Positions 1 through 64,000 of a stretch of DNA of 64,000 nt are shown piece after piece. The position numbers were made by a program, and so were the translations under genes. Each line of letters begins with the position of its first letter. The first letter of the stretch is position 1. Under the pieces are notes generated by a model. That model worked only from the letters and a program-made list of their open reading frames with translations. It made no database searches and was not told where the DNA came from. The stretch spans positions 1 through 64,000 of the forward strand of contig JAJEKV010000037.1 of assembly GCA_021234155.1 (NCBI GenBank), read 5' to 3'. The DNA is from Isoetes taiwanensis. Its lineage: Eukaryota; Streptophyta; Lycopodiopsida; Isoetales; Isoetaceae.

Positions 1-481
1 AATCTCAAGATAGTGTTGGAGTGTTCTTGAGTCATGCTCTACGTAATTCGCAGGTTCGACATTCCTTCCACCAGCCACTTTTAGGATGCCCCTTGTCCTA
101 TCTTAAAGCCATATATTTCGACGTAGGGCGCAATTCCAAAAGTATTTCATTGTCACAATTGCTTAGAATCTTCGATCGTGTCGATGTAGTATAGTGGTGA
201 GTATTCCCCCACCACACGGGTGACCCGGTTCGATCCCCCAAGATCGTAGCGCACTTTGGCCTAACTTGTCCAAAATAATGCATATATTCAAAATCGAGAT
301 CTTATATGCAAAATGAACTAAAAGATTCCTATTTAAGAGACGGTAGAGAAAAGAAGTTAGTATCGATTACACCGGATCTCGACGGTGTCGCCTAGTTCAT
401 CAAAACTATTTCAAGGACCTAGCTTTTAAGATATAGATAGCTTTCTAACCCAACCGGCTTTGATCTCAAGCTCCATAAACC
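1..481 (+). repeat. Unit 0, partial (left window edge), B locus only
   Basis: This is the 3' part of a unit. It aligns to the stretch between loci A and B and then B. B lies at 180-251 with core CCCACCACACGGG and a damaged 3' end. Bases 1-130 carry many more insertions and changes than the same stretch in any later unit. The left-block marker TATATGCAAAATG is present. Confidence 0.93.
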
Positions 482-1706
482 ATGGCAACGCAATTGTCGA
501 AGACAAAGATCCATTCGCATCAAAAGGCTCTTAGAAAAAGCAATGCCTTTCTTTGGAACCCTATTGCATAGTTACGCAAAGCGGTCGCCTTTTGAGCCCT
601 TGTTATGCTTCCATCCATTTCTCACACATGCGGATGGAGTACGGCAATTGCCGTCTTTGCAACTAGATGCCCCCGACGGTTCCAACGGAGCAAAAATCAC
701 CTCCATCGGATCGGGCGGATGCAGAGATATGCCAAACCGGGTTAAGCTTCTAGTTATGGATGTCTCCGTCTTTAAATTTGTTTCTTTTTAGCGCCTTTTA
801 AGCAAGTCATATTTGAGTGCTTACCGAGGTTCCTTTTCATTGCCTTGCTTTTTGCCTCCCTCTTAATTTGCCTTCACTTAGGTCCCCTGGGCTAATTCAC
901 CAAAAGTTCATATTTCATAATTCGCCATCAAGGGATGCCTCCTTGTCATATTCAAAGCTATATTTTGACGAAACCATATACTTCAATAATATTCTCTTGT
1001 CACAATTGTTTTAAGTTTTCATCATGTCGATGTAGTATAGTGGTGAGTATTCCCGCACTGTCACGCTGGTGACCCGAAGTTCGATCCCCAAGATCGGCGT
1101 GTGATTTTTGTTCTATCTCGCTTAGTGCATATCTTTCCAAAAGTGTAGCACATGAATATGACTCCCACCCCTTAAAAGCTGTGTGTTATGACTCCTACCC
1201 CCTTCAAAGTTGTGTTAGAGTTTCTATAATGCCAATCTCGATAGTGTTGAGTGTTCTTGGTCATGCCTACAATTCGTTCGATTCCACCACCGCACGAGGA
1301 TGTGTCTCCTTGTCCTATTCAAAGCCATATTTCGACGAGGCTGCAATTCCAAAGTATTTCATTGTCACAATTGCGGTTAGAATCTAAGATCGTGTCGATG
1401 TAGTATAGTGGTGAGTATTCCCACCGCCACGCTGGTGACCCGGTTCGATCCCCTAAGATCGGGCGCAATTTTTGGCCTAACTTGTCCAAAATAATGCATA
1501 TATTCAAAATCGAGATCTTATATGCAAAATGAACTAAAAGATTCCTATTTAAGAGACGGTGACGAGAGAAAAGAAGTTAGTATCAGATTACACCGGGGAT
1601 CTGACGGTGTCAGCTAGTTCATCAAAACTATTTCAAGGACCTAGCTTTTAAGATATAGATAGCTTCTAACCCAACCGGGCTTTGGATCTCAAGCTCCGGG
1701 TAAACC
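482..1706 (+). repeat. Unit 1 (1,225 bp)
   Basis: A is at 1026-1099, core CGCACTGTCACGCTGG, T arm CCGAAGTTCG. B is at 1394-1465, core CACCGCCACGCTGG. Left-block markers CTCTTAG, TATATGC and CTTCTAAC are present. The usual ATCTTCGATCG before B reads ATCTAAGATCG here. Confidence 0.96.
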
Positions 1707-2943
1707 ATGGCAACGCAATTGTCGAAGACAGCATCCATTCAGATCAAAAGGCTCTTAGAAAAAGCAATGCCTTTCTTTGAACCCTATTGCATAGTTACGG
1801 TGTAAAAGCGGGTCGCCTTTGAGCCCTTGTTATGCTTCCATCCATTTCTCACACATGCGGATGGAGTACGCAATTGCCGATGGGATTCGCAACTAGATGC
1901 CCCGACGGTTCCAACGGAGCAAAAATCACCTCCATCGGATCGGGCGATGCAGAGATATGCCAAACCGGTTAAGCTTCTAGTTATGGATGTCTCCGTGTCT
2001 TTAAATTTGTTTCTTTTTTAGCGCCACTTTTTAAGCAAATATTTTGAGTGCTTACCGGAGGTTCCTTTCATTGCCTTGCTTTTTGCCTCCCTCTTAATTT
2101 GCCTTCACTTAGGTCCCCGGGGCTAATTCACCAAAAGTTCATATTTCATAATTCGGCCATCAAGGGATGCCTCCTTGTCATATTCAAAGCTATATTTTGA
2201 CGAAATGATACTTCAATAATATTCTCTTGTCACAATTGTTTTAAGTTTTCATCATGTCGATGTAGTATAGTGGTGAGTATTCCCGCCACACGCTGGTGAC
2301 CCGAAGTTCGATCCCCCTGATCGGGCGATTTTTGTTCTATCTCGCCTAGTGCATATCTTTCCAAAGTGTAGCACATGAATATGATGCTCCCACCCCTTAA
2401 AAGTCGTGGTGTTATGACTCCTACCCCTTCAAAGTTGTGTTAGAGTTTCTATAATGCCAATCTCGCGATAGTGTTGAGTGTTCTTGGTCATGCCGGGCGA
2501 CCCGCAGGTTCGATTCCACCACCGCACGAGGATGTGTCTCCTTGTCCTATTCAAAGCCATATTTCGACGAGGCTGCAATTCCAAAGTATTTCATTGTCAC
2601 AATTAATGTTAGAATCTTCGATCGTGGTCGATGTAGTATAGTGGTGAGTATTCCCACCACCACGCTGGTGACCCGGTTCGATCCCCAAGATCGGGCGCAA
2701 TTTTTGGCCTAACTTGTCCAAAATAATGCATATATTCAAAATCGAGATCTTATATGCAAAATGAACTAAAAGATTCCTATTTAAGAGACGGTGACGAGAG
2801 AAAAGAAGTTAGTATCAGATTACACCGGATCCGACTTTGCCCCCTGTCACCTAGTTCATCAAAACTATTTCAAGGACCTAGCTTTTAAGATATAGATAGC
2901 TTCTAACCCAACCGGGCTTTGGATCTCAAGCTCCGGGTAAACC
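1707..2943 (+). repeat. Unit 2 (1,237 bp)
   Basis: A is at 2256-2327, core CGCCACACGCTGG. B is at 2627-2697, core CACCACCACGCTGG. Left-block markers CTCTTAG, GTTAAGC, TATATGC and CTTCTAAC are present. The end of the unit has the odd form GATCCGACTTTGCCCCCTG in place of the usual GACGGTGTCAG. Confidence 0.97.
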
Positions 2944-4197
2944 ATGGCAACGCAATTGTCGAAGACAGCATCCATTCAGATCAAAAGGCTCTTAGAAAAA
3001 GCAATGCCTTTCTTTGGAACCCTATTGCATAGTTACGGTGTAAAAAGCGGTCGTCTTTGAGCCCTTGTTATGCTTCCATCCATTTCTCACACATGCGGAT
3101 GGAGTACGGCAATTGCCGATGGGATTCGGCAACTAGACGCCCTGACGGTTCCAACGGAGCAAAAATCACCTCCATCGGACCGGCGGATGCAGAGATATGC
3201 CAAACTGAAGTTAAGCTTCTAGTTATGGATGTCTCCGTGTCTTTAAATTTGTTTCTTTTTTTAGCGCGCCTTTTAAGCAGTCATATTTGAGTGCTTACCG
3301 GAGGTTCCTTTCATTGCCTTGCTTCCTTTCATTGCCTTGCTTTTTGCCTCCCTCTTAATTTGCCTTCACTTAGGTCCCCGGGCTAATTCACCAAAAGTTC
3401 ATATTTCATAATTCGGCCATCAAGGGATGCCTCCTTGTCATATTCAAAGCTATATTTTGGCGAAATGATACTTCAATAATATTCTCTTTGTCACAATTGC
3501 TCTTAAGTTTTCATCATGTCGATGTAGTATAGTGGTGAGTATTCCCGCCAGTCACGCGGGTGACCCGAGTTCGATCCCCGCATCGGCGCGATTTTTTGTT
3601 CTATCTCGCCTAGTGCATATCTTTCCAAAAAGTGTAGCACATGAATATGATGACTCCCACCCCTTAAAAGTCGGTGTTATGACTCCTACCCCTTCAAAGT
3701 TGTGTTAGAGTTTCTATAATGCCAATCTCGCATAGTGTTGAGTGTTCTTGGTCATGCCTACACCCGTTCGATTCCACCACCGCACGAGGATGTGTCTCCT
3801 TGTCCTATTCAAAGCCATATTTCGACGAGGCTGCAATTCCAAAGTATTTCATTGTCACAATTGCGTTAGAATCTTCGATCGTGGTCGATGTAGTATAGTG
3901 GTGAGTATTCCCACCGTCACGCTGGTGACCCGGTTCGATCCCCAAGATCGGGCGCAATTTTTGGCCTAACTTGTCCAAAAATAATGCATATATTCAAAAT
4001 CGAGATCTTATATGCAAAATGAACTAAAAGATTCCTATTTAAGAGACTGACGACGAGAAAAAGAAGTTAGTATCGATTATTACACCGGGATCCGACGGTG
4101 TCAGTCGCCTAGTTCATCAAAACTATTTCAAGGACCTAGCTTTTAAGATATAGATAGCTTTAAACCCAACCGGCTTTGATCTCAAGCTCCGTAAACC
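2944..4197 (+). repeat. Unit 3 (1,254 bp)
   Basis: A is at 3518-3588, nearly intact, core CGCCAGTCACGCGGG. B is at 3884-3954, core CACCGTCACGCTGG. The first 600 bases are in the 'clean' state (AGACAGCATCC, GACGCCCTGACGG). CCTTTCATTGCCTTGCTT is duplicated near 3306-3340, a slippage event not seen in its neighbours. Confidence 0.97.
3518..3588 (+). pseudogene. tRNA-Asp-like, locus A of unit 3, nearly intact
   Basis: Two differences from the A form: the loop reads CAGTCAC (U33 replaced by A) and one G is missing before CATCGGCG. U33 is needed for the anticodon U-turn, so as written it would not work well. Confidence 0.7.
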
Positions 4198-5429
4198 ATG
4201 GCAACGCAATTGTCGAAGACAAAGATCCATTCAGATCAAAAGGCTCTAGAAAAAGCAATGCCTTTCTTTGGAACCCTATTGCATAGTTACGGTGTAAAAA
4301 GCGGTCGCCTTTTGAGCCCTTTGTTATGCTTCCATCCATTTCTCACACATGCGGATGGAGTACGGCAATTGCCGATGGGATTCGCAACTAGATCCTCGAC
4401 GGTTCCAACGGAGCAAAAATCACCTCCATCGATCGGCGGATGCAGAGATATGCCAAACCGGGTTAAGCTTCTAGTTATGGATGTCTCCGTGTCTTTAAAT
4501 TTGTTTCTTTTTTTTAGCCGCTTTTAAGCAAATATTTTTGAGTGCTTACCGGAGGTTCCTTTCATTGCCTTGCTTTTTGCCTCCCTCTTAATTTGCCTTC
4601 ACTTAGGTCCCTGGGCTAATTCACCAAAAGTTCATATTTCATAATTCGTCATCAAGGGATGCCTCCTTGTCATATTCAAAGCTATATTTTGGCGAAATAC
4701 TTCAATAATATTCTCTTGTCACAATTGCTCTTAAGTTTTCATCATGTCGATGTAGTATAGTGGTGAGTATTCCCGCCTGACCACGCGGGTGACCCGAGTT
4801 CGATCCCCGGCATCGGCGTGATTTTTGTTCTATCTCGCCTAGTGCATATCTTTCCAAAGTGTAGCACATGAATATGACTCTCCCACCCCTTAAAAGTCGT
4901 GGTGTTATGACTCCTACCCCTTCAAAGTTGTGTTAGAGTTTCTATAATGCCAATCTCGCATAGTGTTGAGTGTTCTTGGTCATGCCTACGAACCGCGTTC
5001 GATTCCACCACCGCATCGAGGATGTGTCTCCTTGTCCTATTCAAAGCCATATTTCGACGAGGCTGCAATTCCAAAGTATTTCATTGTCACAATTGCGTTT
5101 AGAATCTTCGATCGTGGTCGATGTAGTATAGTGGTGAGTATTCCCACTGCCACGCTGGTGACCCGGTTCGATCCCCTAAGATCGGGCGCAATTTTTGGCC
5201 TAACTTGTCCAAAATAATGCATATATTCAAAATCGAGATCTTATATGCAAAATGAACTAAAAGATTCCTATTTAAGAGACGGTGACGAGAGAAAAGAAGT
5301 TAGTATCAGATTACACCGGGGATCTGACGGTGTCAGCTAGTTCATCAAAACTATTTCAAGGACCTAGCTTTTAAGATATAGATAGCTTCTAACCCAACCG
5401 GGCTTTGGATCTCAAGCTCCGGGTAAACC
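4198..5429 (+). repeat. Unit 4 (1,232 bp)
   Basis: A is at 4746-4818, nearly intact, core CGCCTGACCACGCGGG. B is at 5117-5188, core CACTGCCACGCTGG. Unlike units 1-3 and 5-7 it has CTCTAG instead of CTCTTAG, and its start is in the degenerate state (AGACAAAGATCC). Confidence 0.97.
4746..4818 (+). pseudogene. tRNA-Asp-like, locus A of unit 4, nearly intact
   Basis: Everything but the anticodon loop matches the A form. The loop reads CTGACCAC, eight bases without GTC. Confidence 0.7.
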
Positions 5430-6668
5430 ATGGCAACGCAATTGTCGAAGACAGCATCCATTCAGATCAAAAGGCTCTTAGAAAAAGCAATGCCTTTCTT
5501 TGGAACCCTATTGCATAGTTACGGTGTAAAAAGCGGTCGTCTTTGAGCCCTTGTTATGCTTCCATCCATTTCTCACACATGCGGATGGAGTACGGCAATT
5601 GCCGATGGGATTCGGCAACTAGACGCCCTGACGGTTCCAACGGAGCAAAAATCACCTCCATCGACCGGGCGGATGCAGAGATATGCCAAACTGAAGTTAA
5701 GCTTCTAGTTATGGATGTCTCCGTGTCTTTAAATTTGTTTCTTTTTTTAGCGCGCCTTTTAAGCAGTCATATTTGAGTGCTTACCGGAGGTTCCTTTCAT
5801 TGCCTTGCTTTTTGCCTCCCTCTTAATTTGCCTTCACTTAGGTCCCTGGGCTAATTCACCAAAAGTTCATATTTCATAATTCGTCATCAAGGGATGCCTC
5901 CTTGTCATATTCAAAGCTATATTTTGGCGAAATGATACTTCAATAATAATATTCTCTTGTCACAATTGTTTTAAGTTTTCATCATGTCGATGTAGTATAG
6001 TGGTGAGTATTCCCTACTCACACGCTGGTGACCCGAAGTTCGATCCCCAAGATCGGGCGTGATTTTTGTTCTATCTCGCCTAGTGCATATCTTTCCAAAG
6101 TGTAGCACATGAATATGACTCCCTCCCACCCCTTAAAAGTCGTGGTGTTATGACTCCTACCCCTTCAAAGTTGTGTTAGAGTTTCTATAATGCCAATCTC
6201 GCGATAGTGTTGAGTGTTCTTGGTCATGCCGGGCGAATTGTTTCGATTCCACCACCGCACGAGGATGTGTCTCCTTGTCCTATTCAAAGCCATATTTCGA
6301 CGAGGCTGCAATTCCAAAGTATTTCATTGTCACAATTGCGTTAGAATCTTCGATCGTGGTCGATGTAGTATAGTGGTGAGTATTCCCACCACCACGCTGG
6401 TGACCCGGTTCGATCCCCTAAGATCGGGCGCAATTTTTGGCCTAACTTGTCCAAAATAATGCATATATTCAAAATCGAGATCTTATATGCAAAATGAACT
6501 AAAAGATTCCTATTTAAGAGACGGTGACGAGAGAAAAAAGAAGTTAGTATCGATTACACCGGATCTGACGGTGTCGCTTAGTTCATCAAAACTATTTCAA
6601 GGACCTAGCTTTTAAGATATAGATAGCTTCTAACCCAACCGGCTTTGATCTCAAGCTCCGTAAAAACC
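5430..6668 (+). repeat. Unit 5 (1,239 bp)
   Basis: A is at 5986-6059, core CTACTCACACGCTGG. B is at 6359-6430, core CACCACCACGCTGG. The first half is clean-state and nearly identical to units 3 and 7. An extra AAT lengthens the AATAATATTC run before A. Confidence 0.97.
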
Positions 6669-7903
6669 ATGGCAACGCAATTGTCGAAGACAAAGATCCA
6701 TTCAGATCAAAAGGCTCTTAGAAAAAGCAATGCCTTTCTTTGGAACCCTATTGCATAGTTACGGTGTAAAAAGCGGTCGCCTTTTGAGCCCTTTGTTATG
6801 CTTCCATCCATTTCTCACACATGATGGAGTACGGCAATTGCCGATGGGATTCGCAACTAGATGCCCGACGGGTTCCAACGGAGCAAAAATCACCTCCATC
6901 GACCGGGCGGATGCAGAGATATGCCAAACCGGTTAAGCTTCTAGTTATGGATGTCTCCGTGTCTTTAAATTTGTTTCTTTTTAGCGCCTTTTAAGCAAAT
7001 ATTTTGAGTGCTTACCGGAGGTTCCTTTCATTGCCTTGCTTTTTGCCTCCCTCTTTAATTTGCCTTCACTTAGGTCCCTCGGGCTAATTCACCAAAAGTT
7101 CATATTTCATAATTGGCCATCAAGGGATGCCTCCTTGTCATATTCAAAGCTATATTTTGACGAAATGATACTTCAATAATAATATTCTCTTGTCACAATT
7201 GCTCTTAAGTTTTCATCATGTCGATGTAGTATAGTGGTGAGTATTCCCGCCTGTCACGCGGGTGACCCGAGTTCGATCCCCGGCATCGGCGTGATTTTTG
7301 TTCTATCTCGCCTAGTGCATATCTTTCCAAAGTGTAGCACATGAATATGACTGACTCCCACCCCTTAAAAGCTGTGTGTTATGACTCCTACCCCCTTCAA
7401 AGTTGTGTTAGAGTTTCTATAATGCCAATCTCGCATAGTGTTGAGTGTTCTTGGTCATGCCTACGAATTCGTGTTCGATTCCACCACCGCACGAGGATGT
7501 GTCTCCTTGTCCTATTCAAAGCCATATTTCGACGAGGCTGCAATTCCAAAGTATTTCATTGTCACAATTGCGGTTAGAATCTTCGATCGTGTCGATGTAG
7601 TATAGTGGTGAGTATTCCCACCACACGCTGGTGACCCGGTTCGATCCCCCTAAGATCGGGCGCAATTTTTGGCCTAACTTGTCCAAAATAATGCATATAT
7701 TCAAAATCGAGATCTTATATGCAAAATGAACTAAAAGATTCCTATTTAAGAGACAGTGACGAGAGAAAAGAAGTTAGTATCAGATTACACCGGAGATCTG
7801 ACGGTGTCAGCTAGTTCATCAAAACTATTTCAAGGACCTAGCTTTTAAGATATAGATAGCTTCTAACCCAACCGGGCTTTGGATCTCAAGCTCCGGGTAA
7901 ACC
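6669..7903 (+). repeat. Unit 6 (1,235 bp)
   Basis: A is intact at 7220-7291. B is at 7591-7662, core CACCACACGCTGG. The half before A is degenerate-state (AGACAAAGATCC) while A itself is perfect, so the two states can change within one unit. The extra AAT before A is shared with unit 5. Confidence 0.97.
7220..7291 (+). tRNA. tRNA-Asp(GTC), locus A of unit 6
   Basis: Seventy-two nt, anticodon GTC in loop CTGTCAC, anticodon stem CCCGC/GCGGG, box A TAGTATAGTGGT, acceptor GTCGATG/CATCGGC, discriminator G, and TTTTT four bases downstream of the tRNA. The T stem reads CCGAG against CCCGG, leaving an A-C mismatch at 52-62, which also alters the first base of box B. Decoding of Asp codons GAC/GAU is inferred from the anticodon and the match to plant tRNA-Asp. 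The mismatch may lower function. Confidence 0.85.
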
Positions 7904-8831
7904 ATGGCAACGCAATTGTCGAAGACAGCATCCATTCAGATCAAAAGGCTCTTAGAAAAAGCAATGCCTTTCTTTGGAACCCTATTGCATAGTTACGGTG
8001 TAAAAAGCGGTCGTCTTTGAGCCCTTGTTATGCTTCCATCCATTTCTCACACATGCGGATGGAGTACGGCAATTGCCGATGGGATTCGGCAACTAGACGC
8101 CCTGACGGTTCCAACGGAGCAAAAATCACCTCCATCGGACCGGCGGATGCAGAGATATGCCAAACTGAAGTTAAGCTTCTAGTTATGGATGTCTCCGTGT
8201 CTTTAAATTTGTTTCTTTTTTTAGCGCGCCTTTTAAGCAGTCATATTTGAGTGCTTACCGGAGGTTCCTTTCATTGCCTTGCTTTTTGCCTCCCTCTTAA
8301 TTTGCCTTCACTTAGGTCCCTGGGCTAATTCACCAAAAGTTCATATTTCATAATTCGTCATCAAGGGATGCCTCCTTGTCATATTCAAAGCTATATTTTG
8401 ACGAAATGATACTTCAATAATATTCTCTTGTCACAATTGCTCTTAAGTTTTCATCATGTCGATGTAGTATAGTGGTGAGTATTCCCACCAATCACGCTGG
8501 TGACCCGAAAGTTCGATCCCCCAAGATCGGGCAATGATTTTTTGTTCTATCTCGCCTAGTGCATATCTTTCCAAAGTGTAGCACATGAATATGACTCCCC
8601 ACCCCTTAAAAGCTGTGGTGTTATGACTCCTACCCCCTTCAAAGTTGTGTTAGAGTTTCTATAATGCCAATCTCGCATAGTGTTGAGTGTTCTTGGTCAT
8701 GCCGGCGACCCGTGTTCGATTCCACCACCGCACGAGGATGTGTCTCCTTGTCCTATTCAAAGCCATATTTCGACGAGGCTGCAATTCCAAAGTATTTCAT
8801 TGTCACAATTGCGGTTAGAATCTTCGATCGT

Positions 8832-8903
8832 GTCGATGTAGTATAGTGGTGAGTATTCCCGCCTGTCACGCGGGTGACCCGGGTTCGATCCCCGGCATCG
8901 GCG
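8832..8903 (+). tRNA. tRNA-Asp(GTC), locus B of unit 7, intact
   Basis: All four stems pair fully: acceptor GTCGATG/CATCGGC, D stem GTAT/GTAT (with the D-arm non-Watson-Crick pairs usual for this tRNA), anticodon stem CCCGC/GCGGG, T stem CCGGG/CCCGG. Loop CTGTCAC has anticodon GTC. Box B is GGTTCGATCCC. No intron and no encoded CCA, as expected for a nuclear gene. A Pol III terminator T5 follows after CAA. Confidence 0.95.
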
Positions 8904-9027
8904 CAATTTTTGGCCTAACTTGTCCAAAATAATGCATATATTCAAAATCGAGATCTTATATGCAAAATGAACTAAAAGATTCCTATTTAAGAGACGGTGA
9001 CGAGAGAAAAGAAGTTAGTATCAGATT

Positions 9028-9048
9028 ACACCGGGGATCTGACGGTGT
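9028..9048. repeat. Short inverted repeat near each unit end, unit 7 example
   Basis: ACACCG and CGGTGT form a perfect 6-bp inverted repeat with 9 bases between; the overlapping CTGAC-GGT-GTCAG gives a second small stem. It recurs at the matching place in clean-state units. No function can be assigned. Confidence 0.5.
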
Positions 9049-9144
9049 CAGCTAGTTCATCAAAACTATTTCAAGGACCTAGCTTTTAAGATATAGATAG
9101 CTTCTAACCCAACCGGGCTTTGGATCTCAAGCTCCGGGTAAACC

Positions 9145-10316
9145 ATGGCAACGCAATTGTCGAAGACAGCATCCATTCAGATCAAAAGGCTCTAGAAAAA
9201 GCAATGCCTTTCTTTGGAACCCTATTGCATAGTTACGGTGTAAAAAGCGGTCGTCTTTGAGCCCTGACGGTTCCAACGGAGCAAAAATCACCTCCATCGG
9301 ACCGGCGGATGCAGAGATATGCCAAACTGAAGTTAAGCTTCTAGTTATGGATGTCTCCGTGTCTTTAAATTTGTTTTTTTTAGGCAAAATTATATTTTGC
9401 TTTAAGCAGGTCCCTATTTTGAGTGCTTACCGAGGTTCCTTTCATTGCCTTGCTTTTTGCCTCCCTCTTAATTTGCCTTCACTTAGGTCCCCTGGGCTAA
9501 TTCACCAAAAGTTCATATTTCATAATTCGCCATCAAGGGATGCCTCCTTGTCATATTCAAAGCTATATTTTGACGAAATGATACTTCAATAATATTCTCT
9601 TGTCACAATTGCTCTTAAGTTTTCATCATGTCGATGTAGTATAGTGGTGAGTATTCCCGTCATTACGCTGGTGACCCGAAGTTCGATCCCCGCATCGGGC
9701 GTGATTTTTGTTCTATCTCGCCTAGTGCATATCTTTCCAAAGTGTAGCACATGAATATATGACTCCCACCCCTTAAAAGTCGTGTGTTATGACTCCTACC
9801 CCTTCAAAGTTGTGTTAGAGTTTCTATAATGCCAATCTCGCATAGTGTTGAGTGTTCTTGGTCATGCCTACAATCTGTTCGATTCCACCACCACCGCAAC
9901 GAGGATGTGTCTCCTTGTCCTATTCAAAGCCATATTTCGACGAGGCTGCAATTCCAAAGTATTTCATTGTCACAATTATGTTAGAATCTTCGATCGTGGT
10001 CGATGTAGTATAGTGGTGAGTATTCCCGCCACCGTCACGCGGGGTGACCCGGTTCGATCCCCAAGATCGGGCGCAATTTTTTTGGCCTAACTTGTCCAAA
10101 ATAATGCATATATTCAAAATCGAGATCTTATATTCAAAATGAACTAAAAGATTCCTATTTAAGAGACGGTGACGAGAGAAAAGAAGTTAGTATCAGATTA
10201 CACCGGGGATCTGACGGTGTCAGCTAGTTCATCAAAACTATTTCAAGGACCTAGCTTTTAAGATATAGATAGCTTCCAACCCAACCGGGCTTTGGATCTC
10301 AAGCTCCGGGTAAACC
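9145..10316 (+). repeat. Unit 8 (1,172 bp), shortest unit, internal deletion
   Basis: A is at 9630-9701, core CGTCATTACGCTGG. B is at 9999-10073, core CGCCACCGTCACGCGGGG. Seventy-eight bp present in unit 7 are missing at 9261-9265. The T-rich spot holds an unusual insert near 9384-9400. From here on the unit reads CTCTAG, TATATTC and CTTCCAAC. Confidence 0.97.
9261..9265. other. Deletion junction in unit 8 (78 bp lost)
   Basis: GAGCCCT joins directly to GACGG. In unit 7 these are separated by 78 bp that end with GACGCCCT. The shared GCCCT at the joint is a 5-bp microhomology. Confidence 0.85.
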
Positions 10317-11565
10317 ATGGCAACGCAATTGTCGAAGACAGCATCCATTCAGATCAAAAGGCTCTAGAAAAAGCAATGCCTTTCTTTGGAACCCTATTGC
10401 ATAGTTACGGTGTAAAAGCGGTCGCCTTTTGAGCCCTTTGTTATGCTTCCATCCATTTCTCACACATGCGGATGGAGTACGGCAATTGCCGATGGGATTC
10501 GGCAACTAGACGCCCTGACGGTTCCAACGGAGCAAAAATCACCTCCATCGGACCGGCGGATGCAGAGATATGCCAAACTGAAGTTAAGCTTCTAGTTATG
10601 GATGTCTCCGTGCCTTTAAATTTGTTTCTTTTTTTTTAGCCACCATATTTGAGTGCTTACCGGAGGTCCCTTTCATATTTGAGTGCTTACCGGAGGTTCC
10701 TTTCATTGCCTTGCTTTTTGCCTCCCTCTTAATTTGCCTTCACTTAGGTCCCTGGGCTAATTCACCAAAAGTTCATATTTCATAATTCGTCATCAAGGGA
10801 TGCCTCCTTGTCATATTCAAAGCTATATTTTGACGAAATGATACTTCAATAATATTCTCTTGTCACAATTGCTCTTAAGTTTTCATCATGTCGATGTAGT
10901 ATAGTGGTGAGTATTCCCACCACACGCTGGTGACCCGAAGTTCGATCCCCCGATCGGGCGTGATTTTTGTTCTATCTCGCCTAGTGCATATCTTTCCAAA
11001 GTGTAGCACATGAATATGACTCCCACCCCTTAAAAGTCGCGGTGTTATGACTCCTACCCCTTCAAAGTTGTGTTAGAGTTTCTATAATGCCAATCTCGCA
11101 TAGTGTTGAGTGTTCTTGGTCATGCCTACGAATCTGTTCGATTCCACCACCGCACGAGGATGTGTCTCCTTGTCCTATTCAAAGCCATATTTCGACGAGG
11201 CTGCAATTCCAAAGTATTTCATTGTCACAATTGCGTTAGAATCTTCGATCGTGGTCGATGTAGTATAGTGGTGAGTATTCCCACCACCACGCTGGTGACC
11301 CGGTTCGATCCCCGCAAGATCGGGCGCAATTTTTGGCCTAACTTGTCCAAAAATAATGCATATATTCAAAATCGAGATCTTATATTCAAAATGAACTAAA
11401 AGATTCCTATTTAAGAGACGGTGACGAGAGAAAAGAAGTTAGTATCGATTACACCGGGGATCCGACGGCAGTCGCCTAGTTCATCAAAACTATTTCAAGG
11501 ACCTAGCTTTTAAGATATAGATAGCTTCCAACCCAACCGGCTTTGATCTCAAGCTCCGGTAAACC
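10317..11565 (+). repeat. Unit 9 (1,249 bp)
   Basis: A is at 10890-10960, core CACCACACGCTGG. B is at 11254-11326, core CACCACCACGCTGG. Near 10645-10710 GAGTGCTTACCGGAGG is repeated, but with CATATTT between the copies, a different form from the 32-bp duplication of the central block. Confidence 0.97.
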
Positions 11566-12796
11566 ATGGCAACGCAATTGTCGAAGACAAAGATCCATTC
11601 AGATCAAAAGGCTCTAGAAAAAGCAATGCCTTTCTTTGGAACCCTATTGCATAGTTACGGTAAAAAAAGCGGTCGCCTTTGAGCCCTTGTTATGCTTCCA
11701 TCCATTTCTCACACATGCGATGGAGTACGGCAATTGCCGCATGGGATTCGCAACTAGATGCCCCGACGGTTCCAACGGAGCAAAAATCACCTCCATCGGA
11801 TCGGGCGGATGCAGAGATATGCCAAACCAAGTTAAGCTTCTAGTTATGGATGGATGTCTCCGTGTCTTTAAATTTGTTTTTTTTTTAGCGCACCTTTTTA
11901 GGCAAATATATTTGAGTGCTTACCGAGGTTCCTTTCATTGCCTTGCTTTTTGCCTCCCTCTTAATTTGCCTTCACTTAGGTCCATGGGCTAATTCACCAA
12001 AAGTTCATATTTCATAATTCGCCATCAAGGGATGCCTCCTTGTCATATTCAAAGCTATATTTTGACGAAATGATACTTCAATAATATTCTCTTGTCACAA
12101 TTGCTCTTAAGTTTTCATCATGTCGATGTAGTATAGTGGTGAGTATTCCCACCGCCACGCTGGTGACCCGAAGTTCGATCCCCAAGATCGGGCGTGATTT
12201 TTGTTCTATCTCGCCTAGTGCATATCTTTCCAAAGTGTAGCACATGAATATGACTCCCACCCCTTAAAAGCTGTGTGTTATGACTCCTACCCCCTTCAAA
12301 GTTGTGTTAGAGTTTCTATAATGCCAATCTCGCATAGTGTTGAGTGTTCTTGGTCATGCCGGCACCCGTGTTCGATTCCACCACCGCACGAGGATGTGTC
12401 TCCTTGTCCTATTCAAAGCCATATTTCGACGAGGCTGCAATTCCAAAGTATTTCATTGTCACAATTGCGGTTAGAATCTTCGATCGTGGTCGATGTAGTA
12501 TAGTGGTGAGTATTCCCGCCTGTCACGCGGGTGACCCGGGTTCGATCCCCGGCATCGGCGCAATTTTTGGCCTAACTTGTCCAAAATAATGCATATATTC
12601 AAAATCGAGATCTTATATTCAAAATGAACTAAAAGATTCCTATTTAAGAGACGGTGACGAGAAAAAGAAGTTAGTATCGATTACACCGGATCCGACGGTG
12701 TCGTCACTAGTTCATCAAAACTATTTCAAGGACCTAGCTTTTAAGATATAGATAGCTTCCAACCCAACCGGCTTTGATCTCAAGCTCCCGTAAACC
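11566..12796 (+). repeat. Unit 10 (1,231 bp)
   Basis: A is at 12122-12194, core CACCGCCACGCTGG. B is intact at 12489-12560. First unit with GGTCCATGGG in place of GGTCCCTGGG, but it still has CTTAATTTG, GTTAAGC and CACAATTG. GATG is duplicated near 11850. It forms the transition into the central block. Confidence 0.97.
12489..12560 (+). tRNA. tRNA-Asp(GTC), locus B of unit 10, intact
   Basis: Identical over 72 nt to the unit 7 B copy. The 5' flank reads GATCGTG directly before the GTCGATG acceptor strand. CAATTTTTGG follows. Confidence 0.95.
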
Positions 12797-14055
12797 ATGG
12801 CAACGCAATTGTCGAAGACAGCATCCATTCAGATCAAAAGGCTCTAGAAAAAGCAATGCCTTTCTTTGGAACCCTATTGCATAGTTACGGTGTAAAAGCG
12901 GTCGTCTTTGAGCCCTTGTTATGCTTCCATCCATTTCTCACACATGCGGATGGAGTACGGCAATTGCCGCTGGGATTCGGCAACTAGATGCCCTGACGGT
13001 TCCAACGGAGCAAAAATCACCTCCATCGGACCGGCGGATGCAGAGATATGCCAAACCGGAGTCAAGCTTCTAGTTATGGATGTCTCCGTGCCTTTAAATT
13101 TGTTTTTTAGCGCACCTTTTAGGCAAATATATTTGAGTGCTTACCGAGGTCCCTTTCATTGCCTTGAGTGCTTACCTGAGGTTCCTTTCATTGCCTTGCT
13201 TTTTGCCTCCCTCTTTCATTTGCCTTCACTTAGGTCCATGGGCTAATTCACCAAAAGTTCATATTTCATAATTCGTCATCAAGGGATGCCTCCTTGTCAT
13301 ATTCAAAGCTATATTTTGACGAAATGATACTTCAATAATATTCTCTCTTGTCACAAATGCTCTTAAGTTTTCATCATGTCGATGTAGTATAGTGGTGAGT
13401 ATTCCCACCACACGCTGGTGACCCGGTTCGATCCCCAAGATCGGGCGTGATTTTTGTTCTATCTCGCCTAGTGCATATCTTTCCAAAGTGTAGCACATGA
13501 ATATGACTCCCACCCCCTTAAAAGTCGTGGTGTTATGACTCCTACCCCCTTCAAAGTTGTGTTAGAGTTTCTATAATGCCAATCTCGCATAGTGTTGAGT
13601 GTTCTTGGTCATGCCGGCGACCCGTGTTCGATTCCACCACCGCACGAGGATGTGTCTCCTTGTCCTATTCAAAGCCATATTTCGACGAGGCTGCAATTCC
13701 AAAGTATTTCATTGTCACAATTATGTTTAGAATCTTCGATCGTCGTCGATGTAGTATAGTGGTGAGTATTCCCCACCGCCACGCGCTGGTGACCCGGTTC
13801 GATCCCCGCAAGATCGGGCGCAATTTTTGGCCTAACTTGTCCAAAATAATGCATATATTCAAAATCGAGATCTTATATTCAAAATGAACTAAAAGATTCC
13901 TATTTAAGAGACGGTGACGAGAGAAAAGAAGTTAGTATCAGATTACACCGGGGATCTGACGGTGTCGGCTAGTTCATCAAAACTATTTCAAGGACCTAGC
14001 TTTTAAGATATAGATAGCTTCCAACCCAACCGGCTTTGATCTCAAGCTCCAAACC
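12797..14055 (+). repeat. Unit 11 (1,259 bp)
   Basis: A is at 13378-13447, core CACCACACGCTGG. B is at 13745-13820, core CCACCGCCACGCGCTGG. First unit with the 32-bp duplication, GTCAAGC, TTCATTTG and CACAAATG, but it still has GTAAAAGCGG. Confidence 0.97.
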
Positions 14056-15307
14056 ATGGCAACGCAATTGTCGAAGACAGCATCCATTCAGATCAAAAGG
14101 CTCTAGAAAAAGCAATGCCTTTCTTTGGAACCCTATTGCATAGTTACGGTGTACAAAGCGGTCGTCTTTGAGCCCTTGTTATGCTTCCATCCATTTCTCA
14201 CACATGCGATGGAGTACGGCAATTGCCGCCGGATTCGCAACTAGATGCCCCGACGGTTCCAACGGAGCAAAAAATCACCTCCATCGGATCGGGCGGATGC
14301 AGATATGCCAAACCGGGTTAAGCTTCTAGTTATGGATGTCTCCGTGTCTTTAAATTTGTTTCTTTTTTAGCGACCTTTTAGGCAAATATATTTGAGTGCT
14401 TACCGAGGTCCCTTTCATTGCCTTGAGTGCTTACCGGAGGTTCCTTTCATTGCCTTGCTTTTTGCCTCCCTCTTCATTTGCCTTCACTTAGGTCCATGGG
14501 CTAATTCACCAAAAGTTCATATTTCATAATTCGGCCATCAAGGGATGCCTCCTTGTCATATTCAAAGCTATATTTTGACGAGCCGATACTTCAATAATAT
14601 TCTCTTGTCACAAATGCTCTTAAGTTTTCATCATGTCGATGTAGTATAGTGGTGAGTATTCCCACTGCACGCTGGTGACCCGGTTCGATCCCCGCATCGG
14701 GCGTGATTTTTGTTCTATCTCGCCTAGTGCATATCTTTCCAAAGTGTAGCACATGAATATGACTCCCCACCCCTTAAAAGTCGTGGTGTTATGACTCCTA
14801 CCCCTTCAAAGTTGTGTTAGAGTTTCTATAATGCCAATCTCGCATAGTGTTGAGTGTTCTTGGTCTATGCCTACGAATTGTTTCGATTCCACCAACGCAC
14901 GAGGATGTGTCTCCTTGTCCTATTCAAAGCCATATTTCGACGAGGCTGCAATTCCAAAGTATTTCATTGTCACAATTGCGTTAGAATCTTCGATCGTGGT
15001 CGATGTAGTATAGTGGTGAGTATTCCCACCACACCACGCTGGTGACCCGGTTCGATCCCCGCATCGGGCGCACATTTTTGGCCTAACTTGTCCAAAATAA
15101 TGCATATATTCAAAATCGAGATCTTATATTCAAAATGAACTAAAAGATTCCTATTTAAGAGACGGTGACGAGAGAAAAGAAGTTAGTATCGATTACACCG
15201 GATCTCGACGGTGTCGTCTAGTTCATCAAAACTATTTCAAGGACCTAGCTTTTAAGATATAGATAGCTTCCAACCCAACCGGCTTTGATCTCAAGCTCCG
15301 GTAAACC
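14056..15307 (+). repeat. Unit 12 (1,252 bp)
   Basis: A is at 14635-14703, core CACTGCACGCTGG. B is at 14999-15070, core CACCACACCACGCTGG. First unit with GTACAAAG. It keeps GTTAAGC, so not all central-block markers arrive together. It has GAGCCGATAC before A. Confidence 0.97.
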
Positions 15308-16565
15308 ATGGCAACGCAATTGTCGAAGACAAAGATCCATTCAGATCAAAAGGCTCTAGAAAAAAAGCAATGCCTTTCTTTGGAACCCTATTGCATAGTT
15401 ACGGTGTACAAAGCGGTCGCCTTTGAGCCCTTTGTTATGCTTCCATCCATTTCTCACACATGCGGATGGAGTACGGCAATTGCCGCTGGGATTCGCAAAC
15501 TAGATGCCCCGACGGTTCCAACGGAGCAAAAATCACCTCCATCGACCGGGATGATGCAGATATGCCAAACCGAAGTCAAGCTTCTAGTTATGGATGTCTC
15601 CGTGTCTTTAAATTTGTTTTTTTTTTAGCGCACCTTTTTAGGCAAATATATTTGAGTGCTTACCGGAGGTCCCTTTCATTGCCTTGAGTGCTTACCGAGG
15701 TTCCTTTCATTGCCTTGCTTTTTGCCTCCCTCTTCATTTGCCTTCACTTAGGTCCATGGGCTAATTCACCAAAAGTTCATATTTCATAATTCGCCATCAA
15801 GGGATGCCTCCTTGTCATATTCAAAGCTATATTTTGACGAAATGATACTTCAATAATATTCTCTTGTCACAAATGCTCTTAAGTTTTCATCATGTCGATG
15901 TAGTATAGTGGTGAGTATTCCCGTCACCGCCACGCTGGTGACCCGGTTCGATCCCCAATCGGGCGTGATTTTTGTTCTATCTCGCCTAGTGCATATCTTT
16001 CCAAAGTGTAGCACATGAATATGACTCCCACCCCTTAAAAGTCGTGGTGTTATGACTCCTACCCCTTCAAAGTTGTGTTAGAGTTTCTATAATGCCAATC
16101 TCGCATAGTGTTGAGTGTTCTTGGTCATGCCGGCGACCTGTGTTCGATTCCACCACCACGACGAGGATGTGTCTCCTTGTCCTATTCAAAGCCATATTTC
16201 GACGAGGCTGCAATTCCAAAGTATTTCATTGTCACAATTGCGATTAGAATCTTCGATCGTGGTCGATGTAGTATAGTGGTGAGTATTCCCGCCACACGGT
16301 GACCCGGTTCGATCCCCTAAGATCGGGCGCAATTTTTGGCCTAACTTGTCCAAAATAATGCATATATTCAAAATCGAGATCTTATATTCAAAATGAACTA
16401 AAAGATTCCTATTTAAGAGACGGTGACGAGAGAAAAAGAAGTTAGTATCGATTACACCGGGATCCGACGGTGTCGCCTAGTTCATCAAAACTATTTCAAG
16501 GACCTAGCTTTTAAGATATAGATAGCTTCCAACCCAACCGGCTTTGATCTCAAGCTCCGTAAACC
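15308..16565 (+). repeat. Unit 13 (1,258 bp)
   Basis: A is at 15894-15965, core CGTCACCGCCACGCTGG. B is at 16262-16329, shortened, core CGCCACACGG. Full central-block marker set: GTACAAAG, GTCAAGC, the 32-bp duplication, TTCATTTG, CCATGGG and CACAAATG. Confidence 0.97.
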
Positions 16566-17831
16566 ATGGCAACGCAATTGTCGAAGACAAAGATCCATTC
16601 GCAGATCAAAAGGCTCTAGAAAAAAGCAATGCCTTTCTTTGGAACCCTATTGCATAGTTACGGTGTACAAAAGCGGTCGCCTTTTGAGCCCTTGTTATGC
16701 TTCCATCCATTTCTCACACATGCGGATGGAGTACGGCAATTGCCGCCGGATTCGCAACTAGATGCCCCGACGGTTCCAACGGAGCAAAAATCACCTCCAT
16801 CGGATCGGGCGGATGCAGATATGCCAAACCGAAGTCAAGCTTCTAGTTATGGATGTCTCCGCGTCTTTAAATTTGTTTCTTTTTTTAGCGCACCTTTTAG
16901 GCAAATATATTTGAGTGCTTACCGGAGGTCCCTTTCATTGCCTTGAGTGCTTACCGAGGTTCCTTTCATTGCCTTGCTTTTTGCCTCCCTCTTCATTTGC
17001 CTTCACTTAGGTCCATGGGCTAATTCACCAAAAGTTCATATTTCATAATTCGCCATCAAGGGATGCCTCCTTGTCATATTCAAAGCTATATTTTGACGAA
17101 ATGATACTTCAATAATATTCTCTTGTCACAAATGCTCTTAAGTTTTCATCATGTCGATGTAGTATAGTGGTGAGTATTCCCACCGCACGCTGGTGACCCG
17201 GTTCGATCCCCGCATCATCGGCGTGATTTTTGTTCTATCTCGCCTAGTGCATATCTTTCCAAAGTGTAGCACATGAATATGACTCCCACCCCTTAAAAGT
17301 CGTGGTGTTATGACTCCTACCCCTTCAAAGTTGTGTTAGAGTTTCTATAATGCCAATCTCGCATAGTGTTGAGTGTTCTTGGTCATGCCGGGCGACCCGC
17401 GGTTCGATTCCACCACCACCGACGAGGATGTGTCTCCTTGTCCTATTCAAAGCCATATTTCGACGAGGCTGCAATTCCAAAGTATTTCATTGTCACAATT
17501 ATGTTAGAATCTTCGATCGTGGTCGATGTAGTATAGTGGTGAGTATTCCCACCGTCACGCTGGTGACCCGGTTCGATCCCCTAAGATCGGGCGCAATTTT
17601 TGGCCTAACTTGTCCAAAATAATGCATATATTCAAAATCGAGATCTTATATTCAAAATGAACTAAAAGATTCCTATTTAAGAGACGGTGACGAGAGAAAA
17701 GAAGTTAGTATCAGATTACACCGGGGATCTGACGGTGTCAGCTAGTTCATCAAAACTATTTCAAGGACCTAGCTTTTAAGATATAGATAGCTTCCAACCC
17801 AACCGGCTTTGATCTCAAGCTCCTGTAAACC
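16566..17831 (+). repeat. Unit 14 (1,266 bp)
   Basis: A is at 17153-17223, core CACCGCACGCTGG, 3' end CGCATCATCGGCG. B is at 17522-17593, core CACCGTCACGCTGG. Full central-block marker set, joint longest unit. Confidence 0.97.
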
Positions 17832-19097
17832 ATGGCAACGCAATTGTCGAAGACAGCATCCATTCAGATCAAAAGGCTCTAGAAAAAGCAATGCCTTTCT
17901 TTGGAACCCTATTGCATAGTTACGGTGTACAAAGCGGTCGTCTTTGAGCCCTTGTTATGCTTCCATCCATTTCTCACACATGCGGATGGAGTACGGCAAT
18001 TGCCGCTGGATTCGCAAACTAGATGCCCCGACGGTTCCAACGGAGCAAAAATCACCTCCATCGGACCGGGCGGATGCAGATATGCCAAACCGAAGTCAAG
18101 CTTCTAGTTATGGATGTCTCCGCGTTTTAAATTTGTTTCTTTTTTAGCGCACCTTTTAGGCAACCATATTTGAGTGCTTACCGGAGGTCCCTTTCATTGC
18201 CTTGAGTGCTTACCGGAGGTTCCTTTCATTGCCTTGCTTTTTGCCTCCCTCTTCATTTGCCTTCACTTAGGTCCATGGGCTAATTCACCAAAAGTTCATA
18301 TTTCATAATTCGCCATCAAGGGATGCCTCCTTGTCATATTCAAAGCTATATTTTGACGAAATGATACTTCAATAATATTCTCTTGTCACAAATGCTCTTA
18401 AGTTTTCATCATGTCGATGTAGTATAGTGGTGAGTATTCCCACCACCACGCTGGTGACCCGGTTCGATCCCCCAAGATCGGGCGATTTTTTGTTCTATCT
18501 CGCCTAGTGCATATCTTTCCAAAGTGTAGCACATGAATATGACTCCCACCCCTTAAAAGTCGTGGTGTTATGACTCCTACCCCTTCAAAGTTGTGTTAGA
18601 GTTTCTATAATGCCAATCTCGCATAGTGTTGAGTGTTCTTGGTCATGCCGGCCAATCTGTTCGTTCGATTCCACCAAATAAGACGAGGATGTGTCTCCCT
18701 TGTCCTATTCAAAGCCATATTTCGACGAGGCTGCAATTCCAAAGTATTTCATTGTCACAATTATGCATTAGAATCTTCGATCGTGGTCGATGTAGTATAG
18801 TGGTGAGTATTCCCACCCTGCCACGCTGGTGACCCGGTTCGATCCCCCCCGGATCGGGCGCAATTTTTGGCCTAACTTGTCCAAAATAATGCATATATTC
18901 AAAATCGAGATCTTATATTCAAAATGAACTAAAAGATTCCTATTTAAGAGACGGTGACGAGAGAGAAAAGAAGTTAGTATCGATTACACCGGATCCGACG
19001 GTGTCACCTAGTTCATCAAAACTATTTCAAGGACCTAGCTTTTAAGATATAGATAGCTTCCAACCCAACCGGCTTTGATCTCAAGCTCCGGTAAACC
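17832..19097 (+). repeat. Unit 15 (1,266 bp)
   Basis: A is at 18413-18484, core CACCACCACGCTGG. B is at 18786-18860, core CACCCTGCCACGCTGG with seven C's in the T arm. Central-block markers. ACCACCGCACGAGG before B reads ACCAAATAAGACGAGG here. Confidence 0.97.
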
Positions 19098-20359
19098 ATG
19101 GCAACGCAATTGTCGGGCACAAAGATCCACTCGATCAAAAGGCTCTAGAAAAAAAGCAATGCCTTTCTTTGGAACCCTATTGCATAGTTACGTGTACAAA
19201 GCGGTCGCCTTTGAGCCCTTTGTTATGCTTCCATCCATTTCTCACACATGCGGATGGAGTACGGCAATTGCCGCTGGGATTCGGCAACTAGATGCCCTGA
19301 CGGTTCCAACGGAGCAAAAATCACCTCCATCGGACCGGCGGATGCAGAGATATGCCAAACTGAAGTCAAGCTTCTAGTTATGGATGTCTCCGTGTTTTAA
19401 ATTTGTTTCTTTTTTAGCGCACCTTTTAGGCAAATATATATTTGAGTGCTTACCGAGGTCCCTTTCATTGCCTTGAGTGCTTACCGGAGGTTCCTTTCAT
19501 TGCCTTGCTTTTTGCCTCCCTCTTCATTTGCCTTCACTTAGGTCCATGGGCTAATTCACCAAAAGTTCATATTTCATAATTCGTCATCAAGGGATGCCTC
19601 CTTGTCATATTCAAAGCTATATTTTGACGAAATGATACTTCAATAATATTCTCTTGTCACAAATGCTCTTAAGTTTTCATCATGTCGATGTAGTATAGTG
19701 GTGAGTATTCCCACCACACGCTGGTGACCCGGTTCGATCCCCGCATCGGGCGTGATTTTTGTTCTATCTCGCCTAGTGCATATCTTTCCAAAGTGTAGCA
19801 CATGAATATGACTCCCACCCCTTAAAGTCGTGGTGTTATGACTCCTACCCCTTCAAAGTTGTGTTAGAGTTTCTATAATGCCAATCTCGCATAGTGTTGA
19901 GTGTTCTTGGTCATGCCTACGAATTCGTTCGACGATTCCACCACAAGACGAGGATGTGTCTCCTTGTCCTATTCAAAGCCATATTTCGACGAGGCTGCAA
20001 TTCCAAAGTATTTCATTGTCACAATTATGCATTAGAATCTTCGATCGTGGTCGATGTAGTATAGTGGTGAGTATTCCCACCACACGCTGGTGACCCGGTT
20101 CGATCCCCTAAGATCGGGCGCAATTTTTGGCCTAACTTGTCCAAAATAATGCATATATTCAAAATCGAGATCTTATATTCAAAATGAACTAAAAGATTCC
20201 TATTTAAGAGACGGTGACGAGAGAGAAAAGAAGTTAGTATCGATTACACCGGGATCCGACGGTTGTCGCCTAGTTCATCAAAACTATTTCAAGGACCTAG
20301 CTTTTAAGATATAGATAGCTTCCAACCCAACCGGCTTTGATCTCAAGCTCCCGTAAACC
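19098..20359 (+). repeat. Unit 16 (1,262 bp)
   Basis: A is at 19684-19752 and B at 20050-20120, both with core CACCACACGCTGG. First unit of the sub-block with CCACTC where others read CCATTC. The region near 19114 reads GTCGGGCACAAAG instead of GTCGAAGACAAAG. Confidence 0.97.
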
Positions 20360-21610
20360 ATGGCAACGCAATTGTCGAAGACAAAGATCCACTCAGATCA
20401 AAAGGCTCTAGAAAAAGCAATGCCTTTTCTTTGGAACCCTATTGCATAGTTACGTGTACAAAGCGGTCGCCTTTGAGCCCTTGTTATGCTTCCATCCATT
20501 TCTCACACATGCGGATGGAGTACGGCAATTGCCGCCGGATTCGCAAACTAGATGCCCCGACGGTTCCAACGGAGCAAAAATCACCTCCATCGGACCGGGG
20601 ATGCAGAGATATGCCAAACCGAAGTCAAGCTTCTAGTTATGGATGTCTCCGTGCCTTTAAATTTGTTTTTTTTTAGCGACCTTTTAGGCAATATTTTGAG
20701 TGCTTACCGAGGTCCCTTTCATTGCCTTGAGTGCTTACCGGAGGTTCCTTTCATTGCCTTGCTTTTTGCCTCCCTCTTCATTTGCCTTCACTTAGGTCCA
20801 TGGGCTAATTCACCAAAAGTTCATATTTCATAATTGGCCATCAAGGGATGCCTCCTTGTCATATTCAAAGCTATATTTTGACGAAATGATACTTCAATAA
20901 TATTCTCTTGTCACAAATGCTCTTAAGTTTTCATCATGTCGATGTAGTATAGTGGTGAGTATTCCCACCACACGCTGGTGACCCGGTTCGATCCCCCAAG
21001 ATCGGCGCGATTTTTGTTCTATCTCGCCTAGTGCATATCTTTCCAAAGTGTAGCACATGAATATGACTCCCACCCCTTAAAAGTCGTGGTGTTATGACTC
21101 CTACCCCTTCAAAGTTGTGTTAGAGTTTCTATAATGCCAATCTCGCATAGTGTTGAGTGTTCTTGGTCATGCCTACAATCCCGTTCGATTCCACCAACCG
21201 ACGAGGATGTGTCTCCTTGTCCTATTCAAAGCCATATTTCGACGAGGCTGCAATTCCAAAGTATTTCATTGTCACAATTGCGATTAGAATCTTCGATCGT
21301 GGTCGATGTAGTATAGTGGTGAGTATTCCCACCACACGCTGGTGACCGGTTCGATCCCCAAGATCGGGCGCAATTTTTGGCCTAACTTGTCCAAAATAAT
21401 GCATATATTCAAAATCGAGATCTTATATTCAAAATGAACTAAAAGATTCCTATTTAAGAGACGGACGACGAGAGAAAAGAAGTTAGTATCGATTACACCG
21501 GGGATCTCGACGGTGTCGCCTAGTTCATCAAAACTATTTCAAGGACCTAGCTTTTAAGATATAGATAGCTTCCAACCCAACCGGCTTTGATCTCAAGCTC
21601 CGGTAAAACC
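20360..21610 (+). repeat. Unit 17 (1,251 bp)
   Basis: A is at 20938-21007 and B at 21302-21370, both with core CACCACACGCTGG; B has lost one C of the T arm. Central-block markers plus CCACTCAG. Confidence 0.97.
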
Positions 21611-22875
21611 ATGGCAACGCAATTGTCGAAGACAAAGATCCACTCAGATCAAAAGGCTCTAGAAAAAGCAATGCCTTTTCTTTTGAACCCTATTGCATAG
21701 TTACGGTGTACAAAGCGGTCGCCTTTGAGCCCTTTGTTATGCTTCCATCCATTTCTCACACATGCGGATGGAGTACGGCAATTGCCGCTGGATTCGCAAC
21801 TAGATGCCCCGACGGTTCCAACGGAGCAAAAATCACCTCCATCGGACGGGCGGATGCAGAGATATGCCAAACCAAAGTCAAGCTTCTAGTTATGGATGTC
21901 TCCGTGCTTTTAAATTTGTTTTTTTTTTAGCGACCTTTTAGGCAAATATTTTGAGTGCTTACCGGAGGTCCCTTTCATTGCCTTGAGTGCTTACCGAGGT
22001 TCCTTTCATTGCCTTGCTTTTTGCCTCCCTCTTCATTTGCCTTCACTTAGGTCCATGGGCTAATTCACCAAAAGTTCATATTTCATAATTCGCCATCAAG
22101 GGATGCCTCCTTGTCATATTCAAAGCTATATTTTGACGAAATGATACTTCAATAATATTCTCTTGTCACAAATGCTCTTAAGTTTTCATCATGTCGATGT
22201 AGTATAGTGGTGAGTATTCCCGCCACACGCTGGTGACCCGGTTCGATCCCCGCATCGGGCGATTTTTTTGTTCTATCTCGCCTAGTGCATATCTTTCCAA
22301 AGTGTAGCACATGAATATGACTCCCACCCCTTAAAAGTCGTGTGTTTATGACTCCTACCCCTTCAAAGTTGTGTTAGAGTTTCTATAATGCCAATCTCGC
22401 ATAGTGTTGAGTGTTCTTGGTCATGCCGGGCGAATCTGTTTCGATTCCCACCACCGCACGAGGATGTGTCTCCTTGTCCTATTCAAAGCCATATTTCGAC
22501 GAGGCTGCAATTCCAAAGTATTTCATTGTCACAATTATGATTAGAATCTTCGATCGTGGTCGATGTAGTATAGTGGTGAGTATTCCCGCACCGTGTCACG
22601 CTGGTGACCCGGTTCGATCCCCTAAGATCGGGCGCAATTTTTGGCCTAACTTGTCCAAAATAATGCATATATTCAAAATCGAGATCTTATATTCAAAATG
22701 AACTAAAAGATTCCTATTTAAGAGACGGTGACGAGAAAAGAAGTTAGTATCGATTACACCGGGATCCGACGGTGTCGCCTAGTTCATCAAAACTATTTCA
22801 AGGACCTAGCTTTTAAGATATAGATAGCTTCCAACCCAACCAACTTTGGCTTTGATCTCAAAGCTCCGGTAAACC
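21611..22875 (+). repeat. Unit 18 (1,265 bp)
   Basis: A is at 22193-22261, core CGCCACACGCTGG. B is at 22559-22634, core CGCACCGTGTCACGCTGG. Central-block markers plus CCACTCAG. Near 22842 AACCAACTTTGGC stands in place of AACCGGC. Confidence 0.97.
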
Positions 22876-24128
22876 ATGGCAACGCAATTGTCGAAGACAG
22901 CATCCACTCAGATCAAAAGGCTCTAGAAAAAGCAATGCCTTTCTTTGGAACCCTATTGCATAGTTACGGTGTACAAAGCGGTCGTCTTTGAGCCCTTGTT
23001 ATGCTTCCATCCATTTCTCACACATGCGGATGGAGTACGGCAATTGCCGCTGGGATTCGGCAACTAGATGCCCTGACGGTTCCAACGGAGCAAAAATCAC
23101 CTCCATCGGACCGGCGGATGCAGAGATATGCCAAACTGAAGTCAAGCTTCTAGTTATGGATGTCTCCGCCTTTTAAATTTGTTTCTTTTTTTTACCTTTT
23201 AGGCAGTCATATTTGAGTGCTTACCGAGGTCCCTTTCATTGCCTTGAGTGCTTACCGAGGTTCCTTTCATTGCCTTGCTTTTTGCCTCCCTCTTCATTTG
23301 CCTTCACTTAGGTCCATGGGCTAATTCACCAAAAGTTCATATTTCATAATTCGCCATCATCAAGGGATGCCTCCTTGTCATATTCAAAGCTATATTTTGA
23401 CGAAATGATACTTCAATAATATTCTCTTGTCACAAATGCTCTTAAGTTTTCATCATGTCGATGTAGTATAGTGGTGAGTATTCCCGCCACACGCTGGTGA
23501 CCCGGTTCGATCCCCCAAGATCGGGCGTGATTTTTTTCTATCTCGCCTAGTGCATATCTTTCCAAAGTGTAGCACATGAATATGACTCCCACCCCTTAAA
23601 AGCTGTGTGTTATGACTCCTACCCCCTTCAAAGTTGTGTTAGAGTTTCTATAATGCCAATCTCGCATAGTGTTGAGTGTTCTTGGTCATGCCGGGCGACT
23701 GTTTCGATTCCACCACCGCAATACGAGGATGTGTCTCCTTGTCCTATTCAAAGCCATATTTCGACGAGGCTGCAATTCCAAAGTATTTCATTGTCACAAT
23801 TGCGATTAGAATCTTCGATCGTGGTCGATGTAGTATAGTGGTGAGTATTCCCCCGCCACGCGGTGACCCGGTTCGATCCCCGCAAGATCGGGCGCAATTT
23901 TTGGCCTAACTTGTCCAAAATAATGCATATATTCAAAATCGAGATCTTATATTCAAAATGAACTAAAAGATTCCTATTTAAGAGACGGTGACGAGAGAAA
24001 AGAAGTTAGTATCAGATTACACCGGATCTCGACGTCAGCTAGTTCATCAAAACTATTTCAAGGACCTAGCTTTTAAGATATAGATAGCTTCCAACCCAAC
24101 CGGCTTTGATCTCAAGCTCCGTAAAACC
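22876..24128 (+). repeat. Unit 19 (1,253 bp)
   Basis: A is at 23457-23527, core CGCCACACGCTGG. B is at 23824-23894, core CCCGCCACGCGG. The first 280 bases are clean-state. CATCAT is duplicated near 23355. CCACTCAG is present. Confidence 0.97.
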
Positions 24129-25380
24129 ATGGCAACGCAATTGTCGAAGACAAAGATCCACTCAGATCAAAAGGCTCTAGAAAAAGCAATGCCTTTCTTT
24201 GGAACCCTATTGCATAGTTACGGTGTACAAAGCGGTCGCCTTTGAGCCCTTTGTTATGCTTCCATCCATTTCTCACACATGCGGATGGAGTACGGCAATT
24301 GCCGCTGGATTCGCAACTAGATGCCCCGACGGTTCCAACGGAGCAAAAATCACCTCCATCGGACCGGGCGGATGCAGAGATATGCCAAACCAAGTCAAGC
24401 TTCTAGTTATGGATGTCTCCGCGCCTTTAAATTTGTTTCTTTTTTAGCGCACCTTTTAGGCAAATATATTTGAGTGCTTACCGGAGGTCCCTTTCATTGC
24501 CTTGAGTGCTTACCGGAGGTTCCTTTCATTGCCTTGCTTTTTGCCTCCCTCTTCATTTGCCTTCACTTAGGTCCATGGGCTAATTCACCAAAAGTTCATA
24601 TTTCATAATTCGGCCATCAAGGGATGCCTCCTTGTCATATTCAAAGCTATATTTTGACGAGCCGATACTTCAATAATATTCTCTTGTCACAAATGCTCTT
24701 AAGTTTTCATCATGTCGATGTAGTATAGTGGTGAGTATTCCCACCACCACGCTGGTGACCCGGTTCGATCCCCAAGATCGGGCGTGATTTTTGTTCTATC
24801 TCGCCTAGTGCATATCTTTCCAAAGTGTAGCACATGAATATGACTCCCACCCCTTAAAAGTCGTGGTGTTATGACTCCTACCCCTTCAAAGTTGTGTTAG
24901 AGTTTCTATAATGCCAATCTCGCATAGTGTTGAGTGTTCTTGGTCATGCCGGGCGACATTGTTCGATTCCACCACCGCACGAGGATGTGTCTCCTTGTCC
25001 TATTCAAAGCCATATTTCGACGAGGCTGCAATTCCAAAGTATTTCATTGTCACAATTGCGATTAGAATCTTCGATCGTGTCGATGTAGTATAGTGGTGAG
25101 TATTCCCGCACACGCTGGTGACCCGGTTCGATCCCCAAGATCGGGCAATTTTTGGCCTAACTTGTCCAAAATAATGCATATATTCAAAATCGAGATCTTA
25201 TATTCAAAATGAACTAAAAGATTCCTATTTAAGAGACGGTGACGAGAGAAAAGAAGTTAGTATCAGATTACACCGGATCCGACGGTCAGCCTAGTTCATC
25301 AAAACTATTTCAAGGACCTAGCTTTTAAGATATAGATAGCTTCCAACCCAACCGGCTTTGATCTCAAGCTCCGGTAAACC
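24129..25380 (+). repeat. Unit 20 (1,252 bp)
   Basis: A is at 24714-24784, core CACCACCACGCTGG. B is at 25079-25146, core CGCACACGCTGG with a shortened 3' end (GGGCAATTTTT). Full central-block markers plus CCACTCAG and GAGCCGATAC. Confidence 0.97.
24472..24535 (+). repeat. 32-bp tandem duplication, unit 20 example
   Basis: Two copies of a 32-bp stretch that begins GAGTGCTTACCGGAGG, differing at one base (GGTCCC, then GGTTCC). Standard in units 11-26 and 28 with small changes, variant in 9, 27, 30 and 51, absent elsewhere. It explains the greater length of central-block units. Confidence 0.9.
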
Positions 25381-26642
25381 ATGGCAACGCAATTGTCGAA
25401 GACAAAGATCCACTCAGATCAAAAGGCTCTAGAAAAAGCAATGCCTTTCTTTGGAACCCTATTGCATAGTTACGGTGTACAAAGCGGTCGTCTTTTGAGC
25501 CCTTGTTATGCTTCCATCCATTTCTCACACATGCGGATGGAGTACGGCAATTGCCGCTGGATTCGCAACTAGATGCCCCGACGGTTCCAACGGAGCAAAA
25601 ATCACCTCCATCGGACCGGGCGGATGCAGAGATATGCCAAACCAAGTCAAGCTTCTAGTTATGGATGTCTCCGCGTGCTTTAAATTTGTTTCTTTTTTTA
25701 GCGCACCTTTTAGGCAAATATTTGAGTGCTTACCGAGGTCCCTTTCATTGCCTTGAGTGCTTACCGAGGTTCCTTTCATTGCCTTGCTTTTTGCCTCCTC
25801 TTCATTTGCCTTCACTTAGGTCCATGGGCTAATTCACCAAAAGTTCATATTTCATAATTCGGCCATCAAGGGATGCCTCCTTGTCATATTCAAAGCTATA
25901 TTTTGACGAAATGATACTTCAATAATATTCTCTTGTCACAAATGCTCTTAAGTTTTCATCATGTCGATGTAGTATAGTGGTGAGTATTCCCGTCATTCAC
26001 GCTGGTGACCCGGTTCGATCCCCGCATCGGGCGTGATTTTTGTTCTATCTCGCCTAGTGCATATCTTTCCAAAGTGTAGCACATGAATATGACTCCCACC
26101 CCTTAAAAGTCGTGGTGTTATGACTCCTACCCCTTCAAAGTTGTGTTAGAGTTTCTATAATGCCAATCTCGCATAGTGTTGAGTGTTCTTGGTCATGCCG
26201 GGCGAATTCGTGTTCGATTCCACCACCGCGACGGATGTGTCTCCTTGTCCTATTCAAAGCCATATTTCGACGAGGCTGCAATTCCAAAGTATTTCATTGT
26301 CACAATTATGATTAGAATCTTCGATCGTGGTCGATGTAGTATAGTAGTGAGTATTCCCGCCTGTCACGCGGGTGACCCGGGTTCGATCCCCGGCATCGGC
26401 GCAATTTTTGGCCTAACTTGTCCAAAATAATGCATATATTCAAAATCGAGATCTTATATTCAAAATGAACTAAAAGATTCCTATTTAAGAGACGGTGACG
26501 AGAGAAAAGAAGTTAGTATCAGATTACACCGGGGATCTGACGGTGTCAGCTAGTTCATCAAAACTATTTCAAGGACCTAGCTTTTAAGATATAGATAGCT
26601 TCCAACCCAACCGGGCTTTGGATCTCAAGCTCCGGGTAAACC
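25381..26642 (+). repeat. Unit 21 (1,262 bp)
   Basis: A is at 25963-26033, core CGTCATTCACGCTGG. B is full length at 26330-26401 with a D-loop change at 26346. Central-block markers plus CCACTCAG. Confidence 0.97.
26330..26401 (+). tRNA. tRNA-Asp(GTC), locus B of unit 21, D-loop variant
   Basis: Full-length and fully paired, but position 26346 is A where all other copies have G (ATAGTAGTGA for ATAGTGGTGA). This replaces G18, one of the two invariant D-loop guanines that contact the T loop, and it also breaks the last GG of box A. It is possibly impaired. If so it is a pseudogene inside an otherwise perfect copy. Confidence 0.8.
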
Positions 26643-27899
26643 ATGGCAACGCAATTGTCGAAGACAGCATCCACTCAGATCAAAAGGCTCTAGAAAAAGC
26701 AATGCCTTTCTTTGGAACCCTATTGCATAGTTACGGTGTACAAAGCGGTCGTCTTTGAGCCCTTGTTATGCTTCCATCCATTTCTCACACATGCGGATGG
26801 AGTACGGCAATTGCCGCTGGGATTCGGCAACTAGATGCCCTGACGGTTCCAACGGAGCAAAAATCACCTCCATCGGATCGGGCGGATGCAGAGATGCCAA
26901 AAACCAAGTCAAGCTTCTAGTTATGGATGTCTCCGCGTTTTAAATTTGTTTCTTTTTTTTAGCGCACCTTTTAGGCAAATATTTTGAGTGCTTACCGGAG
27001 GTCCCTTTCATTGCCTTGAGTGCTTACCGGAGGTTCCTTTCATTGCCTTGCTTTTTGCCTCCCTCTTCATTTGCCTTCACTTAGGTCCATGGGCTAATTC
27101 ACCAAAAGTTCATATTTCATAATTCGTCATCAAGGGATGCCTCCTTGTCATATTCAAAGCTATATTTTGACGAAATGATACTTCAATAATATTCTCTTGT
27201 CACAAATGCTCTTAAGTTTTCATCATGTCGATGTAGTATAGTGGTGAGTATTCCCCGCCACGCTGGGTGACCCGGTTCGATCCCCGCATCGGGCGATGAT
27301 TTTTGTTCTATCTCGCCTAGTGCATATCTTTCCAAAGTGTAGCACATGAATATGACTCCCACCCCTTAAAAGTCGGTGTTATGACTCCTACCCCTTCAAA
27401 GTTGTGTTAGAGTTTCTATAATGCCAATCTCGCATAGTGTTGAGTGTTCTTGGTCATGCCGGGCGAATCGTTCGATTCCACCACCGCACGAGGATGTGTC
27501 TCCTTGTCCTATTCAAAGCCATATTTCGACGAGGCTGCAATTCCAAAGTATTTCATTGTCACAATTGCGATTAGAATCTTCGATCGTGTCGATGTAGTAT
27601 AGTGGTGAGTATTCCCGCCTGTCACGCGGGTGACCCGGGTTCGATCCCCTAAGATCGGGCGCAATTTTTGCCTAACTTGTCCAAAATAATGCATATATTC
27701 AAAATCGAGATCTTATATTCAAAATGAACTAAAAGATTCCTATTTAAGAGACGGTGACGAGAGAAAAAGAAGTTAGTATCGATTACACCGGATCCGACGG
27801 TGTCGTCACCTAGTTCATCAAAACTATTTCAAGGACCTAGCTTTTAAGATATAGATAGCTTCCAACCCAACCGGCTTTGATCTCAAGCTCCGGTAAACC
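26643..27899 (+). repeat. Unit 22 (1,257 bp)
   Basis: A is at 27227-27295, core CCGCCACGCTGGG. B is at 27588-27661, nearly intact with only its 3' acceptor strand altered. Central-block markers plus CCACTCAG. Confidence 0.97.
27588..27661 (+). pseudogene. tRNA-Asp-like, locus B of unit 22, altered 3' end
   Basis: Positions 1-60 match the intact B gene. The T stem and acceptor 3' strand read CCCCTAAGATCGGGCG, two bases longer, which unpairs the T stem and shifts the acceptor. Confidence 0.7.
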
Positions 27900-29148
27900 A
27901 TGGCAACGCAATTGTCGAAGACAAAGATCCACTCAGATCAAAAGGCTCTAGAAAAAAGCAATGCCTTTTTTGAACCCTATTGCATAGTTACGGTACAAAG
28001 CGGTCGCCTTTTGAGCCCTTTGTTATGCTTCCATCCATTTCTCACACATGCGGATGGAGTACGGCAATTGCCGCTGGGATTCGCAACTAGATGCCCCGAC
28101 GGTTCCAACGGAGCAAAAATCACCTCCATCGGACCGGGCGGATGATGAGATATGCCAAACCGGTCAAGCTTCTAGTTATGGATGTCTCCGCCTTTAAATT
28201 TGTTTTTTTTTTAGCGACCTTTTAGGCAGTCATATTTGAGTGCTTACCGGAGGTCCCTTTCATTGCCTTGAGTGCTTACCGAGGTTCCTTTCATTGCCTT
28301 GCTTTTTGCCTCCCTTTCATTTGCCTTCACTTAGGTCCATGGGCTAATTCACCAAAAGTTCATATTTCATAATTCGCCATCAAGGGATGCCTCCTTGTCA
28401 TATTCAAAGCTATATTTTGACGAAATGATACTTCAATAATATTCTCTTGTCACAAATGCTCTTAAGTTTTCATCATGTCGATGTAGTATAGTGGTGAGTA
28501 TTCCCACCACACGCTGGTGACCCGGTTCGATCCCCAAATCGGGCGTGATTTTTGTTCTATCTCGCCTAGTGCATATCTTTCCAAAGTGTAGCACATGAAT
28601 ATGACTCCCACCCCTTAAAAGTCGTGGTGTTATGACTCCTACCCCTTCAAAGTTGTGTTTAGAGTTTCTATAATGCCAATCTCGCGATAGTGTTGAGTGT
28701 TCTTGGTCATGCCGGGCGACCCGTTCGATTCCACCAACGCACGAGGATGTGTCTCCTTGTCCTATTCAAAGCCATATTTCGACGAGGCTGCAATTCCAAA
28801 GTATTTCATTGTCACAATTATGATTAGAATCTTCGATCCGGTCGGTCGATGTAGTATAGTGGTGAGTATTCCCGCCCACACACGCTGGTGACCCGGTTCG
28901 ATCCCCTAGATCGGGCGCAATTTTTGGCCTAACTTGTCCAAAATAATGCATATATTCAAAATCGAGATCTTATATTCAAAATGAACTAAAAGATTCCTAT
29001 TTAAGAGACGACGAGAAAAGAAGTTAGTATCGATTACACCGGATCCGACGGTGTCAGCTAGTTCATCAAAACTATTTCAAGGACCTAGCTTTTAAGATAT
29101 AGATAGCTTCCAACCCAACCGGCTTTGATCTCAAGCTCCGGGTAAACC
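27900..29148 (+). repeat. Unit 23 (1,249 bp)
   Basis: A is at 28477-28545, core CACCACACGCTGG. B is at 28845-28917, core CGCCCACACACGCTGG, preceded by GATCCGGTCGGTCGATG in place of GATCGTGTCGATG. Central-block markers plus CCACTCAG. Confidence 0.97.
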
Positions 29149-29732
29149 ATGGCAACGCAATTGTCGAAGACAGCATCCACTCAGATCAAAAGGCTCTAGA
29201 AAAAGCAATGCCTTTCTTTGGAACCCTATTGCATAGTTACGGTGTACAAAGCGGTCGTCTTTGAGCCCTTGTTATGCTTCCATCCATTTCTCACACATGC
29301 GGATGGAGTACGGCAATTGCCGCTGGGATTCGGCAACTAGATGCCCTGACGGTTCCAACGGAGCAAAAATCACCTCCATCGGACCGGCGGATGCAGAGAT
29401 ATGCCAAACTGAAGTCAAGCTTCTAGTTATGGATGTCTCCGTGCCTTTAAATTTGTTTCTTTTTTAGCGACCTTTTAGGGCAAATATATTTGAGTGCTTA
29501 CCGGAGGTCCCTTTCATTGCCTTGAGTGCTTACCGGAGGTTCCTTTCATTGCCTTGCTTTTTGCCTCCCTCTTCATTTGCCTTCACTTAGGTCCATGGGC
29601 TAATTCACCAAAAGTTCATATTTCATAATTCGTCATCAAGGGATGCCTCCTTGTCATATTCAAAGCTATATTTTGACGAGCCGATACTTCAATAATATTC
29701 TCTTGTCACAAATGCTCTTAAGTTTTCATCAT

Positions 29733-29804
29733 GTCGATGTAGTATAGTGGTGAGTATTCCCGCCTGTCACGCGGGTGACCCGAGTTCGATCCCCGGCATC
29801 GGCG
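29733..29804 (+). tRNA. tRNA-Asp(GTC), locus A of unit 24
   Basis: Same as the unit 6 A copy, including T stem CCGAG/CCCGG with its A-C mismatch. It lies 366 bp upstream of an intact B copy, so this unit has both loci at full length. Confidence 0.86.
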
Positions 29805-29812
29805 TGATTTTT
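29805..29812 (+). terminator. Pol III terminator of locus A, unit 24 example
   Basis: TGATTTTT follows the A tRNA, a T5 run three bases after the discriminator. The same position holds T5 to T7 in the other A copies. Confidence 0.8.
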
Positions 29813-30098
29813 GTTCTATCTCGCCTAGTGCATATCTTTCCAAAGTGTAGCACATGAATATGACTCCCACCCCTTAAAAGCTGTGTGTTATGACTCCTAC
29901 CCCCTTCAAAGTTGTGTTAGAGTTTCTATAATGCCAATCTCGCATAGTGTTGAGTGTTCTTGGTCATGCCGGCGACCCGTGTTCGATTCCACCACCGCAC
30001 GAGGATGTGTCTCCTTGTCCTATTCAAAGCCATATTTCGACGAGGCTGCAATTCCAAAGTATTTCATTGTCACAATTGCGGTTAGAATCTTCGATCGT

Positions 30099-30170
30099 GT
30101 CGATGTAGTATAGTGGTGAGTATTCCCGCCTGTCACGCGGGTGACCCGGGTTCGATCCCCGGCATCGGCG
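30099..30170 (+). tRNA. tRNA-Asp(GTC), locus B of unit 24, intact
   Basis: Identical to the unit 7 B copy. The terminator T run is at 30174-30178. The 88 bp before it, back to CTCCTTGTCC, are the conserved B-type 5' flank. Confidence 0.95.
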
Positions 30171-30178
30171 CAATTTTT
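30171..30178 (+). terminator. Pol III terminator of locus B, unit 24 example
   Basis: CAATTTTT directly follows the discriminator base. A T run of four or more stops RNA polymerase III. A T5 or longer run is kept after nearly every A and B locus in the array, including degenerate ones; unit 0 B reads CACTTTGG instead. Confidence 0.8.
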
Positions 30179-30411
30179 GGCCTAACTTGTCCAAAATAAT
30201 GCATATATTCAAAATCGAGATCTTATATTCAAAATGAACTAAAAGATTCCTATTTAAGAGACGGTGACGAGAGAAAAGAAGTTAGTATCAGATTACACCG
30301 GGGATCTGACGGTGTCAGCTAGTTCATCAAAACTATTTCAAGGACCTAGCTTTTAAGATATAGATAGCTTCCAACCCAACCGGGCTTTGGATCTCAAGCT
30401 CCGGGTAAACC

Positions 30412-31661
30412 ATGGCAACGCAATTGTCGAAGACAGCATCCATTCAGATCAAAAGGCTCTAGAAAAAAAGCAATGCCTTTTTTGGAACCCTATTGCATAG
30501 TTACGGTGTACAAAGCGGTCGCCTTTGAGCCCTTGTTATGCTTCCATCCATTTCTCACACATGCGATGGAGTACGGCAATTGCCGCCGGATTCGCAACTA
30601 GATGCCCCGACGGTTCCAACGGAGCAAAAAATCACCTCCATCGGATCGGGCGGATGCAGATATATGCCAAACCGTCAAGCTTCTAGTTATGGATGTCTCC
30701 GTGCCTTTTAAATTTGTTTCTTTTTTTAGCGCACCTTTTAGGCAAAATATATTTGAGTGCTTACCGAGGTCCCTTTCATTGCCTTGAGTGCTTACCTTTC
30801 CTTTCATTGCCTTGCTTTTTGCCTCCCTCTTCATTTGCCTTCACTTAGGTCCATGGGCTAATTCACCAAAAGTTCATATTTCATAATTCGGCCATCAAGG
30901 GATGCCTCCTTGTCATATTCAAAGCTATATTTTGACGAAATGATACTTCAATAATATTCTCTTGTCACAAATGCTCTTAAGTTTTCATCATGTCGATGTA
31001 GTATAGTGGTGAGTATTCCCGCCACCACGCTGGTGACCCGGTTCGATCCCCGCATCGGGCGTGATTTTTGTTCTATCTCGCCTAGTGCATATCTTTCCAA
31101 AGTGTAGCACATGAATATGACTCCCACCCCTTAAAAGTCGTGGTGTTATGACTCCTACCCCTTCAAAGTTGTGTTAGAGTTTCTATAATGCCAATCTCGC
31201 ATAGTGTTGAGTGTTCTTGGTCATGCCTACAATCTGTTCGATTCCACCACCGCATCTAGGATGTGTCTCCTTGTCCTATTCAAAGCCATATTTCGACGAG
31301 GCTGCAATTCCAAAGTATTTCATTGTCACAATTGCGTTAGAATCTTTGATCGTGGTCGATGTAGTATAGTGGTGAGTATTCCCGCCTGTCACGCGGGTGA
31401 CCCGGGTTCGATCCCCGGCATCGGCGCAATTTTTGGCCTAACTTGTCCAAAATAATGCATATATTCAAAATCGAGATCTTATATTCAAAATGAACTAAAA
31501 GATTCCTATTTAAGAGACGGTGACGAGAGAAAAGAAGTTAGTATCAGATTACACCGGGGATCTGACGGTGTCAGCTAGTTCATCAAAACTATTTCAAGGA
31601 CCTAGCTTTTAAGATATAGATAGCTTCCAACCCAACCGGCTTTGATCTCAAGCTCCAAACC
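30412..31661 (+). repeat. Unit 25 (1,250 bp)
   Basis: A is at 30992-31061, core CGCCACCACGCTGG. B is intact at 31355-31426. Its first 15 codons are clean-state. The C of a CG just upstream of B reads T at 31347. Confidence 0.97.
31355..31426 (+). tRNA. tRNA-Asp(GTC), locus B of unit 25, intact
   Basis: Identical to the unit 7 B copy over 72 nt. The 5' flank carries a private C-to-T change at 31347 (ATCTTTGATCG). Confidence 0.95.
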
Positions 31662-32912
31662 ATGGCAACGCAATTGTCGAAGACAAAGATCCATTCAGAT
31701 CAAAAGGCTCTAGAAAAAAGCAATGCCTTTCTTTTGAACCCTATTGCATAGTTACTTGTACAAAGCGGTCGCCTTTGAGCCCTTTGTTATGCTTCCATCC
31801 ATTTCTCACACATGCGGATGGAGTACGGCAATTGCCGCTGAGGATTCGCAAACTAGATGCCCCGACGGTTCCAACGGAGCAAAAATCACCTCCATCGATC
31901 GGGCGGATGCAGAGATATGCCAAACCGGTCAAGCTTCTAGTTATGGATGTCTCCGTGCCTTTAAATTTGTTTTTTTTTAGCGCACCTTTTAGGCAGTTTG
32001 AGTGCTTACCGGAGGTCCCTTTTTGCCTTGAGTGCTTACCGGAGGTTCCTTTCATTGCCTTGCTTTTTGCCTCCCTTTCATTTGCCTTCACTTAGGTCCA
32101 TGGGCTAATTCACCAAAAGTTCATATTTCATAATTCGCCATCAAGGGATGCCTCCTTGTCATATTCAAAGCTATATTTTGACGAAATGATACTTCAATAA
32201 TATTCTCTTTGTCACAATTGCTCTTAAGTTTTCATCATGTCGATGTAGTATAGTGGTGAGTATTCCCCCGCCACGCTGGTGACCCGGTTCGATCCCCCAT
32301 CGGGCGTGATTTTTGTTCTATCTCGCCTAGTGACATATCTTTCCAAAGTGTAGCACATGAATATGACTCCCACCCCTTAAAAGTCGTGGTGTTATGACTC
32401 CTACCCCTTCAAAGTTGTGTTAGAGTTTCTATAATGCCAATCTCGCATAGTGTTGAGTGTTCTTGGTCATGCCGGGCAATTGCGGTTCGATTCCACCACC
32501 GCACGAGGATGTGTCTCCTTGTCCTATTCAAAGCCATATTTCGACGAGGCTGCAATTCCAAAGTATTTCATTGTCACAATTGCGTTAGAATCTTCGATCG
32601 TGGTCGATGTAGTATAGTGGTGAGTATTCCCACACCACACGCTGGTGACCCGGTTCGATCCCCTAAGATCGGGCGCAATTTTTGGCCTAACTTGTCCAAA
32701 ATAATGCATATATTCAAAATCGAGATCTTATATTCAAAATGAACTAAAAGATTCCTATTTAAGAGACGGTGACGAGAGAAAAGAAGTTAGTATCGATTAC
32801 ACCGGGATCTCGACGGTGTCACTAGTTCATCAAAAACTATTTCAAGGACCTAGCTTTTAAGATATAGATAGCTTCCAACCCAACCGGCTTTGATCTCAAG
32901 CTCCGGTAAACC
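31662..32912 (+). repeat. Unit 26 (1,251 bp)
   Basis: A is at 32239-32306, core CCCGCCACGCTGG. B is at 32603-32675, core CACACCACACGCTGG. It has CACAATTG before A although units 11-25 and 27 have CACAAATG. The 32-bp duplication has lost CATT between its copies. Confidence 0.97.
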
Positions 32913-34145
32913 ATGGCAACGCAATTGTCGAAGACAAAGATCCATTCAGATCAAAAGGCTCTAGAAAAAGCAATGCCTTTCTTTGAACCCTATTGCATAG
33001 TTACGGTACAAAGCGGTCGCCTTTTTGAGCCCTTGTTATGCTTCCATCCATTTCACACATGCGGATGGAGTACGGCAATTGCCGCCGGGATTCGCAACTA
33101 GATGCCCCGACGGTTCCAACGGAGCAAAAATCACCTCCATCGGACCGGGCGGATGCAGATATGCCAAACCAAGTCAAGCTTCTAGTTATGGATGTCTCCG
33201 TGCCTTTAAATTTGTTTCTTTTTTACCTTTTAGGCAAATTTTTGAGTGCTTACCGGAGGTCCCTATTTGAGTGCTTACCTGAGGTTCCTTTCATTGCCTT
33301 GCTTTTTGCCTCCCTCTTCATTTGCCTTCACTTAGGTCCATGGGCTAATTCACCAAAAGTTCATATTTCATAATTCGCCATCAAGGGATGCCTCCTTGTC
33401 ATATTCAAAGCTATATTTTGACGAAAGCCGATACTTCAATAATATTCTCTTGTCACAAATGCTCTTAAGTTTTCATCATGTCGATGTAGTATAGTGGTGA
33501 GTATTCCCCGCCGTCACACGCTGGTGACCCGGTTCGATCCCCCCATCGGGCGATTTTTTGTTCTATCTCGCCTAGTGCATATCTTTCCAAAGTGTAGCAC
33601 ATGAATATGACTCCCACCCCTTAAAAGTCGTGGTGTTATGACTCCTACCCCTTCAAAGTTGTGTTTAGAGTTTCTATAATGCCAATCTCGCATAGTGTTG
33701 AGTGTTCTTGGTCATGCCTACAATCTGTTCGATTCCACCACCGCACGAGGATGTGTCTCCTTGTCCTATTCAAAGCCATATTTCGACGAGGCTGCAATTC
33801 CAAAGTATTTCATTGTCACAATTGCGGTAGAATCTTCGATCGTGGTCGATGTAGTATAGTGGTGAGTATTCCCACCACGCGGTGACCCGGTTCGATCCCC
33901 CAAGATCGGGCGCAATTTTTGGCCTAACTTGTCCAAAATAATGCATATATTCAAAATCGAGATCTTATATTCAAAATGAACTAAAAGATTCCTATTTAAG
34001 AGACGGTGACGAGAAAAGAAGTTAGTATCGATTACACCGGATCCGACGGCATCGCCTAGTTCATCAAAACTATTTCAAGGACCTAGCTTTTAAGATATAG
34101 ATAGCTTCCAACCCAACCGGCTTTGATCTCAAGCTCCGGTAAACC
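32913..34145 (+). repeat. Unit 27 (1,233 bp)
   Basis: A is at 33480-33552, core CCGCCGTCACACGCTGG. B is at 33845-33912, shortened, core CACCACGCGG. The internal duplication is a variant form in which TATTTGAGTGC follows GGTCCC. CACAAATG and GTACAAAG are present. Confidence 0.97.
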
Positions 34146-35409
34146 ATGGCAACGCAATTGTCGAAGACAAAGATCCATTCAGATCAAAAGGCTCTAGAAA
34201 AAGCAATGCCTTTCTTTGGAACCCTATTGCATAGTTACGGTGTACAAAGCGGTCGCCTTTTGAGCCCTTTGTTATGCTTCCATCCATTTCTCACACATGC
34301 GGATGGAGTACGGCAATTGCCGCTGGGATTCGCAACTAGATGCCCCGACGGTTCCAACGGAGCAAAAATCACCTCCATCGGACCGGGGATGCAGATATGC
34401 CAAACCGGTCAAGCTTCTAGTTATGGATGTCTCCGCGTTTTAAATTTGTTTCTTTTTAGCGCACCTTTTAGGCAAATCATTTTGAGTGCTTACCGAGGTC
34501 CCTTTCATTGCCTTGAGTGCTTACCGGAGGTTCCTTTCATTGCCTTGCTTTTTGCCTCCCTCTTCATTTGCCTTCACTTAGGTCCATGGGCTAATTCACC
34601 AAAAGTTCATATTTCATAATTCGGCCATCAAGGGATGCCTCCTTGTCATATTCAAAGCTATATTTTGACGAAATGATACTTCAATAATATTCTCTTGTCA
34701 CAATTGCTCTTAAGTTTTCATCATGTCGATGTAGTATAGTGGTGAGTATTCCCACCACACCACGCTGGTGACCCGGTTCGATCCCCCCCGATCGGGCGAT
34801 TTTTGTTCTATCTCGCCTAGTGCATATCTTTCCAAAGTGTAGCACATGAATATGACTCCCACCCCTTAAAAGTCGTGGTGTTATGACTCCTACCCCTTCA
34901 AAGTTGTGTTAGAGTTTCTATAATGCCAATCTCGCATAGTGTTGAGTGTTCTTGGTCATGCCGGCAATTCCCGTTTCGATTCCACCACCGCAAGACGAGG
35001 ATGTGTCTCCTTGTCCTATTCAAAGCCATATTTCGACGAGGCTGCAATTCCAAAGTATTTCATTGTCACAATTGCGTTAGAATCTTCGATCGTGGTCGAT
35101 GTAGTATAGTGGTGAGTATTCCCGCCTGTCACGCGGGTGACCCGGGTTCGATCCCCGGCATCGGCGCAATTTTTGGCCTAACTTGTCCAAAATAATGCAT
35201 ATATTCAAAATCGAGATCTTATATTCAAAATGAACTAAAAGATTCCTATTTAAGAGACGGTGACGAGAGAAAAGAAGTTAGTATCAGATTACACCGGATC
35301 TCGACGGTTGTGTCGCCTAGTTCATCAAAACTATTTCAAGGACCTAGCTTTTAAGATATAGATAGCTTCCAACCCAACCGGGCTTTGGATCTCAAGCTCC
35401 GGGTAAACC
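34146..35409 (+). repeat. Unit 28 (1,264 bp)
   Basis: A is at 34725-34798, core CACCACACCACGCTGG. B is intact at 35095-35166. Last unit with the standard 32-bp duplication. CACAATTG before A. Degenerate-state indels join frames here into a 157-codon opening that I do not regard as a gene. Confidence 0.97.
35095..35166 (+). tRNA. tRNA-Asp(GTC), locus B of unit 28, intact
   Basis: Identical to the unit 7 B copy. The A copy of the same unit (34725-34798) is degenerate, so intactness is not a property of the whole unit. Confidence 0.95.
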
Positions 35410-36632
35410 ATGGCAACGCAATTGTCGAAGACAGCATCCATTCAGATCAAAAGGCTCTAGAAAAAGCAATGCCTTTCTTTGGAACCCTATTGCATAGTTA
35501 CGGTGTACAAAGCGGTCGTCTTTGAGCCCTTGTTATGCTTCCATCCATTTCTCACACATGCAGATGGAGTACGGCAATTGCCGCTGGGATTCGGCAACTA
35601 GATGCCCTGACGGTTCCAACGGAGCAAAAATCACCTCCATCGGACCGGCGGATGCAGAGATATGCCAAACTGAAGTCAAGCTTCTAGTTATGGATGTCTC
35701 CGTGCCTTTAAATTTGTTTCTTTTTTTAGCGCACCTTTTAGGCAGTCATATTTGAGTGCTTACCGGAGGTTCCTTTCACTGCCTTGCTTTTTGCCTCCCT
35801 CTTCATTTGCCTTCACTTAGGTCCATGGGCTAATTCACCAAAAGTTCATATTTCATAATTCGTCATCAAGGGATGCCTCCTTGTCATATTCAAAGCTATA
35901 TTTTGACGAGCCGATACTTCAATAATATTCTCTTGTCACAATTGCTCTTAAGTTTTCATCATGTCGATGTAGTATAGTGGTGAGTATTCCCGTCCTGCCA
36001 CGCTGGTGACCCGGTTCGATCCCCAAGATCGGGCGTGATTTTTGTTCTATCTCGCCTAGTGCATATCTTTCCAAAGTGTAGCACATGAATATGACTCCCA
36101 CCCCTTAAAAGTCGTGGTTTATGACTCCTACCCCTTCAAAGTTGTGTTAGAGTTTCTATAATGCCAATCTCGCATAGTGTTGAGTGTTCTTGGTCATGCC
36201 TACGACCCGTTTCGATTCCACCACCGCATCGAGGATGTGTCTCCTTGTCCTATTCAAAGCCATATTTCGACGAGGCTGCAATTCCAAAGTATTTCATTGC
36301 CACAATTATGCGTTAGAATCTTCGATCGTGGTCGATGTAGTATAGTGGTGAGTATTCCCACCACCACGCTGGTGACCCGGTTCGATCCCCTAGATCGGGC
36401 GCAATTTTTGGCCTAACTTGTCCAAAATAATGCATATATTCAAAATCGAGATCTTATATTCAAAATGAACTAAAAGATTCCTATTTAAGAGACGGTGACG
36501 AGAGAAAAGAAGTTAGTATCGATTACACCGGATCCGACGGTGCCTAGTTCATCAAAACTATTTCAAGGACCTAGCTTTTAAGATATAGATAGCTTCCAAC
36601 CCAACCGGCTTTGATCTCAAGCTCCGTAAACC
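35410..36632 (+). repeat. Unit 29 (1,223 bp)
   Basis: A is at 35963-36035, core CGTCCTGCCACGCTGG. B is at 36331-36401, core CACCACCACGCTGG. It keeps GTACAAAG and GTCAAGC but lacks the 32-bp duplication, and it is the first unit with ATTGCCAC before B. CAGATGG at 35561 (usually CGGATGG) is shared only with unit 51. Confidence 0.97.
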
Positions 36633-37882
36633 ATGGCAACGCAATTGTCGAAGACAAAGATCCATTCAGATCAAAAGGCTCTAGAAAAAGCAATGCCTTT
36701 CTTTGGAACCCTATTGCATAGTTACGGTAAAAGCGGTCGCCTTTGAGCCCTTTTGTTATGCTTCCATCCATTTCTCACACATGCGGATGGAGTACGGCAA
36801 TTGCCGACTGGATTCGCAACTAGATGCCCCGACGGTTCCAACGGAGCAAAAATCACCTCCATCGGACCGGGCGGATGCAGATATGCCAAACCGGTCAAGC
36901 TTCTAGTTATGGATGTCTCCGTGTCTTTAAATTTGTTTCTTTTTTAGCGCACCTTTTAGGCAGCCATTTTGAGTGCTTACCGAGGTCCCTTTCATTTTGA
37001 GTGCTTACCGAGGTCCTTTCATTGCCTTGCTTTTTGCCTCCCTCTTCATTTGCCTTCACTTAGGTCCATGGGCTAATTCACCAAAAGTTCATATTTCATA
37101 ATTCGCCATCAAGGGATGCCTCCTTGTCATATTCAAAGCTATATTTTGACGAAATGATACTTCAATAATATTCTCTTGTCACAATTGCTCTTAAGTTTTC
37201 ATCATGTCGATGTAGTATAGTGGTGAGTATTCCCGCTGCCACGCTGGTGACCCGGTTCGATCCCCCAAGATCGGCGCGGATTTTTGTTCTATCTCTCCCT
37301 AGTGCATATCTTTCCAAAGTGTAGCACATGAATATGACTCCCACCCCTTAAAAGTCGTGGTGTTATGACTCCTACCCCTTCAAAGTTGTGTTAGAGTTTC
37401 TATAATGCCAATCTCGCATAGTGTTGAGTGTTCTTGGTCATGCCGGGCGACCCGCGGTTCGATTCCACCACCGCACGAGGATGTGTCTCCTTGTCCTATT
37501 CAAAGCCATATTTCGACGAGGCTGCAATTCCAAAGTATTTCATTGTCCAATTGCGTTAGAATCTTCGATCGTGGTCGATGTAGTATAGTGGTGAGTATTC
37601 CCGCCACACGCTGGTGACCCGGTTCGATCCCCAAGATCGGGCGCAATTTTTGGCCTAACTTGTCCAAAATAATGCATATATTCAAAATCGAGATCTTATA
37701 TTCAAAATGAACTAAAAGATTCCTATTTAAGAGACGGTGACGAGAGAAAAGAAGTTAGTATCAGATTACACCGGGGATCTGACGGTGTCAGCTAGTTCAT
37801 CAAAAACTATTTCAAGGACCTAGCTTTTAAGATATAGATAGCTTCCAACCCAACCGGCTTTGATCTCAAGCTCCGGTAAACC
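36633..37882 (+). repeat. Unit 30 (1,250 bp)
   Basis: A is at 37206-37276, core CGCTGCCACGCTGG. B is at 37574-37643, core CGCCACACGCTGG. It mixes blocks: GTAAAAG with GTCAAGC, TTCATTTG and a variant internal duplication. ATTGTCCAATT before B has lost bases at the marker site. Confidence 0.97.
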
Positions 37883-39135
37883 ATGGCAACGCAATTGTCG
37901 AAGACAAAGATCCATTCAGATCAAAAGGCTCTAGAAAAAGCAATGCCTTTCTTTGGAACCCTATTGCATAGTTACGGTGTAAAAGCGGTCGCCTTTTGAG
38001 CCCTTGTTATGCTTCCATCCATTTCTCACACATGCGGATGGAGTACGGCAATTGCCGATGGGATTCGGCAACTAGACGCCCTGACGGTTCCAACGGAGCA
38101 AAAATCACCTCCATCGGACCGGCGGATGCAGAGATATGCCAAACTGAAGTTAAGCTTCTAGTTATGGATGTCTCCGTGTCTTTAAATTTGTTTCTTTTTT
38201 TAGCGCGCCTTTTTAGGCAAATATATTTGAGTGCTTATTTTTCATTGTTGAGTTACCGAGGTTCCTTTCATTGCCTTGCTTTTTGCCTCCCTCTTAATTT
38301 GCCTTCACTTAGGTCCCTGGGCTAATTCACCAAAAGTTCATATTTCATAATTCGTCATCAAGGGATGCCTCCTTGTCATATTCAAAGCTATATTTTGACG
38401 AAATGATACTTCAATAATATTCTCTTGTCACAATTGCTCTTAAGTTTTCATCATGTCGATGTAGTATAGTGGTGAGTATTCCCGCCTGTCACGCGGGTGA
38501 CCCGAGTTCGATCCCCGGCATCGGCGTGATTTTTGTTCTATCTCGCCTAGTGCATATCTTTCCAAAGTGTAGCACATGAATATGACTGACTCCCACCCCT
38601 TAAAAGTCGTGGTGTTATGACTCCTACCCCTTCAAAGTTGTGTTAGAGTTTCTATAATGCCAATCTCGCATAGTGTTGAGTGTTCTTGGTCATGCCGGGC
38701 AATCTGTTTCGATTCCACCACCGCACGAGGATGTGTCTCCTTGTCCTATTCAAAGCCATATTTCGACGAGGCTGCAATTCCAAAGTATTTCATTGCCACA
38801 ATTATGCGTTAGAATCTTCGATCGTGGTCGATGTAGTATAGTGGTGAGTATTCCCGCCACACGCTGGTGACCCGGTTCGATCCCCTAAGATCGGGCGCAA
38901 TTTTTGGCCTAACTTGTCCAAAATAATGCATATATTCAAAATCGAGATCTTATATTCAAAATGAACTAAAAGATTCCTATTTAAGAGACGGTGACGAGAG
39001 AAAAGAAGTTAGTATCGATTACACCGGGATCCGACGGTTGTCAGCCTAGTTCATCAAAACTATTTCAAGGACCTAGCTTTTAAGATATAGATAGCTTCCA
39101 ACCCAACCGGCTTTGATCTCAAGCTCCGGTAAACC
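37883..39135 (+). repeat. Unit 31 (1,253 bp)
   Basis: A is full length at 38455-38526. B is at 38827-38897, core CGCCACACGCTGG. Right-block markers start here: GTAAAAG, GTTAAGC, CTTAATTTG, CCCTGGG, ATTGCCAC. The T-rich spot contains an insert with TTTTTCATTGTTGAG near 38230-38255. Confidence 0.97.
38455..38526 (+). tRNA. tRNA-Asp(GTC), locus A of unit 31
   Basis: Full length with the A-type T stem CCGAG/CCCGG (one A-C mismatch). GGCGTGATTTTTG follows. Confidence 0.86.
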
Positions 39136-40379
39136 ATGGCAACGCAATTGTCGAAGACAAAGATCCATTCAGATCAAAAGGCTCTAGAAAAAAAGCAATG
39201 CCTTTCTTTGGAACCCTATTGCATAGTTACGGTGTAAAAAGCGGTCGCCTTTGAGCCCTTGTTATGCTTCCATCCATTTCTCACACATGCATGCGGATGG
39301 AGTACGGCAATTGCCGATGGGATTCGCAACTAGATGCCCCCGACGGTTCCAACGGAGCAAAAATCACCTCCATCGGATCGGGCGGATGCAGAGATATGCC
39401 AAACCGGTTAAGCTTCTAGTTATGGATGTCTCCGTGTCTTTAAATTTGTTTCTTTTTTAGCGCACCTTTTAGGCAAATATATTTGAGTGCTTACCGAGGT
39501 TCCTTTCATTGCCTTGCTTTTTGCCTTTTGCCTCCCTCTTAATTTGCCTTCACTTAGGTCCATGGGCTAATTCACCAAAAGTTCATATTTCATAATTCGT
39601 CATCAAGGGATGCCTCCTTGTCATATTCAAAGCTATATTTTGACGAAATGATACTTCAATAATATTCTCTTGTCACAATTGCTCTTAAGTTTTCATCATG
39701 TCGATGTAGTATAGTGGTGAGTATTCCCACCACACGCTGGTGACCCGGTTCGATCCCCCCAGCATCGGGCGTGATTTTTGTTCTATCTCGCCTAGTGCAT
39801 ATCTTTCCAAAGTGTAGCACATGAATATGACTCCCACCCCTTAAAAGCTGTGTGTTATGACTCCTACCCCCTTCAAAGTTGTGTTAGAGTTTCTATAATG
39901 CCAATCTCGCATAGTGTTGAGTGTTCTTGGTCATGCCGCCAATAATGTTTCGATTCCACCACCGCATCGAGGATGTGTCTCCTTGTCCTATTCAAAGCCA
40001 TATTTCGACGAGGCTGCAATTCCAAAGTATTTCATTGCCACAATTGCGTTAGAATCTTCGATCGTGGTCGATGTAGTATAGTGGTGAGTATTCCCACCAC
40101 CACGCTGGTGACCCGGTTCGATCCCCTAAGATCGGGCGCAATTTTTGGCCTAACTTGTCCAAAATAATGCATATATTCAAAATCGAGATCTTATATTCAA
40201 AATGAACTAAAAGATTCCTATTTAAGAGACGGTGACGAGAGAAAAGAAGTTAGTATCAGATTACACCGGGGATCTGACGGTGTCAGCTAGTTCATCAAAA
40301 CTATTTCAAGGACCTAGCTTTTAAGATATAGATAGCTTCCAACCCAACCGGGCTTTGGATCTCAAGCTCCGGGTAAACC
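39136..40379 (+). repeat. Unit 32 (1,244 bp)
   Basis: A is at 39700-39771, core CACCACACGCTGG. B is at 40067-40138, core CACCACCACGCTGG. Right-block markers, but with CCATGGG. ATGC is duplicated near 39290, and TTTTGCC is duplicated near 39515. Confidence 0.97.
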
Positions 40380-41600
40380 ATGGCAACGCAATTGTCGAAG
40401 ACAGCATCCATTCAGATCAAAAGGCTCTAGAAAAAGCAATGCCTTTCTTTGGAACCCTATTGCATAGTTACGGTGTACAAAGCGGTCGCCTTTTGAGCCC
40501 TTTGTTATGCTTCCATCCATTTCTCACACATGCGGATGGAGTACGGCAATTGCCGATGGGATTCGCAAACTAGATGCCCCGACGGTTCCAACGGAGCAAA
40601 AATCACCTCCATCGGATCGGGCGGATGCAGATATGCCAAACCGGGTTAAGCTTCTAGTTATGGATGTCTCCGTGTCTTTAAATTTGTTTCTTTTTTAGCG
40701 CACCTTTTAGGCAAATATTTTTTGAGTGCTTACCGAGGTTCCTTTCATTGCCTTGCTTTTTGCCTCCCTCTTTAATTTGCCTTCACTTAGGTCCATGGGC
40801 TAATTCACCAAAAGTTCATATTTCATAATTCGTCATCAAGGGATGCCTCCTTGTCATATTCAAAGCTATATTTTGACGAGCCGATACTTCAATAATATTC
40901 TCTTGTCACAATTGCTCTTAAGTTTTCATCATGTCGATGTAGTATAGTGGTGAGTATTCCCGCCTGTCACGCGGGTGACCCGGGTTCGATCCCCGGCATC
41001 GGCGTGATTTTTGTTCTATCTCGCCTAGTGCATATCTTTCCAAAGTGTAGCACATGAATATGACTCCCACCCCTTAAAAGCTGTGTGTTATGACTCCTAC
41101 CCCCTTCAAAGTTGTGTTAGAGTTTCTATAATGCCAATCTCGCATAGTGTTGAGTGTTCTTGGTCATGCCGGCGACCCGTGTTCGATTCCACCACCGCAC
41201 GAGGATGTGTCTCCTTGTCCTATTCAAAGCCATATTTCGACGAGGCTGCAATTCCAAAGTATTTCATTGCCACAATTGCGGTTAGAATCTTCGATCGTGT
41301 CGATGTAGTATAGTGGTGAGTATTCCCACCACCACGCTGGTGACCCGGTTCGATCCCCGATCGGGCGCAATTTTTGGCCTAACTTGTCCAAAATAATGCA
41401 TATATTCAAAATCGAGATCTTATATTCAAAATGAACTAAAAGATTCCTATTTAAGAGACGGTGAGAGAGAAAAGAAGTTAGTATCGATTACACCGGATCC
41501 GACGGTGTCGCCTAGTTCATCAAAACTATTTCAAGGACCTAGCTTTTAAGATATAGATAGCTTCCAACCCAACCGGCTTTGATCTCAAGCTCCGTAAACC
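40380..41600 (+). repeat. Unit 33 (1,221 bp)
   Basis: A is intact at 40933-41004 and has the B-type T stem. B is at 41299-41367, core CACCACCACGCTGG. The central-block marker GTACAAAG occurs within an otherwise right-block unit (GTTAAGC, ATTGCCAC). Confidence 0.97.
40933..41004 (+). tRNA. tRNA-Asp(GTC), locus A of unit 33, B-type T stem
   Basis: The only complete A-position gene with T stem CCGGG/CCCGG and box B GGTTCGATCCC, so the tRNA is identical to B genes while both flanks stay A-type (CATCAT before, TGATTTTTG after). A B-to-A conversion tract, or survival of the ancestral base, would explain it. Confidence 0.93.
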
Positions 41601-42162
41601 ATGGCAACGCAATTGTCGAAGACAAAGATCCATTCAGATCAAAAGGCTCTAGAAAAAAGCAATGCCTTTCTTTGAACCCTATTGCATAGTTACGGTGTAA
41701 AAAGCGGTCGCCTTTGAGCCCTTTGTTATGCTTCCATCCATTTCACACATGCGGATGGAGTACGGCAATTGCCGGCGGGATTCGCAACTAGATGCCCCGA
41801 CGTTCCAACGGAGCAAAAATCACCTCCATCGGACCGGCGGATGCAGAGATATGCCAAACTGAAGTTAAGCTTCTAGTTATGGATGTCTCCGTGTCTTTAA
41901 ATTTGTTTCTTTTTTAGTTTTTTAGCGCAAATATTTTGAGCTTAATCATATTTGAGTGCTTACCGGAGGTTCCTTTCATTGCCTTGCTTTTTGCCTCCCT
42001 CTTAATTTGCCTTCACTTAGGTCCCTGGGCTAATTCACCAAAAGTTCATATTTCATAATTCGTCATCAAGGGATGCCTCCTTGTCATATTCAAAGCTATA
42101 TTTTGACGAAATGATACTTCAATAATATTCTCTTGTCACAATTGCTCTTAAGTTTTCATCAT

Positions 42163-42234
42163 GTCGATGTAGTATAGTGGTGAGTATTCCCGCCTGTCAC
42201 GCGGGTGACCCGAGTTCGATCCCCGGCATCGGCG
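42163..42234 (+). tRNA. tRNA-Asp(GTC), locus A of unit 34
   Basis: Full length, A-type T stem with the 52-62 A-C mismatch, otherwise as the B genes. Confidence 0.86.
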
Positions 42235-42530
42235 TGATTTTTGTTCTATCTCGCCTAGTGCATATCTTTCCAAAGTGTAGCACATGAATATATGACTCCC
42301 ACCCCCCTAAAAGTCGTGGTGTTATGACTCCTACCCCTTCAAAGTTGTGTTAGAGTTTCTATAATGCCAATCTCGCATAGTGTTGAGTGTTCTTGGTCAT
42401 GCCTACGACCGCGTTCGATTCCACCACCGCACGAGGATGTGTCTCCTTGTCCTATTCAAAGCCATATTTCGACGAGGCTGCAATTCCAAAGTATTTCATT
42501 GCCACAATTGCGGTTAGAATCTTCGATCGT

Positions 42531-42603
42531 GTCGATGTAGTATAGTGGTGAGTATTCCCCACCACACACGCGGGTGACCCGGGTTCGATCCCCGGCATCG
42601 GCG
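42531..42603 (+). pseudogene. tRNA-Asp-like, locus B of unit 34, altered anticodon arm
   Basis: The core is CCACCACACACGCGGG, so the 5' anticodon stem strand and GTC are lost, while the T arm and acceptor are perfect. It is a hybrid of the intact and degenerate forms. Confidence 0.7.
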
Positions 42604-43397
42604 CAATTTTTGGCCTAACTTGTCCAAAATAATGCATATATTCAAAATCGAGATCTTATATTCAAAATGAACTAAAAGATTCCTATTTAAGAGACGGTGA
42701 CGAGAGAAAAGAAGTTAGTATCAGATTACACCGGGGATCTGACGGTGTCAGCTAGTTCATCAAAACTATTTCAAGGACCTAGCTTTTAAGATATAGATAG
42801 CTTCCAACCCAACCGGGCTTTGGATCTCAAGCTCCGGGTAAACCATGGCAACGCAATTGTCGAAGACAGCATCCATTCAGATCAAAAGGCTCTAGAAAAA
42901 GCAATGCCTTTCTTTGGAACCCTATTGCATAGTTACGGTGTAAAAAGCGGTCGTCTTTGAGCCCTTGTTATGCTTCCATCCATTTCTCACACATGCGGAT
43001 GGAGTACGGCAATTGCCACTGGGATTCGGCAACTAGATGCCCTGACGGTTCCAACGGAGCAAAAATCACCTCCATCGGACCGGCGGATGCAGAGATATGC
43101 CAAACTGAAGTTAAGCTTCTAGTTATGGATGTCTCCGTGTCTTTAAATTTGTTTCTTTTTTTAGCGCGCCTTTTAAGCAGTCATATTTGAGTGCTTACCG
43201 GAGGTTCCTTTCATTGCCTTGCTTTTTGCCTCCCTCTTAATTTGCCTTCACTTAGGTCCCTGGGCTAATTCACCAAAAGTTCATATTTCATAATTCGTCA
43301 TCAAGGGATGCCTCCTTGTCATATTCAAAGCTATATTTTGACGAGCCGATACTTCAATAATATTCTCTTGTCACAATTGCTCTTAAGTTTTCATCAT

Positions 43398-43469
43398 GTC
43401 GATGTAGTATAGTGGTGAGTATTCCCGCCTGTCACGCGGGTGACCCGAGTTCGATCCCCGGCATCGGCG
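43398..43469 (+). tRNA. tRNA-Asp(GTC), locus A of unit 35
   Basis: Full length, A-type T stem. Followed 364 bp later by an intact B copy, so unit 35 resembles unit 24 in having both. Confidence 0.86.
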
Positions 43470-43761
43470 TGATTTTTGTTCTATCTCGCCTAGTGCATAT
43501 CTTTCCAAAGTGTAGCACATGAATATGACTCCCACCCCTTAAAAGCTGTGTGTTATGACTCCTAACCCCTTCAAAGTTGTGTTAGAGTTTCTATAATGCC
43601 AATCTCGCATAGTGTTGAGTGTTCTTGGTCATGCCGGCCGATTTCGATTCCACCACCGCACGAGGATGTGTCTCCTTGTCCTATTCAAAGCCATATTTCG
43701 ACGAGGCTGCAATTCCAAAGTATTTCATTGCCACAATTAAGTGTTAGAATCTTCGATCGTG

Positions 43762-43833
43762 GTCGATGTAGTATAGTGGTGAGTATTCCCGCCTGTCACG
43801 CGGGTGACCCGGGTTCGATCCCCGGCATCGGCG
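43762..43833 (+). tRNA. tRNA-Asp(GTC), locus B of unit 35, intact
   Basis: Identical to the unit 7 B copy. The 5' flank is of the right-block type (ATTGCCACAATTAAGTG). Confidence 0.95.
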
Positions 43834-44071
43834 CAATTTTTGGCCTAACTTGTCCAAAATAATGCATATATTCAAAATCGAGATCTTATATTCAAAATGA
43901 ACTAAAAGATTCCTATTTAAGAGACGGTGACGAGAGAAAAGAAGTTAGTATCGATTACACCGGATCCGATCCGACGGTGTCAAAAGTTCATCAAAACTAT
44001 TTCAAGGACCTAGCTTTTAAGATATAGATAGCTTCCAACCCAACCGGCTTTGATCTCAAGCTCTGTAAACC

Positions 44072-45292
44072 ATGGCAACGCAATTGTCGAAGACAAAGAT
44101 CCATTCAGATCAAAAGGCTCTAGAAAAAGCAATGCCTTTCTTTGAACCCTATTGCATAGTTACGGTGTAAAAGCGGTCGCCTTTTGAGCCCTTGTTATGC
44201 TTCCATCCATTTCTCACATGCGATGGAGTACGGCAATTGCCGATGGGATTCGCAACTAGATGCCCCGACGGTTCCAACGGAGCAAAAATCACCTCCATCG
44301 GATCGGGCGGATGCAGAGATATGCCAAACCGGTTAAGCTTCTAGTTATGGATGTCTCCGTGTCTTTAAATTTGTTTCTTTTTTTTACCTTTTTAAGCAAA
44401 TATTTGAGTGCTTACCTTGAGGTTCCTTTCATTGCCTTGCTTTTTTGCCTCCCTCTTAATTTGCCTTCACTTAGGTCCATGGGCTAATTCACCAAAAGTT
44501 CATATTTCATAATTCGTCATCAAGGGATGCCTCCTTGTCATATTCAAAGCTATATTTTGACGAAATGATACTTCAATAATATTCTCTTGTCACAATTGTT
44601 TTTAAGTTTTCATCATGTCGATGTAGTATAGTGGTGAGTATTCCCACCACACGCTGGTGACCCGGTTCGATCCCCCCAAGATCGGGCGTGATTTTTGTTC
44701 TATCTCGCCTAGTGCATATCTTTCCAAAGTGTAGCACATGAATATGACTCCCACCCCTTAAAAGCTGTGTGTTATGACTCCTACCCCCTTCAAAGTTGTG
44801 TTAGAGTTTCTATAATGCCAATCTCGCATAGTGTTGAGTGTTCTTGGTCATGCCGGCGACCCGTGTTCGATTCCACCACCGCACGAGGATGTGTCTCCTT
44901 GTCCTATTCAAAGCCATATTTCGACGAGGCTGCAATTCCAAAGTATTTCATTGCCACAATTGCGGTTAGAATCTTCGATCGTGTCGATGTAGTATAGTGG
45001 TGAGTATTCCCGCCTGTCACGCGGGTGACCCGGGTTCGATCCCCGGCATCGGCGCAATTTTTGGCCTAACTTGTCCAAAATAATGCATATATTCAAAATC
45101 GAGATCTTATATTCAAAATGAACTAAAAGATTCCTATTTAAGAGACGGTGACGAGAGAAAAAGAAGTTAGTATCGATTACACCGGGATCCGACGGTGTCG
45201 CCTAGTTCATCAAAACTATTTCAAGGACCTAGCTTTTAAGATATAGATAGCTTCCAACCCAACCGGCTTTGATCTCAAGCTCCGTAAAAACC
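44072..45292 (+). repeat. Unit 36 (1,221 bp)
   Basis: A is at 44617-44688, core CACCACACGCTGG. B is intact at 44983-45054. Right-block markers with CCATGGG. Confidence 0.97.
44983..45054 (+). tRNA. tRNA-Asp(GTC), locus B of unit 36, intact
   Basis: Identical to the unit 7 B copy. With unit 35 B this gives two intact B genes in successive units, as in units 24 and 25. Confidence 0.95.
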
Positions 45293-46533
45293 ATGGCAAC
45301 GCAATTGTCGAAGACAAAGATCCATTCAGATCAAAAGGCTCTAGAAAAAGCAATGCCTTTCTTTGGAACCCTATTGCATAGTTACGGTGTAAAAAGCGGT
45401 CGTCTTTGAGCCCTTGTTATGCTTCCATCCATTTCTCACACATGCGATGGAGTACGGCAATTGCCGATGGGATTCGCAACTAGATGCCCCGACGGTTCCA
45501 ACGGAGCAAAAATCACCTCCATCGATCGGGCGGATGCAGATATGCCAAACCGAAGTTAAGCTTCTAGTTATGGATGTCTCCGTGTCTTTAAATTTGTTTC
45601 TTTTTTTTAGCGACCTTTTAAGCAAATATATTTGAGTGCTTTTTCGGAGGTACCGGAGGTTCCTTTCATTGCCTTGCTTTTTTGCCTCCCTCTTAATTTG
45701 CCTTCACTTAGGTCCATGGGCTAATTCACCAAAAGTTCATATTTCATAATTCGCCATCAAGGGATGCCTCCTTGTCATATTCAAAGCTATATTTTGACGA
45801 AATGATACTTCAATAATATTCTCTTGTCACAATTGTTCTTAAGTTTTCATCATGTCGATGTAGTATAGTGGTGAGTATTCCCACCACACGCTGGTGACCC
45901 GGTTCGATCCCCGCATCGGGCGTGATTTTTGTTCTATCTCGCCTAGTGCATATCTTTCCAAAGTGTAGCACATGAATATGACTCCCACCCCCCCTTAAAA
46001 GTCGTGGTGTTATGACTCCTACCCCTTCAAAGTTGTGTTAGAGTTTCTATAATGCCAATCTCGCATAGTGTTGAGTGTTCTTGGTCATGCCGGCGACCCG
46101 TGTTCGATTCCACCACCGCACGAGGATGTGTCTCCTTGTCCTATTCAAAGCCATATTTCGACGAGGCTGCAATTCCAAAGTATTTCATTGCCACAATTGC
46201 GGTTAGAATCTTCGATCGTGTCGATGTAGTATAGTGGTGAGTATTCCCTACCACACGCTGGTGACCCGGTTCGATCCCCGCAAGATCGGGCGCAATTTTT
46301 GGCCTAACTTGTCCAAAATAATGCATATATTCAAAATCGAGATCTTATATTCAAAATGAACTAAAAGATTCCTATTTAAGAGACGGTGACGAGAGAAAAG
46401 AAGTTAGTATCAGATTACACCGGGGATCTGACGGTGTCAGCTAGTTCATCAAAACTATTTCAAGGACCTAGCTTTTAAGATATAGATAGCTTCCAACCCA
46501 ACCGGGCTTTGGATCTCAAGCTCCGGGTAAACC
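45293..46533 (+). repeat. Unit 37 (1,241 bp)
   Basis: A is at 45854-45922, core CACCACACGCTGG. B is at 46220-46292, core CTACCACACGCTGG. Right-block markers with CCATGGG. GGAGGTACCGGAGG near 45645 is a short local duplication. Confidence 0.97.
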
Positions 46534-47774
46534 ATGGCAACGCAATTGTCGAAGACAGCATCCATTCAGATCAAAAGGCTCTAGAAAAAGCAATGCCTTT
46601 CTTTGGAACCCTATTGCATAGTTACGGTGTAAAAAGCGGTCGTCTTTGAGCCCTTGTTATGCTTCCATCCATTTCTCACACATGCGGATGGAGTACGGCA
46701 ATTGCCGATGGGATTCGGCAACTAGACGCCCTGACGGTTCCAACGGAGCAAAAATCACCTCCATCGGACCGGCGGATGCAGAGATATGCCAAACCGGAGT
46801 TAAGCTTCTAGTTATGGATGTCTCCGTGTCTTTAAATTTGTTTCTTTTTTTTAGCGCGCCTTTTAAGCAGTCATATTTGAGTGCTTACCGGAGGTTCCTT
46901 TCATTGCCTTGCTTTTTGCCTCCCTCTTAATTTGCCTTCACTTAGGTCCCTGGGCTAATTCACCAAAAGTTCATATTTCATAATTCGTCATCAAGGGATG
47001 CCTCCTTGTCATATTCAAAGCTATATTTTGACGAAATGATACTTCAATAATATTCTCTTGTCACAATTGTTCTTAAGTTTTCATCATGTCGATGTAGTAT
47101 AGTGGTGAGTATTCCCACCATCACGCTGGTGACCCGAAGTTCGATCCCCAAGATCGGGCGTGATTTTTGTTCTATCTCGCCTAGTGCATATCTTTCCAAA
47201 GTGTAGCACATGAATATGACCGACTCCCACCCCTTAAAAGTCGTGGTTATTATGACTCCTACCCCTTCAAAGTTGTGTTAGAGTTTCTATAATGCCAATC
47301 TCGCATAGTGTTGAGTGTTCTTGGTCATGCCGGGCAATCCGTTCGTTCGATTCCACCACCGCATCGAGGATGTGTCTCCTTGTCCTATTCAAAGCCATAT
47401 TTCGACGAGGCTGCAATTCCAAAGTATTTCATTGCCACAATTGCGGTTAGAATCTTCGATCGTGTCGATGTAGTATAGTGGTGAGTATTCCCACCACACG
47501 CTGGTGACCCGGTTCGATCCCCTAAGATCGGGCGCAATTTTTGGCCTAACTTGTCCAAAATAATGCATATATTCAAAATCGAGATCTTATATTCAAAATG
47601 AACTAAAAGATTCCTATTTAAGAGACGGTGAGAGAAAAAAAGTTAGTATCGATTACACCGGATCCGACGGACGGTTTGTCGTAGTTAGTTCATCAAAACT
47701 ATTTCAAGGACCTAGCTTTTAAGATATAGATAGCTTCCAACCCAACCGGCTTTGATCTCAAGCTCCGGTAAACC
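46534..47774 (+). repeat. Unit 38 (1,241 bp)
   Basis: A is at 47088-47160, core CACCATCACGCTGG. B is at 47464-47534, core CACCACACGCTGG. Clean-state in its first half. Right-block markers. An unusual GACGGACGGTTTGTCGTAG occurs near 47667. Confidence 0.97.
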
Positions 47775-48328
47775 ATGGCAACGCAATTGTCGAAGACAAA
47801 GATCCATTCAGATCAAAAGGCTCTAGAAAAAGCAATGCCTTTCTTTGGAACCCTATTGCATAGTTACGGTGTAAAAGCGGTCGCCTTTTGAGCCCTTGTT
47901 ATGCTTCCATCCATTTCTCACATGCGGATGGAGTACGGCAATTGCCGGCGGGATTCGCAACTAGACGCCCTGACGGTTCCAACGGAGCAAAAATCACCTC
48001 CATCGGACCGGCGGATGCAGAGATATGCCAAACTGGAGTTAAGCTTCTAGTTATGGATGTCTCCGTGTCTTTAAATTTGTTTCTTTTTTTAGCGCCACCT
48101 TTTAAGCAAATATATTTGAGTGCTTACCGAGGTTCCCTTGCATTGCCTTGCTTTTTGCCTCCCTCTTAATTTGCCTTCACTTAGGTCCCCTCGGGCTAAT
48201 TCACCAAAAGTTCATATTTCATAATTCGCCATCAAGGGATGCCTCCTTGTCATATTCAAAGCTATATTTTGACGAAATGATACTTCAATAATATTCTCTT
48301 GTCACAATTGCTCTTAAGTTTTCATCAT

Positions 48329-48398
48329 GTCGATGTAGTATAGTGGTGAGTATTCCCGCCTGTCACGCGGGTGACCCGAGTTCGATCCCCGATCGGCG
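48329..48398 (+). pseudogene. tRNA-Asp-like, locus A of unit 39
   Basis: Intact through the T loop. The 3' end reads CCCCGATCGGCG, two bases short. Confidence 0.7.
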
Positions 48399-48691
48399 TG
48401 ATTTTTGTTCTATCTCGCCTAGTGCATATCTTTCCAAAGTGTAGCACATGAATATGACTCCCACCCCTTAAAAGTCGTGTGTTATGACTCCTACCCCTTC
48501 AAAGTTGTGTTAGAGTTTCTATAATGCCAATCTCGCATAGTGTTGAGTGTTCTTGGTCATGCCGGGCGACCCGTTCGATTCCACCACCGCGACGAGGATG
48601 TGTCTCCTTGTCCTATTCAAAGCCATATTTCGACGAGGCTGCAATTCCAAAGTATTTCATTGCCACAATTGCGTTAGAATCTTCGATCGTG

Positions 48692-48765
48692 GTCGATGTA
48701 GTATAGTGGTGAGTATTCCCGCCTGTCACGCGGGTGACCCGTGTTCGATCCCCTAAGATCGGGCG
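48692..48765 (+). pseudogene. tRNA-Asp-like, locus B of unit 39
   Basis: Anticodon arm exact. The T arm reads CCGTGTTCG and the 3' end CCTAAGATCGGGCG. Confidence 0.7.
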
Positions 48766-49003
48766 CAATTTTTGGCCTAACTTGTCCAAAATAATGCATA
48801 TATTCAAAATCGAGATCTTATATTCAAAATGAACTAAAAGATTCCTATTTAAGAGACGGTGACGAGAGAAAAGAAGTTAGTATCAGATTACACCGGATCC
48901 GACGACGGTCGTCCTAGTTCATCAAAACTATTTCAAGGACCTAGCTTTTAAGATATAGATAGCTTCCAACCCAACCGGCTTTGATCTCAAGCTCCGGTAA
49001 ACC

Positions 49004-50250
49004 ATGGCAACGCAATTGTCGAAGACAAAGATCCATTCAGATCAAAAGGCTCTAGAAAAAGCAATGCCTTTCTTTGAACCCTATTGCATAGTTACGTGTA
49101 AAAAGCGGTCGCCTTTTGAGCCCTTGTTATGCTTCCATCCATTTCTCACACATGCGGATGGAGTACGGCAATTGCCGATGGGATTCGGCAACTAGACGCC
49201 CTGACGGTTCCAACGGAGCAAAAATCACCTCCATCGGACCGGGATGCAGAGATATGCCAAACTGAAGTTAAGCTTCTAGTTATGGATGTCTCCGTGTCTT
49301 TAAATTTGTTTCTTTTTTAGCGCCTTTTAAGCAAATATTTGAGTGCTTACCGGAGGTTCCTTTACGGAGGTTCCTTTCATTGCCTTGCTTTTTGCCTCCC
49401 TCTTAATTTGCCTTCACTTAGGTCCCTGGGCTAATTCACCAAAAGTTCATATTTCATAATTCGTCATCAAGGGATGCCTCCTTGTCATATTCAAAGCTAT
49501 ATTTTGACGAGCCGATACTTCAATAATATTCTCTTGTCACAATTGCTCTTAAGTTTTCATCATGTCGATGATGTAGTATAGTGGTGAGTATTCCGCATCA
49601 CGCTGGTGACCCGAAGTTCGATCCCCCAAGATCGGGCGTGATTTTTGTTCTATCTCGCCTAGTGCATATCTTTCCAAAGTGTAGCACATGAATATGACTG
49701 ACTCCCACCCCTTAAAAGTCGTGGTGTTATGACTCCTACCCCTTCAAAGTTGTGTTAGAGTTTCTATAATGCCAATCTCGCATAGTGTTGAGTGTTCTTG
49801 GTCATGCCGGGCGAATTCGCGTTCGATTCCACCACCGCACGAGGATGTGTCTCCTTGTCCTATTCAAAGCCATATTTCGACGAGGCTGCAATTCCAAAGT
49901 ATTTCATTGCCACAATTGCGGTTAGAATCTTCGATCGTGTCGATGTAGTATAGTGGTGAGTATTCCCGCCGTCACGCGCTGGGTGACCCGGTTCGATCCC
50001 CAAGATCGGGCGCAATTTTTGGCCTAACTTGTCCAAAATAATGCATATATTCAAAATCGAGATCTTATATTCAAAATGAACTAAAAGATTCCTATTTAAG
50101 AGACGGTGACGAGAGAAAAGAAGTTAGTATCAGATTACACCGGGATCTCGACGGTTGTCGCTAGTTCATCAAAACTATTTCAAGGACCTAGCTTTTAAGA
50201 TATAGATAGCTTCCAACCCAACCGGCTTTGATCTCAAGCTCCGGTAAACC
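49004..50250 (+). repeat. Unit 40 (1,247 bp)
   Basis: A is at 49564-49638, core GCATCACGCTGG, with GATGATG in place of GATG in the 5' acceptor strand, a rare change in the otherwise constant first 29 nt. B is at 49939-50012, core CGCCGTCACGCGCTGGG. CGGAGGTTCCTTTA is duplicated near 49350. Confidence 0.97.
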
Positions 50251-51481
50251 ATGGCAACGCAATTGTCGAAGACAAAGATCCATTCAGATCAAAAGGCTCT
50301 AGAAAAAGCAATGCCTTTCTTTGGAACCCTATTGCATAGTTACGGTGTAAAAAGCGGTCGCCTTTTGAGCCCTTGTTATGCTTCCATCCATTTCTCACAC
50401 ATGCGATGGAGTACGGCAATTGCCGGGATTCGCAACTAGATGCCCCGACGGTTCCAACGGAGCAAAAATCACCTCCATCGGATCCGGGCGGATGCAGATA
50501 TGCCAAACCGAAGTTAAGCTTCTAGTTATGGATGTCTCCGTGTCTTTAAATTTGTTTTTTTTTTAGCGCCGCTTTTAGGCAAATATATTTGAGTGCTTAC
50601 CGGAGGTTCCTTTCATTGCCTTGCTTTTTTTTGCCTCCCTCTTAATTTGCCTTCACTTAGGTCCCTGGGCTAATTCACCAAAAGTTCATATTTCATAATT
50701 CGGCCATCAAGGGATGCCTCCTTGTCATATTCAAAGCTATATTTTGACGAAATGATACTTCAATAATATTCTCTTGTCACAATTGTTTTAAGTTTTCATC
50801 ATGTCGATGTAGTATAGTGGTGAGTATTCCCCGCCACACGCTGGTGACCCGAAGTTCGATCCCCGCAAGATCGGGCGATTTTTGTTCTATCTCGCCTAGT
50901 GTGCATATCTTTCCAAAGTGTAGCACATGAATATGACTCCCACCCCTTAAAAAGTCGTGTTTATGACTCCTACCCCTTCAAAGCTGTGTTAGAGTTTCTA
51001 TAATGCCAATCTCGCATAGTGTTGAGTGTTCTTGGTCATGCCGGCGACCCGTGTTCGATTCCACCACCGCACGAGGATGTGTCTCCTTGTCCTATTCAAA
51101 GCCATATTTCGACGAGGCTGCAATTCCAAAGTATTTCATTGCCACAATTGCGGTTAGAATCTTCGATCGTGGTCGATGTAGTATAGTGGTGAGTATTCCC
51201 GCCACACGCTGGTGACCCGGTTCGATCCCCCAAGATCGGGCGCAATTTTTGGCCTAACTTGTCCAAAATAATGCATATATTCAAAATCGAGATCTTATAT
51301 TCAAAATGAACTAAAAGATTCCTATTTAAGAGACGGTGACGAGAGAAAAGAAGTTAGTATCAGATTACACCGGGGATCTGACGGTGTCAGCTAGTTCATC
51401 AAAACTATTTCAAGGACCTAGCTTTTAAGATATAGATAGCTTCTAACCCAACCGGCTTTGATCTCAAGCTCCGGGTAAACC
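50251..51481 (+). repeat. Unit 41 (1,231 bp)
   Basis: A is at 50803-50877, core CCGCCACACGCTGG. B is at 51172-51242, core CGCCACACGCTGG. It shares with unit 47 a T-to-C change (AAGCTGTG, 50984) and ends with CTTCTAAC, otherwise a left-block marker. Confidence 0.97.
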
Positions 51482-52727
51482 ATGGCAACGCAATTGTCGA
51501 AGACAGCATCCATTCAGATCAAAAGGCTCTAGAAAAAGCAATGCCTTTCTTTGGAACCCTATTGCATAGTTACGGTGTAAAAAGCGGTCGTCTTTGAGCC
51601 CTTGTTATGCTTCCATCCATTTCTCACACATGCGGATGGAGTACGGCAATTGCCGATGGGATTCGGCAACTAGACGCCCTGACGGTTCCAACGGAGCAAA
51701 AATCACCTCCATCGGACCGGCGGATGCAGAGATATGCCAAACTGAAGTTAAGCTTCTAGTTATGGATGTCTCCGTGTCTTTAAATTTGTTTCTTTTTTTA
51801 GCGCGCCTTTTAAGCAAATATTTTGAGTGCTTACCGAGGTTCCTTTCATTGCCTTGCCTTGCTTTTTGCCTTGCTTTTTGCCTCCCTTTAAATTTGCCTT
51901 CACTTAGGTCCCCTCGGGCTAATTCACCAAAAGTTCATATTTCATAATTCGCCATCAAGGGATGCCTCCTTGTCATATTCAAAGCTATATTTTGACGAAA
52001 TGATACTTCAATAATATTCTCTTGTCACAATTGTTTTAAGTTTTCATCATGTCGATGTAGTATAGTGGTGAGTATTCCCACTGCCACACGCTGGTGACCC
52101 GAAGTTCGATCCCCCAAGATCGGGCGTGATTTTTGTTCTATCTCGCCTAGTGCATATCTTTCCAAAGTGTAGCACATGAATATGACTCCCCACCCCTTAA
52201 AAGTCGTGGTGTTATGACTCCTACCCCTTCAAAGTTGTGTTAGAGTTTCTATAATGCCAATCTCGCATAGTGTTGAGTGTTCTTGGTCATGCCTACACCC
52301 GTTCGATTCCACCACCGCACGAGGATGTGTCTCCTTGTCCTATTCAAAGCCATATTTCGACGAGGCTGCAATTCCAAAGTATTTCATTGCCACAATTATG
52401 TTAGAATCTTCGATCGTGGTCGATGTAGTATAGTGGTGAGTATTCCCGCCCACCACGCTGGTGACCCGGTTCGATCCCCAAGATCGGGCGCAATTTTTGG
52501 CCTAACTTGTCCAAAATAATGCATATATTCAAAATCGAGATCTTATATTCAAAATGAACTAAAAGATTCCTATTTAAGAGACGGATGACGAGAGAAAAGA
52601 AGTTAGTATCGATTACACCGGGATCCGACGGTCGTCACCTAGTTCATCAAAACTATTTCAAGGACCTAGCTTTTAAGATATAGATAGCTTCCAACCCAAC
52701 CGGCTTTGATCTCAAGCTCCGTAAACC
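51482..52727 (+). repeat. Unit 42 (1,246 bp)
   Basis: A is at 52051-52126, core CACTGCCACACGCTGG. B is at 52419-52490, core CGCCCACCACGCTGG. Clean-state first half. Slippage has made extra GCCTTGC copies near 51855-51880. Confidence 0.97.
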
Positions 52728-53970
52728 ATGGCAACGCAATTGTCGAAGACAAAGATCCATTCAGATCAAAAGGCTCTAGAAAAAGCAATGCCTTTCTTTG
52801 GAACCCTATTGCATAGTTACGGTGTAAAAGCGGTCGCCTTTGAGCCCTTTGTTATGCTTCCATCCATTTCTCACACATGCGGATGGAGTACGGCAATTGC
52901 CGATGGGATTCGCAACTAGATGCCCCGACGGTTCCAACGGAGCAAAAAATCACCTCCATCGGATCGGGCGGATGCGTAGATATGCCAAACCGGTTAAGCT
53001 TCTAGTTATGGATGTCTCCGTGTCTTTAAATTTGTTTCTTTTTTTAGCCGCTTTTTTATATTTGAGTGCTTATATTTGAGTGCTTACCGAGGTTCCTTTC
53101 ATTGCCTTGCTTTTTTTGCCTCCCTTAATTTTTGCCTTCACTTAGGTCCCTCGGGGCTAATTCACCAAAAGTTCATATTTCATAATTCGGCCATCAAGGG
53201 ATGCCTCCTTGTCATATTCAAAGCTATATTTTGACGAAATGATACTTCAATAATATTCTCTTGTCACAATTGCTCTTAAGTTTTCATCATGTCGATGTAG
53301 TATAGTGGTGAGTATTCCCGCCGCCACGCTGGTGACCCGAAGTTCGATCCCCCAAGATCGGGCGTGATTTTTTGTTCTATCTCGCCTAGTGCATATCTTT
53401 CCAAAGTGTAGCACATGAATATGACTCCCACCCCTTTAAAAGTCTGGTGGTGTTATGACTCCTACCCCTTCAAAGTTGTGTTAGAGTTTCTATAATGCCA
53501 ATCTCGCATAGTGTTGAGTGTTCTTGGTCATGCCGGGCGACCCGTTCGATTCCACCACCGCATCGAGGATGTGTCTCCTTGTCCTATTCAAAGCCATATT
53601 TCGACGAGGCTGCAATTCCAAAGTATTTCATTGCCACAATTGCGTTAGAATCTTCGATCGTGGTCGATGTAGTATAGTGGTGAGTATTCCCACCATCCAC
53701 GCTGGTGACCCGGTTCGATCCCCAAGATCGGGCGCAATTTTTGGCCTAACTTGTCCAAAATAATGCATATATTCAAAATCGAGATCTTATATTCAAAATG
53801 AACTAAAAGATTCCTATTTAAGAGACGGTGACGAGAGAAAAAGAAGTTAGTATCGATTACACCGGATCCGACGGTGTCGCCTAGTTCATCAAAACTATTT
53901 CAAGGACCTAGCTTTTAAGATATAGATAGCTTCCAACCCAACCGGCTTTGATCTCAAGCTCCGGTAAACC
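52728..53970 (+). repeat. Unit 43 (1,243 bp)
   Basis: A is at 53291-53364, core CGCCGCCACGCTGG. B is at 53663-53734, core CACCATCCACGCTGG. The T-rich spot is shortened, and ATATTTGAGTGCTT is doubled near 53058-53085. Confidence 0.97.
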
Positions 53971-55200
53971 ATGGCAACGCAATTGTCGAAGACAAAGATC
54001 CATTCAGATCAAAAGGCTCTAGAAAAAGCAATGCCTTTCTTTGGAACCCTATTGCATAGTTACGGTAAAAAGCGGTCGCCTTTTGAGCCCTTTGTTATGC
54101 TTCCATCCATTTCTCACACATGCGGATGGAGTACGGCAATTGCCGATGGGATTCGCAACTAGATGCCCCGACGGTTCCAACGGAGCAAAAATCACCTCCA
54201 TCGGACCGGGCGGATGCAGATATGCCAAACCGGGTTAAGCTTCTAGTTATGGATGTCTCCGTGTCTTTAAATTTGTTTCTTTTTTTTTAGCGCTTACTTT
54301 TAGGCAAATATATTTGAGTGCTTACCGAGGTTCCTTTCATTGCCTTGCTTTTTGCCTCCCTCTTAATTTGCCTTCACTTAGGTCCCCTGGGCTAATTCAC
54401 CAAAAGTTCATATTTCATAATTCGCCATCAAGGGATGCCTCCTTGTCATATTCAAAGCTATATTTTGACGAAATGATACTTCAATAATATTCTCTTGTCA
54501 CAATTGTTCTTAAGTTTTCATCATGTCGATGTAGTATAGTGGTGAGTATTCCCGCCACCACGCTGGTGACCCGGTTCGATCCCCGCAGATCGGGCGTGAT
54601 TTTTGTTCTATCTCGCCTAGTGCATATCTTTCCAAAGTGTAGCACATGAATATGACTCCCACCCCACCCCTAAAAAGTCGTGGTGTTATGACTCCTACCC
54701 CTTCAAAGTTGTGTTAGAGTTTCTATAATGCCAATCTCGCATAGTGTTGAGTGTTCTTGGTCATGCCTACGAATTGTTCGATTCCACCACCGCACGAGGA
54801 TGTGTCTCCTTGTCCTATTCAAAGCCATATTTCGACGAGGCTGCAATTCCAAAGTATTTCATTGCCACAATTGCGGTTAGAATCTTCGATCGTGTCGATG
54901 TAGTATAGTGGTGAGTATTCCCACCACACGCTGGTGACCCGGTTCGATCCCCAAAGATCGGCGCAATTTTTGGCCTAACTTGTCCAAAATAATGCATATA
55001 TTCAAAATCGAGATCTTATATTCAAAATGAACTAAAAGATTCCTATTTAAGAGACGGTGACGAGAGAAAAGAAGTTAGTATCAGATTACACCGGGGATCT
55101 GACGGTGTCGGCTAGTTCATCAAAACTATTTCAAGGACCTAGCTTTTAAGATATAGATAGCTTCCAACCCAACCGGCTTTGATCTCAAGCTCCGTAAACC
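53971..55200 (+). repeat. Unit 44 (1,230 bp)
   Basis: A is at 54525-54596, core CGCCACCACGCTGG. B is at 54894-54963, core CACCACACGCTGG. Right-block markers. CCCACCCCACCCC near 54660 is a local duplication. Confidence 0.97.
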
Positions 55201-56439
55201 ATGGCAACGCAATTGTCGAAGACAAAGATCCATTCAGATCAAAAGGCTCTAGAAAAAGCAATGCCTTTCTTTGGAACCCTATTGCATAGTTACGGTAAAA
55301 GCGGTCGCCTTTGAGCCCTTGTTATGCTTCCATCCATTTCTCACACATGCGGATGGAGTACGGCAATTGCCGGCGGGATTCGCAACTAGATGCCCCGACG
55401 GTTCCAACGGAGCAAAAATCACCTCCATCGGACCGGGGATGCAGATATGCCAAACCGGGTTAAGCTTCTAGTTATGGATGTCTCCGTGTTTTAAATTTGT
55501 TTCTTTTTTAGCGCTTTTAGGCAAATATTTTGAGGCAGGTCATATTTTGAGTGCTTACCGAGGTTCCTTTCATTGCCTTGCTTTTTGCCTCCCTCTTAAT
55601 TTGCCTTCACTTAGGTCCCTGGGCTAATTCACCAAAAGTTCATATTTCATAATTCGTCATCAAGGGATGCCTCCTTGTCATATTCAAAGCTATATTTTGA
55701 CGAGCCGATACTTCAATAATATTCTCTTGTCACAATTGTTTTAAGTTTTCATCATGTCGATGTAGTATAGTGGTGAGTATTCCCCGCCACCACGCTGGTG
55801 ACCCGAAGTTCGATCCCCGCATCGGGCGTGATTTTTGTTCTATCTCGCCTAGTGCATATCTTTCCAAAGTGTAGCACATGAATATGACCGACTCCCACCC
55901 CTTAAAAAGTCGGTGTGTGTTATGACTCCTACCCCTTCAAAGTTGTGTTAGAGTTTCTATAATGCCAATCTCGCATAGTGTTGAGTGTTCTTGGTCATGC
56001 CGGGCGACCCGTTCGATTCCACCACCGCACGAGGATGTGTCTCCTTGTCCTATTCAAAGCCATATTTCGACGAGGCTGCAATTCCAAAGTATTTCATTGC
56101 CACAATTGCGTTAGAATCTTCGATCGTGGTCGATGTAGTATAGTGGTGAGTATTCCCTCACCACCACGCTGGTGACCCGGTTCGATCCCCAAGATCGGGC
56201 GCAATTTTTTGGCCTAACTTGTCCAAAATAATGCATATATTCAAAATCGAGATCTTATATTCAAAATGAACTAAAAGATTCCTATTTAAGAGACGGTGAC
56301 GAGAGAAAAGAAGTTAGTATCGATTACACCGGATCTCGACGGTGTCGCCTAGTTCATCAAAACTATTTCAAGGACCTAGCTTTTAAGATATAGATAGCTT
56401 CCAACCCAACCGGCTTTGATCTCAAGCTCCGGTAAAACC
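55201..56439 (+). repeat. Unit 45 (1,239 bp)
   Basis: A is at 55756-55828, core CCGCCACCACGCTGG. B is at 56129-56201, core CTCACCACCACGCTGG. Last unit of the continuous ATTGCCAC run. The T-rich spot contains TTTTGAGGCAGGTC near 55530. Confidence 0.97.
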
Positions 56440-57690
56440 ATGGCAACGCAATTGTCGAAGACAAAGATCCATTCAGATCAAAAGGCTCTAGAAAAAGCAA
56501 TGCCTTTCTTTGGAACCCTATTGCATAGTTACGGTGTAAAAGCGGTCGCCTTTGAGCCCTTGTTATGCTTCCATCCATTTCACACACATGGATGGAGTAC
56601 GGCAATTGCCGCCGGATTCGCAACTAGATGCCCCGACGGTTCCAACGGAGCAAAAATCACCTCCATCGGATCGGGCGATGCAGAGATATGCCAAACCGGG
56701 TTAAGCTTCTAGTTATGGATGTCTCCGTGTCTTTAAATTTGTTTCTTTTTTTAGCGCACCTTTTAGGCAGTCATATTTGAGTGCTTACCGGAGGTTCCTT
56801 TCATTGCCTTGCTTTTTTCATTGCCTTGCTTTTTGCCTCCCTCTTAATTTGCCTTCACTTAGGTCCATGGGCTAATTCACCAAAAGTTCATATTTCATAA
56901 TTCGCCATCAAGGGATGCCTCCTTGTCATATTCAAAGCTATATTTTGACGAAATTTTATACTTCAAATAATATTCTCTTGTCACAATTGCTCTTAAGTTT
57001 TCATCATGTCGATGTAGTATAGTGGTGAGTATTCCCACCGCCACGCTGGTGACCCGAAGTTCGATCCCCCAAGATCGGCGTGATTTTTGTTCTATCTCGC
57101 CTAGTGCATATCTTTCCAAAGTGTAGCACATGAATATGACTCCCACCCCTTAAAAGTCGTGGTGTTATGACTCCTACCCCTTCAAAGTTGTGTTAGAGTT
57201 TCTATAATGCCAATCTCGCATAGTGTTGAGTGTTCTTGGTCATGCCGGGTACGACCCGTGTTCGATTCCACCACCGCACGAGGATGTGTCTCCTTGTCCT
57301 ATTCAAAGCCATATTTCGACGAGGCTGCAATTCCAAAGTATTTCATTGTCACAATTATGTTTAGAATCTTCGATCGTGTCGATGTAGTATAGTGGTGAGT
57401 ATTCCCGCCTGTCACGCGGGTGACCCGGGTTCGATCCCCGGCATCGGCGCAATTTTTGGCCTAACTTGTCCAAAATAATGCATATATTCAAAATCGAGAT
57501 CTTATATTCAAAATGAACTAAAAGATTCCTATTTAAGAGACGGTGACGAGAGAAAAGAAGTTAGTATCAGATTACACCGGGGATCTGACGGTGTCAGCTA
57601 GTTCATCAAAACTATTTCAAGGACCTAGCTTTTAAGATATAGATAGCTTCTAACCCAACCGGGCTTTGGATCTCAAGCTCCGGGTAAACC
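56440..57690 (+). repeat. Unit 46 (1,251 bp)
   Basis: A is at 57008-57080, core CACCGCCACGCTGG. B is intact at 57378-57449. ATTGTCAC returns before B and CTTCTAAC returns at the end. A tandem copy of TTGCCTTGCTTTTT lies near 56805-56832. Confidence 0.97.
57378..57449 (+). tRNA. tRNA-Asp(GTC), locus B of unit 46, intact
   Basis: Identical to the unit 7 B copy. It is the last complete gene before the array end; the next two clean copies are truncated. Confidence 0.95.
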
Positions 57691-58911
57691 ATGGCAACGC
57701 AATTGTCGAAGACAGCATCCATTCAGATCAAAAGGCTCTAGAAAAAGCAATGCCTTTCTTTGGAACCCTATTGCATAGTTACGGTGTAAAAAGCGGTCGT
57801 CTTTGAGCCCTTGTTATGCTTCCATCCATTTCTCACACATGCGGATGGAGTACGGCAATTGCCGATGGGATTCGGCAACTAGACGCCCTGACGGTTCCAA
57901 CGGAGCAAAAATCACCTCCATCGGACCGGCGGATGCAGAGATATGCCAAACCGAAGTTAAGCTTCTAGTTATGGATGTCTCCGTGTCTTTAAATTTGTTT
58001 CTTTTTTTAGCGCGCCTTTTAAGCAGTCATATTTGAGTGCTTACCGGAGGTTCCTTTCATTGCCTTGCTTTTTGCCTCCCTCTTAATTTGCCTTCACTTA
58101 GGTCCCTGGGCTAATTCACCAAAAGTTCATATTTCATAATTCGTCATCAAGGGATGCCTCCTTGTCATATTCAAAGCTATATTTTGACGAGCCGATACTT
58201 CAATAATATTCTCTTGTCACAATTGCTCTTAAGTTTTCATCATGTCGATGTAGTATAGTGGTGAGTATTCCCGCCTGTCACGCGGGTGACCCGGGTTCGA
58301 TCTGATTTTTGTTCTATCTCGCCTAGTGCATATCTTTCCAAAGTGTAGCACATGAATATGACTCCCACCCCTTAAAAGCTGTGTGTTATGACTCCTACCC
58401 CCTTCAAAGCTGTGTTAGAGTTTCTATAATGCCAATCTCGCATAGTGTTGAGTGTTCTTGGTCATGCCTTGGCGACCCGTTCGATTCCACCACCACCGCA
58501 CGAGGATGTGTCTCCTTGTCCCTATTCAAAGCCATATTTCGACGAGGCTGCAATTCCAAAGTATTTCATTGTCACAATTGCGTTAGAATCTTCGATCGTG
58601 GGTCGATGTAGTATAGTGGTGAGTATTCCCGCCGCCACACGCTGGTGACCCGGTTCGATCCCCTAAGATCGGGCGCAATTTTTGGCCTAACTTGTCCAAA
58701 ATAATGCATATATTCAAAATCGAGATCTTATATGCAAAATGAACTAAAAGATTCCTATTTAAGAGACGGTGACGAGAGAAAAGAAGTTAGTATCAGATTA
58801 CACCGGGGATCTGACGGTGTCAGCTAGTTCATCAAAACTATTTCAAGGACCTAGCTTTTAAGATATAGATAGCTTCTAACCCAACCGGCTTTGATCTCAA
58901 GTCCGTAAACC
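57691..58911 (+). repeat. Unit 47 (1,221 bp), left-block-like
   Basis: A is truncated at 58244-58302. B is at 58602-58675, core CGCCGCCACACGCTGG. It carries left-block markers TATATGC and CTTCTAAC far from the left block, and shares AAGCTGTG (58410) with unit 41. Confidence 0.97.
58244..58302 (+). pseudogene. tRNA-Asp fragment, locus A of unit 47, 3' end deleted
   Basis: Bases 1-59 are perfect, with the B-type CCGGG T stem. The last 13 nt (CCCGGCATCGGCG) are missing, and the downstream TGATTTTTG follows directly. The 3' T-stem and acceptor strands are gone, so no tRNA can fold. Confidence 0.9.
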
Positions 58912-59476
58912 ATGGCAACGCAATTGTCGAAGACAGCATCCATTCAGATCAAAAGGCTCTTAGAAAAAGCAATGCCTTTCTTTGGAACCCTATTGCATAG
59001 TTACGGTGTAAAAAGCGGTCGTCTTTGAGCCCTTGTTATGCTTCCATCCATTTCTCACACATGCGGATGGAGTACGGCAATTGCCGATGGGATTCGCAAA
59101 CTAGATGCCCCTCGACGGTTCCAACGGAGCAAAAATCACCTCCATCGGATCGGGCGGATGCAGAGATATGCCAAACCGGTTAAGCTTCTAGTTATGGATG
59201 TCTCCGTGTCTTTAAATTTGTTTCTTTTTTTTGAGCTTACCGGAGGTCCTTTTAGGCAGCCATATTTGAGTGCTTACCGAGGTTCCTTTTCATTGCCTTG
59301 CTTTTTGCCTCCCTCTTAATTTGCCTTCACTTAGGTCCCCGGGCTAATTCACCAAAAGTTCATATTTCATAATTCGTCATCAAGGGATGCCTCCTTGTCA
59401 TATTCAAAGCTATATTTTGGCGAGCCGATACTTCAATAATATTATCTTGTCACAATTGCTCTTAAGTTTTCATCAT

Positions 59477-59548
59477 GTCGATGTAGTATAGTGGTGAGTA
59501 TTCCCGCACTGTCACGCGGGTGACCCGGTTCGATCCCCGCATCGGGCG
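59477..59548 (+). pseudogene. tRNA-Asp-like, locus A of unit 48
   Basis: The core is CGCACTGTCACGCGGG: anticodon GTC and the 3' stem strand are kept, with one base inserted in the 5' strand. The T arm is CCGGTTCG and the 3' end CGCATCGGGCG. Confidence 0.65.
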
Positions 59549-59843
59549 TGATTTTTGTTCTATCTCGCCTAGTGCATATCTTTCCAAAGTGTAGCACATG
59601 AATATGACTCCCACCCCTTAAAAGTCGTGGTGTTATGACTCCTACCCCCTTCAAAGTTGTGTTAGAGTTTCTATAATGCCAATCTCGCATAGTGTTGAGT
59701 GTTCTTGGTCATGCCGGCGACCCGTGTTTGATTCCACCACCGCACGAGGATGTGTCTCCTTGTCCTATTCAAAGCCATATTTCGATGAGGCTGCAATTCC
59801 AAAGTATTTCATTGCCACAATTGCGGTTAGAATCTTCGATCGT

Positions 59844-59906
59844 GTATAGTGGTGAGTATTCCCGCCTGTCACGCGGGTGACCTGGGTTCGATCCCCGGCA
59901 TCGGCG
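59844..59906 (+). pseudogene. tRNA-Asp fragment, locus B of unit 48, 5' end deleted
   Basis: Starts at the D arm: GATCGTGT is joined to ATAGTGG, losing nine bases (CGATGTAGT) between two GT dinucleotides. The rest is full B type apart from C-to-T at 59883 in the T stem. The 5' acceptor strand and half of box A are gone. Confidence 0.9.
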
Positions 59907-60147
59907 CAATTTTTGGCCTAACTTGTCCAAAATAATGCATATATTCAAAATCGAGATCTTATATTCAAAATGAACTAAAAGATTCCTATTTAAGAGACGG
60001 TGACGAGAGAAAAGAAGTTAGTATCAGATTACACCGGGGATCTGACGGTGTCGGCTAGTTCATCAAAACTATTTCAAGGACCTAGCTTTTAAGATATAGA
60101 TAGCTTCCAACCCAACCGGGCTTTGGATCTCAAGCTCCGGGTAAACC

Positions 60148-61373
60148 ATGGCAACGCAATTGTCGAAGACAGCATCCATTCAGATCAAAAGGCTCTAGAA
60201 AAAGCAATGCCTTTCTTTGGAACCCTATTGCATAGTTACGGTGTAAAAAGCGGTCGTCTTTGAGCCCTTGTTATGCTTCCATCCATTTCTCACACATGCG
60301 GATGGAGTACGGCAATTGCCGCTGGGATTCGGCAACTAGATGCCCTGACGGTTCCAACGGAGCAAAAATCACCTCCATCGGACCGGCGGATGCAGAGATA
60401 TGCCAAACTGAAGTTAAGCTTCTAGTTATGGATGTCTCCGTGTCTTTAAATTTGTTTCTTTTTTTTAGCCACCTTTTAGGCAAATATATTTGAGTGCTTA
60501 CCGAGGTTCCTTTCATTGCCTTGCTTTTTGCCTCCCTCTTCATTTGCCTTCACTTAGGTCCATGGGCTAATTCACCAAAAGTTCATATTTCATAATTCGT
60601 CATCAAGGGATGCCTCCTTGTCATATTCAAAGCTATATTTTGACGAGCCGATACTTCAATAATATTCTCTTGTCACAATTGCTCTTAAGTTTTCATCATG
60701 TCGATGTAGTATAGTGGTGAGTATTCCCGTCTGTCACGCGGGTGACCCGAGTTCGATCCCCGGCATCGGGCGTGATTTTTGTTCTATCTCGCCTAGTGCA
60801 TATCTTTCCAAAGTGTAGCACATGAATATGACTCCCACCCCTTAAAAGTCGTGTGTTATGACTCCTACCCCTTCAAAGTTGTGTTAGAGTTTCTATAATG
60901 CCAATCTCGATAGTGTTGAGTGTTCTTGGTCATGCCGGGCGCACCCGTTTTCGATTCCACCACCGCGACGAGGATGTGTCTCCTTGTCCTATTCAAAGCC
61001 ATATTTCGACGAGGCTGCAATTCCAAAGTATTTCATTGTCACAATTGCGTTAGAATCTTCGATCGTGGTCGATGTAGTATAGTGGTGAGTATTCCCCGTC
61101 ACGCTGGTGACCCGGTTCGATCCCCTAAGATCGGGCGCAATTTTTGGCCTAACTTGTCCAAAATAATGCATATATTCAAAATCGAGATCTTATATTCAAA
61201 ATGAACTAAAAGATTCCTATTTAAGAGACGGTGACGAGAGAAAAGAAGTTAGTATCGATTACACCGGATCCGACGGTCGTCGCCTAGTTCATCAAAACTA
61301 TTTCAAGGACCTAGCTTTTAAGATATAGATAGCTTCCAACCCAACCGGCTTTGATCTCAAGCTCCCGTAAACC
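60148..61373 (+). repeat. Unit 49 (1,226 bp)
   Basis: A is nearly intact at 60700-60772. B is at 61068-61137, core CCGTCACGCTGG. TTCATTTG and CCATGGG (central-type) return, with GTAAAAG and GTTAAGC (right/left type) and no internal duplication. Confidence 0.97.
60700..60772 (+). pseudogene. tRNA-Asp-like, locus A of unit 49, nearly intact
   Basis: The core is CGTCTGTCACGCGGG: the anticodon is intact and one stem base is changed from C to T. An extra G stands near the 3' end (CATCGGGCG). Confidence 0.7.
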
Positions 61374-62611
61374 ATGGCAACGCAATTGTCGAAGACAAAG
61401 ATCCATTCAGATCAAAAGGCTCTAGAAAAAGCAATGCCTTTCTTTGGAACCCTATTGCATAGTTACGGTGTAAAAAGCGGTCGCCTTTTGAGCCCTTGTT
61501 ATGCTTCCATCCATTTCTCACATGCGGATGGAGTACGGCAATTGCCGCCGGGATTCGCAACTAGATGCCCCGACGGTTCCAACGGAGCAAAAATCACCTC
61601 CATCGGATCGGGATGATGAGATATGCCAAACCGGGTTAAGCTTCTAGTTATGGATGTCTCCGTGTCTTTAAATTTGTTTCTTTTTTTTAGCGCCTTTTAG
61701 GGCATTCTCATTTTTGAGCTTACCAGGTATTTTTGAGTGCTTACCGGAGGTTCCTTTCATTGCCTTGCTTTTTGCCTCCCTCTTCATTTGCCTTCACTTA
61801 GGTCCATGGGCTAATTCACCAAAAGTTCATATTTCATAATTGGCCATCAAGGGATGCCTCCTTGTCATATTCAAAGCTATATTTTGACGAGCCGATACTT
61901 CAATAATATTCTCTTGTCACAATTGTTCTTAAGTTTTCATCATGTCGATGTAGTATAGTGGTGAGTATTCCCCGCCACGCTGGTGACCCGGTTCGATCCC
62001 CGATCGGGCGATTTTTGTTCTATCTCGCCTAGTGCATATCTTTCCAAAGTGTAGCACATGAATATGACTCCCACCCCTTAAAAGTCGTGGTGTTATGACT
62101 CCTACCCCTTCAAAGTTGTGTTAGAGTTTCTATAATGCCAATCTCGCATAGTGTTGAGTGTTCTTGGTCATGCCGGCACCGCGTTTCGATTCCACCACCG
62201 CGACGAGGATGTGTCTCCTTGTCATATTCAAAGCCATATTTCGACGAGGCTGCAATTCCAAAGTATTTCATTGTCACAATTGCGTTAGAATCTTCGATCG
62301 TGGTCGATGTAGTATAGTGGTGAGTATTCCCCGTCCACGCTGGTGACCCGGTTCGATCCCCGCAGATCGGGCGCAATTTTTGGCCTAACTTGTCCAAAAT
62401 AATGCATATATTCAAAATCAAGATCTTATATTCAAAATGAACTAAAAGATTCCTATTTAAGAGACGGTGACGAGAGAAAAGAAGTTAGTATCAGATTACA
62501 CCGGGGATCTGACGGTGTCAGCTAGTTCATCAAAACTATTTCAAGGACCTAGCTTTTAAGATATAGATAGCTTCCAACCCAACCGGCTTTGATCTCAAGC
62601 TCCCGTAAACC
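61374..62611 (+). repeat. Unit 50 (1,238 bp), last complete unit
   Basis: A is at 61944-62010, core CCGCCACGCTGG. B is at 62303-62373, core CCGTCCACGCTGG. Near 62224 the B segment reads GTCATATTC, the A-segment base, where all other B segments have GTCCTATTC. The T-rich spot holds an insert (GGGCATTCTCATTTTTGAGC). Confidence 0.97.
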
Positions 62612-63165
62612 ATGGCAACGCAATTGTCGAAGACAAAGATCCATTCAGATCAAAAGGCTCTAGAAAAAGCAATGCCTTTTCTTTGGAACCCTATTGCATA
62701 GTTACGGTACAAAGCGGTCGCCTTTGAGCCCTTTGTTATGCTTCCATCCATTTCTCACACATGCAGATGGAGTACGGCAATTGCCGCTGGGATTTGGCAA
62801 CTAGATGCCCTGACGGTTCCAACGGAGCAAAAATCACCTCCATCGGACCGGCGGATGCAGAGATATGCCAAACTGAAGTCAAGCTTCTAGTTATGGATGT
62901 CTCCGCGCCTTTAAATTTGTTTCTTTTTTAGCACCTTTTTGAGTGCATATTTGAGGTCCCTTTCCCATTGCCTTGAGTGCTTACCGGGTTCCTTTCATTG
63001 CCTTGCTTTTTGCCTCCCTCTTCATTTGCCTTCACTTAGGTCCATGGGCTAATTCACCAAAAGTTCATATTTCATAATTCGGCCATCAAGGGATGCCTCC
63101 TTGTCATATTCAAAGCTATATTTTGACGAAATCGATACTTCAATAATATTCTCTTGTCACAAATG
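62612..63165 (+). repeat. Unit 51, partial (array right end)
   Basis: Homology stops after CTTGTCACAAATG at 63165, about 22 bases before locus A would start, so no tRNA is present. It has central-block markers: GTACAAAG, GTCAAGC, TTCATTTG, CCATGGG, CACAAATG and a degenerate internal duplication, although the units just before it are of the right type. Confidence 0.95.
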
Positions 63166-63529
63166 TGATATGGAGCATGCTAGGGGAGGGTCCAGAGAAC
63201 TAAGGCAATGAGGCACATGGAAACCCATGGTTACAAGGCAAAAGAATAGGGCGAAATACTCAACATGCAACTATATTTTCCATGAAGATATTTTATAAAA
63301 GGGATGATATTTTAGCAAAAGTTACTTGTCACCTTCATGCAACCCTTTTATTGCAAAAAGGACGAATTGGGTTGATTCAAGAATAGCAAAAGTGTGCCTT
63401 TATCCCGAAGAAAGAAGGGCCGAATGATATAAGGAGGGCGGCCGACACTGATCGATATGAGAGCAGCCTCCGCCAAATATTCCGCCCTCGCAAATCAAAG
63501 ATCCGCAAGCTCCAACTCACTAGGATGTA

Positions 63530-63610
63530 TCATGTGCACATCAGGCCATCATAGTCACCATTTGAGGAGTCCTCGCCACCGGAATTACTTTCCAAGTCCT
63601 CGCCTTGCCC
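63530..63610 (-). other. Possible coding remnant, acidic Ser/Gly-rich stretch, minus strand
   Basis: Twenty-six codons and a TGA on the minus strand, rich in Glu, Asp, Ser and Gly (GEDLESNSGGEDSSNG). It lies downstream of the other minus-strand fragment in a different frame, which would fit one coding sequence with frameshifts. Chance is also possible. Confidence 0.2.
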
Positions 63611-63664
63611 GATAAGCCCCGATCATCGAAGCTTTGATCCATCCGTGGCTTCATCTTTTCCTTT

Positions 63665-63769
63665 TTATCTCCAATTCTCCAATGATATAAAAGTTTTTAC
63701 AATCATCTCATAAGAAGCTAGATTAGAGTCCACATCTGTAATAGGCAATCCGCCTTTCTCATAATTCAT
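63665..63769 (-). other. Possible coding remnant, 34 codons, minus strand
   Basis: From ATG to TAA on the minus strand; the frame stays open upstream of the ATG for about 19 more codons. The peptide starts MNYEKGGLPITDVDSN and ends with ENWR. The composition is protein-like, but it is short and of no family I recognise. It may be an exon end or a fragment cut by frameshifts. Confidence 0.25.
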
Positions 63770-64000
63770 ATTCTTAGCTTCCTTCGCTTTTTTTGCTCCC
63801 AAAGATAAACAACATTTGGCTTATAATTTCCTCGGCGACGGCTTGCCTTCCCCGGATTGCAAGGAACCGCCATACTCTTGTTGATATTGTGCTTCAAAGA
63901 ATATTGAAGCGTTGGGCCATTGATCGTGCACGAGGATCAACTCGCCTCGATACCATTACTTGATATGGTTTAAGAATTCTAAGAGATATTACCCACTTGC

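Follow-up and report, generated by a model that had tools for sequence, protein, structure and literature searches.

Tandem clusters of nuclear tRNA genes have been described in several plants. In Arabidopsis, the SYY (Ser-Tyr-Tyr) and tRNA-Pro clusters are head-to-tail arrangements, for each of which PMC11700998 cites 27 repeats. According to PMC12308677 the SYY cluster carries CG/CHG methylation and is quiet in most tissues, though root-tip cells transcribe it. Single-isotype tandem genes are likewise reported from maize, with a tRNA-Ile cluster of 28 genes, and from moss, with tRNA-Ile/Cys clusters of 26, 18 and 14 identical genes. In a survey of 50 species, clusters reach 110 non-identical genes, the isotype of which is not named in its section 3.5 (PMC12652284).

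The array of the quillwort Isoetes taiwanensis studied here shares with the SYY and Pro clusters the head-to-tail order of nuclear tRNA genes, but these clusters have other isotypes and no dimeric Asp unit. With Entamoeba it shares long tandem arrays built of uniform units; there, however, nearly all tRNA genes are described as arrayed, with short tandem repeats between the genes (PMC2652664), whereas the quillwort has dispersed Asp genes too (13 exact matches). The human macrosatellite at 1q23.3 is also a many-copy tandem repeat with tRNA genes, one of them Asp. Its unit is given as 7.3 kb, GC-rich, with five tRNA genes distributed over the two strands, present in 9-43 units and bound by CTCF (PMC4041453), in contrast to the 1.24-kb unit of the quillwort with one isotype on one strand. 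The initial annotation held that an Asp array with a dimeric unit was not known to have been described, and our tRNA-directed literature searches likewise listed none of this kind.

The stretch of DNA analysed (64,000 nucleotides, hereafter the window) opens the 14.7-Mb contig C1042, and its left edge is the contig start. A scan that used the 72-nt tRNA-Asp sequence of the array itself as query (threshold score 80 or higher; maximum 144) found 101 tRNA-Asp(GTC)-like loci, all on the + strand. The best score on the - strand was 28 and the best in one shuffled window 24. The loci form pairs, termed A and B, and a single B locus stands at the left edge. This bears out the initial annotation, which had proposed two Asp loci in one direction per unit of about 1.24 kb; the 49 complete units span 1,170-1,268 bp. 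As assembled, 23 loci were called by ARAGORN (21 Asp, 1 Val, 1 undetermined) and 20 by Rfam. Exact intact copies of the gene make up 9 of the 101 loci, and five further loci deviate by G51A alone (Table 1).

Between A and B sits a third, decayed tRNA-like relic, which scored 40-57 in the scan and was found in 25 of the 50 pairs at that threshold; the initial annotation had not recorded it. Single-strand fold energies gave z values of -0.8 to -1.5. We rejected the unit as protein-coding sequence, the longest stop-to-stop frame in one unit being 94 aa.

Table 1. Features of the quillwort tRNA-Asp array in window coordinates
Feature	Position	Strand	Evidence
tRNA-Asp array part, 50 A/B pairs and one B	84..63165	+	scan, unit ~1.24 kb
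Locus B, exact intact	8832..8903	+	scan, Rfam
Locus B, exact intact	12489..12560	+	scan, Rfam
Example locus A, intact except G51A (T-stem mismatch)	29733..29804	+	ARAGORN, scan, Rfam 55.3 bits
Example of decayed third tRNA-like relic, A/B spacer	29930..30001, start approximate	+	scan score 49 of 144
Example locus B, exact intact tRNA-Asp(GTC), followed by T run	30099..30170	+	ARAGORN, scan, Rfam 60.9 bits
Locus B, exact intact	31355..31426	+	scan, Rfam
Locus B, exact intact	35095..35166	+	scan, Rfam
Locus A, exact intact; sole exact A in window	40933..41004	+	scan, Rfam
Locus A, partner of B 43762-43833, intact except G51A	43398-43469	+	scan
Locus B, exact intact	43762..43833	+	scan, Rfam
Locus B, exact intact	44983..45054	+	scan, Rfam
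Locus B, exact intact	57378..57449	+	scan, Rfam
Left end of 34-kb retrotransposon-like insert (C1042:63,166-97,443), flanked by 5-bp duplication AAATG	63166..64000	.	

The array is not confined to the window. Its edge at 63,165 is an insertion site with a 5-bp target duplication, and beyond the insert the array restarts at C1042:97,444; an array end at 63,165 was therefore rejected. Broken up by retrotransposon-like inserts, it reaches about 245.8 kb (C1042:245,797). Thus the 63 kb of the initial annotation hold for the part in the window, but the array as a whole is several times longer. We counted 245 loci on C1042; a second contig, C1103, has another 16 close to its end, giving 261, all on the + strand. 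A co-amplified insert of 4.4 kb was found seven times in the array, at a nearly constant phase of the unit. Of the 27 frames of at least 150 aa, two of which lie in array DNA, eight were searched against Pfam. Two integrase matches and one to reverse transcriptase reached the curated cut-off, an integrase frame of C1103 and a Ty3 capsid frame fell short of it, and the other three of the eight gave no Pfam match.

A genome-wide search for tRNA families scored 63 of 99,865 candidates and searches with unit DNA recovered only part of the known copies, so counts were taken from exact patterns. An exact Asp 21-mer occurs 236 times in the array and 13 times dispersed over the genome. The idea that one site could hold far more Asp genes than a genome usually needs is supported in that the array has far more Asp loci than the rest of the genome, but most of them are not intact as assembled. 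Arg/Thr and Ile genes of this genome also occur in arrays or clusters.

The intact genes of the two positions are nearly identical. Compared with B, 12 intact A loci had no difference and seven had one, G51A; the intact B loci were exact in 25 of 25 cases. In three A/B pairs chosen among exact copies the flanks are only about 78% identical (76-77 of 96-99 aligned bases). A and B thus stem from an old duplication in which the gene body was conserved. G51A breaks a T-stem pair, so some A genes may really be impaired. A pol III terminator (TTTT within 15 nt after the gene) is present at 255 of the 259 loci examined. CAA within 12 nt upstream was found at none of 255 array loci vs 11 of the 13 dispersed genes. 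The idea that the array genes are weak for want of an upstream CAA was dropped, however, as CAA lies within 30 nt at 254 of the 255.

We think it likely that the locus is a tRNA-gene macrosatellite, recently amplified and probably methylated. Arabidopsis has loci of this kind, but on a much smaller scale. As in the SYY and Pro clusters, the repeats stand head to tail in one orientation and contain intact genes (40 exact loci, with 60.9 bits in Rfam in the window) with pol III terminators. A segment bearing a tRNA-Asp(GTC) gene would have been duplicated long ago, giving a unit with A, B and the third decayed copy. Recent amplification of this dimeric unit, presumably by unequal exchange, would then have raised the number of genes in this one region above two hundred, and elements inserted in the array would have been partly amplified along with it.

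The array could also be real but consist mostly of truly decayed relics, with a few dozen genes left. This would fit the 221 of 261 loci that are not exact, the 23 of 101 window loci called by ARAGORN, the real third relic within the unit and the substitutions in the edge copies at 241-246 kb. Yet the damage is bimodal: 40 of 261 loci are exact, 70 lie within two edits, and the mode falls at 8-10. It is also heterogeneous, while numerous AT-rich blocks in these units show no variation at all. The deviation per position is 0.083 near CG/CHG sites vs 0.026 elsewhere, and the median pairwise difference 10.2% vs 2.7%. Moreover, the type of damage switches at a run of 13 N in C1042 (145,100-145,112). 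By majority rule, 99 loci to its left were of type alpha and none of type beta (n=138), whereas to its right (to 241 kb) or on C1103 one was alpha and 72 were beta (n=115); taking the two sides together, 76 of 253 loci were clean or tied. The switch is not absolute, since 3 of the 138 loci on the left also have TTTGTC, a change that is typical of the right. The 5S rRNA genes of the same assembly, which served as a control, look equally broken: 9 of 68 copies are exact and the rest mostly heavily edited.

Because the damage is bimodal, lies near CG/CHG sites, switches at the 13-N join and has a parallel in 5S, we attribute most broken-looking loci to uncorrected nanopore errors, an interpretation that is well supported but indirect, being drawn from the assembled sequence. 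The low number of exact loci as assembled (40 of 261) and the 2.7% pairwise difference that persists away from CG/CHG sites count against it. In 24 indel-free loci with one to three substitutions, 28 of 33 substitutions were C>T or G>A, as would be expected from methylated cytosines. Most real array copies are then probably intact. Ordinary decay is disfavoured by the 5S control and the damage switch; we keep it as a rival but consider it unlikely.

The array could, further, be real but much smaller, its copies multiplied in the assembly by unmerged overlaps and alleles. To the right of the 13-N run, 4.9 kb match C1042:104,970-109,817 at 81.5% before the array restarts, and the array/insert junction of C1042:63,165 is present again on C1103. 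For these two reasons the copy number is uncertain: it lies between 211 and 261, and up to 50 loci may have been counted twice. However, with the 34 loci at 109.8-145.1 kb and those 16 of C1103 left out the count is still 211, and in the window alone 101 follow one another without interruption. A much smaller array is thus very unlikely.

That the unit is a tandemly repeated mobile element, either a SINE or a non-autonomous LTR element whose promoter derives from a tRNA, is extremely improbable. Elements of the Helenus/TRIMp3 type are described with tRNA-like sequence, one of them in tandem arrays in zebrafish (PMC10886601), and tandem arrays of Cassandra are reported from plants (PMC7215508). 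But a 30-base spacer word found 127 times genome-wide (126 forward, one of these not placed, and 1 reverse) lies 125 times in the fetched array, and its reverse match, on contig C985, belongs to a fragment of 256 bp with 78-bp direct repeats on either side, not to a whole element. Dispersed full copies, as would be expected of a TRIM of the Helenus or Cassandra type, were not found with this word.

For the favoured macrosatellite, analogy with the clustered tRNA genes of Arabidopsis suggests that the array would be methylated and mostly quiet, and hence at most a conditional source of tRNA-Asp. One could go further and suppose that several tRNA families (Asp, Thr-Arg-Thr-Arg, Ile) have moved to satellite-scale arrays in an Entamoeba-like manner, and that the Asp array is an intact, chromatin-controlled reserve opened in particular cells for Asp-rich proteins; we regard this as quite unlikely.

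The results call for caution in general, as unpolished nanopore repeats can give intact tRNA and 5S genes the appearance of pseudogenes. If read depth confirms its size, the array would exceed several-fold the plant tRNA clusters reported with a named isotype, and this in the lycophytes, a lineage outside the flowering-plant survey. None of the 13 dispersed matches combines GTCGATG with GGTGAG, so array transcripts should be distinguishable. Through this array-specific transcript form, the use or silence of giant tRNA arrays becomes directly testable.

The tRNA-Asp array is real and exceeds the size first noted. A scan of the window that used the 72-nt tRNA-Asp sequence of the array itself found 101 loci at a score of at least 80, all on the forward strand (best score on the other strand 28 of 144, best in one shuffled window 24). 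They form 50 pairs of A and B, the two tRNA-Asp(GTC) loci of each unit, plus one B; the 49 complete units measure 1,170-1,268 bp. ARAGORN called 23 loci in the window, 21 of them Asp, and Rfam called 20. The initial annotation had described about 51 tandem units with 101 loci, all in one direction and two per 1.24-kb unit, and this description agrees with the scan. Its account of the extent was right for the window but too small: the array runs far beyond the window on the same contig, C1042 (14,713,235 bases, the window being its first 64 kb), and a second block lies about 13 kb short of the right end of contig C1103. At a score of at least 70, C1042 carries 245 loci and C1103 carries 16, all 261 on the forward strand.

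Coordinates of the array, its inserts and related loci
Feature	Contig	Position	Description
Array, first part	C1042	84-63,165	
Insert	C1042	after 63,165	34 kb; AAATG at both flanks; ends TG...CA
Array, restart	C1042	97,444-245,797	through several inserts
Insert	C1042	98.9 kb	11 kb; duplication of 5 to 6 bp
Stretch matched right of the join	C1042	104,970-109,817	81.5% to 4.9 kb of insert
4.4-kb insert	C1042	118451-183348	7 copies; unit phase 1,075-1,117
Join	C1042	145,100-145,112	run of 13 Ns
Array right edge	C1042	241-246 kb	8 loci, divergent copies, 1 exact
Second array block	C1103	4,060,131-4,070,409	
Array fragment	C985	9046000-9051999	256 bp; half a tRNA and spacer; 93.5% identical
Dispersed Asp loci	C908	3726700-3728200	two, 384 bp apart
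5S rRNA array	C13	282500-305500	
5S rRNA array	C907	40703200-40709900	
Thr/Arg array	C1079	4,789,000-4,797,000	tandem unit, about 921 bp; genes Thr(CGT)-Arg(TCT)-Thr(AGT)-Arg(TCT)
Ile(TAT) cluster	C1018	5045300-5048000	
Ile(TAT) cluster	C1101	12900-15500	

Genome-wide (1,658,258,908 bases, 1,110 contigs), the count of Asp(GTC) genes proposed in the initial annotation gave 249 exact matches to a tRNA-Asp 21-mer, 241 forward and 8 reverse. Thirteen are dispersed outside the array, 11 with GGTAAG and two with GGTGAG (contigs C423 and C571), which by subtraction leaves 236 for the array; because only exact matches count, both numbers are lower bounds. Some array loci could be counted doubly. The insert sequence right of the join matches an upstream stretch of C1042, after which the array restarts; the assembly may therefore represent the 34 loci between 109.8 and 145.1 kb twice. 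Such 13-N runs in Bionano scaffolds generally mark overlapping contigs. Probably the join is an unmerged overlap in the scaffold, since the type of error shifts and the collinear sequence restarts there. The array/insert junction at C1042:63,165 is also present on C1103, and the block there could be allelic, overlapping or duplicated. Dropping both the 34 loci and this block leaves 211.

Most loci look broken, probably through nanopore errors left uncorrected in the assembly. Edit distance from the intact gene is distributed bimodally over the 261 loci: 40 are exact, 70 lie within two edits, 16 have three to five, and a second mode lies at 8-10. Positions close to CG/CHG sites deviated at a rate of 0.083, against 0.026 at other positions. 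Many 25-bp blocks rich in AT showed 0.00 across 49 units. The kind of damage depends on the place along the array. Two kinds, alpha and beta, were called by majority rule from a few motifs. Left of the join, 99 of 138 loci were alpha, none beta and 39 clean or tied. Among the 115 loci that lie on C1103 or on C1042 between the join and 241 kb, beta was called for 72 and alpha for one, the other 42 being clean or tied. The TTTGTC change also occurs in three loci left of the join, which counts against a perfect switch. As a control, 5S rRNA copies from two arrays were taken at a score of at least 110 of 238. Only 9 of 68 were exact, with a broad mode of heavily edited copies, and the edits in the non-exact ones were mostly CG-centred and of the same kind as in the array loci. 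It is hardly possible that the 5S genes of the living plant are mostly broken like these assembled copies. The array, the bimodality, the join and the 5S control are the main evidence for our reading. Separately, both Asp loci on C908 lack a T-run terminator, and one has the TTTGTC change, similar to many array loci; this may be an error or a real pseudogene.

The published I. taiwanensis v1 assembly (1,658.30 Mb; 204 scaffolds and 909 contigs, 1,113 in all) was built from R9.4.1 nanopore reads by means of miniasm, racon and pilon; Bionano served for scaffolding and LR_Gapcloser for closing gaps. The words tRNA, tandem and satellite are absent from the main text of its description (PMC8566536). 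For nanopore basecalling in plants, methylation differences are described as likely to reduce accuracy (PMC9749173). In the literature on nanopore errors we found no description of exactly these array errors.

A and B arose by an old duplication: the upstream flanks of three A/B pairs were equal at 76-77 of 96-99 aligned bases, gaps aside. Gene identity in these pairs is by choice, because they were picked among exact copies. Over all loci, the intact A genes comprise 12 exact ones and seven with G51A as the sole difference, and all 25 intact B genes are exact. For a gene drifting at the flank rate (0.78 per base), arithmetic on independent sites puts the chance of 72 of 72 at about 2e-8 and that of at most one difference at about 4e-7. 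That the genes stayed alike between diverged flanks is explained by selection acting on them until they were amplified, or by conversion confined to the gene. A third, decayed tRNA relic lies between A and B. TTTT follows within 15 nt in 255 of 259 array loci (two at piece edges omitted) and in 10 of 13 dispersed genes. CAA motifs, named upstream regulatory elements in flowering plants in PMC11700998, occur within 12 nt upstream in none of 255 anchored array loci versus 11 of 13 dispersed genes, and within 30 nt in 254 of the 255. The array gene shares the acceptor pair A5-U68 with 6 of 13 dispersed matches; the other 7 have U5.

Several elements interrupt the array. Frames in the 34-kb and 11-kb inserts match integrase and reverse transcriptase. 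The 4.4-kb insert recurs at a nearly constant unit phase and its copies are 79-98% alike, noise included; therefore it is probably a single insertion amplified with the array. On C985, an array fragment sits between two 78-bp direct repeats, which suggests that array DNA was copied elsewhere once.

Other tRNA arrays exist in the same genome. An Arg(TCT) 23-mer is matched exactly at 256 places in the genome, and C526, C1066 and C1079 hold many of them; TTTT within 15 nt was found in none of the 10 Arg loci tested. An Ile(TAT) 19-mer has 36 exact matches in the genome, and the clustered Ile(TAT) genes are apparently without intron.

Our best reading is that a functional A/B dimer was recently amplified, presumably through unequal exchange, and that inserted elements interrupted the array and were partly amplified along with it. 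The array is probably methylated and mostly quiet. In 24 indel-free loci with one to three substitutions, 28 of 33 changes are C>T or G>A (8 of 13 distinct ones). This excess and the errors near CG/CHG sites point to methylation, neither being proof; quiescence is proposed by analogy with Arabidopsis (PMC12308677).

Clusters of the same kind are known from Arabidopsis (SYY and Pro, cited as having 27 repeats each), maize (Ile, 28) and moss (26, 18 and 14). A human tRNA macrosatellite has five genes, Asp among them (PMC4041453). The array's relatives being known, it belongs to a known kind. Arabidopsis Cys clusters differ among ecotypes (PMC10701932). One survey reports as many as 110 non-identical tRNA genes in a cluster, without naming them in the section concerned, so its supplement may already list a cluster as large as the one in the window (PMC12652284). 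Our tRNA-directed literature searches found no Asp array of the dimeric tandem kind, in line with the initial claim that such an array is undescribed. The 8,975 tRNA genes annotated in I. sinensis (PMC10541799) fit the presence of tRNA arrays in the genus. What makes the Asp array remarkable is its isotype, its scale and its host.

Follow-up and report, generated by a model that had tools for sequence, protein, structure and literature searches.

The DNA analyzed here, a window of 64,000 nucleotides, repeats the same short contexts in two states, one uniform (clean) and one scrambled, and this raises the question of whether the scrambled state is a property of the genome or of its assembled sequence. 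We conclude that the two-state mosaic is almost certainly not a real biological feature, and that the tRNA-Asp array which carries it and the block alleles within that array are real. Probably the mosaic is a sequencing and assembly artefact caused by DNA methylation and overlying the true sequence, which the uniform form preserves; the first step of this explanation is that the scrambled form is not inherited sequence.

A tandem tRNA-Asp array in two states

A 26-base tRNA anchor matched 101 times in the window, 98 of these exactly, and the distance from one match to the next switches between about 367 and 875 bases, corresponding to two tRNA-Asp(GTC) genes in each unit of about 1.24 kb (Table 1). 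The appearance of the tRNAs, together with an earlier sequence-only reading of this DNA, suggests a nuclear plant origin, and the 101 tandem anchor copies would thus place the array among the clustered nuclear tRNA genes of plants. In 98 of the 101 copies the tRNA was intact over its initial 30 bases, the garbling affecting what follows them. An intact anticodon arm was found in 20 copies, and an intact 3' end in 16 of these and in 2 further copies. Rfam matched 20 copies, 15 at 55-61 bits and 5 at 34-46 bits, which are not entirely the same set as the 20 with an intact anticodon arm, and ARAGORN called 23 tRNAs. Such tools would therefore overlook, or label as degenerate, about four in five of the tRNA-Asp copies, and the scrambled copies could be mistaken for signs of pseudogene decay, conversion, or hypermutation. 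A search for relatives in IMG/VR with two exact patterns gave zero matches, which is uninformative for a plant sequence. The flank 3' of the array (63165-64000) is non-repeat, with a longest open frame of at most 61 aa.

Table 1. Positions of the array and of representative features in the window.
Feature	Position	Strand	Remarks
tRNA-Asp(GTC) tandem array	1..63165	+	50 full units, each 1173-1267 bp long, and some partial units; 101 tRNA copies
Two-state site, clean form AGACAGCATCC	1723..1740	+	21 clean and 29 scrambled units; scrambled AGACAAAGATCC in units starting near 276 and elsewhere
Scrambled tRNA-Asp example	2627..2697	+	intact through base 30; garbled in the anticodon arm and at the 3' end; without Rfam match
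Clean tRNA-Asp example, first tRNA of unit, CCCGAG allele	7220..7291	+	55.3 bits
Clean tRNA-Asp example, second tRNA of unit	8832..8903	+	60.9 bits
Units 16-24, contiguous C-allele block of CCA[T/C]T	18888..30197	+	six bases from flipping site; 3/9 units clean, 6/9 scrambled there

Tandem nuclear tRNA genes are also found in the Arabidopsis Ser/Tyr (SYY) cluster (PMC12308677) and in a survey of angiosperms (PMC11700998). The passages of the survey considered here give 28 tRNA-Ile in maize as the longest cluster, recall 27 Tyr-Tyr-Ser triplets in Arabidopsis, and name no Asp cluster; at 101 tRNA-Asp in 63 kb, the present array is larger than the clusters named there, although its two genes per 1.24 kb fall short of the three per kb by which the survey defines a cluster. 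A literature search for tRNA-Asp arrays revealed no such array in the titles and abstract openings among the matches listed.

The 50 full units were cut from the window and aligned, the alignment being approximate in indel-rich segments. Variation was confined to discrete segments. Compared to a clean reference of 1246 columns, 106 columns were hot, with a mean deviation of 54% of units, and 30 were block-allele columns; the remaining 1110 deviated in 1.3% of units (median 0), and 974 of the 1246 deviated in no more than 2%. The polarity of this reference was set by assumption, and the context test described below was therefore rerun with a plain majority reference.

The alternation between a uniform and a variable form that had been claimed for these units was readily confirmed, as all quoted forms are present in the window, each 10 to 29 times. 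Exact counts of clean versus scrambled forms were 20 versus 14 for CGCCTGTCACGCGGG and CACCACACGCTGG, 21 versus 29 for AGACAGCATCC and AGACAAAGATCC, 19 versus 19 for GGGATCTGACGG and GGATCCGACGG, and 10 versus 26 for AAAAGCTGTGTG and AAAAGTCGTGGTG. Likewise, the change of GCATC to AAGATC, said to occur at separate places, was found where each of the two tRNAs ends (3') and also in unrelated sequence, at the AGACAGCATCC site. The scrambled form had been described as variable, and up to 30 or more forms do occur at a single site, but at one site AAAGATCC stands in all 29 non-clean units. Other recurring rewrites were CTG to CCG or TCG, CAG to CG, and GGG to GG, and the two tRNAs of a unit shared garbled anticodon forms (ACCACACGCT 8 and 5 times, GCCACACGCT 3 and 3 times). 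The errors thus return at the same local contexts, and the marker and linkage results below show that they are not passed on with the copy.

Extent and origin of the clean patches

We picked 41 binary markers by eye from the variable segments, several of which share a segment. By the runs test along the array, 14 had the allele in contiguous units (z of -2.9 or below), and these block markers, one of them a duplication of about 32 bp, look like real alleles of an array growing by local duplication. The other 27, which include every example given in the sequence-only reading, had z values from -1.3 to +3.7 and showed no clustering between adjacent units across the 50 units. A column-wise recount separated the classes less sharply than the hand-picked markers, giving a main mode near 0 plus a tail, with 27 of 167 variable columns at z < -2.5 and 3 between -2.5 and -2. 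Within a unit, linkage among 25 markers (mean phi squared; linkage p-values uncorrected) was 0.42 at 0-30 bp, 0.15 at 60-100 bp, 0.08 at 200-300 bp, 0.04 at 300-400 bp, and about 0.02, near chance level, beyond 600 bp. Two-state sites are thus linked over about 300 bp within a unit, with no linkage between units.

The uniform form is the correct sequence, which is the third step of the preferred explanation, because it restores the tRNA and because nearby hot spots take fewer forms in clean units. After rarefaction, units clean at column 274 had 8 forms versus 18.9 in the rest at column 111, 3 versus 10.1 at column 350, and 6 versus 15.0 at column 505. Farther off the effect was mostly gone (16 versus 15.3 at column 957 and 8 versus 5.5 at column 1106), but column 995 had 12 versus 16.7. 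The hot spots flanking the clean second tRNA (columns 1327 and 111) showed no such halo, indicating that some clean patches are short. Among the 69 clean runs defined by 17 markers, the distance from first to last clean marker had a median of 33 bases, an upper quartile of 269, and a maximum of 1295, and the median between flanking non-clean markers was 313 bases.

A run of five cytosines lying about 21 bases from a CAG/CTG site was read as C5 in 10 of 11 clean units versus 2 of 39 other units. That this run is correct together with the CAG/CTG site, along with the linkage range, suggests local repair. In the fourth step, which addresses a point left aside in the sequence-only reading, namely why clean copies exist, clean patches of tens to hundreds of bases would accordingly be locally repaired consensus, perhaps because accurate short reads were drawn to nearly correct copies and left the others unrepaired. 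Standard short-read alignment is described as leaving repeat errors unfixed in bacterial genomes if another copy is error-free (PMC8812927); accurate reads would similarly go to the error-free copy here, although what was demonstrated in bacteria is for this array our extrapolation. Such a preference would lock the array into clean and scrambled patches. Taken on its own, local consensus repair, perhaps by short reads, has about an even chance of being the source of the clean patches. Several observations stand against it: clean and scrambled stretches are equally accurate away from hot spots, there is no halo at the second tRNA, and of 15 homopolymer runs 3, including the change of C5 to C4, differ between clean and scrambled units at p < 0.01, as against 12 that do not. 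An apparently greater accuracy of clean patches everywhere (4 of 7264 versus 104 of 25089 rare-substitution cells) was gone once the margin of 3 or more bases around each variable column was left out of the count. Short-read repair also does not predict the alternation of the marker at column 452.

That marker, CGGC/CGC, tends to alternate from each unit to the next (lag-1 phi -0.53 over 50 units, uncorrected p 1e-4).

An unlikely alternative is that the same long-read error gave rise to the patches inside the long-read consensus itself, through independent windows or the prevailing read strand, without short-read repair. It draws on marker 452, which is compatible with several aliased periods (348.5 or 272.25 in 94% of units, near 484 in 90%), and on a joint periodogram with a maximum of 77.6, slightly higher than the 76.8 that marks the 95% point in shuffles (largest shuffle 87.0). 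The breakpoints, however, gave no sign of a constant grid beyond that in shuffles (best G 27.4 versus a shuffle mean of 26.6 and a largest shuffle of 32.4), a coherent scan gave 30.2 versus a 95% point of 35.2, and a strand preference predicts one fixed scrambled form rather than the 30 or more observed at some sites. One marker was periodic, but the breakpoint scan was no better than shuffles and the joint periodogram was marginal, and we did not adopt a fixed 500-base consensus grid.

Sequence context of the hot columns

CHG is the symmetric methylation context typical of plants. The affected places had been described as rich in CG and CAG/CTG, and the latter was clearly favored. In the clean reference CAG/CTG was the hottest of the 32 strand-symmetric trinucleotide classes, with 10 hot sites among only 13, two of which are the same tRNA context (circular-shift null 2.9, reached by 4 of 1245 shifts); the 3 cold ones include AGGCTGCAA and ATTCAGATC. 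CCG/CGG was hot at 28 of 42 sites (null 9.3; 2 of 1245 shifts). Plain CG proved too broad a description, with 13 of 27 lone CG sites hot (null 6.7; 13 of 1245 shifts) and 14 cold, for example TTTCGACGAGG and ATCTCGCATAG. Six trinucleotides matching CAG in base composition were hot at 30 of 106 sites (null 23.5; 84 of 1245 shifts), and CC/GG without CG was colder than chance (5 of 46 versus a null of 11.5). Logistic coefficients were 2.5 (1.4 to 3.6) for CAG/CTG, 1.3 (0.5 to 1.9) for CG, 0.71 (-0.10 to 1.64) for CCG/CGG, and 0.5 (-0.1 to 1.2) for local GC. The CAG/CTG effect therefore persists after allowing for CG and local GC, and CCG/CGG has no clear effect beyond CG. Among block-allele columns, CAG/CTG was not enriched (1 of 13) and CCG/CGG was enriched weakly (7 of 42, 80 of 1245 shifts; with the majority reference 7 of 40, 44 of 1228 shifts). 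The enrichment of hot columns in CHG contexts, as expected for consensus error at methylated sites, was robust to the majority reference, with which CAG/CTG was again the hottest class, at 7 of 9 sites, and CCG/CGG was hot at 27 of 40. AT-rich parts, previously called nearly invariant, were indeed cooler but not empty, with 3.8-4.2% of columns hot below 40% local GC versus 48% above 70%.

In the second step of the preferred explanation, garbling falls at true CHG sites, as observed, and its most likely cause is that native DNA with dense CG and CHG methylation was called by a long-read basecaller untrained on such DNA. The array DNA would then be methylated and the reads of nanopore type, as judged from the sequence. 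Untrained base modifications are reported to cause systematic nanopore consensus errors in bacteria that are removed by the use of amplified DNA (PMC10687267). The errors described here are likewise systematic and would have a similar source, but those findings concern bacterial genomes, whereas we deal with a plant-like tandem array, CHG contexts, and assembled sequence alone. The Arabidopsis SYY cluster is predominantly CG and CHG methylated, with methylation doubted as its silencer (PMC12308677); the present array differs in its gene, copy number, and spacing, and its methylation is predicted. A literature search on plant CHG basecalling errors returned no matches.

Less probable still is systematic long-read miscalling without methylation, in which G+C-rich stretches would have current profiles resembling other sequences. 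Recurring rewriting fits such miscalling, as does the concentration of hot columns above 70% local GC, and nanopore miscalls at telomeres have been attributed to similar current profiles (PMC9414165). There, too, a repeat is rewritten into a recurring wrong sequence that is overlooked in ordinary assembly reading, but the telomeric repeats are of six bases and their errors strand-specific, whereas here the units are 1.24 kb long and the association is with CAG/CTG. High local GC alone marks nearly half of such columns as hot, and this, the lack of a clear CCG/CGG effect beyond CG, and the small number of CAG/CTG sites, with 3 of the 13 cold, count against the methylation step. On the other hand, the excess at CAG/CTG over trinucleotides of the same composition, together with the cold CC/GG without CG, is predicted by CHG methylation and not by GC content alone. 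If methylation is the cause, the garbled versus cold CAG/CTG and CCG/CGG sites might, tentatively, be read as a rough map of CHG methylation obtained from the assembly alone. That same joint reading points to a heavily CHG-methylated tRNA-Asp cluster whose methylation in the plant the assembly may have fossilized.

Real alleles beneath the scrambled sites

Real block alleles made it possible to see whether neighboring sequence is carried along when a two-state site flips. The flip between AGCATCC and AAAGATCC sits six bases from CCATT/CCACT, and the C allele of the latter runs without a gap across units 16-24 irrespective of the state of the flipping site (Table 1). At column 535, units 11 and 13-30 end in C and all remaining units in T, irrespective of the scrambled body. 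At column 461, clean units read CG in 4 of 4 cases among units 3-9, TG in 6 of 6 among units 11-29, and CG in 5 of 7 among units 31-49, whereas non-clean units read TG in 30 of 33 cases wherever located. The CG/TG allele is thus visible in the 17 clean units alone, which indicates that the other state is misread.

Mutation and gene conversion are excluded as the main cause because linkage is confined to the unit, adjacent alleles are undisturbed, and one allele is seen in clean copies alone. Real inherited variation, with decayed tRNA copies and patches restored by conversion between units, is very improbable despite the existence of real block alleles and a linkage of about 300 bp, the range expected of conversion tracts, since a flip leaves block alleles six bases away in place, two-state markers are unclustered between neighbors, and the tRNA is nearly always intact over its initial 30 bases while the rest is garbled. 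To produce this pattern, conversion tracts would have to stay below 10 bases in length while still linking sites separated by 300 bases. The earlier preference for consensus error over independent mutation is thus upheld by the absence of neighbor clustering, the linkage range, and the undisturbed block alleles.

The tRNA genes themselves gave a similar picture. In a comparison that grouped the first-tRNA copy at 23454 among the second tRNAs, most clean second tRNAs had CCCGGG versus CCCGG in scrambled copies. Clean copies of the first tRNA had CCCGAG in 6 of 8 cases and CCCGGG in 2 of 8, and scrambled copies had CCCGAAG in some unit blocks and CCCGG in others. Scrambled copies therefore retain real alleles, though distorted, and the blocks suggest that CCCGAAG corresponds to CCCGAG. 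Unit 24 does not fit this, being clean with the A allele although the surrounding block is of the other type.

Block runs, linkage range, undisturbed adjacent alleles, and alleles seen in the clean state alone together separate the alleles of an array from consensus error, with one assembly and no need of reads, and the same tests could serve other tandem arrays in long-read plant assemblies.

The duplication of about 32 bp (TTGAGTGCTTACCGGAGGTCCCTTTCATTGCC) is present between about 10600 and 37100 in most units of one long block and is apparently a real allele. The shortest unit (8930-10102, 1173 bp) lacks 87 of the reference columns; the array is otherwise regular.
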